A stretch of DNA of 64,000 bases from Neoconidiobolus thromboides FSU 785 (Eukaryota; Entomophthoromycota; Entomophthoromycetes; Entomophthorales; Neoconidiobolaceae), in contig MU626329.1 in assembly GCA_025603075.1 (NCBI GenBank), forward strand, positions 1-64,000. Direction: 5' to 3'. Below, in pieces: positions 1 through 64,000 of the stretch; position 1 is the first letter of the stretch; the number at the start of each line of letters is the position of its first letter. Made by a program: the position numbers and the translations under genes. Under the pieces are notes generated by a model. That model searched no databases. It saw only the letters and a list, made by a program, of their open reading frames with translations, and was not told the DNA's origin.

Positions 1-944
1 ATATAGCTTGTTTATTATAATGATCTAGATTTATTGAATCTGGTCTTGTTCCTATTTCCATATTTTGTTTAAAATCTAAAATTATTATACAACTTTTGTT
101 ATTTAATTTTTTAATAGTTTCATTAAATGTGTTTTTTTGAGTATCAACACAGAATTTATGTAATTTGTATAATTTTTCTTCTTCATTGAAAACTACTTCT
201 TCTATCTTTGCTTTGTCTTTTGCTGTATTTATTTTATTTTCAAATAACTTTTTTCTAACTGTATACTGGGCACGTATATTACATAGATCCGTTTTTCTTG
301 ATGGATTTTTAAAATTACTTGGTATATATTTAAAAAATGTTGACCTAGCTACTGCTTTATCTCTTAGATCATTCAAATATTTACTATATATCATTCTTCT
401 ACTTTTATTTAATATATATATATTATCTGATGAATATTTACTATCGTTATTTTTTTTTATTAAATCTTGATGAAATAGTTGAATCATTTAGTAAATATTG
501 TATAATAGTTTCAATTTGGTCATCTTTAATTTTTTTTGTATTTTTAATAATAGGTTGTGACGTTGATATTTTATTATCATTGTTACTTGTTTTTGAATAA
601 TCATATTGATTTCTATTTATATTAAACCCAAAACTCTTACATTCATCAAAAGAATATACTGAAGCTATAGTTGATAATAACGCTACTTGCTGATTTTTGT
701 TTCCTGTTTCCCTCAAAGCACTGATTTTATACATTGCTTGATTAAGTTTATTATCGATAGTAAACTTTGATAATATATCTTCTGTTCATTTTGTTTTATT
801 ATAAAATTCCATAAACCTTGAGTTGTTATAAGTAGCTCTTAAAATTGATGTAAATGAATTACAATGTTTATATTGTGTACTCCTCCCTATCGTATTGAAA
901 TTTTCAAAAAATCCATTTCGAAGTTTAGTTATGAAAGTTTGCAT
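1..944 (-). pseudogene. Broken transposon-like gene, runs off left edge
   Basis: Reading leftward from an ATG at 942-944, one frame is open except for an in-frame TGA at 786-788, then stops at 447-449. The next frame continues open to the window edge. The switch lies at a run of nine A (450-458 on the minus strand), consistent with one extra A, either a real frameshift or a homopolymer error. Visible pieces include a Cys in DLCNIRAQ and an acidic ILDFKQNMEIG segment. The layout (an ALL-rich helical N-terminus, a STFFKYIP segment, then a Cys) resembles uncharacterised transposon-type proteins I associate with Rhizophagus and invertebrates. That assignment is from memory and weak. A second decayed copy lies at 26368-26770. 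Confidence 0.5.
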
Positions 945-1768
945 TTTATTTTTATTTCAACAAAAAATAAAGTCAAATAAGTGTATTTATATAATTATAT
1001 AATCATATAGTTATATATCATATATCTGTTAAATATCTAATAGAACTAATATAAAATACATAATTAGGAAAATTATCTATTTAAGAAAAGGAAACAATTA
1101 AAATAAGTTTTAAATAGAGACATTTAACTTTAGGCTTTTTAGATTTAACCGTTATATTGGACACAAATTTAAAATTTTAAAATTTGGATTAATTTCTAAG
1201 TAAATTCTGAAACCAATTAGGACAGCCCCATATTCTTTTAATAAATGATAACTATTTTTAAATATAGTATGAGTTTGAATAAAAGCACTAATTAACATTT
1301 AAATTCAAGACAAAGTAGTAAAAAAAATTACTAGACTGGATAGTAATAATGATGCTTTAAAGTACAATGATGAGCTTAGAATAAAAATAGTTATCCTGAG
1401 GACTTTTTTAAAAAATAATATAGATTTTGGATTGTTGATGTTATAATAACTAGCAAGGTGGAATGTATAAATAAGTCAAGTCAAAGAACTTGAAAATAAT
1501 GTTGTCAGTTACAATGTTTATGACTATGATATGTACGATCAATAGAGAAGAATGAAATGTACAGTAATTCAACAATGATCAATAACACTATTAGTGAAAT
1601 GATTAATACAAAATAATGATATTAATAATATGGAAACAAAAGATAAAAAGCAACTAAAAAAGTTATTTTAAAAAGAACAGTATGATAGTTTTTATTATCT
1701 CATGACAAGTGATATATTAAACATTCAATAAAATAATTGAACTCTTATTTTATTTGAAAAAAACTATT
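945..1768. other. Gene-free AT-rich stretch with decayed repeat block
   Basis: No open frame of note. From about 1300 to 1720 it contains a degenerate copy of the block that recurs between the group A receptors (anchor near 1331, 'agactggatagtaataatga'). The rest is low-complexity AT DNA. Confidence 0.5.
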
Positions 1769-1869
1769 TGAGGATGTATTTTTTATTTAAAAGTTTTATT
1801 AGCAATCTTTCTGTTTAAATAGCGCTTAGAAAATAGAAAAAGTGATGAAGCTAAAAAAAGTATCCCCAT
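1769..1869 (+). mobile_element. MITE-like 100-bp element, copy 1
   Basis: Has the family ends (AGGATG...TATCCCC) and the core AAATAGCGCTTA. It sits at the 3' end of a dead receptor gene and supplies that frame's last residues and stop codon. Flanks ATTTG and ATTTT could be a decayed 5-bp target duplication. Confidence 0.8.
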
Positions 1870-2951
1870 TTTAATTTGGACATTTAAACATTTTTGAATT
1901 GATTGATGAACTAATAAAATAAAACAAGATGAAGTAAACCCTAGACAAAGCAAAAAGTAATTGGTCCAAATAACAATATTTATATTAGGATTTGTTTGTA
2001 TTACGCTTAATAAGGTTGCTATCAGATCTGGTGATAAAGATAATATATAGTCTACTAATACGACACTCATTTTAATGACTAATTTGGTTTTTTTAATCTT
2101 AATTGACTAACTATTGATGCCTGAGATTCATCTAAACATAGTTAAAGTATGCCTCTTTGCTTTTTTTGTGTTTCAGTCACTATTTTAATTCCTCTATTGA
2201 TTACAAAATAATATCGTACATCATTGTTAGTGATATCGCTATTAGATTGGTTGTTTCTAAGACGTAAACTTAATCCGTTAAAATAAAACCAAAAACAATA
2301 GAGGAGCCCATTATTCTAAGGTAAGAAAAAGCAATATTGGTATGAAAAAAAACAAACAAGTAATCATGGTGATATTCTTGATGAACTAATGACATAAAAA
2401 AGAAAAGAAAATTTATCATCTTTTCAATATTAATACTTGGTAAACGATAAAAGTTGAATTCTTGCCGTGTATATGAACTAAGTTAACATGTAAATCAGAC
2501 ACTATAATTAATGATGTTGGAGATAGTACTGATAATAAGTAATGATACATTGTATTTACTTGTCTATGTAAATAAATTTTACAGTATTCTATAGTACTTA
2601 AGAAGCCAGATAACTCAACAGAAATAATAATGGTAGTGCTTACTACACTAAAATTTAAAGGATAGTATCAAGTTGGATTGGATACTTATAGCTTACTATC
2701 GACTGTTATGTTGTTTTCAGAAATCATTCCACGTAAATGATGATTACATAGAAAATAATATTGTTAAACGTTAACATTGGTGTTAATATTAATTCTAAAT
2801 TGTTTTTTAGTGATGATTCAATTGGGATTATACTAATTATCAATAGGCTTATTAATAGAGAAATTACTGATATCGTCAAATAAATAATGAATTCTATATT
2901 CATTGCTATCATAAAGTTACAAGCATTGTTTTTGAAACTAATCTCATTCAT
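1783..2951 (-). pseudogene. Group A GPCR-like receptor pseudogene 1
   Basis: The N-terminus is recognisable at 2724-2951 (MNIEFIIYL, as in the intact paralogues) and the last two helices at about 1870-2070, with the family signatures LCLGFTSSCFILL and VHQSIQKC. Between them the frame is broken by several stops and shifts. The CxxP motif of helix 6 reads SLSPD, and the helix 1 Asn is replaced by Ser. The C-terminal 20 or so residues are encoded by the MITE copy at 1769-1869. It is the leftmost recognisable member of the minus-strand array and is non-functional as read. Confidence 0.85.
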
Positions 2952-2995
2952 TTATCAATGTTCTAATTAATTATGAGGGTTAGTTTTTTTATTCA

Positions 2996-3173
2996 TATAA
3001 CAATATAGGCAATTGATATAGACGGCAATAAAGTAGACTTTTATCAGATAGTCGATTTTGATTATATCTAATAATGAAGAGGATTCGAAATGCTTGATTT
3101 TGGCAAATCAAGATTAGCTATCTAATAAGGGTCTACTTTATTATCACCTATATCAATTGGCTATATTGTTATA
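2996..3173. repeat. Long inverted repeat (56-nt arms), hairpin element
   Basis: The left arm at 2996-3051 and right arm at 3118-3173 are inverted copies that match at roughly 85 percent of positions, starting TATAACAATATAG. The 66-bp loop contains a smaller inverted repeat (CTTGATTT...AAATCAAG). It is unrelated to the 100-bp MITE family. It is probably another non-autonomous foldback element, just upstream of the dead receptor. Confidence 0.8.
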
Positions 3174-3349
3174 GTATCCTTTTAAATTAATTTAGGTCGT
3201 AAAAAAATTATGAACTGGTTTTTTATTGTATAATTGTAGCCTAAAATATGAGAATTCTTTGTTTTTAAAAATGCAAAGCCCTTAAGTTCTTATATAAAAA
3301 AGCAGTGGTTAAAAAGGAATGTAAGCTTCTATCTTTGAAATTTGGAATT

Positions 3350-4110
3350 TGGCTTATCAATTGCTCAAACAAGTTCATTTTCATATGAAACTCCTATTTA
3401 ACAAAAAACAGATATAGTATAGATAAGTTAGGTTTTCAAAGTCTTTAAAAAAATCAACATAATCTATTTGTTTAAAGACTAGATAAAAAGAGAGATATTT
3501 TTACATCCAAAAGCAGCTTATATTTTAACTTAACATCACTATAAAAGTATTGGCTAGAATCCTTTATATTTTGAAAGAATTCCAAAACCTTGAGTGATTT
3601 ATTAACAACAAATTGATGAATGTATCATAGGAGAGGAAAGAAACGTCATAAAATGAGCATTTTTTTCAATCTTCTTTCATCTAATCAGATTTTTGTTTAT
3701 TTGAAATTGCCAACCTAATCAACCCTTACTCCGCAGATAAAGAGCACACTGAATTAGCTACATTTCCTTCTACAATGGAAACGCTGACTAAAGTTTAGAT
3801 AAAGAAAATAGAACGTTGAAATTCAGTAACGAGTTTTATGATAAAGATGATCCTTTAAAAAATAATGGTAATACCAGAATGGATGTGATCCCGTTTGCCA
3901 TGTATGATAGCACACTCTTTAAAAAAATAAATAGTTATGAAATTATTAGCACTTATATTAATGACAAATAAAATGAAAGAATAGCGAGAGACAGACAAAG
4001 TAGCTAAAAAATAACCTATAAATTATTAAGTTCGTAGCCTCAAGATATTAAGTAAAAAATGGTATGTAATTTATGGGAGGTAATAATGGCCGATGATGAA
4101 ACTATTGAAA
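3350..4110. repeat. Recurrent degenerate block between receptors (copy)
   Basis: Shares ordered anchors with the DNA upstream of other array receptors: a 'tttgtttaaagact' segment near 3467, then 'gatgatcctttaaaaaataatgg' with an R/K-rich stretch near 3845, then 'aagttcgtagcctcaag' near 4029. Short open stretches suggest a decayed coding sequence on the plus strand, but no family could be named. Confidence 0.45.
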
Positions 4111-4775
4111 TGATTCTAACATGATATTGATGATAGTAGTACCATATCAATACTAAATAAAAAGAAAAAATTGTATTGAGAAGGTCGTATCGTTGATATA
4201 ATTAAGCTATTTTTTGAGGAAAGATTACTATAAAACTTGTTTTTTTAAGGGTATATCCCAAGTATTTTACTTGCAAAAATAAACTTAATTAAAATGAGTT
4301 AATACATACTTCCATTGATGGATGGGCTCCAATAAGTGAGATTTTCCTTCCAGTAAGCTTCTACTTAATAAAAGACAGATTCAAAAAGAGCCAATTGCTT
4401 TTATTTTGCAAAATGGTACCACTAATATATGTTAGTGGTGAGAATTAAAGGTAATATGTATATATGAATATCTTACCTGGAAAGCTGCAAAGCTTTTGTA
4501 AATGATCCAAACATCAGCCTAAAATATAAAAGCTTAAGAAAATAGATACACATAACTTAGATTTTTAAATATTTTTGAGAAATCATCTAACAAATGGATA
4601 ATAGATGAAAAAAAGTTAATGTATCTTTAGTAAAAAGAACTGTATGTAGATGCTAATGGGGAATAAGTAAACAATGTAAAAGTGTGTGAAAACCTACAAC
4701 TAAGTGAATAAAAATGAGGATTGATTTTTACAAAAGGACATGTGTTTATGTAAATAAGCGAATAATAGATCAATA

Positions 4776-5867
4776 TCAATGAGTCAATTTTAATGAGTTC
4801 AAAAAATATCTTTGAATAGGTTGATGGATCAATAAGATAAAACATGACGAGGTAAACCCTAAGCATAACACCAAGCAGTTGGAATAAAAAGCAATATGCA
4901 TAAAGTTCATCTCGGCAAAATTTAATATACCTATTATTAGATCTGGTAATAAACATAGTATATAGCTTATGACTATTACACTCATTTTTACAACCAGTTT
5001 GATTTTTTTAAACTTTAACTGGTCAGCTGTCAATAGATGAGATTCATTTATTTCTAGTTGAAGCATACTTTCTTGATTTTGTTGCGTTAATGCTAGCCTA
5101 TTTGATTTCCTATTAATTATGAATTTATATTGTGTGTTATTATCATTCTTATTATTCAGTTGATAACTATTGAAATAAAAATTAGAGTTTGTAGCAGTAA
5201 CATTAGACGTAATAACGGGGTTCATTATTTTAAAGTAAGCAAGGGTGATATTTATATAACAGAAACATATTGTAACTAAACATATTAAGATTCTCAAAGT
5301 GTAAATGCAGCAGTGAAATATAAGATAAGTCATATTGTTTTTTTCAATATTGGCACTCAATCCACAATAAAAGTTGGCTTCGTACCATGAATATGAATTA
5401 TAATAACCATGCAGGCTAGATAATACAAGTGATAATATAAATGATAGCACTGATAATAGATAATATTTTATTGGTATTGTTCGCTTAAACAAGCAAATTT
5501 TACTGTATCTTACAAAACTTAATAACGCAACTAGGTCAATGGAAGTACCAATGGTAGTAGCTACTATGCTGAGATTTAAAGTACAATACCAAACTGGATC
5601 GGATAGTAATAGCTCATTGTTGAAATTTATAACATTATACTCAAGCGCTATTATGTCAAATATAACATATATGTATAGAATGGTATCAGTGATTGTTATT
5701 ATTAGTATTAATATTGACTCTAAATTGTTTTTTATAGTCAGTTTAGTTATAATTATACTAGTTATCAATAAGTTTATCGATAACGAAACTACTGATATGA
5801 TTAAATAAATTATACGTTCTATGTTCATTGTTATAAAGACAATGTTCAATTTTTCTATTATCTCCAT
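4776..5867 (-). CDS. Class A GPCR-like seven-helix receptor, group A (A1)
   Basis: Intronless 363-aa membrane protein with seven hydrophobic segments. Class A landmarks are visible: Asn32 in helix 1, Asp61 in helix 2, Cys95 at the start of helix 3 and Cys168 in the second outer loop (the usual disulfide pair). Arg120-Tyr121 ends helix 3 in place of DRY, and Cys305-x-x-Pro308 in helix 6 stands for CWxP. No NPxxY is present; helix 7 ends LLIHQPIQ. The third inner loop is long and Asn-rich (about residues 215-285). Paralogues begin at the Met equivalent to residue 14 (5828), so a 350-aa product may be the real one. Such a receptor would sit in the plasma membrane and signal through a heterotrimeric G protein; this is inferred from the family, and the ligand is unknown. 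Confidence 0.85.
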   Translation of the reverse strand: MEIIEKLNIVFITMNIERIIYLIISVVSLSINLLITSIIITKLTIKNNLESILILIITITDTILYIYVIFDIIALEYNVINFNNELLLSDPVWYCTLNLSIVATTIGTSIDLVALLSFVRYSKICLFKRTIPIKYYLLSVLSFILSLVLSSLHGYYNSYSWYEANFYCGLSANIEKNNMTYLIFHCCIYTLRILICLVTICFCYINITLAYFKIMNPVITSNVTATNSNFYFNSYQLNNKNDNNTQYKFIINRKSNRLALTQQNQESMLQLEINESHLLTADQLKFKKIKLVVKMSVIVISYILCLLPDLIIGILNFAEMNFMHIAFYSNCLVLCLGFTSSCFILLIHQPIQRYFLNSLKLTH

Positions 5868-6088
5868 TTATCAATGCTTCAACTTAGTCATGCAATTTGA
5901 AATTATTATCTAAAAACTAATTAATTCCAGAGAGGGTTTACTGGTAGATTAGTATCGCATTTTGGCTGATATGCATATATTCCCTTTTATTATGGCTAAC
6001 AAGACACTTGGGGCTTTCGCATTTCAAAAGGGTAAAATACTAAAAAGTCAATTTGAATTAGGAATTATTACTAAAATATTATGATTTT

Positions 6089-6197
6089 ATATGGGGGTGT
6101 TTTTTTTTTTACTTCATTACTTTTTCCATCTTTTAAGCGTTATTTGAGCGGAAAATTTGCTAGTAAAACTCTTAAACACAAAAATACATCACCATAT
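6089..6197 (-). mobile_element. MITE-like element, copy 2
   Basis: Inverted copy starting ATATGGGGGTG and ending CATCACCATAT, with the core in reverse orientation (AAGCGTTATTTGAG). It faces copy 3, 330 bp away. Confidence 0.85.
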
Positions 6198-6289
6198 CCT
6201 TAAATGAGGTAAAAAGCCTTTAAGTGCTTTATTAACATGTAAAGTAAAAAATTAATTAACATAAAGAAGAAAGCTCAAAAATGATAGCA

Positions 6290-7020
6290 AGTTTCTGCCC
6301 ATACTACACATCATTGCTCGAAGTAAGTTTTACATAAACTTGTTTTCCACGTAACTTTCATAAAGGAGTATAAAGTTTTACAAAATAATTTTCAAGTGTT
6401 ATTAAAAAAGTAAGAATAGGTGTTTATTTGGAAATCAAATAAAATGACATCTATTCTTATATATAACATGAGTTTGGATAAGAGTTTATTAGCAACATAA
6501 AAGCATCGATTGGGTTTTAAAGTCAATATACGAGGATATATTTTTTTACTTAAGGATCTTACTAACAATCTTTCCGCTCAAATAGCGTTTAAAAAATAGA
6601 AAAAGTAATGAAACTAAAATATCCTCATATAATAGTAAGAGGAGTTAATAAGCTAAACAATCATGCTGATGCTTCAAAGGGCTATAGTAAGGCTTTAATG
6701 AAAAATCATATCAGTCATAATCCGTTTTAAAATAAATATATTTACAAAATTGACATCTTTTATCTTAATAGCTGATAAGATGAAAGCAGCAAAAGAGAAA
6801 TATAGGATAGCCGAAAACTAAACCAATGATTTTGGAGTTTGTGACTTTGATATAAGAAAGAAATATGAAAGAACATATAATTTTAGTGATTGGATATTAG
6901 CTAATAATATTATTTATATAATGGTTTGTACAGTGATTTGTGCTTAATACTGACGATAATGGTATCAAGGTAGAAATAACAAGAAAGTAAATAAAAAGTA
7001 AACATAAAAAGTTAAGATAA
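6290..7020. repeat. Recurrent degenerate block between receptors, interrupted by a MITE
   Basis: The left part matches the block near 8600 and 19370 ('acataaacttgttttcc'). The right part carries the anchor 'gagtttgtgactttgatataag' near 6837. MITE copy 3 lies in the middle. No product is assignable. Confidence 0.4.
6528..6631 (+). mobile_element. MITE-like element, copy 3
   Basis: Ends are CGAGGATAT and ATATCCTCATAT, with the core CTCAAATAGCGTTTAAAA. It is inserted in the degenerate inter-receptor block. Confidence 0.85.
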
Positions 7021-7113
7021 TATAATTTTATTATCTCAGCAGAAAAACAACTCATTCTAATAAATAAACAAAATTTACTTGTTACTCAAATAAGAAAATA
7101 GTAGTATTAAACT

Positions 7114-8172
7114 TTAATGACTAAATTTCAAGCATTTGAAGAAACACTTTTGAATCGGTTGATGGATCAATAATATAAAGCATGAGGAGGTAAACCCTAA
7201 ACATAGTAAAAAACAATTAGAATAAAAACTAGTATGTATATCATAGTTTGTCTCTGTTAAACTTAATAAAGTTACTGTTAAATCCGGTAATAAACTTAAC
7301 ATGTAAAATGTTACTACCAGGCCTATCTTTAAGGCTACTTTAATCTTTTCTAATCTTAATCGACTAGTTGTTAGTGGCTGGAATTCATTTAGATATATTG
7401 GAAGGATGGTGCCTTGGTTTTTTTGTGTTGTCATTGTTACCTTTATTTCGCGATTAACTACAATATCATATTGCACGTTATTATTATCGCTATTGCTATT
7501 AAACCGACTGCTATTAATAAATAAATTTGGTTTTGTAGTGTTGTCATCAAAGACAATAGAAGGGTTTAATATTCTAAAATAGGCAACAGCAATACTAAAA
7601 TAACAAAAGCAAATAACGAAAAAGCAGGGTAAAATTCTAAATGAATAAACTGAATAAAAAAATACAAAATAAATTGTATTGTCCTTCTGAATATCAATAC
7701 TTGGTAAGCAATAAAAATTCACCTTATCCCATGAATAAGAATTATGATAGCTAAATAAACTAGACAATACAAGCGACAACACAATCGATATTGCCATTAA
7801 TAAATGACATCTCATCGGCGCTATTTCTTTAAATAAACAAATTTTTACGTATCTTATAATTCCTAATAAAGCAGATAACTCAATGGAGGTAACAATAGTA
7901 GTGGATATAAGACTAAAATTTAAGACACAATACCAAGTTGGGTTGGATATGAGTAGCTCATTATCAACTGCAATTATGTTATATTCAACCATTGCTAGGT
8001 GTGAAATGACAGTTAAATAAAAAATAATATCGTTTATAGCTATTGTTGAAATCATTACCAATTCTAAATTATTTTTTAGTCTTAATTTAGCTAGTATTAT
8101 ACTGATTATTGATATGTTTATTAGTATTGAAATCGTTGAGACTATAAAATAAGTTATATATTCTATGTTCAT
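7114..8172 (-). CDS. Class A GPCR-like receptor, group A (A2)
   Basis: Intronless 352-aa seven-helix protein starting MNIEYITYF. Landmarks are Asn19, Asp48, Cys82 and Cys155 (presumed disulfide), and Arg107-Tyr108 after helix 3. The helix 6 motif reads Ser-Leu-Leu-Pro (293-296), so the Cys present in the other intact members is replaced by Ser here. Helix 7 is LCLGFTSSCFILLIHQPIQ, followed by a short tail with Cys residues that could be lipid-modified. The inner loop between helices 5 and 6 is about 70 residues, Asn-rich and poorly conserved. It lies in the array with both neighbours in the same orientation. It is intact, and G-protein coupling is inferred from the family. Confidence 0.87.
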   Translation of the reverse strand: MNIEYITYFIVSTISILINISIISIILAKLRLKNNLELVMISTIAINDIIFYLTVISHLAMVEYNIIAVDNELLISNPTWYCVLNFSLISTTIVTSIELSALLGIIRYVKICLFKEIAPMRCHLLMAISIVLSLVLSSLFSYHNSYSWDKVNFYCLPSIDIQKDNTIYFVFFYSVYSFRILPCFFVICFCYFSIAVAYFRILNPSIVFDDNTTKPNLFINSSRFNSNSDNNNVQYDIVVNREIKVTMTTQKNQGTILPIYLNEFQPLTTSRLRLEKIKVALKIGLVVTFYMLSLLPDLTVTLLSLTETNYDIHTSFYSNCFLLCLGFTSSCFILLIHQPIQKCFFKCLKFSH

Positions 8173-8579
8173 TATTATTGTAAAAGTTAAAATTAATTAA
8201 AATTGCTACACTTTTCATTTATAAACTGTCTCGAATTATTGTATTCTCTTATTCACTTAGTCAGTCTTACTTTCGTATTTTGCTCCTTTGAGTGGTTTCC
8301 TCTTACCCTTATTGCTTTACCTTTTGATGTTTTTTGCATGAATAAAAAGTTATCATAATGGGTAAAAGCCGAAAAAATGTTTCAAATTGATAATACTCTT
8401 TAAAACTATAATTAAAAAGAAATTTTAGGCTATGTAAAACTTTGATTTTCTTATATTGGAAATATCGCTAAATAATTATATGATTTTATATTCTCAAGAA
8501 AGTTCAAATGGCTATTGATATATAGAAGCTGAAAGGACTATAAATTCAACGAAGAACAAGGGTTAAAAAGGATGACTTC

Positions 8580-9170
8580 CTACTATCATTGCTTATTATT
8601 AACCCAGTGTGGTTCCGACAAATACATTTTTCCTTGCAGGTTTCATTAAAAAGGATAAAATTTATATGAACTAGCTTTTTGAATACCAGTAAAAAAGCAT
8701 GGGAGTTTATTGTTTAAAAGCTAAAGTATACAGCTATTTTTACAAACAGAGTTAGTTTAAATAGAGACAGCAACAGAGGAATCAACTAGGATTTAAACCC
8801 AATATTAGTGTTAAAATAATTAACAAATGGATGAAGAGGATGCTCTAAAAAATAACGATGAAATTGGAACGAAAAGTCGCTATCAGTGATGTCACGCTTT
8901 TAAAACAAACATGGTTATAGAAGTGTATTTTTTAGTAGCTAAAATGAAGTTAACCAGAGAGAAAGGATAAAATACCCAGAAAATTAATCAATGTGTATGA
9001 AGTTTGTGACTTTAACATAACTAGTAAAAATAAGAACATGTGGATTTAAAATAATTTGATAGTGGTTGGCAGCACTCTAGTAGAATTGTTTGTGATATGA
9101 CATTGGTAATAATGCCATTACGGAAAAAAACAATAGTATTTTTTTTTTAATTGTTTCAGAAAAAATCTTA
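8580..9170. repeat. Recurrent degenerate block between receptors A2 and A3
   Basis: One of the best-preserved copies. It lies between the 5' end of A2 and the 3' end of A3, with all anchors in order: 'aaaaaggataaaatttatatg' near 8649, 'gctatttttacaaacagag' near 8732, 'gatgctctaaaaaataacgatg' near 8839 and 'gaagtttgtgactttaacat' near 9000. Several frames contain short open stretches but none is continuous. It reads divergently from A2 if the plus strand is the sense strand. Confidence 0.5.
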
Positions 9171-9222
9171 TTGAAAGGCTTTAGTCAAGTAAAAAAAAAC
9201 AATAAAGGTTAACAGTAATACT

Positions 9223-10275
9223 TTATTTTAATTTCAAACATTTAAAGAAACACTTTTGAATAGGCCGATGGATTAATAAGATAAAACAAGAAGAAGTAAA
9301 CCCTAAGCATAAAATAAAACAGTTTGAGTAAAAGGTAGTTTGCATATTGAAATTCGTCTTTGTTAAACTTAATAATGTTATTGTTACATCTGGCAATAAG
9401 CATACTATATAACATACTATTATCAAGCTTATTTTCAAGATTAACATAACTTTTTTCAACCTTAATTGATTGACTGTTGGTGACTGAGATTCACTTGAAT
9501 TTATTTGAGTGATGCTTCCCTGTTTTTGCGATTCTACCATCGACTTGTTGCTTTCTCCATTAATTGTTAGTTTATATTGTATAAGACCACTACCCTCATT
9601 ATTAAGTTGATAGTTGTTAATGCGTGAATTTGAATCTATTGCTGTAGTGTTAAGAACAATCGAAGGGTTCATTATTCTAAAATATGCAATCATAATATTT
9701 GAATAACAAAAGCAGACGATGAGTAGACAAATCAAAACTCTTAGTGAGTAGATAGTGTAAAATAATGTAAAATAAGTTGTATTATCTTTCTCAACGTCAA
9801 TACTTGGTACACAATAATAGTCTAATTCGTACCACGAATAAGAGTTGTAATAACTGTGGAAACCAGATAATATAAGCGATAATGCCACAGATATTAATAC
9901 ACATATATAATAACGCATTGGTTTTACTTGTTTAAATAAACAGATTTTATTGTATCTTATAATACTCAATAAAGCAGCTAATTCAATAGAAGTAACAACG
10001 GTTGTGACTATCAGGCTAAAGTCCAAAGCACAATACCAAGTTGGACTAGATACTAGTAGCCCATTGTTAACTGAAATCATTTGAAACTCGACTCCTATTA
10101 TATGTGAGATGGCTACTATGGAATAAATAATGTCATTGATGGCGATTATTGATATTATTATTAGTTCTAAATTGTTTCTTAATTTTATTTTAAACAAGAT
10201 TATACTGCCTATTAACAAGTTTATTACAATAGATATTATAGATATTATTAAATAAACAATATATTCTGTTCTCAT
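9223..10275 (-). CDS. Class A GPCR-like receptor, group A (A3)
   Basis: Intronless, 350 aa, seven hydrophobic segments. It carries the full set of group A landmarks: Asn19, Asp48, Cys82, Arg107-Tyr108, Cys155, and Cys292-x-x-Pro295. The outer-loop signature YYNSYSWYELDYYC is typical of the group. Helix 7 ends LLIHRPIQKCFFKCLKLK, a basic, Cys-containing short tail. The start Met aligns with the paralogues' first residues (xxTEYIVYL), and no upstream in-frame Met is needed. It is intact and probably functional; the ligand is unknown. Confidence 0.88.
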   Translation of the reverse strand: MRTEYIVYLIISIISIVINLLIGSIILFKIKLRNNLELIIISIIAINDIIYSIVAISHIIGVEFQMISVNNGLLVSSPTWYCALDFSLIVTTVVTSIELAALLSIIRYNKICLFKQVKPMRYYICVLISVALSLILSGFHSYYNSYSWYELDYYCVPSIDVEKDNTTYFTLFYTIYSLRVLICLLIVCFCYSNIMIAYFRIMNPSIVLNTTAIDSNSRINNYQLNNEGSGLIQYKLTINGESNKSMVESQKQGSITQINSSESQSPTVNQLRLKKVMLILKISLIIVCYIVCLLPDVTITLLSLTKTNFNMQTTFYSNCFILCLGFTSSCFILLIHRPIQKCFFKCLKLK

Positions 10276-10909
10276 TATTGTTTTAAAATAAAAACCCTAA
10301 AAAACCATTGTTTTGTTTATCATTTAAAAGTGCCTTATATTATCTATTCAAAATCTTGATTAATTTGTGTCGATCCTTTTATATTATAGTTGCTTTAGTT
10401 TTTTTGTGACTTATTTAATGGCTCATTTTAATAAAACTATTTTAAAAGTTGGTTCAAGTATTAATGGTCGATATTTAAAAAATCAGGTGTGTAAGTAATT
10501 CAACTATAAAAATTATTGTTAAAAAAGCCATAGAAGAGCTGCAACAGCCGTACTAATCATCACTGAAATTACTATTACTCTTTTATATCCTTAGAGATGA
10601 AAAACTTAAATAATTTGTTGAAAAATAAGTAAAAAAGAAATTAACAAAGAAGCGAGAGGGTTAGAATCTAGTATTTTTCTTTTTTTTTGCCACTTATTAC
10701 CAGTATAGCGTTTTTATCTTGATTTAGAATGTGAAATATTGTTGGTTAGTATGATTGAATCAAGCTTACTATTCACTGTCTGTATAAAAATTCTAGTAAA
10801 CTCAGCAAGCTTAACACTCAAATTGGTAAACAAATTATATATAGTGAAAAATTTAAAAAGTTAACAAAGTTAAAATGGAAGTGCTATATAATCATAGTCT
10901 AAGTGAATG

Positions 10910-11014
10910 TATGGGAATATATTTTTGTGTTCAAGAATTTTATTAACAATCCTTCTACTCAAATAGTGCTCAAAAGATGAAAAAGTAATGAAATCAAAAA
11001 AAACATCCACGTAT
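10910..11014 (+). mobile_element. MITE-like element, copy 4
   Basis: Begins TATGGGAATAT and ends ACATCCACGTATA, with the core CTCAAATAGTGCTCAAAA. It is intergenic between receptors A3 and A4. Confidence 0.85.
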
Positions 11015-11019
11015 AGTTA

Positions 11020-11480
11020 ATAGGGTAGAGGAATTTTGTTTTAAAGCCAAACGAGAGAAAAACATGCTTTATTATAATTAAAAATAGATTTTATAGGATT
11101 TAGGGACATCATTGAGAGATTAAATATATGTAAAGTCAAGACAAATCAGTAAATGAACTAATAAACTAGATAATTAAAATAGTATCTAAGGAGTAACAAT
11201 GGGGCCAATAATAAAAAGTAGCTGTCTGTAGTAGAACACTTTTGAAAACACTCATCACAGATTAACATCACTTTTACTACTGATTAAAAAAGGCGGAAAA
11301 AGATAATGGATTACATGACTGAAAATCAAAATCATGAGTTCTAAAGTCTATGACATCAAGATAATAGACAAGTACTTAAAAGCTATAGTATCTAATGAGA
11401 CTAATGAGTTTCATAAACACTTTAATTAAAAGATTTATGATGGAATATTTATAGCAATAATAGAATTAAATACGAAAATA
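11020..11480. repeat. Recurrent degenerate block upstream of the A4 3' end
   Basis: Weak copy recognised by 'aataaactagataattaaaa' near 11158 and 'aaagtctatgacatcaag' near 11343, the positional counterparts of the anchors near 8835 and 9000. It is strongly decayed. Confidence 0.35.
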
Positions 11481-11747
11481 AAGAAATGAGACAAATTAGC
11501 ACCGTTAAATAATATTTCTCTTCTGTAACAAAAGCCTAAATTTAAAATAAACTATTGTCTTACAATAATTGTCTATACCTTGAAATAACATATTTCTCGC
11601 TCCTATTTTGCTTTTTTTCATAGTTCTTACTTTGCCTTTATTCGGGCCTTTTATAAGTAAAGCACCTTGAGTGCTTAATCTTTCAAGGATTAGAAAAAGC
11701 ATAAATAAATAAGGGAAAATAGAGATTAAAAATAGAGATGAAATAAT

Positions 11748-12809
11748 TTAAATTTTTAGTTTTAAACATTTAAAAAAAGAATTCTGAATCGGTTGATGGA
11801 TCAATAAAATAAAACAAGAGGAAGTGAGTCCTAAACAGAGTAAAAAGCAATTGGAATAAAATGAAGTGTTCATATTAAAATCTGTTTGGGTCAAACTTAA
11901 CAATGTTATAGTTACGTCTGGCAATAAGCATAGCATATAACTTATCATTACTACACTAATTTTCAAGATCAATTTGACTTTTTTTAACCTTAATTGACTG
12001 ACTGTTAGTGGTTGAAATTCATTTGGGTTTAGGTGAATTATGTTTTCCGATCTTTCGTGGATTAGTGTTCGTCTACCTGAAGTATTACAATTTATGATAT
12101 TAAATCCTATGTTATTGGTATTACATTCATTATGTTTATGTTTCTTGTGAAATAAGTTGGGGTTACCACAGGTAGCATTAACGATAACTGAGGAATTAAT
12201 GTGTTTAAAATAGGCAAACATAATGTTCGAATAACAAAAACAGATGGTAAACAAACACATTAAAATTCTTAGTGAATAAATCAAATAAAAAAATATATAG
12301 TAAGGCGTATTATTCTTCTCAACACTGATACTTGGTACACAATAAAAATCTGATTTGGACCATGAATAAGAGTTGTAATAACTATGTAAACTTGATAATA
12401 TAATAGATAAAATCACCAATAATATTATAAAGGTATAATAATTATAGGAATCTATTTTTTTAAATAAACAAATTTTGTTATATCTAATAATACTTAACAA
12501 AGCAACTAGTTCAATAGATGTAACTACAGTAGTAATCACAGCACTGAAATTGAAAGCACAATAACAAGTTGTAACTGGCAACAATAATTCATTATTAAAT
12601 TGAATTAAGTCATATTCAATTATTATTATATGGGAGATGGCTAGTAGATAGTAGATAATATCATTTATAATGATTAACAAAACAATTATTAGATCTAGCT
12701 TGTTTTTTGGTTTTAACTTGAATACGATTATACTACCTATTAATAAGTTTATTCCTATTGAAATAAGAGATATCAATAAATAAACAACATATTCGATTTC
12801 CATTGTCAC
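11748..12809 (-). CDS. Class A GPCR-like receptor, group A (A4)
   Basis: Intronless, 353 aa. Landmarks are Asn21, Asp50, Cys84, Arg109-Tyr110, Cys157, and Cys294-x-x-Pro297. An extra Cys82 stands next to the conserved Cys84. Met3 could also be the start. The third inner loop contains a His/Lys-rich stretch (HKKHKHNECN, about 221-230) not seen in the others. Helix 7 is LCLGLTSSCFILLIHQPIQ. It shares the YYNSYSW outer-loop signature with A1-A3. It is the last intact gene before a run of pseudogenes on its right. Confidence 0.88.
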   Translation of the reverse strand: MTMEIEYVVYLLISLISIGINLLIGSIIVFKLKPKNKLDLIIVLLIIINDIIYYLLAISHIIIIEYDLIQFNNELLLPVTTCYCAFNFSAVITTVVTSIELVALLSIIRYNKICLFKKIDSYNYYTFIILLVILSIILSSLHSYYNSYSWSKSDFYCVPSISVEKNNTPYYIFFYLIYSLRILMCLFTICFCYSNIMFAYFKHINSSVIVNATCGNPNLFHKKHKHNECNTNNIGFNIINCNTSGRRTLIHERSENIIHLNPNEFQPLTVSQLRLKKVKLILKISVVMISYMLCLLPDVTITLLSLTQTDFNMNTSFYSNCFLLCLGLTSSCFILLIHQPIQNSFFKCLKLKI

Positions 12810-12829
12810 AATAATAGATCACTAAAGGT

Positions 12830-13640
12830 TATGTTTTTTTTGAATTTATAGCCCTTCCCAAATGTTTTGCATTAATTAATTATGCAAGTAAAACCTAAAA
12901 CCAAAGTTGGCTAATTTCACCTTCTATATTTCAAATTGAAATTAAAATTAAAATTAAAATATGAGTACTTTATACTAAATTAAGCTTTTTAATAAAATTA
13001 TCAATCGTTGATAACACTCTGTTTTCCTTATAACAAAACTTTATTTTCATTAAAATTAATTGTACTCAAAAAAACTTAATTTTAGTTAGCATAAATAAAG
13101 ATTAATCTGTTTCAAATTAAGTTTTATTTTAAGATAATTAAGTATTGTTTTTTTAATGTATTTATACTGAGGTATATACAATGATTCTAATTCAAAATAA
13201 AGGGATCTAAGCTGAGTTTCAGATAAGTAAGTTCAATTACCAGACCTGATAGTATAGATAGAGAGTTAGTATGTCGTCATTCGCATATAAATCTATCAAC
13301 TAGGTCTAAGACGTGTTTGTTTTCTAGTTAGTGAAGCTTTCTATCTTTTTATACTTTACTAATTTGTTTCGATTTACTTTTTAATAATACATTTAGATGT
13401 ATATTGGTTTGGATTATTAAAGTAATAAGATCTTATCTAACTTTTATCATAGCTGCATATTTATTGTATAATTTTGGGTATTTAAATAGATATTAAATAC
13501 AGTAATCAAAGTCATTACAGTAAAAACAATAATAAAATTAATACAACATATTAAGTTTTTAAATACTATTCTTCTACGTTTATGGTAGTAAGATTAGTAT
13601 ATTGATTTTTGTATAAGTCAAGTTCATTTTGACTAAGACT
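12830..13640. other. Gene-free AT-rich stretch
   Basis: No receptor remnant, element or tRNA was seen. Short A/T-simple runs such as a repeated 'aaaatt' near 12940 are present. The recurrent inter-receptor block is not recognisable here. Confidence 0.5.
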
Positions 13641-13658
13641 CTAGAAACTTCTATTGAA

Positions 13659-14057
13659 TTACTTTGTATTTTGTTTAATTTTAATTTCAATTAGTATCAA
13701 AAAATCAAAATTTTGTCCAATTTTTATTCTACAATCAGTCATAATTAGTTTAGTAACTCTGTAAGAATCAGATTTTAAATAATGCAATAATATTTTAAGA
13801 TTTTGACTAAAATTTTTGAAAAGGTGATCAATTATAAAAAAACACATATTTTAATCAAAAGCTGATAATACTAATTTTGTTTTACTATTTACTCCCTTTT
13901 CACCAGTAATATTAAATATATGGTAAGTAGTGATAATGAAAAAGCTTGTTAAAGGGGCTTTAACCATAAGAATGACATTACTAACGCAGCAACCAAAAAA
14001 CAATAGGCTGAAAAAAAGGATAAGAGTTAAAAGAAAAATAGTAAAATAGTAAATCAT
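13659..14057 (-). pseudogene. Hypothetical ORF with a single in-frame stop
   Basis: Two open stretches (14057-13851 and 13847-13659) lie in the same frame, separated only by one TAA at 13851-13853. The first begins with a strongly hydrophobic segment that could be a signal anchor (MIYYFTIFLLTLILFFSLLF), followed by a mixed region; the second is Leu/Ile/Lys-rich. No family recognised. It may be a dead gene, a gene with an unrecognised intron, or chance in AT-rich DNA. Confidence 0.25.
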
Positions 14058-14195
14058 GAATAAATATCCTATAATATCAAGAGAATATGAAAAGTATAGG
14101 ATTTAAGAGAAATAATGATAGTTAATATTAATATCGCTAACAAAATGATTATAAAAACAACAATATTAGAAAACAATAAAGAGGCAAAGAAGAGT

Positions 14196-14239
14196 AGTTA
14201 GTTTTAAAAAAAGTTAGTTTTAAAAAAAGTTAGTTTTAA
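14196..14239. repeat. Tandem 16-bp repeat, about 2.7 units
   Basis: The unit AGTTAGTTTTAAAAAA is repeated head to tail. It lies just downstream of the dead receptor at 14300-15312. Confidence 0.85.
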
Positions 14240-14299
14240 TACATATATCTAATATTTCAGGAGAGAGTCCTCAAGTTAAATGTTTTAGTTAAGTAAGGA

Positions 14300-15312
14300 G
14301 AGATAAATAAACTTTTCAATTAATAAAATAGAACATTAAGGGGTGAGCCCTAAGCAAAGTAAAAAATTATTGAAATATATAGTAATATGGGCATCAAAAT
14401 CTGCTTTTGCCAAAATTAATACATTTACTATTAGATCCGATAATAAGTATAAGGTATATTTTACCATTACTATGCTTATTTTCAAGATCAATTGATCCTT
14501 TTTAGACCTTGATTGATTGCCAATAACTAAGATTGGTTTAATTTTGGTTGAAAATAACTTGTTGACTTTATTGAGCTTTCAGTAGCTCATTGGATCCACC
14601 ATCAGCCATAAGGCTATACTGCTCCCTACTATCATTATTGTCATTAAAACGATAGTTACTAAGGCATAGATTTGAGTCCAAAGTGGCATTATTAAGAGCA
14701 ATACAAAGGTTCATTATCCTACTATAAGTAAAAGTTATATTTGTATAATAAAAGCAGATGGTAAGCAAGCAAAGTAAAATTCTTAACGAATAGATCAAAA
14801 AATAAAATAGATACTAAGACTTGTTATTTTTCTCAATATTGATACCTGGTAAGCAGTAAGAGTCGAACTCATCTCATGAACATGACTTATAAGAGCTATC
14901 CAAACTAGATAATACAATTAATGTTGTAGCAGATAATGTCATAAACATATAACAAGGAATTTGTGCTGCTTCTTTAAACGAGTGGATATTCTTGTGTTTT
15001 ATAATACTCAATAAATCAACTAGCTCAGTGGAATTATTAATGATACTATTTATTAAAACAAAAGTAAAGGAACAATACCAATTTGGACCGGATAGCTGTG
15101 GCCCATTATTAAATACGATTACGCCATACACAACTATGTTTATATACAAGATGACAATTAGATAAATGATAATACCAATAAAAGCGATCATTAATATTAT
15201 TGTTGACTCTAAATTACTACTTATGATTAATTTATATAGGATTACATTTAATATCAATGAGCTTATTAGCAACGAAATTGATAAGATTTTTAATTATGTT
15301 TTCAATGACCAT
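14300..15312 (-). pseudogene. Group A GPCR-like receptor pseudogene 2
   Basis: Recognisable along its whole length but broken. An ATG at 15310-15312 starts MVIENII, then the frame shifts. The stretch at 14874-15272 covers helices 1 to 4 with the conserved NWYCSF Cys; the helix 3 end is changed to IIKH, losing the Arg-Tyr pair. A stop lies in the second outer loop. The stretch at 14568-14798 covers helix 5 and the inner loop. The part left of 14560 is the degenerate helix 6-7 region. At least two lesions are visible. It is closest to A6 by eye. Confidence 0.85.
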
Positions 15313-15539
15313 TGTTATCTAAAAGTAAAAGTAAAACTTATTTTGCTTTATTTATTTACGTATTTTAAGTGACTATATTGTTTTAAATTATTAAAGTATC
15401 CTTTTAAACTAATTTTCAAAAAATCTGTTTTCTATCCTTGAGATTAAAAGGCTCCTAATATTCTATTAATGTATAAAAGTAAATTGAACTAATGTAAAGG
15501 AGAGCAAATAATAAGATGGATAACCACTTTTAACTCTAC

Positions 15540-16170
15540 TACTTGCCATTAATCAGTTATAGTCTAGACAAGCTTATTGAAAAAGCAAGGCAGCCATTTT
15601 GTTTAAAATCTAAACAAAAGAAGAAGGACTATTCTTACAACCTAAACGAGCTTAAACAAAGATGTATCTTTATCATAGGATTTTAAATAAAACAGTTTCT
15701 TATTAATGATGTAAGGAGCTATAATCAACATAAAGATGTTGGTTGGAGTTCAAATAGAAGATAAAACATTCAAAACAATTAATGAATCAGATAATAGAGG
15801 TGATGGTTTAAAGAACAGTAATAAAATTTAAATGAAAAGTATGTATCAACGACAATAAGCTTTAGAAAACATTGTTTTAAAAATGTTACTGTTTCTTTTA
15901 CTAATTAATAAAAAAAGGACATGTTTAGTATTTTATTAAATAAAGCGAGAGTTTAAGATTATTTTCAGATTTTTGAAAAAATCATTAAGATAGAAAGGAT
16001 GAAATAAAGTATGAAATAATAAAAAACTAAATAATAAATCATGAGTTTGTGATTTAAGAAATTGAATAAATCGAAGAGAGATGCGACTTGAGTAAAGTGG
16101 TAGCACTTGTTAGCAAAACTATTGAAATAAAATATAATGTGTTACTGAGAACAATATTAATATAATAAAA
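15540..16170. repeat. Recurrent degenerate block between pseudogenes
   Basis: Anchors are 'ccattaatcagttatagtctagac' near 15547 (matching 23935), 'attcttacaacctaaacgagc' near 15632, 'gatggtttaaagaacagtaat' near 15802 and 'gagtttgtgatttaagaaattg' near 16048. It has the same order as the copies at 8580 and 23920. Confidence 0.45.
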
Positions 16171-16232
16171 AAATAACAAAGGAAAAAGAAAAGATTAGCA
16201 TTATTAAAATGAATCAACTATTTCCAAAAAAA

Positions 16233-16341
16233 CATATGAAGATATTTTTTTTGATTTCATCACTTTTTGCATTTTTCAAGTGCTATTTGAATGGAAAGAT
16301 TGGTAGTAAAGCTCTTGAACAAAAAAATACAGCTCCATGTA
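16233..16341 (-). mobile_element. MITE-like element, copy 5
   Basis: Degenerate ends (ATATGAAGATATT...CAGCTCCATGTA), with the reversed core CAAGTGCTATTTGAATGG. It lies between the degenerate block and the split receptor pseudogene. Confidence 0.75.
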
Positions 16342-16427
16342 TTAAAAGACTTCCCCGTTAAACAAAAGGGGATGAGGAATCTAACATTACAATAAAAAAG
16401 GTTGCTACAAGCAATATCAATTTATTT

Positions 16428-16925
16428 TAGTTTGAAACAAATAAAGAGGTGTTTTCGAATCAGCTGATGGATTAGCAGAATAAAACATAAAGAAGTAAGA
16501 GCTAAACATAATATCAAACAAAGTGAAAAATAATGCAGAAACTTAGATTTGTGTCTGCCAAGCACAATAAAGTTACTATCACGTCTGGGAGCAAATATAA
16601 TATATACTTTATAATCACTACGCTTGTTTTAAAATTAATTCAACTTTTTTTAACCTCCACTGTGTAACTTTTGGTGGTTTAGACATGTTGAAATTTAGAT
16701 GAAGAATGGCGTGTTGCTTTTGCTACAACATCAGTAACCTACTCGCTTGTTTGCTTTTAAATATCATAGTTTACCCCACTGATATTATTACCATTATTAA
16801 ACTGTAAGTTATTATAACATGAATTTGAGTTGTGATAATTAGGTATATTACATAATACAAGTGATATTATAATGGATAATTTTATTAGCATACAATAATA
16901 TATTGATGTTACTTCTTTTTTTACA
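16428..16925 (-). pseudogene. Group A receptor pseudogene 3, C-terminal part
   Basis: Carries degenerate helix 6, helix 7 and HQLIR-like tail sequence, then the inner loop, then jumps to a helix 4-like piece ending at the KEVTSI segment that follows Arg-Tyr in A5. The helix 5 region is deleted. Its broken edge near 16922 corresponds to about residue 113 of A5. The missing N-terminal part lies at 18594-18937, beyond the LINE and MITE insertion, so the two pieces are one gene. Confidence 0.75.
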
Positions 16926-18487
16926 GAAGTACGTATTTATGGTAGTGTTTATTTCGAAAGAAAGAAAAAATCTACTCAACAAGATATATTAGAGATAATA
17001 AAGAAAGGTAAAAGCTTTAGCATCAGTTGAAGCCTTTGGGTCAAAACGCCCTACTTCAAGAATTCTTCTATCAATTTTGGATTCATTCAATCTAAAAGTC
17101 ATTAAAAAGGGTTTACTAATAATAAAATGTTTCCGTTTGAAAATAAACAAAGCCATAAGAACTGAATCACACTTCTTTCTAAATGTCACTTTATAACAAA
17201 GTCTATTGATAATACAAACTACAGGTATTGTAGTAAGAGGGAGTTAGGGGTTGGAACAAAGTAGAAGCAAATTAGGAATGAAAGATGAGTTGTTGCCGCA
17301 CATGATGTCATCACTATTAATAATATTATCTACAATTTAAGAGACAGTTAGCTAAATTCTCTGGATGTAGGCGCAGTTGAAGAAATGGTGATCGGAACAA
17401 TCATTAAAATCCATACATTATAGGCAGGATGGAGAGGCAATATCATCATATGAAGCTACTTAGTAATATGTATAGAAGCCATCTTCTATGGTTCTCTAGA
17501 GCGCTAGGCCTAATCTGGGATTGGGAGTCTCGTTGTTAAAATTATATACCCCTCGAGATAAGATGGTATTTTTAGGAAGTCTTAAGACATTATAGGATCC
17601 TTTATTGACACGGACAATAAAGCCATTCAAGAATTTATAATCGTTTTTTTTGCAATTCTACACAATGTCTGATAACTTTTAATTAAAGCCTTGGATCATG
17701 AGGAAAGAATTCTGGATCCAGGTGGCGAATATAAACAGTTAGTGGTGCTTTTAGGAGCCTTTTTAATGGGTACTGCATGAGACCATAAGCCAACAAAACC
17801 TTATCACTAAAGTGCTTCAAAGCTATCTCCGAAGTATCTGACCCAGGATTTCTGAATCAACAAGTAATTCATGAATCAAGGAGAAAGAAACCCAAAGCCT
17901 TTATCGGTTTTGAATGTTACCAGTTTTCTAAATAAGATTTTAAATCGTTTATTATTCCGAATCAAGGAAGTGGCTACTTTTTTGATTTTTTTAATGTCTG
18001 GAAGGACAAGAAGGCAAATGTGAAGACAGTACCACAAAACCGAAAGAGTGTCATTGTTGATAAGCAGTACTCTTTCTTTTAATGAAACATTTTTAATATT
18101 CCAGCTTACTAATTTTGATTCAAAGCAGGAAATACAAGAGTTCATCATAAAGCTGTCTTTAATACCTAAGTGAGAAATATATATATCTAAGTGACCTATA
18201 TCATCTCCTTGATCACATACTGGTACATTATAGTCAAGATTTGGGTTAAAGTTTAGAGCCTGGGATTTATCTGTGTTTTTACTGCCCCTAATAGCTTTAG
18301 TAAATGATCGCCAGGTAAGTTCATTCAAACCAGAGTCACTTTAGAGCTCAGATCAATATATCTGTCCCCTGCAAAAGTGGCTACTTTAAACACCGAAGTT
18401 TGTGACAGAAGATGGAAGCCTTTTAAGTTATAATTAAGATAGCTAAAGATATGGTTTGTACTAATTATCCATATGAAAATTTTTAGT
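16926..18487 (-). mobile_element. Degenerate LINE (non-LTR retrotransposon) 3' fragment
   Basis: The open stretch at 17876-18328 reads like the C-terminal region of a LINE reverse transcriptase (VSLKERVLLINNDTLSVLWY, then LPDIKKIKKVATSLIRNNKR). Downstream on the minus strand, in other frames, come a conserved-looking YGLMQYPLKRLLKAPL segment and a Cys/His stretch (CMDFNDCSDHHFFNC, about 17390-17430) that fits a zf-RVT domain. Stops and frame changes show it is dead, and no 5' part is present. It interrupts the receptor pseudogene whose pieces flank it. The clade of LINE is not determined. Confidence 0.7.
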
Positions 18488-18593
18488 ATATGGGAGTGTT
18501 TTTTTGGTTTCATTATTTTTTCCATTTTTTAAGCGCTATTCGAGTGGAAAATTTATTAGTAAAGTTCTTAAGCACAAAAATGCATCCCCATAC
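18488..18593 (-). mobile_element. MITE-like element, copy 6
   Basis: Near-consensus copy (TATGGGAGTG...CATCCCCATA), core reversed. It sits exactly at the junction between the LINE fragment and the N-terminal receptor fragment. Confidence 0.88.
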
Positions 18594-18937
18594 CTTGTAA
18601 TCTTAATAAAGCAGTTAACTCGATAGTAATAATGAAGTTGTTTATTAAACTAAAGTTTGGAAGGCAATATCAATATGAATTAGATAATTATAGCTTTTCA
18701 TTAACTACAGTTACGCCATAATCAGCTAATGCTAAATATAATACAGTCGCAGGATAGAGAATGGTACCGTTGGCAGTTATTAATATTTTGATTAGTCCCA
18801 TTTGTTTTTAATTTTGTTTTAAAGATAGATATGGTAATTATTAGTAGACTTGTTAGTAGCAAAATTGTTGAGATTACCAAATAAACTCCATCTTCTATGT
18901 TGTTTACTATCATTATAAAATTAAATATAGTTTTCAT
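18594..18937 (-). pseudogene. Group A receptor pseudogene 3, N-terminal part
   Basis: ATG at 18935-18937, then a helix 1-like segment (GVYLVISTILLLTSLLIITI), degenerate helix 2, and a helix 3-like IELTALLRL ending where the MITE begins, at about residue 107 of the intact paralogues. It is frameshifted after helix 1. It matches the fragment at 16428-16925 as the other half of one receptor gene. Confidence 0.75.
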
Positions 18938-19359
18938 TCATAGATGTTCTAAATTAATTGTGCTATTAGATATAATTATATAAATGTTTTTTTAAATTTA
19001 TTGAGGCTAAAAATAAATTAGCTCCGAAAATGCTCCACTAATGGGTTAGTCCCGTAAATTAACTGACTTGCATGTTTATTCCTCCGTATTGTAGCTAATA
19101 AAGTACTTGGTGCTTCGGCATTTATTTTTTTAAACCAAATGAATCGTGGTGTTTATTCATTATAAAAAGTTGGGCTTCAGTATTTTAAAAAATAAGGGCT
19201 CAATTAAAGAGTTAATTCATAATATACTATCACTAAGATATTATTGGTTCTATATCCTTAAATAAAGTAAAACTTTTAAGTGCTTTACCATATTACACAA
19301 AAAGAGGATTAGCACAAAGAAGGTTCAAAAAGAATATTACCTTTACATTTTTATCATTT

Positions 19360-19760
19360 ACCACTTGCCCAATTGTAGCCTAGATAAATGTGTTTTCCCT
19401 ATAGAGTTTTTATCAAAAAAGATAAAATTTATACGAAATAACCTTTTAAATATTACTAAAAAGGCATAAAAATCTGATTGTTTAAAGCAATCAAGTAGGG
19501 CAGCTATTGTTACAAATAAAGTGAGTCAAAATAAGAATAAATTGGTAATACAAAGGCATTTATCGAGATTCAAAGTCAACAAAAAGTAGAAACATTTAAC
19601 AAACTGGATGATAAAGATTTTACTTTAGATAATAATGGCGAGGTTGGGACGAAATGAGTCTGTTACTAATAATACACTATTTGTAAAATTACGAGTGCCC
19701 ATACTGGTAACTAGTAAGTAGGAAAGCTTAACAAATGTACTATAAAATAATTAGGTAATG
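19360..19760. repeat. Recurrent degenerate block upstream of A5
   Basis: Anchors are 'aaaaaagataaaatttatacg' near 19418, 'gcagctattgttacaaataaag' near 19500 and 'tttagataataatggcgagg' near 19623. They match the block at 8580-9170 in order and spacing. Confidence 0.45.
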
Positions 19761-19891
19761 AAATGATGTACTATTTAGTTTATGGCTCTACAATGTTGAA
19801 GTAATATGAAAGTCTAGAAGATTTAGCGAGACAACTGCAACTGATAATATAATTATCGAAGTGATATATGATACGATGCTTAAAATGATGG

Positions 19892-19991
19892 TATGGGGAT
19901 GTATTTTTGTGTTTAAGAATTTTGTTAACAAGTTTTCTGCTCAAATAGCGCTTAAAAGACAAAGTGATGAAATCAAAAAAAACTTTCATAT
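19892..19991 (+). mobile_element. MITE-like element, copy 7
   Basis: Starts TATGGGGATGTATTTTTGTG. The core CTCAAATAGCGCTTAAAA is intact; the 3' end is worn (AACTTTCATA). Confidence 0.85.
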
Positions 19992-20150
19992 TGTAACCAA
20001 AAATGTCAAAAAGTCATATAAAAGTTTGTATCTAAAAAATTATTATAATTAGATTTATTATCCTTGTAAAAGTAAGAGGAAAAAACCCTCTAATTAATCA
20101 ATGGAAGACTTTGTACTATTTAAATAAAAAAACAACAGTGTTAATCTTAA

Positions 20151-21206
20151 CTATTTAATTTTGAACATTTTAAAAAAAGAATCTTGGATCGGTTGATGTA
20201 TTAATAGAATAAAACATGCAGAAGTAAGCCCTAAGCATAATACTAAACAGTCAGAATAAAAAGTAGTATTCTTATTAAATTTTGGGTTTACTAAACACAG
20301 AAACGTTATTATTACATCCGGTAACAAACATAACATATAACTTATTAATATCACACTTATTTTTAAAGCTAATTTGGCTTTTTTTAAGCTTAACTGAGTA
20401 GCTGTCGACTGAGATTTGTTTGGGTTTTCTGAGAATACAGTTTCTTGCTTTTTTTGTGTGATTGCTAGCTTGTCAACTCTAACATTGTTTGTAAAGTTAG
20501 ATTGTAAATTGCTCTTATTGCTATTATCATTATCAAATTGATAATCAGTAAAACGTGTATTTAAACCTGTGGAATAATTATTAAGAATGATAGAAGGGTC
20601 CATTATTTTAAAATATGCAAGAGTGATCTTTGAATAACAAAAACATATGATGATTAAAGAAAGTAAAATTCTTAACGTATAAATAGAAAAGTAGAATAGA
20701 AAATAGTCCCTGTTGTTATTCTCAATACTGATACTTGGTAAACAAAAAAAGTCTAGCTCGTGTATTGAATATGAGTTATAATAACTATGTAAACCAGACA
20801 ATATAAGTGATAACATAATGGATAACACAACTACTATGTAATAATTCATTGATGTTACTTCTTTATATAAGCATATCTTACTGTACCTTATAATACTTAA
20901 TAATGCAGATAACTCAATGGAAGTAATCTCAGTAGTAACTACAGCGCTGAAATTAAAAGCACAATACCAAGCAGGAACTGATAGCGATGGTTTATTATCG
21001 AATTGAATCAAGTCATGTTTGATTATGATTATATGCGAAATGGTTAATAGATAAAAAACAATATCATTTATAGTAATAAATAAAATGATTATTAGATCTA
21101 ACTTATTCTTTAACCTCAGTTTGAATACTATTATACCACTTATTAATAAGTTCATCACTATCGAAATGAGAGATATCAACAAATAAATAGTGTGTTCGGC
21201 TTTCAT
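20151..21206 (-). CDS. Class A GPCR-like receptor, group A (A5)
   Basis: Intronless, 351 aa, seven hydrophobic segments. Landmarks are Asn19, Asp48, Cys82, Arg107-Tyr108, Cys155, and Cys293-x-x-Pro296. The second outer loop reads YYNSYSIHELDFFC, without the Trp usual in the group. The inner loop (about 205-275) is rich in Asn and Ser. The tail is short, KMFKIK. By eye it is closest to A4 and to the split pseudogene at 16428-18937. It is intact, with a clean start aligned to the paralogues. Confidence 0.88.
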   Translation of the reverse strand: MKAEHTIYLLISLISIVMNLLISGIIVFKLRLKNKLDLIIILFITINDIVFYLLTISHIIIIKHDLIQFDNKPSLSVPAWYCAFNFSAVVTTEITSIELSALLSIIRYSKICLYKEVTSMNYYIVVVLSIMLSLILSGLHSYYNSYSIHELDFFCLPSISIENNNRDYFLFYFSIYTLRILLSLIIICFCYSKITLAYFKIMDPSIILNNYSTGLNTRFTDYQFDNDNSNKSNLQSNFTNNVRVDKLAITQKKQETVFSENPNKSQSTATQLSLKKAKLALKISVILISYMLCLLPDVIITFLCLVNPKFNKNTTFYSDCLVLCLGLTSACFILLIHQPIQDSFFKMFKIK

Positions 21207-22590
21207 TATTATTATGAGTGATCAATCAGTATTTTCTTGTTTTTATATTCTTTTTAATTCTTTTTGATTCTTTTGCATTAATTAATTCGCTAAAGATAGT
21301 ATAAACTAAGGTTTTAATAAATTCTCACTTTAGTATAATATAAATTTAAATTGAGATATTAGATAAATTCCTTTATGCTATTAATATTTACATACATGAA
21401 CGGAGGTAAATTGCCCATTATAATAGAGGGTGTTTTTAATCACTAATATAGTTGTGTTTTTTTAAATTATTCAGCCAAATTTTTCCTTTATTTGGAAAAG
21501 GCTTCTTTAGGTATCTCAAATAAAGGAAAATTTTGGTTGAATAATTTAAAGTATAGTTGTGAAGAGCAAAGCTATTCTATTTGAGTTTAACAGAATGCAC
21601 TTGTTGCTTTAGAACTTAAGGTTTTCAAAAAAGAACAAAATTATTCTCAACTAAAAGTAACTTTTTACTGCAGCTAATAATATGCCTATTTTTATATGCA
21701 TAAACATCCGTAGCATAAATGGACCTATCCACTATAATAAATTACAAAATTAGTAAACATACGCCTTTTCTGGAAACATTTGGCATGGTTTATAATAATG
21801 AAAGCATAGTTTTTATGTTGTTTTGTTGAAATATCAAATTTAATTAACAGATAAATATGAGCACCAAATAGTAGGTTATCAATAGATAAAAATAGTCTTT
21901 TTTAAAAAAAGGTTATATTTTCCCTACTGGTTGGAACTTAATTTCAGTTTTATTACAACTCCTTATTTAGTTCCTTAAAATCCTTTATTGTTTGTTTCTA
22001 CTGGAATCTGGGTCTTACATAGAATATTTTATAGTGTAAAATTCAAAGCTATTGACTTGTCACCCCTATTTTGGTCCTGGTTATTTAATGAAAAACATTA
22101 GCTTTTTGTGGAAGTAGGTATGCTTTCATTGTTGGTTCTCAAACTAAATATAGTCCTAAATAGTTATACAGCCATTTTTTTCTCCCTGAGGTTTTAGGAT
22201 TGACTTTTCTTTACATTCTTTTAGTTATGTTTTTTAGAGACAAATCACTGCTTTGCTTTTTAAGCATAATACGTTTTAAAAACAAGTGTATCTTCAAATT
22301 ACATTATTTGATTTAATTGAACTGTTATTTTATCAGACTAAAGTAAAATAAATTAATATTTCAGTTATATGGTGTGGTTTTTATTTGCTTTTCTTTATCA
22401 TATATTAAAATTTTTGAAATTATTTTTGTAGCTACTGTAATTTTAGATATAATTTAGTATCAATGGCTTTAAAGTAAAAAATACTAAAAAATTAGTATCA
22501 ATAAAGCTGATGTGATAAAACCTTTATATCTCAGGGAAAATATTTAATTTAAATGCTTTAAACAAATAAATAAAATATTTTTTTATTTAA
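21207..22590. other. Gene-free stretch between A5 and A6
   Basis: Contains the foldback element at 21447-21561 and otherwise AT-rich DNA. Neither the recurrent block nor a MITE copy was recognised, unlike most other inter-receptor gaps. Confidence 0.5.
21447..21561. repeat. Small foldback element with 10-bp flanking direct repeats
   Basis: Inverted arms of about 32 nt (21462-21494 and 21517-21549; TTAAATTATTCA...TGAATAATTTAA) enclose a 22-bp loop. The unit is bracketed by the direct repeat TATAGTTGTG at 21447-21456 and 21552-21561, which looks like a target-site duplication. It is unrelated in sequence to the 100-bp family and to the hairpin at 2996. Confidence 0.75.
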
Positions 22591-23670
22591 TTAAAAGACT
22601 ATAGTATTAAATTTTAGTGATTTAACTTCAAACATATTAAAAACACACTTTTGAATTGGTTGATGAATTAATAGAATAAAACATGAAGAGGTGAGCCCTA
22701 AACACAGTATTAAACAATTAGAATAAACAGCAATATGTATTTCAAATTTTACTTTTGTTGAAATTAATAAATTTATTATCAGATCTGGTATTAAACAGAA
22801 CATGTAACTTATCATTATTAAGCTAATTTTTAACATTAATTTTACTTTTTTTGACTTTAATTGGTTAGCTGTCAATGGCTGAGATTTGGTTGACTTTTGC
22901 TTATAAATAGTTTTTCGGCTTTGTTGAGTTGTCATTAGCCTGTTAGATTCAGTACTGCTTATAAAATTATGTCGAGTGTTATTGCTATTGTTTTTAGCAG
23001 ACTGATAGCTACTAAAGCACAAATTTGAGCCCGTAGCATTCGTATTAGGACTAAAGGAAGGATCCATTATTTTAAGGTAAGCAAGGGTAATATTTGAATA
23101 GCAAAAACAATTGGTCAGTAAGCAGAGCAAAATCCTCAATGAGTAAATGAAATAATAAAATATACAATAAGGTACATTATTCTTTTCGATATCAATGGTT
23201 GGTAAATAATAGAAATTGAATTCATACCATGAATACGAACCATAATAGCTATGTAGACTTGATAGTACAATTGATGTTACAGCAGATAATGCTATGAATA
23301 TATAGCAGTACATTGGTGAGATTTCCCTAAATAAACAAACTTTACTGTATCTAATAATGCTTAATAAGGTAACTAATTCAATGGAAGTAGAAATGATACT
23401 AGCTACTAGGCTAAAATTCAGGGCAGGATACCAAATTGGGTTAGATAGCTGTAACTTGTTGTCAAATGATATTATACTATACTCAGTTAAGATTATATGT
23501 AATATGGCGATTAAATAGAAAATAATATCAACAAAGGTAATTGTTGATATTATTAACAAATCTGGGTTGTTTTTTAGACTTAGCCTATATAAGATTACAC
23601 TCAGTATCATTAAGTTTATCAGTAACGAAACTGTCGAGATTATCAAATAGATTATGTTTTCAGTGATCAT
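22591..23670 (-). CDS. Class A GPCR-like receptor, group A (A6), lacking the conserved disulfide
   Basis: Intronless, 359 aa, starting MITENIIYLI. Helices and landmarks are otherwise normal: Asn19, Asp48, Arg107-Tyr108, Cys292-x-x-Pro295, LCLGLTSSCFILLIHQPIQ in helix 7. Both cysteines of the expected helix 3 to outer-loop disulfide are gone: position 82 is Pro (WYPALNF) and position 155 is Tyr (NFYYLPT). The tail is about nine residues longer than in paralogues. The frame is fully open, so either the receptor folds without the bond or it is a recent pseudogene without stops yet. Confidence 0.85.
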   Translation of the reverse strand: MITENIIYLIISTVSLLINLMILSVILYRLSLKNNPDLLIISTITFVDIIFYLIAILHIILTEYSIISFDNKLQLSNPIWYPALNFSLVASIISTSIELVTLLSIIRYSKVCLFREISPMYCYIFIALSAVTSIVLSSLHSYYGSYSWYEFNFYYLPTIDIEKNNVPYCIFYYFIYSLRILLCLLTNCFCYSNITLAYLKIMDPSFSPNTNATGSNLCFSSYQSAKNNSNNTRHNFISSTESNRLMTTQQSRKTIYKQKSTKSQPLTANQLKSKKVKLMLKISLIMISYMFCLIPDLIINLLISTKVKFEIHIAVYSNCLILCLGLTSSCFILLIHQPIQKCVFNMFEVKSLKFNTIVF

Positions 23671-23919
23671 TGTTATTTTGAACTTAAAAACGAGCTTTAT
23701 TTCATTTTTTATATTATTTATTAATGTTTTAAAAATTATGCTATTTGAACTTATTATTCAAAAGTACCCTTTTAAATTAATTCAGATTGTAAAAAATTAT
23801 TATGGCTTTATATTCTTAAGAGAAAATGACTTCTTGTGCGCTATTAATGCATGAAATTAAGGTAAATTATTAACGCAAACAACAACAAATGCCAAAAAGG
23901 ATAACACTTTTTAAATTTT

Positions 23920-24640
23920 ACTATTTATTGTTAGTCAGTTATGATCTAGACAAACCCACTTTCTTTTCAACTTTTGAAGAATGAAAGAACTAGTTTACAT
24001 GAACCAATTTTCAAGTAATGTTTAAAAAGGATTGCTATCTTATATATTTAAAAGTTGAACGAAAAAGGAAAACCTCATAAACAAATTTGGCTTAAATTTG
24101 GTTTATTTTTGTTGAATTGTTTATAAAACATTAACCCATTCAAGACCCAAGGTTTCCCTTAAAATAAGGACTTATTAGTACCATGAAGATACTGATTAAT
24201 ATTTGTATTTAAGTCAAGATTTTCGAAATACTAATAATCTAGATGACACCAGCAATATATTAAAACAGAATGGTATGGTTTTGATGAGAAGCGGTATCAC
24301 TATTGATGTGTTTTAAAGATCATTACTTTAGGTGAGCTATTATTTACATTATTAATTAGTAAGTGGAGATACATTCGATACTTTTTAAGTAAACCATTTC
24401 AAGGCCTAAAACTCTTTTGAGGTTTTTAAAAGCAACGAGATGAAAAGAATGGAAGACAAATAATAGAGTAATAAAAAATGAAGTAATAAGTTAGAGGTTT
24501 GTGACTTTAAGTAACTGAATAAATTTAAAGGAGATGTGATCTAAAAACAGTGATTTACAATATTAAACTGATATTATAATATTATACCAAAGAGTAATAG
24601 TAAAAAAAGCTAGTGCTATTAAGGCGATTTAGTTATCTTT
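23920..24640. repeat. Recurrent degenerate block upstream of A6
   Basis: Anchors are 'gtcagttatgatctagac' near 23935, 'ctagatgacaccagcaatat' near 24239 and 'gaggtttgtgactttaagtaac' near 24490. It is the last copy of the block at the right end of the array. Confidence 0.45.
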
Positions 24641-24649
24641 GACAAAAAA

Positions 24650-25195
24650 GCCTACATTAAAAGTCTTAATGCAATAATCAAGTAAAACAATACGAAATAA
24701 GCCTTGTTATCTTTGTTGATATCAATATTTGGTAAACGATAAAAGCCTAAATTACACCAAAAATATGAGTCATAATAACAGTGTAAACCAGATAGTATTA
24801 ATCACAATATAACTAATAAAGCCCCAAACAAACAATCATGCGTTGATACCATTTTTTTATAAACAAATTTTATTGTATCTTATGACACTGAATAAAATAG
24901 CTAATTTAACAAAAGTAACGATAGTTATCACTAACTAACATTTGAATGACAATATCAGGCTGGATTGTATACTTGTAACTCTTTATTAGCTATAAATACC
25001 TTATAGTTAGCTAGCATTATATATAATATGACAATAAAATACAAAATGATACCATTGATGAGTACCATCAATATTATTGTTAATTCTAAATTGTTTTTAT
25101 GGTTAGTTTACAAAAAATTATATTTAACAATAACAAGTTTATTAGTAGCGATATTGTTGAGCTCGTTAAATAAGTTATGTGATCTACATTCATTA
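24650..25195 (-). pseudogene. Group A GPCR-like receptor pseudogene 4 (N-terminal half)
   Basis: Starts ATGAATGTAGATCAC, equivalent to the paralogue start. Helices 1-4 and the second outer-loop region (NIDINKDN side) can be followed with several frameshifts, and the match ends in helix 5 near 24650. Helices 6 and 7 are absent. It is the rightmost group A remnant. Confidence 0.75.
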
Positions 25196-25593
25196 TTTCT
25201 TAGATTTAATTGAAAATAGACTTTTATTTATTTTTTTTGTTTGGCGATATTAATACACCATTATTAAACATGGATTATCATATATATTGAATAAAAATCC
25301 TCCTTATTTCAGTAGTTTAAACCCAAGGGCTCGACTTTTTTCTGGTTTATTTGTTGCAAAGTTAAAAAGCAGGTATAAACGATACAAAAATGGTAGCTAT
25401 TTTTTATAAAGAAATTATTAAGTCTTATGGTTCCAATTTTTCAATATCACATCTCTATCCCAGATAGATAAAACATAGCAAAGTAGCATTTACTGGGTTA
25501 TAAAAACCTTTTTTAACTCGAAAAAATTAAAACTCTATCTCATTATCTGCCTAACCTCTTTCAAAAAAACATTTTAATTTAATAAAATATAAT

Positions 25594-25701
25594 TATATGA
25601 GAATCTATCTTTGTGTTTAAGGATTTTGCCAACAATTTTTCCGCTCAAATAACGCTTGAAAAATGGAAAAAGTAATGAAACCAAAAAAACATCCCCATAT
25701 G
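25594..25701 (+). mobile_element. MITE-like element, copy 8
   Basis: Ends are ATATGAGAATC and CATCCCCATATG, with the core CTCAAATAACGCTTGAAAAA. It lies just right of the receptor array. Confidence 0.85.
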
Positions 25702-26504
25702 TTAGAATTCAGTTACATAAACTAATTTTCTAAAACTAGTTTACATGTTAAAAATAAACAATTTTTTTTAAAGATAAATTAAACTTAAAATATACAATAA
25801 TAGAAAATGGATCTCATTTTGCCTTTCTGATTCTTTCAAAGATATGCAATCGTTGGGAATAATCCTTACTTTATTATACTATTCCTTACAATAGCCCAAT
25901 TCCTCAAGCTTACTGACTTGAGTTTCTAAATTTTTATTTTGGCTGATAAAACACTTGATACTTCAGTATTAGCATTGGCATTTAATGGATTTTTAATAAT
26001 AAAGTAGCTTTATAAGTATGGATGCATTTTGAATAGGTTTATATAATTTCCATCATCACCACAAACCATATTGAGTGGCAATTGAATTGAACACCAGATG
26101 GGGATGTCGGAACTGGTTTCAGAACTCAGTTAAAAATTAACTCCTTTTAAGTTTTCAAATTTGTAAGTCCTTACTGTATGATTAGTTGAATTTAAAAGCT
26201 TAAAACTAAATAAAAAATTAACTCAAAAACTTATCTTAATTGGTTTTCTTTAACATAATTAATTTTTTTAATTATGCATTTTGCATTGTTTTTATCAAAT
26301 GTTTAATAGATGCATAATATATAAACGTACAATTATTTAACTTTGTTTTATATTAAAATGAAACAAAATGAAAGTTTCTATAAACTTCAAAATGGAACTT
26401 TTAAAAATTTTGATATAATAGGGAGAACCACACTATATAAATGTTGTAATTTATTTATATCAATTTCAACAATTGTTCATAATAACACAGAGTTTATAGA
26501 ATTT

Positions 26505-26538
26505 TATAATAAAATAAAATAAAATAAAATAAAATAAA
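26505..26538. repeat. (AAAAT)n microsatellite
   Basis: About six units of AAAAT inside the decayed transposon-like gene. The intact paralogue has no expansion there. Confidence 0.85.
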
Positions 26539-26587
26539 GAAAAGACATATTATTAAAGTTTAATATTGATAATGATAAACTTAATCA

Positions 26588-26692
26588 AGTAGGGATGTAT
26601 TTTTGTGTTTAAAAATCTTACTAATAACTTTTCCACTCAAATAGCGCTTAAAAGATAGAAAAAGTGATGAAACCAAAAAAACATCCCCAAGT
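26588..26692 (+). mobile_element. MITE-like element, copy 9, with empty-site evidence
   Basis: Element GGGATG...CATCCC with the intact core CTCAAATAGCGCTTAAAA. It is flanked by CAAGTA on both sides. The paralogous sequence at the left edge of the window (minus strand, about 735-755) has a single uninterrupted AATCAAGCAATGTATAAA at this point. Removing the element and one CAAGTA restores the match, which shows transposition with a 5-6 bp target duplication. Confidence 0.93.
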
Positions 26693-26770
26693 AATCTATA
26701 AAATTAGTCCTTTAAGGGAAACGGGAAGTAAAAATCAATAAGTAGCATTACTGTGTGAAATATAGTACTC

Positions 26771-28210
26771 AGTGTTTGGAGTCAAGAACAGCTATTGCTG
26801 GGTTGGCTACACTATAAGTCGAAAGGTCTTAGTTTATGTGACTAAGATAGACCTGGATTATGAGGAGTACCACGTAATAGGTTACAAGCTATATAAGACA
26901 AATAGAATAGATAATACTAATGTAAAATCTACATAAAATACTATTAAGAAACCTCAGTGGCTTTATTAAATGTTCGAGATATCAGGGAATAATTCAGTTA
27001 AAAAACCTCGAACTACTATACTCTGTAAACTCTTTTATACTCTGAAAAGTATAAATATCAGAATGAGAAGATGCTATTCTTTGAGACGAAGATAGAAATT
27101 CTCATAGCAAATCAAACTAAGAGCGTGGGATTGATTTTCTCTGAACTCGAGAACACAACAGCTTAAACAGTTGTTATGCTACAATCAATTATGGAGCTGA
27201 CAAAGCGATATTTCACAGTATGATTAATTCAAAGTTTTCTATTTTAATTTACTGTAAAAATATTCGCCACTTGATTATAAAAAACTCTATTTTTTTATTT
27301 TAATGTCCATATTTAGTAATTATAATAAAAAAATAATTACTATCATGTTTTGTATATATAACTACTCACTTAAAATATTTACAAAAAAAATTAATACAAC
27401 AATTTAAAGTTTTTTTGCTAAATTATTTTTTGATACTATATTTTATATAAATTTTATATAAATTTTATAATAACACTTTTTATTTTATTTGTTCACATAG
27501 TTTATAGCTTATTATATACTATTTTTATTAATTTAAATCTATCTTAATTATACAAAATAAAACTTTTTGATTTGTAGCTAGTTGATTGAACAAAAACTAC
27601 TTTTAACTCCAATTATTAAATACCAACTTTTATAATATTAAATTTAAAAAAACAAAAAAAAGGTATAAATATTTAAAAAAAATTATAAATATAGTATTGT
27701 TACCTATACTAAAAAGAAAAATAAAGTTGGTATTTTATTTTAATATTAGATTTTAATAATTGAATATCAAAGTTGTTTAGTTTGGTTTTTATAAAAGCTG
27801 AAAGAAACAAAATTCAAGAGTTTTTATACATAAGTAATCACTATGCTTATGAAAAAAATGATACCATCATGTCTCTGCCTAAAAGGATAAGTAACGTTTG
27901 TTAAAGCTTATATTATTCTATTTAAACTAATGATAAAAAACTATATAGAAGAAGCTCCCAAAATAGTACAAAGTCTAAGATCAAACCTTCCATACGTGCA
28001 AGGCAAAACTTTCAGTGCTTTACTGATGCTTATTTTTATACTGCTATTGCTATATCAGCTTTAATATTTAAATTTATGTCTGATATTTCTTAAGCTATTG
28101 AGGAGTTGAATTTAATTGGTTCTATTTTAAAGATAAAGAATTTTGGCATTAATTCCATAAATCACATAATTTGTAAAGAACTCTCTTCTAAATCAATGTC
28201 ACTTTAAAAA
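26771..28210. other. Gene-free stretch upstream of TCD1-like gene
   Basis: 26771-27230 is slightly less AT-rich and may be old decayed coding DNA with no recognisable family. 27230-28200 is AT-simple DNA with a short tandem TTTTATATAAA near 27440. The right end should hold the promoter of the gene at 28211; no clear TATA element can be picked out of the AT background. Confidence 0.4.
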
Positions 28211-29959
28211 ATGAGTATAAATCAAAACATCCTCATTACTGCATTAATAAGTTCCATTGCCACTGGTTGTTTAATTTTAGGAGTCCAAAGTCTAATTAAT
28301 AAAAAATCGAATGCATCAACCAATTTCAAGCAACTAAAGCAGGATTTTAAAAAACAAAATGATGAGGAGCTCATCAAAGAACAATTATCCCGAAATACCG
28401 CCTTTTTCGGAGAAGCTAGTATAAACAAATTAAAGAACAGCTTTGTCATAATCATTGGTGTTGGTGGTGTAGGTTCTTGGGCATTCAATATGTTGTTAAG
28501 AGCGGGTGTAGGGAAGATTCGGATTATTGATTTTGATTTGATTACTTTATCCTCTTTAAACCGACATGCTACTGCTACTAGAAAACAAGTAGGTATTTCA
28601 AAAGTTCAAGCATTGAAGGACTTTGCAACTGAATTGATGCCTAATACTCAAATAGAAATTATTAATAGAATGTTTGAGGGTAAAATTGCTTCGGAATTGT
28701 TATATGGTAGGTGGTTTTTTTAATAGTGAAAGAAGTGGTTTATTGGTGTAAAATAATTTATTAGGAAAGCCAGATTTTGTGTTGGATTGTATTGATAATA
28801 TTGATACCAAAGTAGAATTATTAAAATATTGTTACGAAAATGAAATAAAGGTAATAGATTATACTGTAGTTTATATACTTTAATTGAGTTATAATTCTTT
28901 TTATAGGTTATATCCTCTATGGGAGCAGGTGCTAAAAGCGATCCAACTCGAATTCATATTTCGGATATTTCTAATACTTTTGGTAATTATTTAATATATT
29001 AATGAATTATATAAATTAACGATTTTTACTTTATATTATATTTTTTATAATAGAGGATCCATTAGCTAGATCCGTTCGACGTAAATTAAAATTGAATGGT
29101 ATACTAAAAGGAATAACCACTATTTATTCAAGTGAAAAACCAGGCCAAGTCAAATTATTACCTTTAGGTAAATTAATAATTATTATTATAATAGTGATGA
29201 TAATGATAATAATATAATTAGATGAAGAAAAAGTAACAAAAGCGGATGAATATGCAATCTTACCACAATTTCGATCTCGTATATTACCTGTATTAGGTAA
29301 GTTAATAAAACCCACTATTATTTTGTTTTATCTAATAGAATACTGATTTAATATATAACTTAGGTACATTACCAGCTATGTTTGGTATGACCATGGCCAG
29401 TTATATTTTATGTCAATTAGCTGATTATCCAATGGAGCCATTATCAATTAAATCTCGAACTGGATTATATAATAATTTATTAAGAGATTTACAAGTCAGA
29501 GAAAAAAAGATATATTTTAATGAGTAAGTATTTATTTATTTATTTATTATTTATTTATTTATTTATTATTTATTTATTTATTTATTTATTATTTATTTAT
29601 TTATTTATTATTTATTTATTTATTATTTATTTATTTATTTATTTATTATTTATTTATTTATTTATTTAAATAGAGAACCATTAGGCTTAAATAAAGAAGA
29701 AATTGGGTTTTTATTAGAAGAAATTTATAATGGGAAGTGTGCCTTAACAGAAAACAATGATAAATTAGCTATTGTTAGATTAGATAAAGACCTTCCATCG
29801 AAATTAAACAATTTAATTATTTTGGAGCGTAAACAAGCTCTGAAATATGATTTATTAGAAGGGAATAATGAAGAGTTCTTTGGAAATAGACTAAAATTTA
29901 TTAAAGATCGATTGAAATTATGTGGAGAGATATTAAAGCTTAAGGTCCAAGAGTTCTAA
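28211..29959 (+). CDS. TCD1: tRNA threonylcarbamoyladenosine dehydratase (TCD1/TCD2 type), 7 exons
   Basis: Exons: 28211-28706, 28765-28850, 28907-28982, 29054-29167, 29222-29296, 29364-29523, 29674-29959. All junctions are GT-AG and the phases agree, giving 430 aa, close to the yeast Tcd proteins as I remember them. Residues 5-28 form a membrane segment, as in fungal Tcd enzymes anchored to the mitochondrial outer membrane. The E1-like/ThiF fold is marked by the ATP-binding GVGGVGSW (83-90), the acidic IDFD (106-109), SSLNRH (114-119) and DCIDNIDTK in exon 2. The family ATP-dependently cyclises t6A37 to ct6A in ANN-decoding tRNAs. Intron 6 is inflated by a TTTA microsatellite. It is a single gene with no operon context. 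Confidence 0.93.
29527..29668. repeat. (TTTA)n microsatellite in intron 6
   Basis: About 140 bp of TTTA units with periodic TTA interruptions giving a higher-order pattern. It fills nearly the whole intron between exons 6 and 7 of the TCD1-like gene. The splice sites GTAAGT and ATAG at its edges are intact. Confidence 0.95.
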
Positions 29960-30318
29960 CAAGATAAGATTGAGTTCTAGAAATAATAAAGTGAGTTATA
30001 GATAGTATATTTGTATATTAATGTTATAATTTTTAGTTAATTTTAAAAACAATAAGAGCATATGATTAATCCATTAAACTAACTTAACTTCTAAAAACAG
30101 TCCATAGAAATCTAGTAAGTTTTTATAAAAGATTATTGATAAATTTATAATATACAAATTCAATAATTTAAATTTTTAATTACAACAAGAGAAGTAATTT
30201 ATTCAATTAATATTATTGCTGACAATTTATTTTATTTGGGATAATATCTTAATAACTTAAGTTTACTTGCTTTATACTTAGTTTGTCAACTAAAATATAC
30301 AAGCTTTTATGATCTAAG

Positions 30319-30422
30319 ATATGGCGATGTTTTTTTTATTTCGCTACTTTTCCATTTTTAAGCGCTATCTAAGTAGAAAAAGTGATAGTAAAATTCTTAA
30401 ACATAAAAACACATCCCCATAT
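30319..30422 (-). mobile_element. MITE-like element, copy 10
   Basis: ATATGGCGATG...CATCCCCATAT, core reversed (AAGCGCTATCT). It forms an inverted pair with copy 11, which starts 144 bp further right. Confidence 0.88.
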
Positions 30423-30566
30423 TAATATTCATTTTAATTCTGTTAACTAATCATTACTTAGTAAATTAAAAAAAGCGATATTATTAATACTGATAGTTAA
30501 AAACGGGTATTTGAAAATAAAAGTGAAAAACAATATAAGACACAATCCATTTATTGAATTTAATAT

Positions 30567-30670
30567 CATAGGGATGTATTTTTTTGTTTAAAAATTTTAT
30601 TAATAATCTTTCCACTCAAATAGTACTTAAAAAATATAAAAATAATGAAATCAGAAAAAATATCCCCATG
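30567..30670 (+). mobile_element. MITE-like element, copy 11
   Basis: CATAGGGATG...ATCCCCATG, core CTCAAATAGTACTTAAAA. It is adjacent to the decayed coding region on its right. Confidence 0.87.
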
Positions 30671-30696
30671 TTTTCAAGTGATTTACAAAAATAAGA

Positions 30697-31720
30697 TTAA
30701 TCATTTTTAAACTGTAATTGATTATAAATATCCAATATTACAATTTTATATAAAACTCCTGGACTGAAAGCTGTATAAGCATTTATAAGATTAGATAGAT
30801 GAGGACCATTACGGAAAATAGCACCATTTATATGTTTAAATTGTAAATATAATATGATATTGTTACTATCATAAATAAAACTTTCATCCTCATATACTAT
30901 TAATAAAATTTTATTCAATTCATTATTAATAATTAATCAACAACACGTTAATTTTGATATTTGATCTTGAATTTAAATATAACTTAAACTTGTATGTTTG
31001 AATTTAATACTCTTTCTAAATAATAATTTAGCTAACTTAATTTATAGTAATTATTGTGTAGTTGAATATTACTTTATGTTTTAATAACAATACTTTCAAC
31101 TATATGGATTAAAATGAACTCCATCTTCTTTATTGATTAAATCATAAAAAGTTAGCATTTGTAATTTTTTTAATACGAGGGGATGTTTTTTTTGATTTCA
31201 TTACTTTTTCATTTTTAAGCATTATTTGAGTAGAAAAACTGTTAGTAAAGTCTTAAAAAATACAGCTCCACATGTTAAGCATCAAATTAGAGTAGTTTTC
31301 AAATACATTTGATAAAGAATTATCAATCAGTTTACAAATATCATTACCTTTTTCTATAGTATTTAAAAATAGTTCTTATTTAAAAGGTGAACATGGTAGA
31401 TTTCTACTACCTACTATTAGAAATTTTTTATCATTCTATTGTTATTAATTATAGTATTATGTATTATTTAGTAATTTAAATTTCGTTCAACTAATTAATA
31501 ACTCAATATTTGGTAAAATAATCTCAGGTAGCCAAAATGAATCCCTTAAATTTTGATATGAACGTATTCAATCTCTTAATAATACCTACGCTAAATTACC
31601 ATGTTAAGCAATTACAATATTATTACTGAAATAAATGGAATTTGGATTCTTACTATATTATCTATTAAACTATCTTGAACTCAATCATAATTTTGAAAAA
31701 TAAGCAAATTAACTAATAAT
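30697..31720 (-). pseudogene. Unidentified decayed gene interrupted by a MITE
   Basis: The minus strand reads in broken pieces: one piece at about 31450-31560 (SFWLPEIILPNIELLIS), one at about 31285-31440 (FLIVGSRNLPCSPF, then NTIEKGNDICKLIDNSLSN), and the open 73-aa end at 30697-30918 (FKHINGAIFRNGPHLSNL). Their composition and spacing look like former coding DNA rather than random AT sequence, but many stops intervene and no family is recognised. MITE copy 12 lies inside. Confidence 0.4.
31174..31275 (-). mobile_element. MITE-like element, copy 12
   Basis: CGAGGGGATG...CAGCTCCACATG, core reversed with one change. It is inserted in the decayed gene at 30697-31720. Confidence 0.82.
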
Positions 31721-31753
31721 TAATAGCTATATATTTATAGAACACATAAAACT

Positions 31754-32734
31754 TTATCTTCTTGGTGATCTAGATCTAGATCTTGGAGAATAACGACGAT
31801 AACGACGAGCATTTTGACGTCTATAAGATCTACCCCTATCGGATTCAGAACCGGATCGAATATCTCTATCACTTAAATCTCTGTCCTTAACCTCCCTATC
31901 ACTCAACTCCAAATCTTTATAATCTCTATCACTGATCTCATTCTCTTTATGGCCTCGGTGAAAATCTCGATCTCTATAATTATTACGACCATTATAATCA
32001 CGACGTCGATTACGCATACGTTCTCTATCATCGTACCTTCCACCAGTAAGCATTCGACTACCCTGTTTATTTTCTCGAGTTTCTTCTTCTTCACTACCTT
32101 TAATAAACGCAAAACTAGCTTTTAAGTTTTTATTTAAATACATTTGATTATCAACTCCATCCACGGCTGATTTAGCTTCTTCATAGGTATCATATTCAAT
32201 TAGAGCATATCCCTAAATAAAATAAGATCGTCAATCAGCTTTTTTTAAAAGATAGAAATGGATAGAAAATAAACAAAAACTTACTTTAACATAACCTGAG
32301 TTACGGTCTAAATTTAAGTGTAAATTCTTAACATTACCAAATTCAGAAAATTTATCCAAAACATCTTCTTCTGCTGCTTCATAATGAAACCCAGTCACAA
32401 ATATGGTCCATCCTTCAATTGCTAGTTTATATTATTAAAAATTTTGAATTTTTTGATTATTTTTATTATTAAAAATTGATTCTACTTACAACGTATAAAC
32501 TCCTTTCCAACTTCATCCGAGTGTAGCTGTCCTAAATTCGATTCTATAATATTGACTCAATTATTTTTTTTGCATTGATAAAATTCACAAATCCAAAGCT
32601 TACCATGTCCATTATCTAACTTTTTAAATCCACGACCTTTGCGTATAACTAAAAACAAAAATTGTTTAACTATATATTTAATCGGCTTTAAAATAGATAC
32701 ACTTACCCGCTGGTGCATCTCCCATATCGGACAT
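31754..32734 (-). CDS. RBM8A: Y14/RBM8A-like exon junction complex RNA-binding protein, 5 exons
   Basis: Exons read leftward: 32734-32707, 32648-32604, 32543-32490, 32421-32285, 32212-31754, all GT-AG, giving 240 aa. One RRM starts at the diagnostic [17 protein letters not shown] and includes [20 protein letters not shown] (the RNP1-like stretch crosses the exon 4/5 junction). It matches the Y14 pattern RSVEGWxxFVTG and HLNLDRRTGY that I recall. Y14 pairs with Mago in the exon junction complex deposited on spliced mRNA in the nucleus. The C-terminal region of roughly 100 residues is long for the family (about 170 aa in animals). It is made of Arg/Asp-rich repeats ([13 protein letters not shown]) ending in RSRSRSPRR, a likely kinase target. 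Confidence 0.93.
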
Positions 32735-33040
32735 AGTTGAAATATTAATAAATCTTAAAAAAAATAAGATGACTTTAAGAATTCAATTTGGTAAACTATC
32801 ATTATCACAATTTCAGTTCTCTTCTGATTGGTTCAAAAACTAATCTCATTTGATTGCAACTTTTGCTGAAAATGAATTTTTTCACTACTTAAAAATTAAA
32901 TTTGAAATAAGCAATTTAGTTCATTTTATTTCTATAATTACTCATAATGTAACTAGATCTATTTTTATAGCACAACCCGCGAGAGTAACTGTAACTACAA
33001 TCAATTTTTCAAAAATTGATCTAGTTAGCAAAAAAAACAA

Positions 33041-33140
33041 ATGGGGTTATGTTTTTGTGTTTAAGAATTTTACTAACAACCTTTCCACTCAAATAGCGCT
33101 TAAAAGATAGAAAAAGTGATGAAGTCAAAAAACACTCCCA
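33041..33140 (+). mobile_element. MITE-like element, copy 13
   Basis: ATGGGGTTATG...CACTCCCAG, core CTCAAATAGCGCTTAAAA intact. It lies 300 bp upstream of the Y14-like gene's start. Confidence 0.87.
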
Positions 33141-33477
33141 GATTGTATTAAAAAACATCACTGATTAAACCGACAGCCAAATAACGCTTTTCAATATAGT
33201 GTTAGTTTTTAATTTTCTGAACACCCTTTTCAAACCAAAAAGGTATACAATGTTTTGTTGTTCTTAATTGTAAAATAGAGTCAATTAATTTATAGTGAAA
33301 GTAAAAAACTTTAGATAGAAAAGAACTCTTTATTAAAATTTTAAAAAGCAAACTACTATTTAGCCTACAGCCTACTTTGCACAAATTAAAAAGTCAGATT
33401 ACTTAGAAATCGCCTTATAATATTAAACCTATCAAAAATTATAATGAGTATAATAGTTTATCAATTTCAATACAGAC

Positions 33478-33576
33478 TATGGGAGTGCTTTTGTGACTTC
33501 ATTTTTTCCATTTTTAAGCACCATTTGTGGAAAATTTGTTAATAAAACTCTTGAACACAAAAACACATCTCTTTAT
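33478..33576 (-). mobile_element. MITE-like element, copy 14
   Basis: TATGGGAGTG...CATCTCTTTATGA, with a worn 3' end and core reversed (AAGCACCATTTG). It lies 68 bp upstream of tRNA-Asn and faces copy 13. Confidence 0.8.
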
Positions 33577-33644
33577 GAAACCCAAGAAAATTGGTAAATA
33601 TTAGCTAATTATATATACTTGCACATTACTAAGATAAATAGTAA

Positions 33645-33718
33645 GCTCGTATGGCGCAATTGGCTAGCGCGTTCGACTGTTAATCGAGAGGTTGCTGGTT
33701 CGATCCCAGCTATGAGCG
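33645..33718 (+). tRNA. tRNA-Asn (GTT)
   Basis: 74 nt. The acceptor stem GCTCGTA pairs with TATGAGC. The anticodon arm is TTCGA-CTGTTAA-TCGAG with anticodon GTT, and the T arm is GCTGG-TTCGATC-CCAGC. No intron, no encoded CCA. The A-box and B-box are intact. Confidence 0.97.
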
Positions 33719-34070
33719 TCTACTAAATGTAGTTGCTACTATTTTAAAAATGTTTTGTTAAATGTAAACTTTAAAAACGGTAAAAGTTTGCTGAATTTGG
33801 TATTATTTAAATTCAGCTATAAATCAAAAACGTTCAATTACAAGCTATTTTGATGCTTTTTAATAAAGTCTTTTACAAAAATACTTAATAAATCAAATAA
33901 ATAGTAATACACATTTTAGTTATAATATTTTTTATAAAATGTGAAGCAATTCAACTGAAAATAAGCAAAAAACTATTGAATCCGACTGGAAAACCCTGCA
34001 ATTATAAATATTCAATAAAATTTTGCTTGTAATGAATAGCAGCCATTAAACTGCACAACAAAAATTATAT

Positions 34071-34152
34071 GATCAGGATGGGATTCGAACCCACGCCTCC
34101 GAAGAGACCGCGGCCTTAACACGGCGCCTTAGACCAACTCGGCCACCTGATC
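34071..34152 (-). tRNA. tRNA-Leu (AAG)
   Basis: 82 nt, class II with a long variable arm (TCTCTTCGGAGGC). The acceptor GATCAGG pairs with CCTGATC. The anticodon arm is CCGTG-TTAAGGC-CGCGG, anticodon AAG (A34 would be inosine). The T loop is TTCGAAT. No intron. Confidence 0.96.
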
Positions 34153-35712
34153 CTTTTATCTATTTAATAAAATAATACTATGTTATTAATTTTGTTTTTA
34201 ATCAAATTATTAAATCTTATTAAAGCTAGTATCTTTTATATTTGAGATAGTTTAAATGTATTTTATATAATACGTGCTTTTTCAAAAGTTTTAATACAAT
34301 AGAATAAATGCTAAGTATAAATTTATATTTAAAGTTTGAAGTTTATTATTATTCATCCAAGTGGTTGTAATATTTATTGTCAAGTCACTAACATTATTTA
34401 AAAGAACTCATAAGGATCAATAATTTTAATAAACTAAAAAATATCCTTATACTGTGAATCATTTTAACTAAATTTACTTCTATATCATTTGTTTCAGTAT
34501 ATAGGTCTAATATCACAACTCCATATTGAATTAAAGGTTGTTAAATTAATAGTAAATTAATTATTTTAATTGGTTATTCATATTTCAAAATTCAATAACT
34601 TCCAAATCCAAAAAATTAAGCATATAATATGAAACTCCACTTGAGTTCATTGTTGTTACATTTTGTTCATATTATTTAATTTGAATAGCTGCCCATAATA
34701 GTATTATTTAAGAATTATAGTTCAAAGCTTCGGAACCTTTTGATAAAATAGCATATGGGAATGTGTTTTTGTATTCAAGAATTTTACTAATAATTTTTCC
34801 ACTCAAATAGCGTTTAAAAGAAACATCACCATATCGTCTAGAAAACACTTTATGAAATCGAGTTATAATCCTAACCAAAGGGCTAAAGCTAACGCTTTAG
34901 CTCTAAAATAAGGTCAAGAAATATGCTATATAATTGATCTAAAAATTCAATATACATATTCTTATTAAAGTTCTTTATTCGTTTATTTCTATTACTAAAT
35001 TGAGTGTTACAATTCTTTATTTACTTTGATTTATATATTAACCTACTTGTTATACTCCATTTAGTTATTACTTTATCTTTAAAAAAATAATTATAGAATA
35101 TATATATCTAATATATAAAGATAACGATTAATGGGGGATAAGCAGATAATCTTCGTTGTCTTGTTAATATGAAATTAATGAATTTTTATGTCATAATTAA
35201 GATCCGGATTAATTTATTGTTTATAATCTAAAACTACAAGATACTCCATATAGTAAAGTCAAAACTACTCACTATGAATTAAAAATTAAAATAAAACTTA
35301 GTTTTACTAAGATGATAAGGAGATTGAAGGTATATTTATAACATCAATATATGAAGTATGAAATTGACATGCATTATTTGAATTTAAAATATTTAGGTAA
35401 GTTGTTTTGTTTTTGTATTGATACTGCTGCTTTATTATCATTTTCTTAATTACATATAACTAAAATTAAATGGGGATAAAGCTGTATTTAATTTAGTTAT
35501 TAATGTATAGATTATCTAAAAATAAAAAATCGAGAATTCAGAGGTCAGCTGAAATAAATAGATTCAGTGCACTTAGAAATAATTAACAAATTAAGATATT
35601 AATATCACATTAAACAAAAGCTCATAGCTTTGGTAAATTGTACTCATAAAACACAGCATTATAAATCAATTAAATCTGTCGCTTTTTATTTTTATTTTTA
35701 ATAATTAATATC
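34153..35712. other. Gene-free stretch with one MITE
   Basis: Apart from MITE copy 15 at 34752-34834, only AT-rich DNA without open frames. The right end is the 5' region of receptor B1. Confidence 0.5.
34752..34834 (+). mobile_element. MITE-like element, copy 15, internally deleted
   Basis: Starts ATATGGGAATG and keeps the core CTCAAATAGCGTTTAAAAG, then jumps straight to the terminal AAACATCACCATAT. The stretch between core and right end (about 20 bp) is deleted. Confidence 0.85.
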
Positions 35713-36750
35713 ATGATTTTATCAATAGGACAAAGTATACAGGTGGTGGTGGCAGTTATAGGATTATTCTTAAATGTAATAGTTGGACTTGTTGTTAGTA
35801 TTGGCCTAGGTTTGAAATCAACTGATTTAATATTAATCTTCATTATTGCTCTTCTTGATTCTTACTATTACCTTCATAACATAGTGAGAATGATCTTAAT
35901 AGGAGTTGAATATTTAGTGGTAGACTCAAACAGATTAAACCCAGATCCTTCATGGTGGTGCCCTTTTGATGCTACAATTGATATGTCGCTTTATCTAGCT
36001 TGTATTGAATTAGTGGCCATCCTTAGTTTTATGCGATATTTAAGTATTTGTAGGAAAAAGAATCTGAGTCCCATTGTTTGGTATTCTATTGCTGCATTCT
36101 CTTTTTGTACCAATTTCATTTTTTCTTTAGTTTATATTGGTAATGGGTATTATAAGTGGTCTGTTACTGAATTAGTATGCGTTACAGGAAATGACCCTGA
36201 ATCTACTAATGTTGGTTACATTCGCTACTATAATTTTTGGTTCACTAGTTACACCGTACGGTCCTTTATTTCCCTTGTTATTATAGCATTTTCTTATTTC
36301 AATATGACTACTGTTTATTATGAGAAATTATCTTCATCAGGAGATATACTAATGAAAAACCAACTTAAATCTAAAGATGAAGACTTCAAGCCTCAGCATA
36401 CTTCGCAATATTTCAATACAAGTGGGATAGAAAATTATAATGTGCAAAGGAACCAAATTTATAAGCAAAAATGGTTCACAGTCCTAAAATTAATGGGTGC
36501 GATTCTTGCTTATTCTATTTGTTTAATTCCAGATATCACTTTTAACATCATTAGGTTGCTTCCAGATAGCTTCCCATACACAAACATAACTACCGACGTA
36601 TTCACAGCATCCAACTTACTTTTAAGTTGTTATGGGTTGGTTAATTCGCTTTTTGTATTACTTTCACATGATCCTTCTAAGCGATATCTCGCTTTTAAAT
36701 TAGAATGTTTTGTCAATAACGTTAAAGGATGCCTTGGTTTTGATTGTTGA
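35713..36750 (+). CDS. Class A GPCR-like receptor, group B (B1)
   Basis: Intronless, 345 aa. Seven hydrophobic segments with class A landmarks: Asn21, Asp49, Cys83 (WWCPFDATID), Arg108-Tyr109 (LSFMRYLSIC), Cys156 in outer loop 2, and Cys270-x-x-Pro273. Helix 7 reads YGLVNSLFVLLSH, with an Asn where class A has NPxxY. A short helix 8-like DPSKRYL and a Cys-rich tail (ECFVNNVKGCLGFDC), which could be palmitoylated, follow. Group B differs from the left-hand array by the WWC and SHDPSKRY signatures and a shorter inner loop. It is nearest B2 and B5. G-protein coupling is inferred; the ligand is unknown. Confidence 0.88.
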   Translation: MILSIGQSIQVVVAVIGLFLNVIVGLVVSIGLGLKSTDLILIFIIALLDSYYYLHNIVRMILIGVEYLVVDSNRLNPDPSWWCPFDATIDMSLYLACIELVAILSFMRYLSICRKKNLSPIVWYSIAAFSFCTNFIFSLVYIGNGYYKWSVTELVCVTGNDPESTNVGYIRYYNFWFTSYTVRSFISLVIIAFSYFNMTTVYYEKLSSSGDILMKNQLKSKDEDFKPQHTSQYFNTSGIENYNVQRNQIYKQKWFTVLKLMGAILAYSICLIPDITFNIIRLLPDSFPYTNITTDVFTASNLLLSCYGLVNSLFVLLSHDPSKRYLAFKLECFVNNVKGCLGFDC

Positions 36751-38031
36751 AAGTTTAAAATAAAAGTATTAGATATGTCTTCTATCTACATATTATTTGT
36801 AATTGTTTAGACATTATTGAAGTTGATTTGGGTAAATTAAGAAATCACGTGTTTATATAGCTCAAAGATTTATACATGTGATGTTATAGCTCAGGTTCTC
36901 ATTTTACATCAAGTAAAATAAAGTAGTGCTATATCACTCATGAAAGAAACACTTATTCATAAAGCTTCCATGGTTATAAAATCTAGTACTTTGGTTCTAT
37001 TAATTAAAGAAGCATCCTTATAATAAGGCTATTTTTCCATGTATATTATTCATTTTGAACAAAAATATGCAAATGCTAACTTATAGTAATTATGCAATAT
37101 AAAAACCATGAATAGCTTTGGCTCACCAAAAAAATTTAATTATTCTAAGAAATTGTTATAATAACTATAATTTTAAAGTCATCCCATGATAAATGTATTT
37201 TGGATAAAACCAGATTTAGCGCCTTTATTACCATAATTATTCAATCTATATAAACACAAAGTATTGACGTTTTACATCTTTGTTCTTACTATACTCAAAA
37301 TAAGCTAAAACACCTTTTAGAAGCACCATGCACTATTATACATTTCATATGCAGAATATTTTCTTTGTAACTAGACATTCAAGCTAGTGTATTTTAATTT
37401 TTGCCACTTTAAACCACCACCAAAAGCTGTTCTATTTTATCAAACCAATGATAGTATAATATTAAATTTATCTTGAGATACAATTTGCTTCAGGATACCT
37501 TAACAAAATGGCCTTTATTTAGGCAAATCGTAAATTTTCGTAATCTAATAGTTTACGCAACTACTAATAATATACATAGTTTAAAATTTAATAAAGTATT
37601 TAGTATAAACTTTTACATATGTATATTAATTTACACTTATCTAATGCCATTCGAAATAGCTTTGATAAGTCACCCAGTTATACAAAATATGAAGGTCTAA
37701 AATCCGCTATTTACGCCCAATATGAGGATACCTTTTAAACTTTAATTGTGTAGCAGTTTACCGCTCATTTTAAAACATAAAAATAGAGAACTAAGCTACT
37801 ATCCAGTATAGATAACAAATCATTGATTATAAAAACTACTGGTAATTGATACACAATTAAAGTTAAAGAGCTGGAGAATAAATAATATGAATATGAAACT
37901 GAGTTATGATATAAAAAGAATAAAGTGTAAATAAAAACCACGAATATTTTTTTGTTTTTACTTGTTTTACTACATTTGAATATCACAATTAAAACTTACC
38001 TGGCCTATTAATATTCAACTCAAAGCTCTAA
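36751..38031. other. Gene-free stretch between B1 and B2
   Basis: No conserved frame, tRNA or element was recognised. AT-rich with a few short chance ORFs. The unit is not visibly duplicated, unlike the group A array. Confidence 0.45.
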
Positions 38032-39078
38032 ATGATATTGACTACAGGACAGTGCTTACAGTTAGCTATAGCAATAATAGGACTTGTTTTAAATATAGCG
38101 GTGGGCCTTGTTGTTGGCTTTGGTTTAAAATTAAAGAGCCCAGATTTAAAGCTAATGCTAGTTATGTCAATATTGGACACTTATTATTATATTCATAATA
38201 TAGTGAGGATAAGTTTAATAAGTTTGGAATATTTAATGGTTGACACGATAGATTTAAATCCTGCACCACTGTGGTGGTGTCGTTTTGATGCTACCATTGA
38301 TATGGCGTTGTATTTAGTATGTATTGAATTGGTAGCCACCCTTAGCTTTATGCGCTATTTAAACATATGTAGGAAGGTAGATATAAAGCCAACTAGATGG
38401 TACTTAATTGGGCTCTTTTCTTTTATTTCCAATTTTTCGTTCTCGTTGATATATATTTATAATGGTTATTACAAATGGTCGTCAACAAAGTTGGTTTGCA
38501 TTGTTGCTGAAAATCCCAATAACAATTTAACCTTTAAAAATTACTATTACTTTTGGGTATCAAATTATCTATTTCGTTCTTTATTATCACTCCTTATCAT
38601 TTCTTTTACTTACTTCAGCATGACAAAAAAATATTTTGAGATAATATCATCAAGAGATGGTTTGTTTAAAGCTCAAGGGAGTTATAGTACTGAAAGGTTA
38701 AGCCATATACATGATAGTTCTCAATATTTACATACAGGTGTAAATGAAACCTATAGCTTGAAAGGTCCAAATTTATTTAAGCAAAAATTATTTACAATAA
38801 TGAAGCTTTTCGGCGCTATATTTGCTTACACCATATGTATTACACCAGATATTGTCCTAAATATACTAAGTCTTCTTCCAGGTGGGTTGGAGGGTTTTGG
38901 TGTAGATATTAGTCTTTCTGTATTTTCTAACCTTTTGTTAAGTTGCTATGGAATAATCAATGCTTTGTTTGTTTTGCTTTCCCATGATCCCTCAAAGCGA
39001 TATATTTATAATCAAATAGAGTACTTTGTGAAAGGCACCAAATCCTACAATAACCATCAGACTTTGATTCATCAATAG
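38032..39078 (+). CDS. Class A GPCR-like receptor, group B (B2)
   Basis: Intronless, 348 aa, tandem to B1 in the same orientation. Landmarks are Asn21, Asp49, Cys83 (WWCRFDATID), Arg108-Tyr109, Cys156, Cys269-x-x-Pro272 and Asn310 in helix 7 (YGIINALFVLLSHDPSKRY). The inner loop between helices 5 and 6 (about 205-255) contains a conserved SSQYLHTG segment also seen as TSQYFNTSG in B1 and SSQYYEAG in B5, perhaps a regulatory or G-protein contact site. The tail lacks the Cys pairs of B1. Confidence 0.88.
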   Translation: MILTTGQCLQLAIAIIGLVLNIAVGLVVGFGLKLKSPDLKLMLVMSILDTYYYIHNIVRISLISLEYLMVDTIDLNPAPLWWCRFDATIDMALYLVCIELVATLSFMRYLNICRKVDIKPTRWYLIGLFSFISNFSFSLIYIYNGYYKWSSTKLVCIVAENPNNNLTFKNYYYFWVSNYLFRSLLSLLIISFTYFSMTKKYFEIISSRDGLFKAQGSYSTERLSHIHDSSQYLHTGVNETYSLKGPNLFKQKLFTIMKLFGAIFAYTICITPDIVLNILSLLPGGLEGFGVDISLSVFSNLLLSCYGIINALFVLLSHDPSKRYIYNQIEYFVKGTKSYNNHQTLIHQ

Positions 39079-41187
39079 GCTATTGTATATTAATTTAAAA
39101 TTTTAGTATTAGAACTTCAGAAAGTTTAATTAATTCAAATATACTATAAATCACAAATAAAATTACACATATCTTCTTGATTTAAAACTTTGAAATATCT
39201 ACTCATCATAGCCATTAGTTTTATGTTATATACTATATATATTCCATATAGCTAATTAAAAAGCACTTTTAATCAAATATTCAAAGGTATATAATGAGAA
39301 GGATATGGTGATATAGAAAAGCGGTAAAGCCTATTTACAACGATGTTGGGCTATAAAAGTAATACAAGTGTTATTTTGATAAATATTAACGTTAAATTTA
39401 ACCCACATTCTATCAACTATTGTTAATATTCTGTTTACTAATAGAATATATTACCTGAATATGGCAATGTTTGTTGTTAACAGCGTGCTTTTTTATTACC
39501 GTAGAGTGTATTATATTATCCTGATTTTTGAGATAGAGATTAGACAAAATGAATATTTAGTAAATATTCAACAAGTTTAATGTAATTCTAAATTATTTAC
39601 TCAAATTTTTTGATTGAAATATGGGATAAGATTCATTCCGAAATTTTTTTATTTAGTGCTCTTGTTCACTTTTAATGTAGTATAAAATTCAGAAGAAATC
39701 AGTTAAATACTGAAACAAAAAGGCATTCATATATAATTGCAATGTTAAAATTAATTCATTAATTATTAATCATTTTAAATTTTCGTATATTCTTAAGCAT
39801 TTAATAATCCTAACAAATAAATAAATAAAAATAAAAACATAATACTACTTATAGAATATAACCCATTATTTTTTATAGTATTGCATCTTCAGCTGTGGTT
39901 ATTTTCGTTTCAGTTTAATAATAAATTAGTCATTTCCATATATTTGTTTATTTTCTAGATAAATCTCAAGTGGTAAGGATATAAAATTGTAATAGAGATA
40001 AATTTTTACAGCAAAAATATATTTGTCTTTGAACAAAGTAAACCATTATTCATTCAGATAAGAATTTGGTTTTTTTTAGTATAAAAAATAACCATGCATA
40101 TAGGATTGCCTTATAGTTTATTATACATTAGCCCAGCTATGACTCAAAAGCTATAAGCATGTACTTTAGTAATAACTTAAGTGTATTTAGATCCAAAATT
40201 GACTCTTGGCTAAACGAAGGTAACAATCCTGAAAGCAACCACATCAGGGTATCTTTAAAGCTGTATTTTAAGCACAAGGCCTTAGACTACTTGGTCGAGT
40301 TTACTTTTTAATTATGAAGATAGGACTTAGATTTCAAAAAAATACTATAGCAAAAAATGGTTAAATCTGTACTTAAATTTTATATCAAAAATAATATAAT
40401 GAATTTTATCTATAAACTAAAGGGCGGAGACTAAAAACATAGCTATAAACTGGATCTATCCACTAATTTATACATACTTTTCTTAACTAGAGTTTTTATA
40501 ATTCTATTACATAAAACTTTCAAACATATGGGGGTGTTTTTTTGATTTCCTCACTTTCTCTATCTTTTAAGCATTATTTGAGCGAAAAATTCATTAGTAA
40601 AATTCTTAAACATAAAAATACATCCTCGTATTTTTGTGATAACATAATCATAACAATGATACTTTATACTATTTTTTGAGGCTGTCAATTCATCATAAAA
40701 ACCATGATCCTTTAGATGGTGTTCTCGTTATACAAATATATAGACTCGTGGATTCTTTAAAGCGCCATATTTCTAGAATAGTAATTGTTGGTTAAAACAA
40801 TAACATTGAATATAATATTACATATTTTTAATAAAGTTATGTCGCTGAAACTTTTTATTTTTGTTAAATTCACCAATAAAAAAGTGGCTCGATAGTACTT
40901 AAAAAGAATTGAAAAGAACACTATCTTAAGAAGAGGAATAAGAGGCAGGTGACAAAGCAAAAATATATTATAAACGGACATAATCTATAGATTATTGCAA
41001 AAAAAGGAAGACACTTAATTCAAAGAGGCATATTTAAAATAAGAAAATTAATAGAATAGCATATTTGTGATTTAAATAAAGGGTAATTTTAAACTTTAAT
41101 TCATTTTTGATGAATATATAAAGGAAACTTCAGATTTTTTGTTAAACAATTTTTAGATTAATTTATTTTTAACTATTTAATTTAAAA
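39079..41187. other. Gene-free stretch with one MITE
   Basis: Holds MITE copy 16 (40526-40631). No other feature is supportable. A 74-codon frame at 40757-40981 looks like chance. Confidence 0.45.
40526..40631 (-). mobile_element. MITE-like element, copy 16
   Basis: ATATGGGGGTG...CATCCTCGTAT, core reversed (AAGCATTATTTGAGCG). Confidence 0.87.
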
Positions 41188-42216
41188 ATGGAGATGCTTA
41201 GTGGTCAGATAGCAATGATAATAGCCTCAGTTATTGGGCTAGTTCTAAACTTGTTAGTAGGAGCGATTGTCACTATTGGTTTACAATTAAAAAGTATCGA
41301 CTTAAAAATGATAGCGATCATTTCACTCACCGATATCATTTTTTATTTTTGGAATATACTAAGGGTTATTCTTAACAGTACAAATTTAGTACCAATAGCA
41401 TTTGATATTTTACACCAAACCCCTACCTGGTGGTGCCCATTAGATTTTGTTATTACTATGACCTGCTTAGGCACGTCAGTGGAATTAGTTGCAATTCTAG
41501 GGCTGATTCGCTATACAAAAATTTGTTGCCAAAAGGAATTACCTTCATACGTCTGGTATGGTCTAGTAGTTTTGTCATTTTCGCTATCGATAGCCTTAGC
41601 GTTAGGAAATGAATATTATGGGTACTATTTTTGGTCAAGGACTCAAATGTTTTGCTTGGTAGCGATAAATACTAATATAGCAGAGGGATTGTTAAATTAC
41701 CAATATTATTTGATTTTTTATTGTTTTTATGCTATTAGAAGTATTATTGCTTTAGTTATTATTGCATTTTGCTATTTCAAAGTTACTACTGTCTATCGCC
41801 AAGCCCTTAAATCAACAATAACTATTAATTTGAAGAAGAAAACTCAATTATCTGACAGTATAATTAATCAAAATAATGATTCGGAATTCATTCCAAGTAA
41901 AGATAGCGTAGAAACATTTGAAAGTGAAAGTCCGGAAGAAACTGCAATAATGCATCGCAGCCACAATCTAAAAATAAATCGTAATTTTGCTACTATTAAA
42001 ATGATGAGTGCAAGTTTAGCATATATGATTTGCTTGTTACCTGATGTTATCCTTACTATTCTTGATCTTGGTTTTGATTCATACCCTGGCCCTTCTGTAG
42101 CGACTGCTTCTAATGTCTTACTTTGTTTTACAGGAGTAGTGTCTGCTCTCTTTGTCCTCTTATCTCATGCTCCTTCACGAGAATTTCTTGTGAGACATGT
42201 TAGATCAATGTTTTAG
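41188..42216 (+). CDS. Class A GPCR-like receptor, group B (B3)
   Basis: Intronless, 342 aa. Asn21, Asp49, Cys83 (WWCPLDFVIT), Arg108-Tyr109, Cys156, Cys282-x-x-Pro285. Helix 7 reads GVVSALFVLLSHAPSREFL, with Ser for the helix 7 Asn of B1, B2 and B5. The long inner loop (about 210-265) is acidic and Ser-rich (VETFESESPEET), a plausible phosphorylation region. With B4 it makes a subgroup (SHAPxR; GYYxWS in the outer loop). Confidence 0.88.
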   Translation: MEMLSGQIAMIIASVIGLVLNLLVGAIVTIGLQLKSIDLKMIAIISLTDIIFYFWNILRVILNSTNLVPIAFDILHQTPTWWCPLDFVITMTCLGTSVELVAILGLIRYTKICCQKELPSYVWYGLVVLSFSLSIALALGNEYYGYYFWSRTQMFCLVAINTNIAEGLLNYQYYLIFYCFYAIRSIIALVIIAFCYFKVTTVYRQALKSTITINLKKKTQLSDSIINQNNDSEFIPSKDSVETFESESPEETAIMHRSHNLKINRNFATIKMMSASLAYMICLLPDVILTILDLGFDSYPGPSVATASNVLLCFTGVVSALFVLLSHAPSREFLVRHVRSMF

Positions 42217-42658
42217 ATAAAAATTGAAATAATATTTTTTCTTATAGTAACTATCTCTTTACTTTTTTTTCTAGGCTATCATAAAGTTACAATATTAATC
42301 TAATGAAAAACCCCAATTATTTCACTTATATCAGATTAATAAAGATTATCAACTTATTTCTATTAATGTATAATTAATGTTTTTCTTCATAGTATTAGAA
42401 ATTAGTTGGAACAATTTGAGATAAATCACCTGTTTTTTATTCTCATGAGTTTTTCCTCCAAAATAATTAATAAGGTAAAATGCTTAATGTGTAAAAGGTG
42501 ATATCAAACTATAATACAACAAATTTTTACGTGGTAGACTACATTAGTCAAAAACTTTGGATGCAAATGCCCTACCATGATATTTTTATTGTACTAAAAC
42601 CCATAATAGCATCTATTATGTATCATGTGTTTTTGTGTGTATGCAATTTAAGGTTTTG

Positions 42659-42757
42659 ATATGGGGATGTCTTTGTTTAAGAATTTTACTAAAAAATCCT
42701 GCTCAATAGCACTTTAAAAAGGTAAAATAGTTGAAACCTAAAAGGACACCCCCATAT
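42659..42757 (+). mobile_element. MITE-like element, copy 17
   Basis: ATATGGGGATG...CACCCCCATAT, long perfect-looking ends with a worn interior (CTCAATAGCACTTTAAAA). Confidence 0.86.
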
Positions 42758-43602
42758 TTATCTTTGAGCATTTAGGGTCATAAGCTTCAAATAAAAATTA
42801 ATTTTCAAAAATTACCATCATTAGCAATTTAGATAAAAAATATATATCTATTTAGTATTTATTGCTAATTCTTTAAAAGTTTTTTAAACCTAAAGTATAA
42901 AAACATCATAAATATGTATTTAATTTAGATTATAAATATATGGCCCTTTCAATGATATGTTTATCGCATAATAAGTACTTATTGTATAACACTAAAATAT
43001 AAATAACGTACAAATTAATCATCTGACCCCTTTAATCATTTGATCCGTACTGCCAAATTTACTGAATTTTTTGAAACCAAAATTTTCAATATAATAAGCT
43101 GGTGAATTAGTATAATGTTAATGTTCAAACATATATAAAGAAAGAAAGAAATATTACGATCTATTAAGAAAATTATATTTATAGCTTAGATACTTGCTGT
43201 TAACCATCGTTAGAATCATTTTGAAATTTAGCAATAATTGGTCAAGAAGGATAAGGTTTTGTAAAATTGAAGTTATTTAAAAATCAATGTTTCAGGAATT
43301 AAAATACTATACAATATAATGTAATATTGTATTGTATGTGCTAAATAGCTCTGCTCTATAGTTTTATTTTTACTAACAAAGATTCTTCACTAAATATCCT
43401 TATTGTTGTTTTATTTAACTTCATGCGAAAATACTCAAAACTTAGAATTAAATGATTAAAGAGACCAAAAAGATTAATTTGTACATTATTCAAATTTGTT
43501 GTAAGTTTTGAATTTCATTTAATTTTTTTACCTTTTTTCATTATAAACACTTTAAAATAAGCCCATTATTAATAATAAACATTTTAATAAATTAATAGAA
43601 AT

Positions 43603-43708
43603 TATATGAGGATATATTTTTGTATTTAAGAGTTTTACCAACAATTTTACACTCAAATAGCGCTTAAAAGATGGAAAAAGTAATGAAGCCAAAAAAATCA
43701 TTCTCGTA
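43603..43708 (+). mobile_element. MITE-like element, copy 18
   Basis: TATATGAGGATAT...CATTCTCGTAGA, core CTCAAATAGCGCTTAAAA intact. It lies 280 bp upstream of tRNA-Leu(TAA). Confidence 0.86.
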
Positions 43709-43988
43709 GAATCTTTTAAATTTTCTAAATGAATTCAACTCAAATTATGACATTCAAATAGGTATAACTACATTCTATCTATCGGTTAATTAAGAATATA
43801 CCACTTTTATATATATTTTAACCTTGGTAACTAACAAATGGCTTCCGCCTTGTCTCTTAGTCCTGCATTGTTTTAGCTTCATTAACAGAGAACATTTGCA
43901 AGCCTTCAACTTTCCACTTTAAAATAATCTTATTGAATCTATAGATTTTAAATAAAAATTATATAATTTAATTAGACAAACTAAAGGG

Positions 43989-44070
43989 GTCAATTTGGCC
44001 GAGCGGTCTAAGGCGTTGCACTTAAGATGCAATCTCGAGAGAGGCGTGGGTTCGAACCCCACAGTTGACA
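43989..44070 (+). tRNA. tRNA-Leu (TAA)
   Basis: 82 nt, class II. The acceptor GTCAATT pairs with AGTTGAC. The anticodon arm is TTGCA-CTTAAGA-TGCAA with anticodon TAA, the variable arm is TCTCGAGAGAGGC, and the T arm is GTGGG-TTCGAAC-CCCAC. It decodes UUA, the codon favoured in this AT-rich genome. Confidence 0.97.
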
Positions 44071-44253
44071 TAATATTTTATATTGTCTATTTTAATACTA
44101 GTTATGTATTAAAGCCACTAATAACTGACCGATATAATAATATGAGAAAAGATAGTGCTAATTTTAAAAATTATTCTTCATATTTCTTTATTAAAATAAA
44201 TTTTATTCTGAATATATATATAAGAGAAGAGTGTATCCTTTAGAAATAAAAGA

Positions 44254-45276
44254 TTAAAGTAAAGAATTTGTTGAAAAGATCTTATCAAAAGTATTAAAAA
44301 AATAGGTCCTAGTTGGAGCATGAGAAAATAACACGAATAGGGCAGAAACAATACCAGTGCAGCTACATAATGAATTGATTGCCGTTTTTGCACCAGTACT
44401 AAAGCTGACTCCCAGTACTAATACTGTAAAGGTTTGAATTGCATCGGGTAATAAACATAGAACATAAGCTAAAGTTGGTGCTATTAATTTTAACATTTGA
44501 ACTGCTCTTTTTATTCTACTACTTGTAGAACATTGGTTAATTATTCTTATATTTTGATTATTATCTTCAACGTTTAGATCTTCTTTAAATTGTGAATAAT
44601 CTAATCTATTATGGTTGCCTTGACTTGAATGTGTTAAGGATTGTCTTATTACCTTGCGATAGGCTCTAGATATACTAAAATAACAAAACGTAATTATAGA
44701 TAATGAGATCAAATATCTTATCACAAAAATAACAAAGTAGATGTCATAATATAAGACATTACTTAATTGGTTAGGATCTTCAGGGCCGGATGGTGTATAT
44801 GTAGTTGGTAAACAGTACATTTTCGTTGCTGACCAGCCATAATAGCCGTAGTAATGATGAATCGAAACTAACGTAAAAGAAAGTGAAACTAAAAATAAGG
44901 CCATACTATAAAATACGTAATTTGGTATTGGTCTATTTACAAAAATTTTGCAGTATCTCATTAAACTCAATACTGCAACTAAATCAATAGATAGCTCTAA
45001 TGTTGGTAAGGTTATAGTCACATCATAAATACACCACCATTTTGGTATTTGAATTAATGAATCGCTATTTACTAGTATTATATCGCTATTTGATAGTATA
45101 GTCCTTAATATATTGTTTGAATAATAAACAATATCATTTAAGGCGATGATTAAAACCAATATTAAATCGGAGTTGCTTAATTTTAAACCTATAGCAACAA
45201 TTGAACCAACTAACAAATTCAATATCAAACCTATCATAGATATTATTACTAACACAATTTGACCTAGATGTAGCAT
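44254..45276 (-). CDS. Class A GPCR-like receptor, group B (B4)
   Basis: Intronless, 340 aa, on the opposite strand to B1-B3. Landmarks are Asn20, Asp48, Cys82 (WWCIYDVTI), Arg107-Tyr108 (LSLMRYCKI), Cys155, and Cys274-x-x-Pro277. Helix 7 is TGIVSALFVLFSHAPTRTYF, linking it to B3. The second outer loop is slightly longer (TTYTPSGPEDPN). The inner loop 3 is basic and Asn-rich. The 3' end lies only about 180 bp from tRNA-Leu(TAA), convergent with it. Confidence 0.88.
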   Translation of the reverse strand: MLHLGQIVLVIISMIGLILNLLVGSIVAIGLKLSNSDLILVLIIALNDIVYYSNNILRTILSNSDIILVNSDSLIQIPKWWCIYDVTITLPTLELSIDLVAVLSLMRYCKIFVNRPIPNYVFYSMALFLVSLSFTLVSIHHYYGYYGWSATKMYCLPTTYTPSGPEDPNQLSNVLYYDIYFVIFVIRYLISLSIITFCYFSISRAYRKVIRQSLTHSSQGNHNRLDYSQFKEDLNVEDNNQNIRIINQCSTSSRIKRAVQMLKLIAPTLAYVLCLLPDAIQTFTVLVLGVSFSTGAKTAINSLCSCTGIVSALFVLFSHAPTRTYFFNTFDKIFSTNSLL

Positions 45277-47119
45277 TATATATCGTATATAAATTTTAAA
45301 AAAAGTGAAAAGTAAAAATAAAATATTTTGCTTATTTTATATTTTAAATACTTAGCGAACCTCAACTGGTTTTTTGGTCATCAAGTCATATGAACAGAAA
45401 TTTGTATCTTCACTAGAATAATTTTTAATCAAATAAGAGTACTATTATTGGAGAAAGTTATAAGCTTATTAAATTTTGATGTATAATATTACTTCATTCT
45501 ATCAGCTATTTGATATATATTATTATGCTTATAAACGAAAGTACAGCATTAATTTTACAGCAAATTTTTTAATTGTTTATACAGATTTAGAAGTAACTTA
45601 CTAATTTACTCAATTAATCTTTAAAAAAAGAAATTTGAAAATAGCCATTTTTGCACATCAAATAAATTGAATTTCGAAAATCTGGATAATATTTCATTAA
45701 AAGATCATAATAAACATTGACCATATTCACCTTAATTTTCTATCATTAAATTAAGCATTGTCATAAATTTACCAAAGCACACTAATCTAAAACCTTGAAT
45801 TCAGCTGACATGATATTGAAGTTTATTCTATTAAAGCTCACCAGTTTATCACTTTTAGTAATAAATGCAACCCATTATGTTCTTTGAAATTGAGTCATGC
45901 AATGGAGTTATCTAAATTTATATTATACAGTAGGGATATGAAATGTTAAATTTATTAAACAAGATATTATCGAAATCAAAAGAGGTGGAAGTAAATATAT
46001 AATTTTAGAAAATATACTAACTTTTTCATCTACTTTTATAATAATATTTTATTATTTTATTATATGAATTTTGAACCCATTTCAAGCATTAAATTTTAAT
46101 AATTAAAAGTTTCTATCTTTAAAATAATCAAATATTGAGAAGCACTTAAGATATATAAATATATTATTTCATAAATTATCATATTACGGTTCCTTATTAG
46201 TTCCTGCTTTTATATTTTACATAAGGTTAAGTCAATATTTTATACAATTTGTAAAATTCTAATTTCTTTTACGTTTTAGTAAATTTACCATTAATATACT
46301 TTTTTGAAATATTCTAATTTTATATATTTATCCTATATAATAAGTTATTAATAAATGTATTAATAATATAAAAATCAAGTTGAATTTATATAATCAAAAA
46401 ACTAATACAATTTGAATGAGTTTCTTAAATTGTTTCAATTTTAAAAATGGTCTAAAAGTATATATTTAAGTCCAGACTTCTAAGGTGCAAAAAGTATTAA
46501 AACATTAGTGGTTTTTTCGGCAATTACAGTTGTTCAACCTAAATAAGCCTTAACTCAATTTGATTTTTTATATTACCTGCTATTCTAATGAATATCTCTT
46601 CTCTTCATCTTTTACAGATTTATGATAAGAAATCACTGGGTAAGTTTTTAAGTAAACTAGCTTTTTAGATATTTATGAAATTTATAAAAATTATTTATAG
46701 TTTAATAAAGCCGCTTTTAAGACCCGCTACAGTCAAAATAATATATAAGCTTTGGAGTGTCAGGATTAAAATAAGGCGTGTGGGTATCTTCACTTATAAA
46801 GATTCTACAAAAGATAAAGGCTCCAATTGATCGGTACCTCACTTTTGCGTTGGATGGTACATATATTGAAAAAAAAGGTGTTTGTTGAGGGATCAGGCGG
46901 CTAGGCATAAATACTTCAGATATTAAAGCTCTATACAAATGACTCATTAGCCCTTTTCAAAAATATATCCTCATTCTATAAACTACTTACTCATAATAGT
47001 GAGTTTATTTTAAAAAAAAGATATGAGAGCGTTTATTTTAAAATCTTGAAAGGTCAAGGCCCCAAGTGTTTCATTTATCAACATAAAAAATTATATACAG
47101 AGATAACGCTCCAGGGACA
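45277..47119. other. Gene-free stretch
   Basis: No conserved gene. A 76-codon frame (46717-46947, minus) has a less AT-biased, Pro-containing sequence and may be a remnant of a retroelement or gene, but no family is recognised. The rest is AT-rich DNA. Confidence 0.4.
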
Positions 47120-47212
47120 ATATGAGGATTCATTTTTTTGATTATTCTTTCCTTTTTTATAATATAGAATTAAAAAATTGTCAGCTAAATGCTTAAATAA
47201 AAAAGATATTAC
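47120..47212 (-). mobile_element. MITE-like element, copy 19, degenerate
   Basis: Starts TATGAGGATTCATTTTTTTG and retains the order of poly-T, 'ctttcc' and a 'gtcagctaaatgcttaaat' block, but the core and right end are badly worn. Confidence 0.5.
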
Positions 47213-47494
47213 TATTTTAAAACTAAAGTTCTTGTAAAATTCGTGTAGTTTAACTTCAATTAACTTAAATTACATTGTAACCGTTTAAAATTTAATTTCC
47301 TCCTATTTTGATTAAAAAATCCTTATACAAATATAACGCCATTTGTTATCTAATTCAATAGAAATAAAGATTTGAACCGTTAGGATTATTAATGATGTTT
47401 TTTTGAAATGAACAGCTACTTACAATAATTGTTTTCAAATGATATGACTATTTTTAAAATATTAATACAGTTTAACAGTATTACACAATACAAT

Positions 47495-47600
47495 GTATGA
47501 GGATACTTTTTTAGCTAAGAATTATATCAATAACTTTTCTATTCGATAACAGGTTAAAAACAGAAGAAGCAATGAAGTCAAAGAACATGCTCATCTTATA
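47495..47600 (+). mobile_element. MITE-like element, copy 20, degenerate
   Basis: TATGAGGATAC...CATGCTCATCTTATA, with the interior order preserved (aagaatta, aataactttt, gaagcaatgaagtcaaag). The core is mutated. Confidence 0.68.
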
Positions 47601-47731
47601 GTTTAGAGTTTTTAATATAACTACCAAAACACTATAAATCAAATTAGATGATCAATAATACAAAATCATAAAAATACGTAAAAAGTAAATGTTTAAGAAA
47701 CTTTATTAAAGAAAAGAAGGGTTTAAATAAT

Positions 47732-48508
47732 CTAAAGGTCTAAATCTAAAGCTGGATAAGTCTCTTTCTTTGAGTCATCCTTCTTAGATTCGTCTTTCTT
47801 TGGTTCATCTTTCTTTGGTTCATCTTTCTTTGGTTCATCTTTCTTTGGTTCTTCTACTTTAGGTCCATCCTTTTTAGGTTCTTCTACCTTAGGTTCATCT
47901 TTTTTTGGTTCATCTTTCTTTGGTTCATCTTTCTTTGGCTCGTCTTTCTTTGGTTCATCTACTTTAGGTTCATCTTTCTTAGGTTCATCCTTTTTAGGTT
48001 CATCCTTTTTAGGTTCATCATCCTTCTTTGGTTCATCTTTCTTTGGTTCATCTTTCTTAGGTTCATCATCCTTCTTAGGTTCATCNNNNNNNNNNNNNNN
48101 NNNNNNNNNNNNNNNNNNNNNNNNNNNNNNNNNNNNNNNNNNNNNNNNNNNNNNNNNNNNNNNNNNNNNNNNNNNNNNNNNNNNNTCATCCTTCTTAGGT
48201 TCATCATCCTTCTTAGGTTCATCCTTCTTAGGTTCATCATCCTTCTTTGGTTCATCCTTCTTAGGTTCGTCATCCTTCTTTGGTTCATCTTTCTTTGGTT
48301 CATCTTTCTTTGGTTCATCTTTCTTTGGTTCATCAGGTTTACCAGTTGGACCACCAGTTCCAGCTTCACAAGTACCAGTTACAGTAGTAGTAACTTCAAC
48401 AGTTTTTACAGTACGAGTAATAGTTTCAGTAACAGTTTTACATTTTTCGGCACTGATTAAGCTAATTCCAGCTAATAAAAATAAGGCAACTGGTAAACTG
48501 TATTTCAT
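47732..48508 (-). CDS. Secreted DEPKKDE-repeat protein (contains assembly gap)
   Basis: Signal peptide at residues 1-20 (MKYSLPVALFLLAGISLISA). A short Cys-bounded Thr/Val module follows (C23 ... TVTETITRTVKTVEVTTTVTGTC46), then a long array of DEPKKDE-type units from about residue 58 to the C-terminus ESKKDDSKKETYPALDLDL. The array is highly charged and Pro-punctuated, so it is probably extended and wall-associated. A run of 100 N (48086-48185) sits inside the array. The frame is open on both sides, but the true repeat number is unknown and the 258-aa length is nominal. A TATAAAAA lies 87 bp upstream. Intronless. Function unknown beyond a likely cell-surface or secreted role. Confidence 0.8.
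   Translation of the reverse strand: MKYSLPVALFLLAGISLISAEKCKTVTETITRTVKTVEVTTTVTGTCEAGTGGPTGKPDEPKKDEPKKDEPKKDEPKKDDEPKKDEPKKDDEPKKDEPKKDDEPKKDXXXXXXXXXXXXXXXXXXXXXXXXXXXXXXXXXXDEPKKDDEPKKDEPKKDEPKKDDEPKKDEPKKDEPKKDEPKVDEPKKDEPKKDEPKKDEPKKDEPKVEEPKKDGPKVEEPKKDEPKKDEPKKDEPKKDESKKDDSKKETYPALDLDL
48086..48185. other. Assembly gap (100 N) inside the repeat array
   Basis: Exactly 100 N, a conventional placeholder length, located within a tandem coding repeat that short reads would fail to span. Confidence 0.98.
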
Positions 48509-48594
48509 TTTTTAAAGTGTTCTAAAACTTAAAAGTAATAATAAAGTGGTTTAATATAATTTAGTATAATAAAAGATTAATGGGTTTTATTTAG

Positions 48595-48602
48595 TTTTTA
48601 TA
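48595..48602 (-). promoter_or_regulatory. Probable TATA box of the DEPKKDE protein gene
   Basis: TATAAAAA on the minus strand, 87 bp before the ATG. The same motif at similar distance precedes the CAP and ML genes. Confidence 0.45.
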
Positions 48603-48648
48603 TTATTTGATATCCTATTGATCTTCTATCGTATATTTTGAAAATTAA

Positions 48649-48689
48649 TTCTTTAACTGAGATTTTCTTTAACTGAGATTTTCTTTAAC
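48649..48689. repeat. Tandem 16-bp repeat, 2.5 units
   Basis: TTCTTTAACTGAGATT repeated twice plus a partial third unit, about 140 bp upstream of the DEPKKDE gene start; possibly a repeated upstream site. Confidence 0.85.
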
Positions 48690-49256
48690 GTTTAAAGTTT
48701 CTTCCAAGTTTTCTACCTTTCAGTTGATATTCACTTTAAATTAAGATTTTTATAACTCCATAATGGTCATCAATTTCACCATTTTGATCTCTTTTGATCA
48801 ACTATTAAAGAAGACTATGATAAAATATAATATTAAACTCGGAATTAATTAATGTTAATTTTATAAAATATAAAGATAAAACAAATAATGAAAACGATAA
48901 ACTTGGCTTATCATTAAACTTCGGTAAAAATAGGAATTAAATAATAATAAAAAATTGTAATTTTAGTTTTTCTTGTCATCTTCTTTTTTTAAATTTAATT
49001 TTATTATTACAAGTATTACTTTAACATTTTGTTTTTTTCCTTATTCAATTACTTACTAGTATTATTATTATAGGTAGCTGGTGCTGCTTTTGGTTGATCC
49101 ACAAATACTTATTACACTAGCTTTTGATCAAGCTAAATATTACCTACCTTGTAGATTGAATCACAAGAAGCTAGTTAGAAACTAAAAATATAATATGTAT
49201 TACTTTATAGCATTATAATTTAACTTCATACTAATATAGTTTTGTTTTTAGAATAA

Positions 49257-50789
49257 ATGTACACCAATACCATAAATTTAATATTGATAGCTGCCATTCT
49301 GGGGAATGTAAATTCAGTAGTCCCAGATACAGAAACTAATAATGTTAGAAAAATACATCGTCATATAAGATATGGTTGTCATCCATACACTGAAACAAGT
49401 ACTATTGATTATACTGCTACCAATACCATAACAAGAACCGTTCCAGCTTCTAATTGTAAACCATGTACTAAAACCACTCTTACTTCTATTATACCAAAAA
49501 CAACTACTGAATATTATACCTCCACTAAATATCCAGAAGATTGCTCTCCACCTTGTATTAAGAGTATTACTAGATTTAATGATGTAACTATCACTAAAAC
49601 AATGACTGAAACTCTTCCTCCTCAACCACGTACTTATACTGAGTATGTTGATTATACTGTTAGTAAAACAAAAACGGTTACTTTACCTGCAGCTACTAAG
49701 ACAAAAACCATGTATAATGATGTAACTCATACGATTACTAATGTTAAGACGGTAGCGCCTGAGGCCAAGACAGAAACCAAATATGTAGACTTAACAAAGA
49801 CCCAAACAAAGACAAAAACGGTACCAGCAGCTGAAAAAACAGAAACAGAATATGTGGATATTACTACTACTGTAATCAAAACAAAGACGGAAGTACCAGG
49901 AGCACAAACTGAAACTAAGTATATTGATTTAGTTGTAACTAACGTTGTAACTAAAGTATTACCACCGATCACGGCAACCGAAACTAGTTACGTTGATGTG
50001 ACTCATACCAACACTATAACTAAGGAGTTACCTCCACCTATTGGAACGGAAACTACTTATTATGATGTGATTCACACCAATACAGTTACCAAGGAGCTAC
50101 CAGCACCTACCGCAACTGAGACTAGTTACTATGATGTAACTCATACTAATACCGTTACTAAAGAGCTACCTCCAGTAACTGAAACTGAGACCAATTATGT
50201 TGATATAACTGAAACTAAGATACAAACTAAGACCATTGAACCAAATCCAAGTTCAACCACTGTTTATGTTGATTTAACAGCTACAGTAACTACCACAAAG
50301 ACAGAAATACCTGGGGCTCAAACAGAAACCAAATATGTTGATTATACTCATACCAATATAGTAACTAAAGAACTACCTGCAAAAACTGAAACGGAAACTA
50401 CATATCTTGATGTGACTCATACCAATACAGTAACTGAAAAGTTGCCAGAGATTACTTATACCGATATTAAATATATTGATTTAACAACTACCAAAACCGT
50501 TACTGAATCACTTAATGCACCCATAGCTACTGCTACTGAAACTGTATCATTAACAGCTACTTCCACATTAACTAAGACTGTTTATCCAAAGGTTACTGTC
50601 ACTAATACTATACCGATTACAAAAACGGAAACTGAAAGAGTGACTGTTTATCCAACTGAAACCCGAACTGTTACTGAAGATGTTACGTATACTAAAACAA
50701 GAACAGAATCGGTTGTACCAACTACTTGTACTCCTATAAAGAGATATTATGATGATGTTCCACTTTATGAGTATAACTTTGATGAATAA
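49257..50789 (+). CDS. Secreted Thr-rich protein of about fourteen 22-residue repeats
   Basis: 510 aa, intronless. Signal peptide at residues 1-20 (MYTNTINLILIAAILGNVNS). A Cys-containing N-terminal part follows (to about residue 125), then about 14 tandem units of roughly 22 residues of the type TETxYxDVTHTNTVTKELPA, with alternating Thr suggesting extended beta strands and possible O-mannosylation. There is no Cys in the repeat region. The end is CTPIKRYYDDVPLYEYNFDE, without a GPI signal. It is probably a cell-wall, spore-surface or adhesin-like protein; this is inferred from composition, since no named domain is visible. It shares the Thr/Val style of module with the proteins at 47732 and 56230, and lies head to head with the former. 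Confidence 0.82.
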   Translation: MYTNTINLILIAAILGNVNSVVPDTETNNVRKIHRHIRYGCHPYTETSTIDYTATNTITRTVPASNCKPCTKTTLTSIIPKTTTEYYTSTKYPEDCSPPCIKSITRFNDVTITKTMTETLPPQPRTYTEYVDYTVSKTKTVTLPAATKTKTMYNDVTHTITNVKTVAPEAKTETKYVDLTKTQTKTKTVPAAEKTETEYVDITTTVIKTKTEVPGAQTETKYIDLVVTNVVTKVLPPITATETSYVDVTHTNTITKELPPPIGTETTYYDVIHTNTVTKELPAPTATETSYYDVTHTNTVTKELPPVTETETNYVDITETKIQTKTIEPNPSSTTVYVDLTATVTTTKTEIPGAQTETKYVDYTHTNIVTKELPAKTETETTYLDVTHTNTVTEKLPEITYTDIKYIDLTTTKTVTESLNAPIATATETVSLTATSTLTKTVYPKVTVTNTIPITKTETERVTVYPTETRTVTEDVTYTKTRTESVVPTTCTPIKRYYDDVPLYEYNFDE

Positions 50790-51688
50790 GTCAGTTTATA
50801 GTCGAATAATTTTTTAGATCTTAAGTGATTCTTGTTTCCCTTTGCTCAAACCTCTCTTGGTCTTTGACTACTAGTTTTTTTTATCCTCCTCCCCTACACT
50901 TTGATATTATTATGGTCTCTTTTATTTCAAATATATTTTTATTTATTAGCTTAGCTAGATTGTTTATTATTTTCTAATCTTTTGTTGGTTAGCATGTTAT
51001 TATAATAGATAATATTATGTTATATTTATTAAACTCATAATTTATAATAGTTACCATCATGCTATATCACTAGGACCATCTATTATTATTATAGATAGTG
51101 TCATACTGTATTAAATTTATACATTATTATATCATTTCTAGCTAGGTTGATCTCTTAAGATAGCTATTAATGCAATTAGATGATTTAAAAGTATAATGAT
51201 AATTAATAATATGAATGATAAATTTACTCATTTAAAAAACGAAATAACGATTTTTTGTTAATTTTAAATAAAATTTAAATAAATTTAATAAAAAATTCAA
51301 AAATCACTAGATTGTTGCAATAATTTAAAATATAAAATATAATTTTTGTCAAATATTAGACTACAAGCGTTCATTCTAAAATATTATAACTTTAAATAAC
51401 GTTACGTTTGATAAAAAAGGGGCTTCAGAATACCTTAAACAGCCTTATATTTGAATATTTTTTCTTATATCTGTTGTAAAAGATTAAACCTACTGATAAG
51501 ATTTCGATTTTATATCTAAAGAAACAATCAAAAAAAAGTAAATAGCTATTCCTATATACTCGTAATAAAAATAAATTTAACACATGAGCCCAGCTCATAG
51601 CCTACCTGATATCGAGAAGATTGCATCCTACTAGTTATACTGGATGGATATATTTATTAAAATACATTTATTGATAGAGACTAAAAAT
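50790..51688. other. Gene-free stretch
   Basis: 3' region of the Thr-rich gene followed by AT-rich DNA with no recognised feature up to tRNA-Asp. Confidence 0.5.
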
Positions 51689-51760
51689 CTCTCGAGCGGG
51701 GAATTGAACCCCGGTCTCCCGCGTGACAGGCGGGGATACTCACCACTATACTACCCGAGA
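51689..51760 (-). tRNA. tRNA-Asp (GTC)
   Basis: 72 nt. The acceptor TCTCGGG pairs with CTCGAGA (one wobble). The anticodon arm is CCCGC-CTGTCAC-GCGGG with anticodon GTC, and the T arm is CGGGG-TTCAATT-CCCCG. No intron. Confidence 0.96.
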
Positions 51761-51929
51761 CTTTATATTCTGTTGCTAAAAAATATATATAACATTTTTG
51801 ATTTGTTATAATATCAAAACGAAACCACCTGAAGTAGAAAGTTTATGACAGATTCTATCTGACAATTTTAAGTCTCACGTTTTCTATAACAAACGTAGAA
51901 TTCAGTAGCAATAGATACAAAACTATAAA

Positions 51930-52020
51930 TTTAGGGATGTATTTTTGTGCTTGAATTTTATTAACAATTTTTCCACTCAAATAGCGCTTGAAATGATAGT
52001 CAAAAAAAACATTCCCATTT
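51930..52020 (+). mobile_element. MITE-like element, copy 21
   Basis: GGGATG...CATTCCC flanked on both sides by ATTTA, a likely target duplication. The core CTCAAATAGCGCTTGAAA is present, with a short deletion to its right. It lies 170 bp from tRNA-Asp. Confidence 0.87.
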
Positions 52021-52631
52021 ATATCATATTTTCAATCACACACTTTTTGCCCATCAAAAAATAATAAATTATGTCCGTGACTGTATTTTTATAGAAATAA
52101 GAATATGAATTTTATGCATAGTTTAAAAAGAACAAATAATCGGTATATCTAAACCAATATTAGCGCTTATGTACATCTTTGTCTCTTTAAACTAAGTATT
52201 TAAGCTATAGTTATTAGATATATGTATGCTACACCTTTATAGTGAATGAAAGCTGATCAAGAGTTTAGGCTAAAATTCAAATTAAATCCCAACTCAATGG
52301 AAAGGGATACTGTTCTGAGGTCAACCGCTAATTCATTGATTTATGAAGTTAAGAAATGAAATGTAAAGCTTATTTTATAGGATTTTTTGAACATCATCTA
52401 CACAATAGCTTTTTGCATGTTTTTGGTGTAAATGTTTTTGATGTAAACATTTCAATATATTAAAAAGCTATTCTTAGTATTATATTTGAAAATACATAAT
52501 CACAGTTTTATAATTTTATTTAAATCAAAATACAACTAAACACAATGGGTCAAACAACTCAATGAAGTATGGTATTTGAATAATGAAATATTAAAGATTA
52601 AAAAAAAGTTAGTTTATTTTAATACATAAAA

Positions 52632-53678
52632 TTAATTATAAAAACACAAGCCAAGGCAGGTTCGAATATCAGATACAAAACATTCAATTTTAAAAGAAAG
52701 ATGGCGTCTAGATGGTTCATGAGATAATAAGACAAAGAGTGCATTGACTAACCCACAACATGTTAATAAAAGATTAGAACCAGAAATGGCAGTGAGATCA
52801 AAAGTAAAATTATAGGTACCCATTAGGATTAAATTAGTAACATTTAAAAATATATCTGGCATTAGACAAACAGAATAAGCAAAAATTGCTCCTATAAGCT
52901 TTAATGTTGTGATTAACTTTTGTTTCCTTACTGCTTTCTTTTGCGATTTGTAGTCATCTACAATGTTAGTCCCGGCTTCATAGTATTGGGAACTATCTTG
53001 GCTATTGATTACTTTAATACTGGACTTGATTTGTGCTTTTAGAATTATATCTCCAGAAGATGAAATGATCTCATAATATTCATTAGTCATATTAAAATAT
53101 GAAAAAGCAATAATTATTAAAGAAAGGATTACACGGATAATATAATTTGAAAGCCATACATAATAATATATCTTAAATACCTTATATGAAGAATCTGGGT
53201 TGTCACCAGGTATACATATCAAGCCACTAACTGACCATTTATAAAATCCGTTATGTAAATATACAACTGCGAATATGAGGTTTGTAAAAAAAGAAAAAGA
53301 AGCAATAGAATACCATATAAATCCATTGATATTTTTCCTCTTACAAATACTCAAATACCTCATAAAACTTAAAATCGCTACCAATTCGACACAAGAAAGG
53401 AATACAGTCAAGTTGACTGTTGAATCATAAGGGCACCACCATGATGGCTGTGGATTTAATTTATTTGTAATCACAAGGTAATCTATATTAATCAAAATTG
53501 CTCTTACAATATTATGAACATAAAAATATATATCGATCAATGATATAACTAGAATTAGTATTAGGTCAATGCTCTTTAGCTTTAACCCAAAGCTTACTAC
53601 CCCGCCTACAATTAAGTTCAATATTAACCCTACTATTGAAATTATAAGCTGAATTATATGCGCTATACTTAAGCCCAT
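52632..53678 (-). CDS. Class A GPCR-like receptor, group B (B5)
   Basis: Intronless, 348 aa. Asn21, Asp49, Cys82 (WWCPYDSTVN), Arg107-Tyr108 (LSFMRYLSIC), Cys155, Cys271-x-x-Pro274, helix 7 CGLVNALFVLLSHEPSRRHL. The tail (ECFVSDIRTCLGLCFYN) closely resembles that of B1, and the inner-loop SSQYYEAG matches B1 and B2. It is therefore a B1/B2-type gene although 16 kb away and inverted. Intact. Confidence 0.88.
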   Translation of the reverse strand: MGLSIAHIIQLIISIVGLILNLIVGGVVSFGLKLKSIDLILILVISLIDIYFYVHNIVRAILINIDYLVITNKLNPQPSWWCPYDSTVNLTVFLSCVELVAILSFMRYLSICKRKNINGFIWYSIASFSFFTNLIFAVVYLHNGFYKWSVSGLICIPGDNPDSSYKVFKIYYYVWLSNYIIRVILSLIIIAFSYFNMTNEYYEIISSSGDIILKAQIKSSIKVINSQDSSQYYEAGTNIVDDYKSQKKAVRKQKLITTLKLIGAIFAYSVCLMPDIFLNVTNLILMGTYNFTFDLTAISGSNLLLTCCGLVNALFVLLSHEPSRRHLSFKIECFVSDIRTCLGLCFYN

Positions 53679-56143
53679 TTCTTTTCTTACTTATACAATT
53701 AGAGTTATAGGCTAAAATATAATACTGAATATGTTATAAATGATTGTTTTATATTTAAAAGTTTACAAAAAATAGCAAAAGAAGCTTTTGATAGAGTTAA
53801 TGTTTTTATATCATATAATATGTTTTAATTGTGCTTGTAATGTAATCGAATTAGAAAATATTTGGAACTTAATAAATTGCTTAATTCACATGAGTTATGA
53901 CTGGGCTATATATATTTATTAACAGTTTAAAGCATAAATGTGTATAAGATGACCTTATGCATATATCTAATTCTAAAAATAAAGTAATTTTGGATATTAT
54001 TTTCATGCTTTTCAAAAAAACACATTCAATTATTATTGTATCGCTCCTCTCTTTTTTGCTTTAAAGGTAAAGAAAAACATAAATGATAATAATGGCTAGA
54101 GCCTTATTTAATTCAATATCAAATGAACATTTCAGGTACTATATCAAATATTTTTAAAAATCCTGGATTACAAAAAGCATGTATAAATTGTCTAGAATAC
54201 CATAAAACTAAATACATAAATTTACATTAAACTAAAAAGAACATGACTTATCCATAATTGAGGTTTAATTTTTATAGAACTATTAAGTGTAAAGATAGGT
54301 TATTTTTTTAAATTATTTGATTGATGCTGAAATTTTATTTTTTGCTCGATCACATATTTAGGACTGACCTTATTTTAGGACGACAATGTGTTTTCATTTA
54401 TTATTTTGATTCCTTCTATTATCAACGATAGTGTAATTTCAAGATGTACATAATATACCAAAAAGCTCATTCAAAATTGAGTTATCAAGTTATTAAATAA
54501 GCAAAGTCATAACAATATGCCATCTATACCATTTAATAGCCTGCCATACATAATTTAAATTATTTAGCCTTTTTTACTGTCTTCCTGAGACGAATTATGG
54601 GGTACTAAATAAAATTAAAGATAAATTATACACTTGTCATAATCATAGTCGTTTTAAAATGAACTAACATAAAATTTTAATATCTCATTTGTGTAGTGGA
54701 TTGATTTATGAAACCAATACATGGTTCTAATCTAATATTACAAAACAGTCTTCCTTTATCATTTGAATTTAACATTATCATAAGACTTTATGTAAAATGT
54801 GTAATAAAGAGGTGATTTATTGCTATAGCCATATGAGTATGTGTTTTTTTGTTTAAATTTTACTGATAGCCTTTCCACTCAAATAGCGTTTAAAAATAGA
54901 AAAAGTGATGAAACCAGAAAAATATCCACATAAAAAATTAGGATTTTCTGTTAGGTTAATTCTCTTAAGTATGATATTTATTCTTTTGTATGTAATTTTA
55001 TGTCTTGAATTTAACTTTAGATTTTTATTTGTAAACTGTCTAAAAAACTTATAGAATCATTAAACACTATTTTCTAAAATATATATAGCGCTTAAATAGG
55101 ATTTTAGGATATTTTTATATTTTTATCCTTGAAAGAACCAAACGACTCCTAGGTGGTTATTGAAAAATGAAAATAACAAAAGCAGTAGAGAGGAGAGGAG
55201 AGCTACAAAACAAGGAATTTTCGCTCTGTAGCATTATATGAACAATTCATGAAGGAGGTTGAAATTGAATAAAAAATCTCATTTTTGAAATTATAGCTTA
55301 TATTTAATAATAATACAATTATATCGATTATAATTAAATTAAGTGTCATTTCAGCAATTTTTAAGTTAAATCACAGTATAATTTTTAAATTTTGATTACT
55401 ATAATTGTTTTTGCACTGCACTTTCCAAACTATTTTTTGGGCGATTGTATTATATTGGGCAATTATTTTTGACGAGAAATCTAAAGATTTTAAAAAGGTG
55501 CAAAGATTACTGTTACACAAAAGAGTTCGCTGTAGAAGACTTTATTTTAAATATAGTTTTATAACGACTATTTTGGTTTGGTAATAGCTACATGCAGAAG
55601 TTAAAATTCATAGTCATAATACTCAAAGCTTATTTTTAGCCCTTTCCTTTGGATTATTATATAAATAAAAAGATAGATTAAAAATAAACAGTTTTAATAC
55701 CTCTCCTGTAAAACCCGAAAAAGGTTAAAGTAAATTCTATTGTATCCTTAATTTGCTTTTTTTAATAAAATACTTCTATAAGACTTTTTGACATTTAAAA
55801 ATAGGGGTGATCTGGGAACTTAGAATAAATTTTGTGTAGTGAATTGAAAGTTAAAGTATGGTTATGTTGTACAAATCAAGTACTTTGAAAAAAATTAAGA
55901 ATGATGCAACTTAAAAAATTAAATTAACTTTTTGTGAATTTTAGGAATATACTAAATTATTATTCGTAGAAAATCCAATTTTAAAGCTTGGATTAATATA
56001 ATATATTTAATTCCATAATACACTAAAATAACCCGGGAGCCTAAAGTATACCAAAAAAATGTTATTCTTCTATCCTAGAAACAGGTGACGAAATTAAAAA
56101 TAGACCAGGTACTTAAAGGTGGGAGGTTAAACCGAAGTTAAGG
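53679..56143. other. Gene-free stretch with one MITE
   Basis: Holds MITE copy 22 at 54831-54931. A purine-rich run near 55185 ('agagaggagaggagagct') is the only other oddity. No open frame of note. The right end is the promoter region of the CAP gene. Confidence 0.5.
54831..54931 (+). mobile_element. MITE-like element, copy 22
   Basis: ATATGAGTATG...TATCCACAT, core CTCAAATAGCGTTTAAAA. Confidence 0.86.
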
Positions 56144-56151
56144 TATAAATA
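56144..56151 (+). promoter_or_regulatory. Probable TATA box of the CAP-domain gene
   Basis: TATAAATA, 79 bp before the ATG, in a locally GC-richer stretch where it stands out. Confidence 0.55.
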
Positions 56152-56229
56152 CTCCAGGATTGCATCTAAAACAAAATAACTCATTTGGTTCTCTTTATAC
56201 AATTACGTTGATATCCATCTCATAGCAAA

Positions 56230-57162
56230 ATGAAGTTGTCTTTTGTCTGTTTTCTTATTGGCTATATCAGCAGTGCTGTAGGACATGTCGAGCAAATTGG
56301 TGAAAACGAGAATACTCAAGGCCAAGTTCCATTTAAAGCATTAAACAAAAGAGGCTATCAAGATTCCCCTAAACCCGTAACCGTATACCAGTATAAACCA
56401 ATGGGGTATGTTACTGTCACCCAAATAAGAGTAAGCACTGTGATAAAGACAGTAACCGCAACAAATGATATGTGCACTCAAACCTCTAATGGCTCAAAAC
56501 CAAAACCAAGTGAGCATTATACCTCTTCAGTCCCTACCTTATATCCTTCTTCCGTACCAACAAATGGTAAACCCAAACCAAGTCAGTATTATACTCCTTC
56601 AATCCCTATTTTATATCCCTCTTCTACTTATACCACCTCCACTCCTTCTAAACCAAGTAAGACCGTTTCTGATTACAAACCTAGTGAGACTGCTCCAAGT
56701 AACAATGGTAGCTTTGATGAAAGAAGTATTGAAATGCTGTGCAGAGTCAATGCTTTACGTGCTGAAGTAGGAAAAAAGCCATACAAATTTGATAAACGTC
56801 TAATTGACGCAGCTCAAAAACATTCTGAAGATCAAGCAGCTCAAAAGCAGATGTCTCATACTGGAAGTAAAATTCCATATTTCCTCGACCGTATAAAGGC
56901 AGCTGGGTATCCAGCTAAAGATGGATCAGAAAACGTTGCATGGAACCAAAGAACCGTTGCTTGGGTAGTTGATTCCTGGAGAAAATCATCAGGACATTAC
57001 CGTGCTATTATTGGAGATTATGAATGTTTTGGTTGGGGTGAAAAGAACTTTTATTGGACTCAGACTTTTGGTAGCGGTGCTGCCTGTTCTGAGGCTGTTG
57101 TTCCATATTGTAAAAATTACCCAGCTTGGAATCCAAACGACATTTGGAATTATATTAAATAA
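56230..57162 (+). CDS. Secreted CAP (SCP/PR-1 superfamily) protein with Pro/Ser/Thr linker
   Basis: 310 aa, intronless. Signal peptide about 1-18 (MKLSFVCFLIGYISSAVG), a possible Kex2-type Lys40-Arg41 site, a Thr/Val module ending at Cys82 (VTVTQIRVSTVIKTVTATND), and a Pro/Ser/Thr linker with two KPKPSxxYTxSxPxLYPSS units (90-132). The CAP domain spans about 165-282. CAP cavity residues are visible: His210 in MSHTG, Glu234 in SENVAW, His256 in SGHYRAIIG. The signature YECFGWGEKNFYWTQTFG follows, with Cys171, 266, 286 and 294. Fungal PRY/CAP proteins bind sterols and fatty acids extracellularly and some are virulence-associated; which applies here is not shown. It is convergent with the ML gene. 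Confidence 0.9.
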   Translation: MKLSFVCFLIGYISSAVGHVEQIGENENTQGQVPFKALNKRGYQDSPKPVTVYQYKPMGYVTVTQIRVSTVIKTVTATNDMCTQTSNGSKPKPSEHYTSSVPTLYPSSVPTNGKPKPSQYYTPSIPILYPSSTYTTSTPSKPSKTVSDYKPSETAPSNNGSFDERSIEMLCRVNALRAEVGKKPYKFDKRLIDAAQKHSEDQAAQKQMSHTGSKIPYFLDRIKAAGYPAKDGSENVAWNQRTVAWVVDSWRKSSGHYRAIIGDYECFGWGEKNFYWTQTFGSGAACSEAVVPYCKNYPAWNPNDIWNYIK

Positions 57163-57172
57163 ATATAAATAA

Positions 57173-58416
57173 TCTATTTGTAAATTTAATAATATACATT
57201 TTAATTCCTTCAGACATATTTTTTAGAAAAATTTCCTTACTAAAATGCTACTTTTTATATAATTCCATTTGTGAAGCAAGTAGTTAAAACTTTACTAATT
57301 TCACTATACTTTTTTTGAGGGATTAAGTGCTTAAAGTAATGTTTGTTAAAAGTATAATATCAACTGAAATGTATTTACAGGAAAATTAATGAGGAATCAC
57401 TGTAGATAGTAGCCAGGGGTTCTACGTACTTTTAATTTTATTATGGGCTAGAACATCAACTTAACTGTATTTCTATTGGATTTCTTATAAACGATGCTAA
57501 AAATTATTGAACTAGTGTTCATGTTATCGATTTTATTGTTTCAAATGAAAAACTCATAGAAGCTTTGGGGGGGCAATCTAATTAGCAAGAATAGTAGTTT
57601 GCAATCCAATTAAGCCTAATAGTTATTCCAAGGCTCCATACCACCCATGAAATTAACACTGTATCCTTCATTAGAAAAAAACACCTATTCGCCTATTAGT
57701 ATCACTTATAATTAGTCGGGTATAAATTTGATTAAAAATACAAATGAGTTTACTATAGGCTTGCATAGCCGAGTAATATAAAAGGACTAGAACAAAGTAC
57801 TGAATTTAGATTTTTTATGGGTTCCTAATTTGAGGCCCCCTTACATAGGCCTCCTGTTTATCTATTGTTATACTCATTTGGTCAATAAGATATTTGCGTT
57901 TTTGAATTTTGAATATTCTCAAGCTTTTAATCCAAAAACAAGATTATATGAGGATGTACTTTTATGTTTAAAATTTTTACTAAATTTTCTGCTCAAATAG
58001 CGCTTAAAGGATGGAAAAGTGATGAAATCAAAAAAAACATCACCATATTTTATTTGCTAAAATGGTAGGTAATAAAAATGAGGCTCCAAAATAGAAATCA
58101 TTTCTCTTAGGTAAGCCAAAAACAAAATTTAGCAAATTTTAGTCAATAAAATTTAATAATTGGGAACTATATAAGAATTACATCTTTTCCAAAAGAATCG
58201 TTAAACAGTAAACAATTAATAAGATACATTTGAAAACTTAGAGTATTTGCAATAGTTTCACCTCATCCTGTTATCTAATTGTTATTCTGTTTACGAAGGA
58301 GAATATTAAAAGTTTGAAATCAATAAAACAAGAGCCAAAATTCAATAAAACAAGGGTCAAAATTTAAATAAGATGTTTTTTTGTAAATTAATGTATGACT
58401 TTTAATCAGCGGTTAA
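57173..58416. other. Gene-free stretch with one MITE
   Basis: Holds MITE copy 23 and a short GC-rich inverted repeat (GAGGCC at 57832-57837 with GGCCTC at 57848-57853). No open frame of note. Confidence 0.5.
57946..58048 (+). mobile_element. MITE-like element, copy 23
   Basis: ATATGAGGATG...CATCACCATAT, core CTCAAATAGCGCTTAAAG. Confidence 0.88.
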
Positions 58417-58926
58417 TTAAAGAGCAAGTTTAAGTTGAACACGTAAAACTTGCTTCTTGTTTGGAGTAGTTACAACACCATCAACGAGGTAGTTACCACC
58501 CGGAATGTTAGAAGGAATATCGATGACTTTAGTAGCAGTGAGTTCACCCTTTTGAATTGGGCATTTAACTTTATCATCCTCAACGTATTGGCAGAAATCA
58601 TAATCTTTATCAATAACAGTGAAGATACCAAGCTTGGCAGTAACATGAGCGTTGGTACCTTTGACAATGTCTTCTTTAACAGTACCAGTAAGGGTGACAG
58701 TAAGCTTTTGTCCTTTCTTTGGTACACGTGGGCTAAGAGTAACACTCTTAAGTTGGAAAGTATCGGTGGTAGAGCCACAATCATAGACTATGTTATCGGT
58801 GATTGGACGGCAAGCAGCAGAAATGGCGAATTTTTCGCCATCAAAGTAGGCATCAAACTTTGGTTCAATGAAAGCAGAAGCGCTGCTAGCAAGAGCAAAG
58901 AGAGCAAAGACTTGGGTGAATTGCAT
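58417..58926 (-). CDS. Secreted ML-domain (NPC2-like) lipid-transfer protein
   Basis: 169 aa, intronless. Signal peptide about 1-18 (MQFTQVFALFALASSASA), then an ML domain: Cys39 and Cys50 early, LSPRVPKKGQKLTVTLTGTV (65-84), Cys112 (DYDFCQY) and Cys122 (KCPIQKGEL), then IPSNIPGGNYLVDGVV. This matches the fungal NPC2 or phosphatidylglycerol/phosphatidylinositol-transfer protein family, with length normal for that group. Likely role: binding a single lipid or sterol in the vacuole lumen or outside the cell. Codon use is clearly richer in C-ending codons than the receptors, suggesting high expression. A TATAAAAA lies 70 bp upstream. Confidence 0.9.
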   Translation of the reverse strand: MQFTQVFALFALASSASAFIEPKFDAYFDGEKFAISAACRPITDNIVYDCGSTTDTFQLKSVTLSPRVPKKGQKLTVTLTGTVKEDIVKGTNAHVTAKLGIFTVIDKDYDFCQYVEDDKVKCPIQKGELTATKVIDIPSNIPGGNYLVDGVVTTPNKKQVLRVQLKLAL

Positions 58927-58995
58927 TTTGTATAGATTGTTTGTACAGCTAAAAGTTTTAGTACTTTTGACCTTTAACTATGACTTGAATCGTCC

Positions 58996-59003
58996 TTTTT
59001 ATA
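58996..59003 (-). promoter_or_regulatory. Probable TATA box of the ML gene
   Basis: TATAAAAAG on the minus strand, 70 bp before the ATG, within a GC-richer patch. Confidence 0.55.
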
Positions 59004-60341
59004 CTTGGTTGATGTCTTACTTTTGTAGGTAGTGTCAAATCTTAAAAGTGTGATGAAATCATAATTCTTTTTAAAAAGTTTGTTATGATGAAGTAGCATA
59101 ATATTATAATAAATGATCTGATCATTTATACAAAAATAAAATAAAATTTTCTTTAATTGATATATTTACTTGAAAACCGAAATTTATCTTACTATTTTAA
59201 GAAACCTTTAGATATATATTATATTATTTTATATAGATTTACTATACCTAATTGAAACTAATATCCTATAAGCTATAAGCAACCATTTTAAAAAACATAA
59301 AATAGCAACTGATTAGAGGCAAAATATTTAATAGTACATTGGTAAATAAAAAATATTATCAATTTAGGCATAATAACCAAAAACAGGGATAAAACATAAA
59401 AGTGTGACCAAAAGTACCATGTGCTAAATGCAAAAGAAATGTTGGATGCAATTGCATCTCGTTTTATCATAATAAAATTTACTTAAATTGGTAGCTGTTT
59501 TTTATGAAAGTGAAAATAAAATTAAATCCCACATATTATCTTGACCAGGAACTCAAACACTTAGACGTCAAATAACAACATGATGGTATTTGGTTGCAAG
59601 TATCATGATAAGTTGAATGCGCAGTATACAGTCTACAAAAAGTATTGGGCTTGAAATGACTTGAAGTTAACATGGTTAAAAATGAATGAAAATTTAAATT
59701 CATTGTTTATTAAAGTACTTTATTCTTTATAAAAAAGATCCTTATAGAAGCGTGTATTATTTAGTAATAATTAATAATGACATGTATTATTAAATGTAAT
59801 ATAATACTTATAGTAATTAACTAATTACTGTACATATCTGTGTTTTAATCTTTTTTAAAACTATGATTATATTGTTGGACTATCGTATTGAATAATATAA
59901 CCTTTTTACAGGTATTCTTTTATCTACTTAAAAGCTTTGACCTAATCTCAATATAAATATTTTATGTATAGTTAAAATTTAAAAGCTCTTTATAAGTCAA
60001 TCATGTAATAACGAAAGCTAAAACCTGTTGGAAAGAAACCGAGTTTATAACTTTAAATCAGAAGGTATTTAATTCTTAATTACTCTTTATTTAAGATTTT
60101 TTACTGAGTTATTGGAACAATGATTTTTTATAGTTGAATTCGATTCTTTTAAACCAAACAATCTCTTTTTTATTTAGCATAAATATTTACATTTATATCA
60201 GAGCCCTTTGCACAGCCATTCAACTGTATTTACTAAAATCTTTTGTAAAATGAAATTATTCGAAGCACTGTTTAAAGAGTTGATCAGTTAATCTCGTTTT
60301 TTTATTTGTGAATATGTTTAAAATGAGCTATTTAAAGTAAT

Positions 60342-60446
60342 ATATGAGGATTTTTTTTGGCTTAACTACTTTTTCCGTCTTTTAAGTACTGTTTGGGTAA
60401 AAAAATTGTTAGTAAATCCCTAAACACAAAAATACATCCCCATATA
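60342..60446 (-). mobile_element. MITE-like element, copy 24
   Basis: ATATGAGGATT...CATCCCCATAT, core reversed and mutated (AAGTACTGTTTGG). Confidence 0.85.
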
Positions 60447-61029
60447 AAAATTTTAGCTCACTTCAATTTCTTATTTTTTTTTAAAATATCTTACTAAGAC
60501 TATTTTGCATTCTATAATAACTATTTGTTTATTCTTATCAAAATAATCTGATTTATACGATTCGTTCTCAAAATTAGTTTGTTTTTGTATTTTTAATATT
60601 AGTAGATAGTTAGAAGATTCTTTAACTTTAAAGATAAGTGATTTTTTTAATATAATTAATTACAACAATAAAAACCGCATATTTTATTCTCACTAAATTT
60701 ATGCAAAATAAATATTCATTTATTGTTAATAATTTTAAGTTTTAAAGTTAAATCAAATAAACAAGCTTTTTAACTATAAGTTTTATACTAGTATTTTAAC
60801 ATATATAGTTTTTCAGTTTTTAAAAGGCATTAGAATATCCAAACTTTTTTGATACATATGATCATATTATCTGATTTAGATGTTTCATTTACCACTTATT
60901 TTATAAGCTCTGCCCTTCAATCAACCTACTATTCCTATTGCGTTTTTTTAGACAAAAATCCAGGTATAGGCTCACCTTTGCCCTACTCTACCTTAATATT
61001 GAACAGCAAATTTTCTGTCTTGATAGGAT

Positions 61030-61133
61030 CTGGGGATGTATTTTTGTGTTTAAGAATTTTACTAACAAATTTTCCACTCAAATAGCGCTTAAAAAATGGA
61101 AAAAATAATGAAGTAAAAAAAAAACACTCCCAT
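61030..61133 (+). mobile_element. MITE-like element, copy 25
   Basis: CTGGGGATG...CACTCCCATC, core CTCAAATAGCGCTTAAAA intact. Close to consensus throughout. Confidence 0.9.
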
Positions 61134-61990
61134 CTTCTGGAACATTAAATATTGAGATTTAATTTCTGTAGTGCCAAGGTCATATCCAAACTATCATATG
61201 GCCTATATCAAATCGTTATTTTGCATAACTTAATAATATATTTGCTCTTATGGGCGCAAGGTTTTTTTTAGAAAATTGCAAGTTAAGATTTTTTGAATTT
61301 ATTTTCCAACTATAAGGAACATATTTCCTAATATCCTTGAACACCAGAAGATACAAATATTTTTTTGGAGCATCTTCAAAGCAGTGAAGTAAATGTTAAG
61401 CATAAATATCAATTTTTTAAATTAGAGTATTCATTTAGAAACTTATTTTAAATAATCCTTAGTTTTTTTAGCCAAGGACTTTGTTACTTCGTGAATACAC
61501 TTTGCGAAGACAAAAACCTCATATAATGGTAAATATCTTTATAAAAAACCACGTAAAAAATATGTAGAGCCATCAATTTTTTACAAAATTTGATTAGCAT
61601 AATGAATTTAGTTAATATCTATATTTTTCTACTCCGCATTTCTTACAAAAGAATTTCGAGATACTTTTTTGGATTACTCTAGATTTCAGCTATTTAATCT
61701 TAAAAGATAAGTTGATTTAAAAGCGTAGAAAGTTGAAACTAACAAACTTCAATAACATTACTAGACTTCATTTAAATATATAGATGATTACATAAAGTTT
61801 TACCAAGGTCTTATATAAATTTCTTAAAACTTTTATAAAAAACTACAACCTTTAGGAATGTCAGTTAGCTTCGGGGTTACCAAATTTAGAACTAAAATGA
61901 CGTTTAAAAGAAACTATTAATTGGTTAATTTAAAAAAGACTCCACGAATTTAAGATAATTATTTTTTATTCATTCAACATTTTATAGAAA

Positions 61991-63136
61991 ATGTCTGTTA
62001 CTTTAGATCCGCCATCACAACTTTTCTTTGAAAGTAATGATTGACCTGTGCTTAAAATTATTATTAACGTTTTATAGGACCTCTTACCAGATCAGCAACT
62101 GAAATTTTAACTTTAAGTAATAATGATTCTGAAGTGGTCACTTTTAAAGTAAAAACAACAAGTCCTAAGCAATATTGTGTACGACCCAACTCGGGTAAAA
62201 TTGAGCCAGGACAAAAAGTGGAAGTAGAAAGTAAATATTATTTTATAAAAATAAAAAATAGTTAGTTTAATTTTCATTTAGTTCTTTTGCAACCATTTAA
62301 AGAAGAGCCACCAGTCGATTTCAAATGCAAAGATAAGTTTTTGGTGCTTAGCGCTGCTATTCCACCAGAATATTCAGACTTTCCATTTTCTCAATTGGTA
62401 ATTAAAAAAGCTCGAATTAAAAGTTTATAATTTTAATTGTTATTTTTAGTGGTCAATTTTGGAACAGCAAAACAAAGGTGCAATTAAAGAAAAAAAGCTT
62501 CGTTGTGTTTTCCTCCCACCTTCAGATTTACCTAAGCCAACGATAAATACTAAAGTATGTTCAATCTATATTTAATTAACCTTATTTATTTTTAAAGGAT
62601 GATTCTTCTCCTATTGCTTCCCCTGAACCTTCCCCTAAATTCAGTACTGTTCGTGAAATTCCTACAATCAAAAGACAACCTGAAGAGAAAAAGAATTTGC
62701 TTCCTAGTTATAACTCAGTAGTTAACAGTCCTCCGCTTAATACGAGTTCTGTAAGTATATTTTATTTGTAAATTTAGTGACGCAAAAATTAATATAAAAA
62801 GAGTGAAGATAGGGAATTAGAATCGGTTAAAGCGGACCTCGAAAAGGTAATTCATTTTATATTGATTCATAATTTATAATTGAAAATTAGTCCAAATCCA
62901 TGATTAAACAACTTGAAGACGATTTAGATGTCTATAAAAATAAACTCAGAGCAAGTGAATCGAAGGTAAATGAGCTTTTATTATATTAAAGTGATAATTT
63001 ATCCTATTTTTAAAAGAGCAATTCAAGTCCACAAGTCACTTCTAACAATCGTGTTGCAGCTAACCCAGACTTAAATATACAAATCTTAGGGGCCGTAGCT
63101 TTGATCTCCTTTTTAATAGGATCTTGGCTTTTTTAA
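61991..63136 (+). CDS. SCS2: VAP/Scs2-type ER protein with MSP domain, 8 exons
   Basis: Exons: 61991-62033, 62078-62230, 62282-62397, 62450-62554, 62598-62750, 62802-62846, 62891-62965, 63017-63136; phases fit, giving 269 aa. The MSP domain (about 3-125) contains the hallmark FKVKTTSPKQYCVRPNSGKI, which binds FFAT motifs, and ends in RCVFLPPSD. A Ser/Pro linker, a short coiled coil (exons 6-7) and a C-terminal membrane anchor (ILGAVALISFLIGSWLF) follow, so it is tail-anchored in the ER. VAP proteins tether the ER to other membranes and recruit lipid-transfer and signalling proteins. Exon 6 could start elsewhere, since a TTTAG precedes it at about 62776. Confidence 0.93.
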
Positions 63137-63499
63137 AATAAGTACTGCGATTAAACAGTTTCTACAGTATGATTGAATTTAATGCTGGTTTATTTTATGT
63201 TTGTATTAATCCGATTCTATTATCTATTGCCCTTAAATGTTAGCAATATACTACATAAACTGTTTAAGTATGCCTATAAAGTTAATTATTAGCAAGAGTA
63301 CACTGTTTTTACTTTTTGTTTATTTTTTATAGATATAAAAACTAAGAGTGTGATTCTCATTAAAAACATTCCTTTTTTCGATTTATTACAATATGATATT
63401 TTATTTGTGTAAAATCATAATAATAATTTTAATGTTTTATTAGTTTTACTTAATTCATAATTAATCCAAATTTATTCACTACATAAGAGTACTTTAATT

Positions 63500-63585
63500 T
63501 GTTTTAGCCTTCTATCTACTTTTAAGCAGCTTAAAACTGAAATAATTGTTAGTAAAATCTTTAAATAAAAAAACATTCTTATGTT
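63500..63585 (-). mobile_element. MITE-like element, copy 26, degenerate
   Basis: Keeps 'cttttaagca', 'aattgttagtaaaatctttaaa' and the terminal 'aaacattcttatg' in family order. The left end is lost. Confidence 0.55.
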
Positions 63586-63796
63586 GTAAATAATTTTATA
63601 ACCTTATTCTACACTAAGCTTGTATTATTTTCAATTTTCAGTTCTTGATGCTAATAAGGTTAACCATAGACGATAAAAGTATCAAATAAAAAGATCCCTT
63701 TGTCCTTAAATCAATGTAGCAAATCAGAGTGCTTAAATTTAGCATAATGTTCGATTTTTACAAAAAAGGAGGTTGCTTTTTCTATACAAATTTAAA

Positions 63797-64000
63797 ATGA
63801 TGGATTATGATCATGATAATGGAGATTACTATCAATATGGTGGATACACTGATGATGATTCTGATAAGTAAATCCATACTTCGAAACATATCAAATAAGC
63901 TAATTTTAAAACTAGGATAGATAGTGAGACCGAGGAAGCATTGCAAAGTTATTTAAATTACAATAGCTTTTCAGCAACAAATAAAGTAGCAGGAAAAACT
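63797..64000 (+). CDS. Unidentified gene, first two exons, runs off right edge
   Basis: ATG at 63797 opens a short acidic exon rich in Asp and Tyr (MMDYDHDNGDYYQYGGYTDD..., to 63867). A GTAAAT...CTAG intron of 48 bp follows, then exon 2 from 63916, open to the window end (IDSETEEALQSYLNYNSFSA...). The phase fits (AA|G). The acidic start and the EEAL motif do not by themselves identify a family. Partial. Confidence 0.65.

Follow-up and report, generated by a model that had tools for sequence, protein, structure and literature searches.

The window, which here refers to the whole 64,000-nucleotide stretch of Neoconidiobolus thromboides FSU 785 (Entomophthorales) DNA that was analyzed, contains six intact intronless genes for seven-helix receptors at 4.8–23.7 kb, all on the minus strand. 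They are ATG-to-stop open reading frames of 350–363 codons, and a single open run of 350 codons has a chance of ~1.5e-13 at the local base composition. The protein of the copy starting at 9223 (the 9223 copy) is 51–59% identical to the other five. Together with four broken copies, these genes make up the array, and both the count and the 23-kb span given in an earlier note on this DNA agree with the open reading frame list and tblastn. The copies are as follows.

1873..2909, minus strand: broken array copy, near full length with pieces in three frames (tblastn with intact copies, stop count)
4776..5867, minus strand: intact array receptor, 363 aa (open reading frame; falls in the clade of seven array-type proteins)
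7114..8172, minus strand: intact array receptor, 352 aa (open reading frame; protein database form of 292 aa, P0003)
9223..10275, minus strand: intact array receptor, 350 aa (open reading frame; class A GPCR model; protein database form of 285 aa, P0001)
11748..12803, minus strand: intact array receptor, 351 aa (open reading frame)
14306..15293, minus strand: broken array copy carrying a frameshift and stop codons
16425..16936, minus strand: broken array copy, taken as the later part of a gene that ~1.66 kb divides in two
18598..18937, minus strand: broken array copy, taken as the beginning (up to about residue 105) of the gene whose later part is 16425..16936
20151..21206, minus strand: intact array receptor, 351 aa (open reading frame)
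22591..23670, minus strand: intact array receptor, 359 aa (open reading frame), with both class A disulfide cysteines missing
24655..25193, minus strand: broken array copy, first half (residues 1 to about 182)

The public protein database returned two of the six intact genes, both in the short forms above, and a 466-aa database protein on contig C2 seems to fuse two copies. Because the protein search was word-limited, public models for the other four array genes are likely but not certainly absent.

Five further intact relatives, which were not in the earlier note, lie at 35.7–53.7 kb and are 25–31% identical to the 9223 copy.

35713..36750, plus strand: intact subfamily relative, 345 aa
38032..39078, plus strand: intact subfamily relative, 348 aa
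41188..42216, plus strand: intact subfamily relative, 342 aa
44254..45276, minus strand: intact subfamily relative, 340 aa
52632..53678, minus strand: intact subfamily relative, 348 aa

Because these relatives occupy both strands, the cluster is larger than the array and overall not in one orientation; the single orientation described previously stands for the array but not for the whole cluster. When the genome was searched with two queries, one per branch, both recovered the same intact subfamily members, at least 22, and broken ones besides, with copies also on contigs C2 and C201. The number 22 is a lower bound that omits all copies with stops and three weak matches to other-branch receptors (two on C75, one on C110). 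A broken array-type copy is found near the right end of C201 (33372–34342), and the array itself comes close to the left end of C72. It may therefore extend from C72 onto C201 across an assembly gap, the adjacency of the two contigs being a guess only. On contig C237 (4935–14406), four 7tm_1 receptors from a different branch form a separate local cluster.

Other features were observed in and around the array. An element of ~95–110 bases with inverted ends occurs at 6520–6630, 18480–18598, and ~22 other places (e.g. 61031–61133). One query matches the window 24 times; genome-wide there are more than 2,000 first-look candidates, 40 of which were scored. It looks like a MITE or a similar short mobile element. 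The ~100-base repeat near several array genes was rejected as a gene part, being this genome-wide dispersed element. The ~1.66 kb that splits one array gene (16937–18597) contains a 154-codon open reading frame with no Pfam family and one distant partner in the genome, perhaps a transposon remnant. Related open reading frame pieces at 786–956 (minus) and 26325–26522 (plus), matching at 59% over 46 residues, flank the array in opposite orientation; neither has a Pfam match, nor do the open reading frames left of the array. Two repeat-rich, secreted-looking open reading frames without Pfam match are also in the window, one at 47732–48508 with DEPKK repeats and a run of residues read as X, the other at 49257–50789 with TxT-rich repeats. 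Near the receptors are a CAP-domain protein (56230–57162) and an ML-domain protein (58417–58926).

The rhodopsin class of receptors, or class A, includes the animal hormone, smell, and light receptors. The earlier note had proposed class A GPCR-like proteins, and three lines of evidence support this identity. First, the 9223 copy, the one array protein modelled, is predicted to fold into a seven-helix class A bundle with an ECL2 hairpin and helix 8, and the model matches class A structures across the whole bundle; the outcomes that the note had named as refuting, some fold other than a GPCR one or a 7TM family of another kind, did not turn up. Second, profile-profile comparison with accepted 7tm_1 receptors is full length, with a probability of 99.1% over 300 columns. 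Third, pairwise homology links the array proteins to a 7tm_1-positive relative.

In the Pfam check that the note had called for, none of the six array proteins matches 7tm_1 (PF00001) directly over the cut-off; 3 of the 22 subfamily members (L025, L028, and L032) do, each over the cut-off. Pfam otherwise gave, for the six, only sub-threshold matches to two DUFs in one protein. A profile built from the array alone found no solved structure; the solved chains that profiles did match include opsins. Class A membership therefore rests on intermediates and the model. Prostanoid, serotonin, glycoprotein-hormone, and opsin receptors are 11–17% identical, and rows whose Z differs by less than 1 are to be read as tied. 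A non-class-A family is absent from the matches listed (50 VIA rows), which by itself excludes none.

The lack of a direct 7tm_1 match would suit some other seven-helix family, a transporter or an enzyme, that resembles GPCRs. We consider this extremely improbable in view of the whole-bundle match to class A structures, by which transporter and enzyme readings were ruled out, the profile link to 7tm_1 receptors, and the class A residues at 1.50, 2.50, 3.50, 5.58, and 6.50 with the 3.25–45.50 cysteines. Judged by model and sequence, the array is a real, well-supported class A GPCR array and a derived branch within a known receptor kind.

A tree was made of 50 receptors of this genome, the 22 subfamily members and 28 others. 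Outside the subfamily, 26 matches exceed the 7tm_1 cut-off; the others comprise all of these and two under it, with nine weaker ones left out. The 22 members form one clade and the seven array-type genes another, each with a support of 100; neither clade is lost without the three signature columns described below. Since branching order within the array has a support of 26–60, no duplication order is claimed.

Residue numbers follow the Ballesteros-Weinstein scheme, with the usual roles of its positions, and were assigned by aligning on the landmarks Arg-Tyr, Tyr5.58, and Pro. N1.50, D2.50, R3.50, Y5.58, and P6.50 are each present in all 22 intact subfamily members, as is Arg-Tyr after helix 3. 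Each cysteine of the C3.25–C45.50 disulfide pair is found in 21 of them; the exception, 22591, has neither, as expected if the two pair. In the C..P of helix 6, the Cys is kept in 19 and the Pro in 22. Apart from these cysteine exceptions, the shared motifs reported earlier (Asn in helix 1, Asp in helix 2, the Cys pair, Arg-Tyr, CxxP, and no NPxxY) extend over the 22 members.

Several switch positions are altered. An acidic 3.49 (D/E of DRY) occurs in none of the 22 members, the residue being Met in 14, Ile in 7, and Val in 1; it is Glu in 18 of the 28 other receptors. NPxxY is absent from helix 7 of the subfamily, with Y7.53 in 0/22 and P7.50 in 2/22, as compared with P7.50 in 23/28 of the others. 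The W6.48 toggle switch is likewise found in 0/22. Loss of Trp6.48 or Tyr7.53 is no marker of the subfamily, because both are rare in the other receptors too (2/28 and 0/28, respectively). On the other hand, an acid at 3.41 (Glu in 20, Asp in 2) and Arg5.46 are each present in 22/22 members and in 0/28 others, and this pair with a hydrophobic 3.49 makes a signature carried by all 22. The comparison covers this genome only, and the pair counts as one event rather than many independent ones because all 22 share one ancestor.

Six other receptors without acidic 3.49 group with the subfamily (support of 91, and 79 without the signature columns) and cluster together (76 and 75). The first to branch inside the subfamily are those on contig C218 (86 and 83); of these three members, two have Pro7.50. 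This sister group and the early-branching members suggest an order of changes, in which acidic 3.49 would have been lost first, the pair gained next, and NP lost later.

Positions 3.41 and 5.46 are close together in class A receptors. We conceived that the branch might have rebuilt its activation switch, with acidic 3.49, Trp6.48, and NPxxY gone and a putative intramembrane 3.41/Arg5.46 ion pair that holds the off state or joins in ligand binding, and become a tandem-duplicating chemosensory family. This proposal is tentative and somewhat doubtful, yet testable. In the beta-2 adrenergic receptor, according to an excerpt of PMC10104803, E3.41 contacts the lipid interface, which counts against a buried 3.41–5.46 pair.

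Copy turnover is apparent in the array, as 4 of its 10 copies are broken. Whole-tree omega under three codon models is 0.26–0.35 in the seven array-type genes and 0.07–0.12 in the other 15 subfamily members. In the array group, pairwise dN/dS ranges over 0.16–0.34 and dS over 0.96–2.09; dS is near saturation, so omega is rough. These low ratios suggest purifying selection on the intact copies. The birth-and-death pattern proposed in the earlier note fits the broken fraction, the stray copies on C2 and C201, and the array omega. The best-kept segments of the array group are inner helix 7 (91%) and inner helix 3 (81%), and the most variable parts are the third inner loop and ECL3.

Alternatively, the array could be a decaying relic, left from duplications for which the need is gone. 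The broken copies would agree with this, and so would the higher omega of the array than of the 15 relatives, a rough contrast because the latter are saturated. However, the six intact copies hold frames of at least 350 codons at pairwise dS of ~1 to 2, their omega is well below 1, and helix 7 is 91% identical over its inner half, making a relic quite unlikely.

In animals, class A chemoreceptor arrays (olfactory receptors and some nematode families) are tandem and intronless, with copies gained and lost and live copies under purifying selection. The array here shares the tandem, intronless layout, the copy turnover, and apparently the purifying selection; a putative chemoreceptor role is plausible. 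The array differs in that outer-helix diversification is not significant. Among the 15 relatives, variability is higher in the outer halves of the helices than in the inner halves (p = 0.005), whereas the seven array-type proteins show no significant difference (p = 0.086), which is a weak point for the chemoreceptor reading.

We favor, with a probability of roughly 0.6, that the array is a tandemly duplicated class A branch of N. thromboides that putatively senses outside chemicals through G-alpha, with acid 3.41/Arg5.46 as a putative ion pair. Of this, the class A fold, 7tm_1 homology, tandem gain and loss, purifying selection, and the subfamily signature are supported by computation. An outside chemical would bind among the helices and helix 6 would then swing, after which helices 3, 5, and 7 would activate a cellular G-alpha at their inner ends, Arg3.50 and Tyr5.58 taking part. 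The acid 3.41/Arg5.46 pair would form an intramembrane ion pair between helices 3 and 5, offsetting the missing acidic 3.49, Trp6.48, and NPxxY. Several diverged receptors might distinguish related substrate, host, or partner cues. The G-protein pathway is available, as G-alpha matches over the cut-off are found at three places in the genome, with weaker ones elsewhere, along with three RGS matches.

The receptors could instead respond to a signal that the fungus produces for its own mating or development. Many diverged copies could suit recognition of many partners, and the genome gave no match to STE2 or STE3, so some other receptor might take that role; at E <= 1, none of the six array proteins matches either family (PF02116, PF02076). 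However, the STE searches were equally silent in control genomes and introns can split matches, so that absence from the genome is unproven. We regard a mating or developmental role as unlikely, and prefer the sensing of outside chemicals.

Light sensing was also considered, as opsins are among the solved chains matched by the profiles and a survey of Entomophthorales, in the part consulted, counts 7tm_1 among light-sensitive domains (PMC11105155). However, the retinal-binding lysine at 7.43 is present in 0 of the 50 receptors examined in the genome. The opsin reading was ruled out on this ground; by sequence, opsin function is unlikely to the point of being negligible.

The earlier note had called rhodopsin-family-like receptors rare in fungi, which fails for this lineage. 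Excerpts of surveys give 125 GPCRs in Conidiobolus coronatus and 28 in C. obscurus (PMC12387763), credit Entomophthora muscae with 99 genes that carry a rhodopsin-family domain (PMC11105155), and describe rhodopsin homologs as numerous in Entomophthoromycotina (PMC12842992), so that numbers in the subphylum are large and uneven. An excerpt of Krishnan et al. 2012 describes 12 rhodopsin-like receptors with ERY and NPxxx in three chytrid or blastoclad species (PMC3251606). Thus, the receptor kind and its expansion are already known.

As the excerpts present them, Entomophthoromycotina receptors of the rhodopsin class (7tm_1, 'Class 15') resemble ours in subphylum, class, and large numbers. Unlike them, 19 of the 22 subfamily members here match no 7tm_1 and would be missed by Pfam-based counts. 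The chytrid and Blastocladiomycota receptors, to the extent covered in the same excerpt (PMC3251606), are like the array in Asp in TM2, the Cys pair, Arg-Tyr, and loss of the NPxxY Tyr, but they have D/ERY and NPxxx where the subfamily has Met, Ile, or Val at 3.49 and mostly lacks Pro7.50. Protein database searches listed 3, 6, and 2 matches, the named ones all from N. thromboides and the rest the window's own; as the second search missed intact relatives in the same genome, absence elsewhere is not implied. A description of the array or the signature was not found in one open-licence literature library.

Counts exist for the rhodopsin-class receptors in these fungi, with no ligand known for any in the excerpts of the surveys, and Pfam counts would omit most of the present subfamily. 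The 7tm_1 counts in these fungi should not be taken as light sensing, given the absence of the retinal lysine. As a small group of kindred receptors that share the signature pair, the subfamily offers a testable way into class A function without DRY, Trp6.48, and NPxxY. Carried by a fungus related to insect-killing moulds, the set is a good test case for receptor evolution outside animals, and the array lets one ask if tandem chemoreceptor arrays arose there as well.
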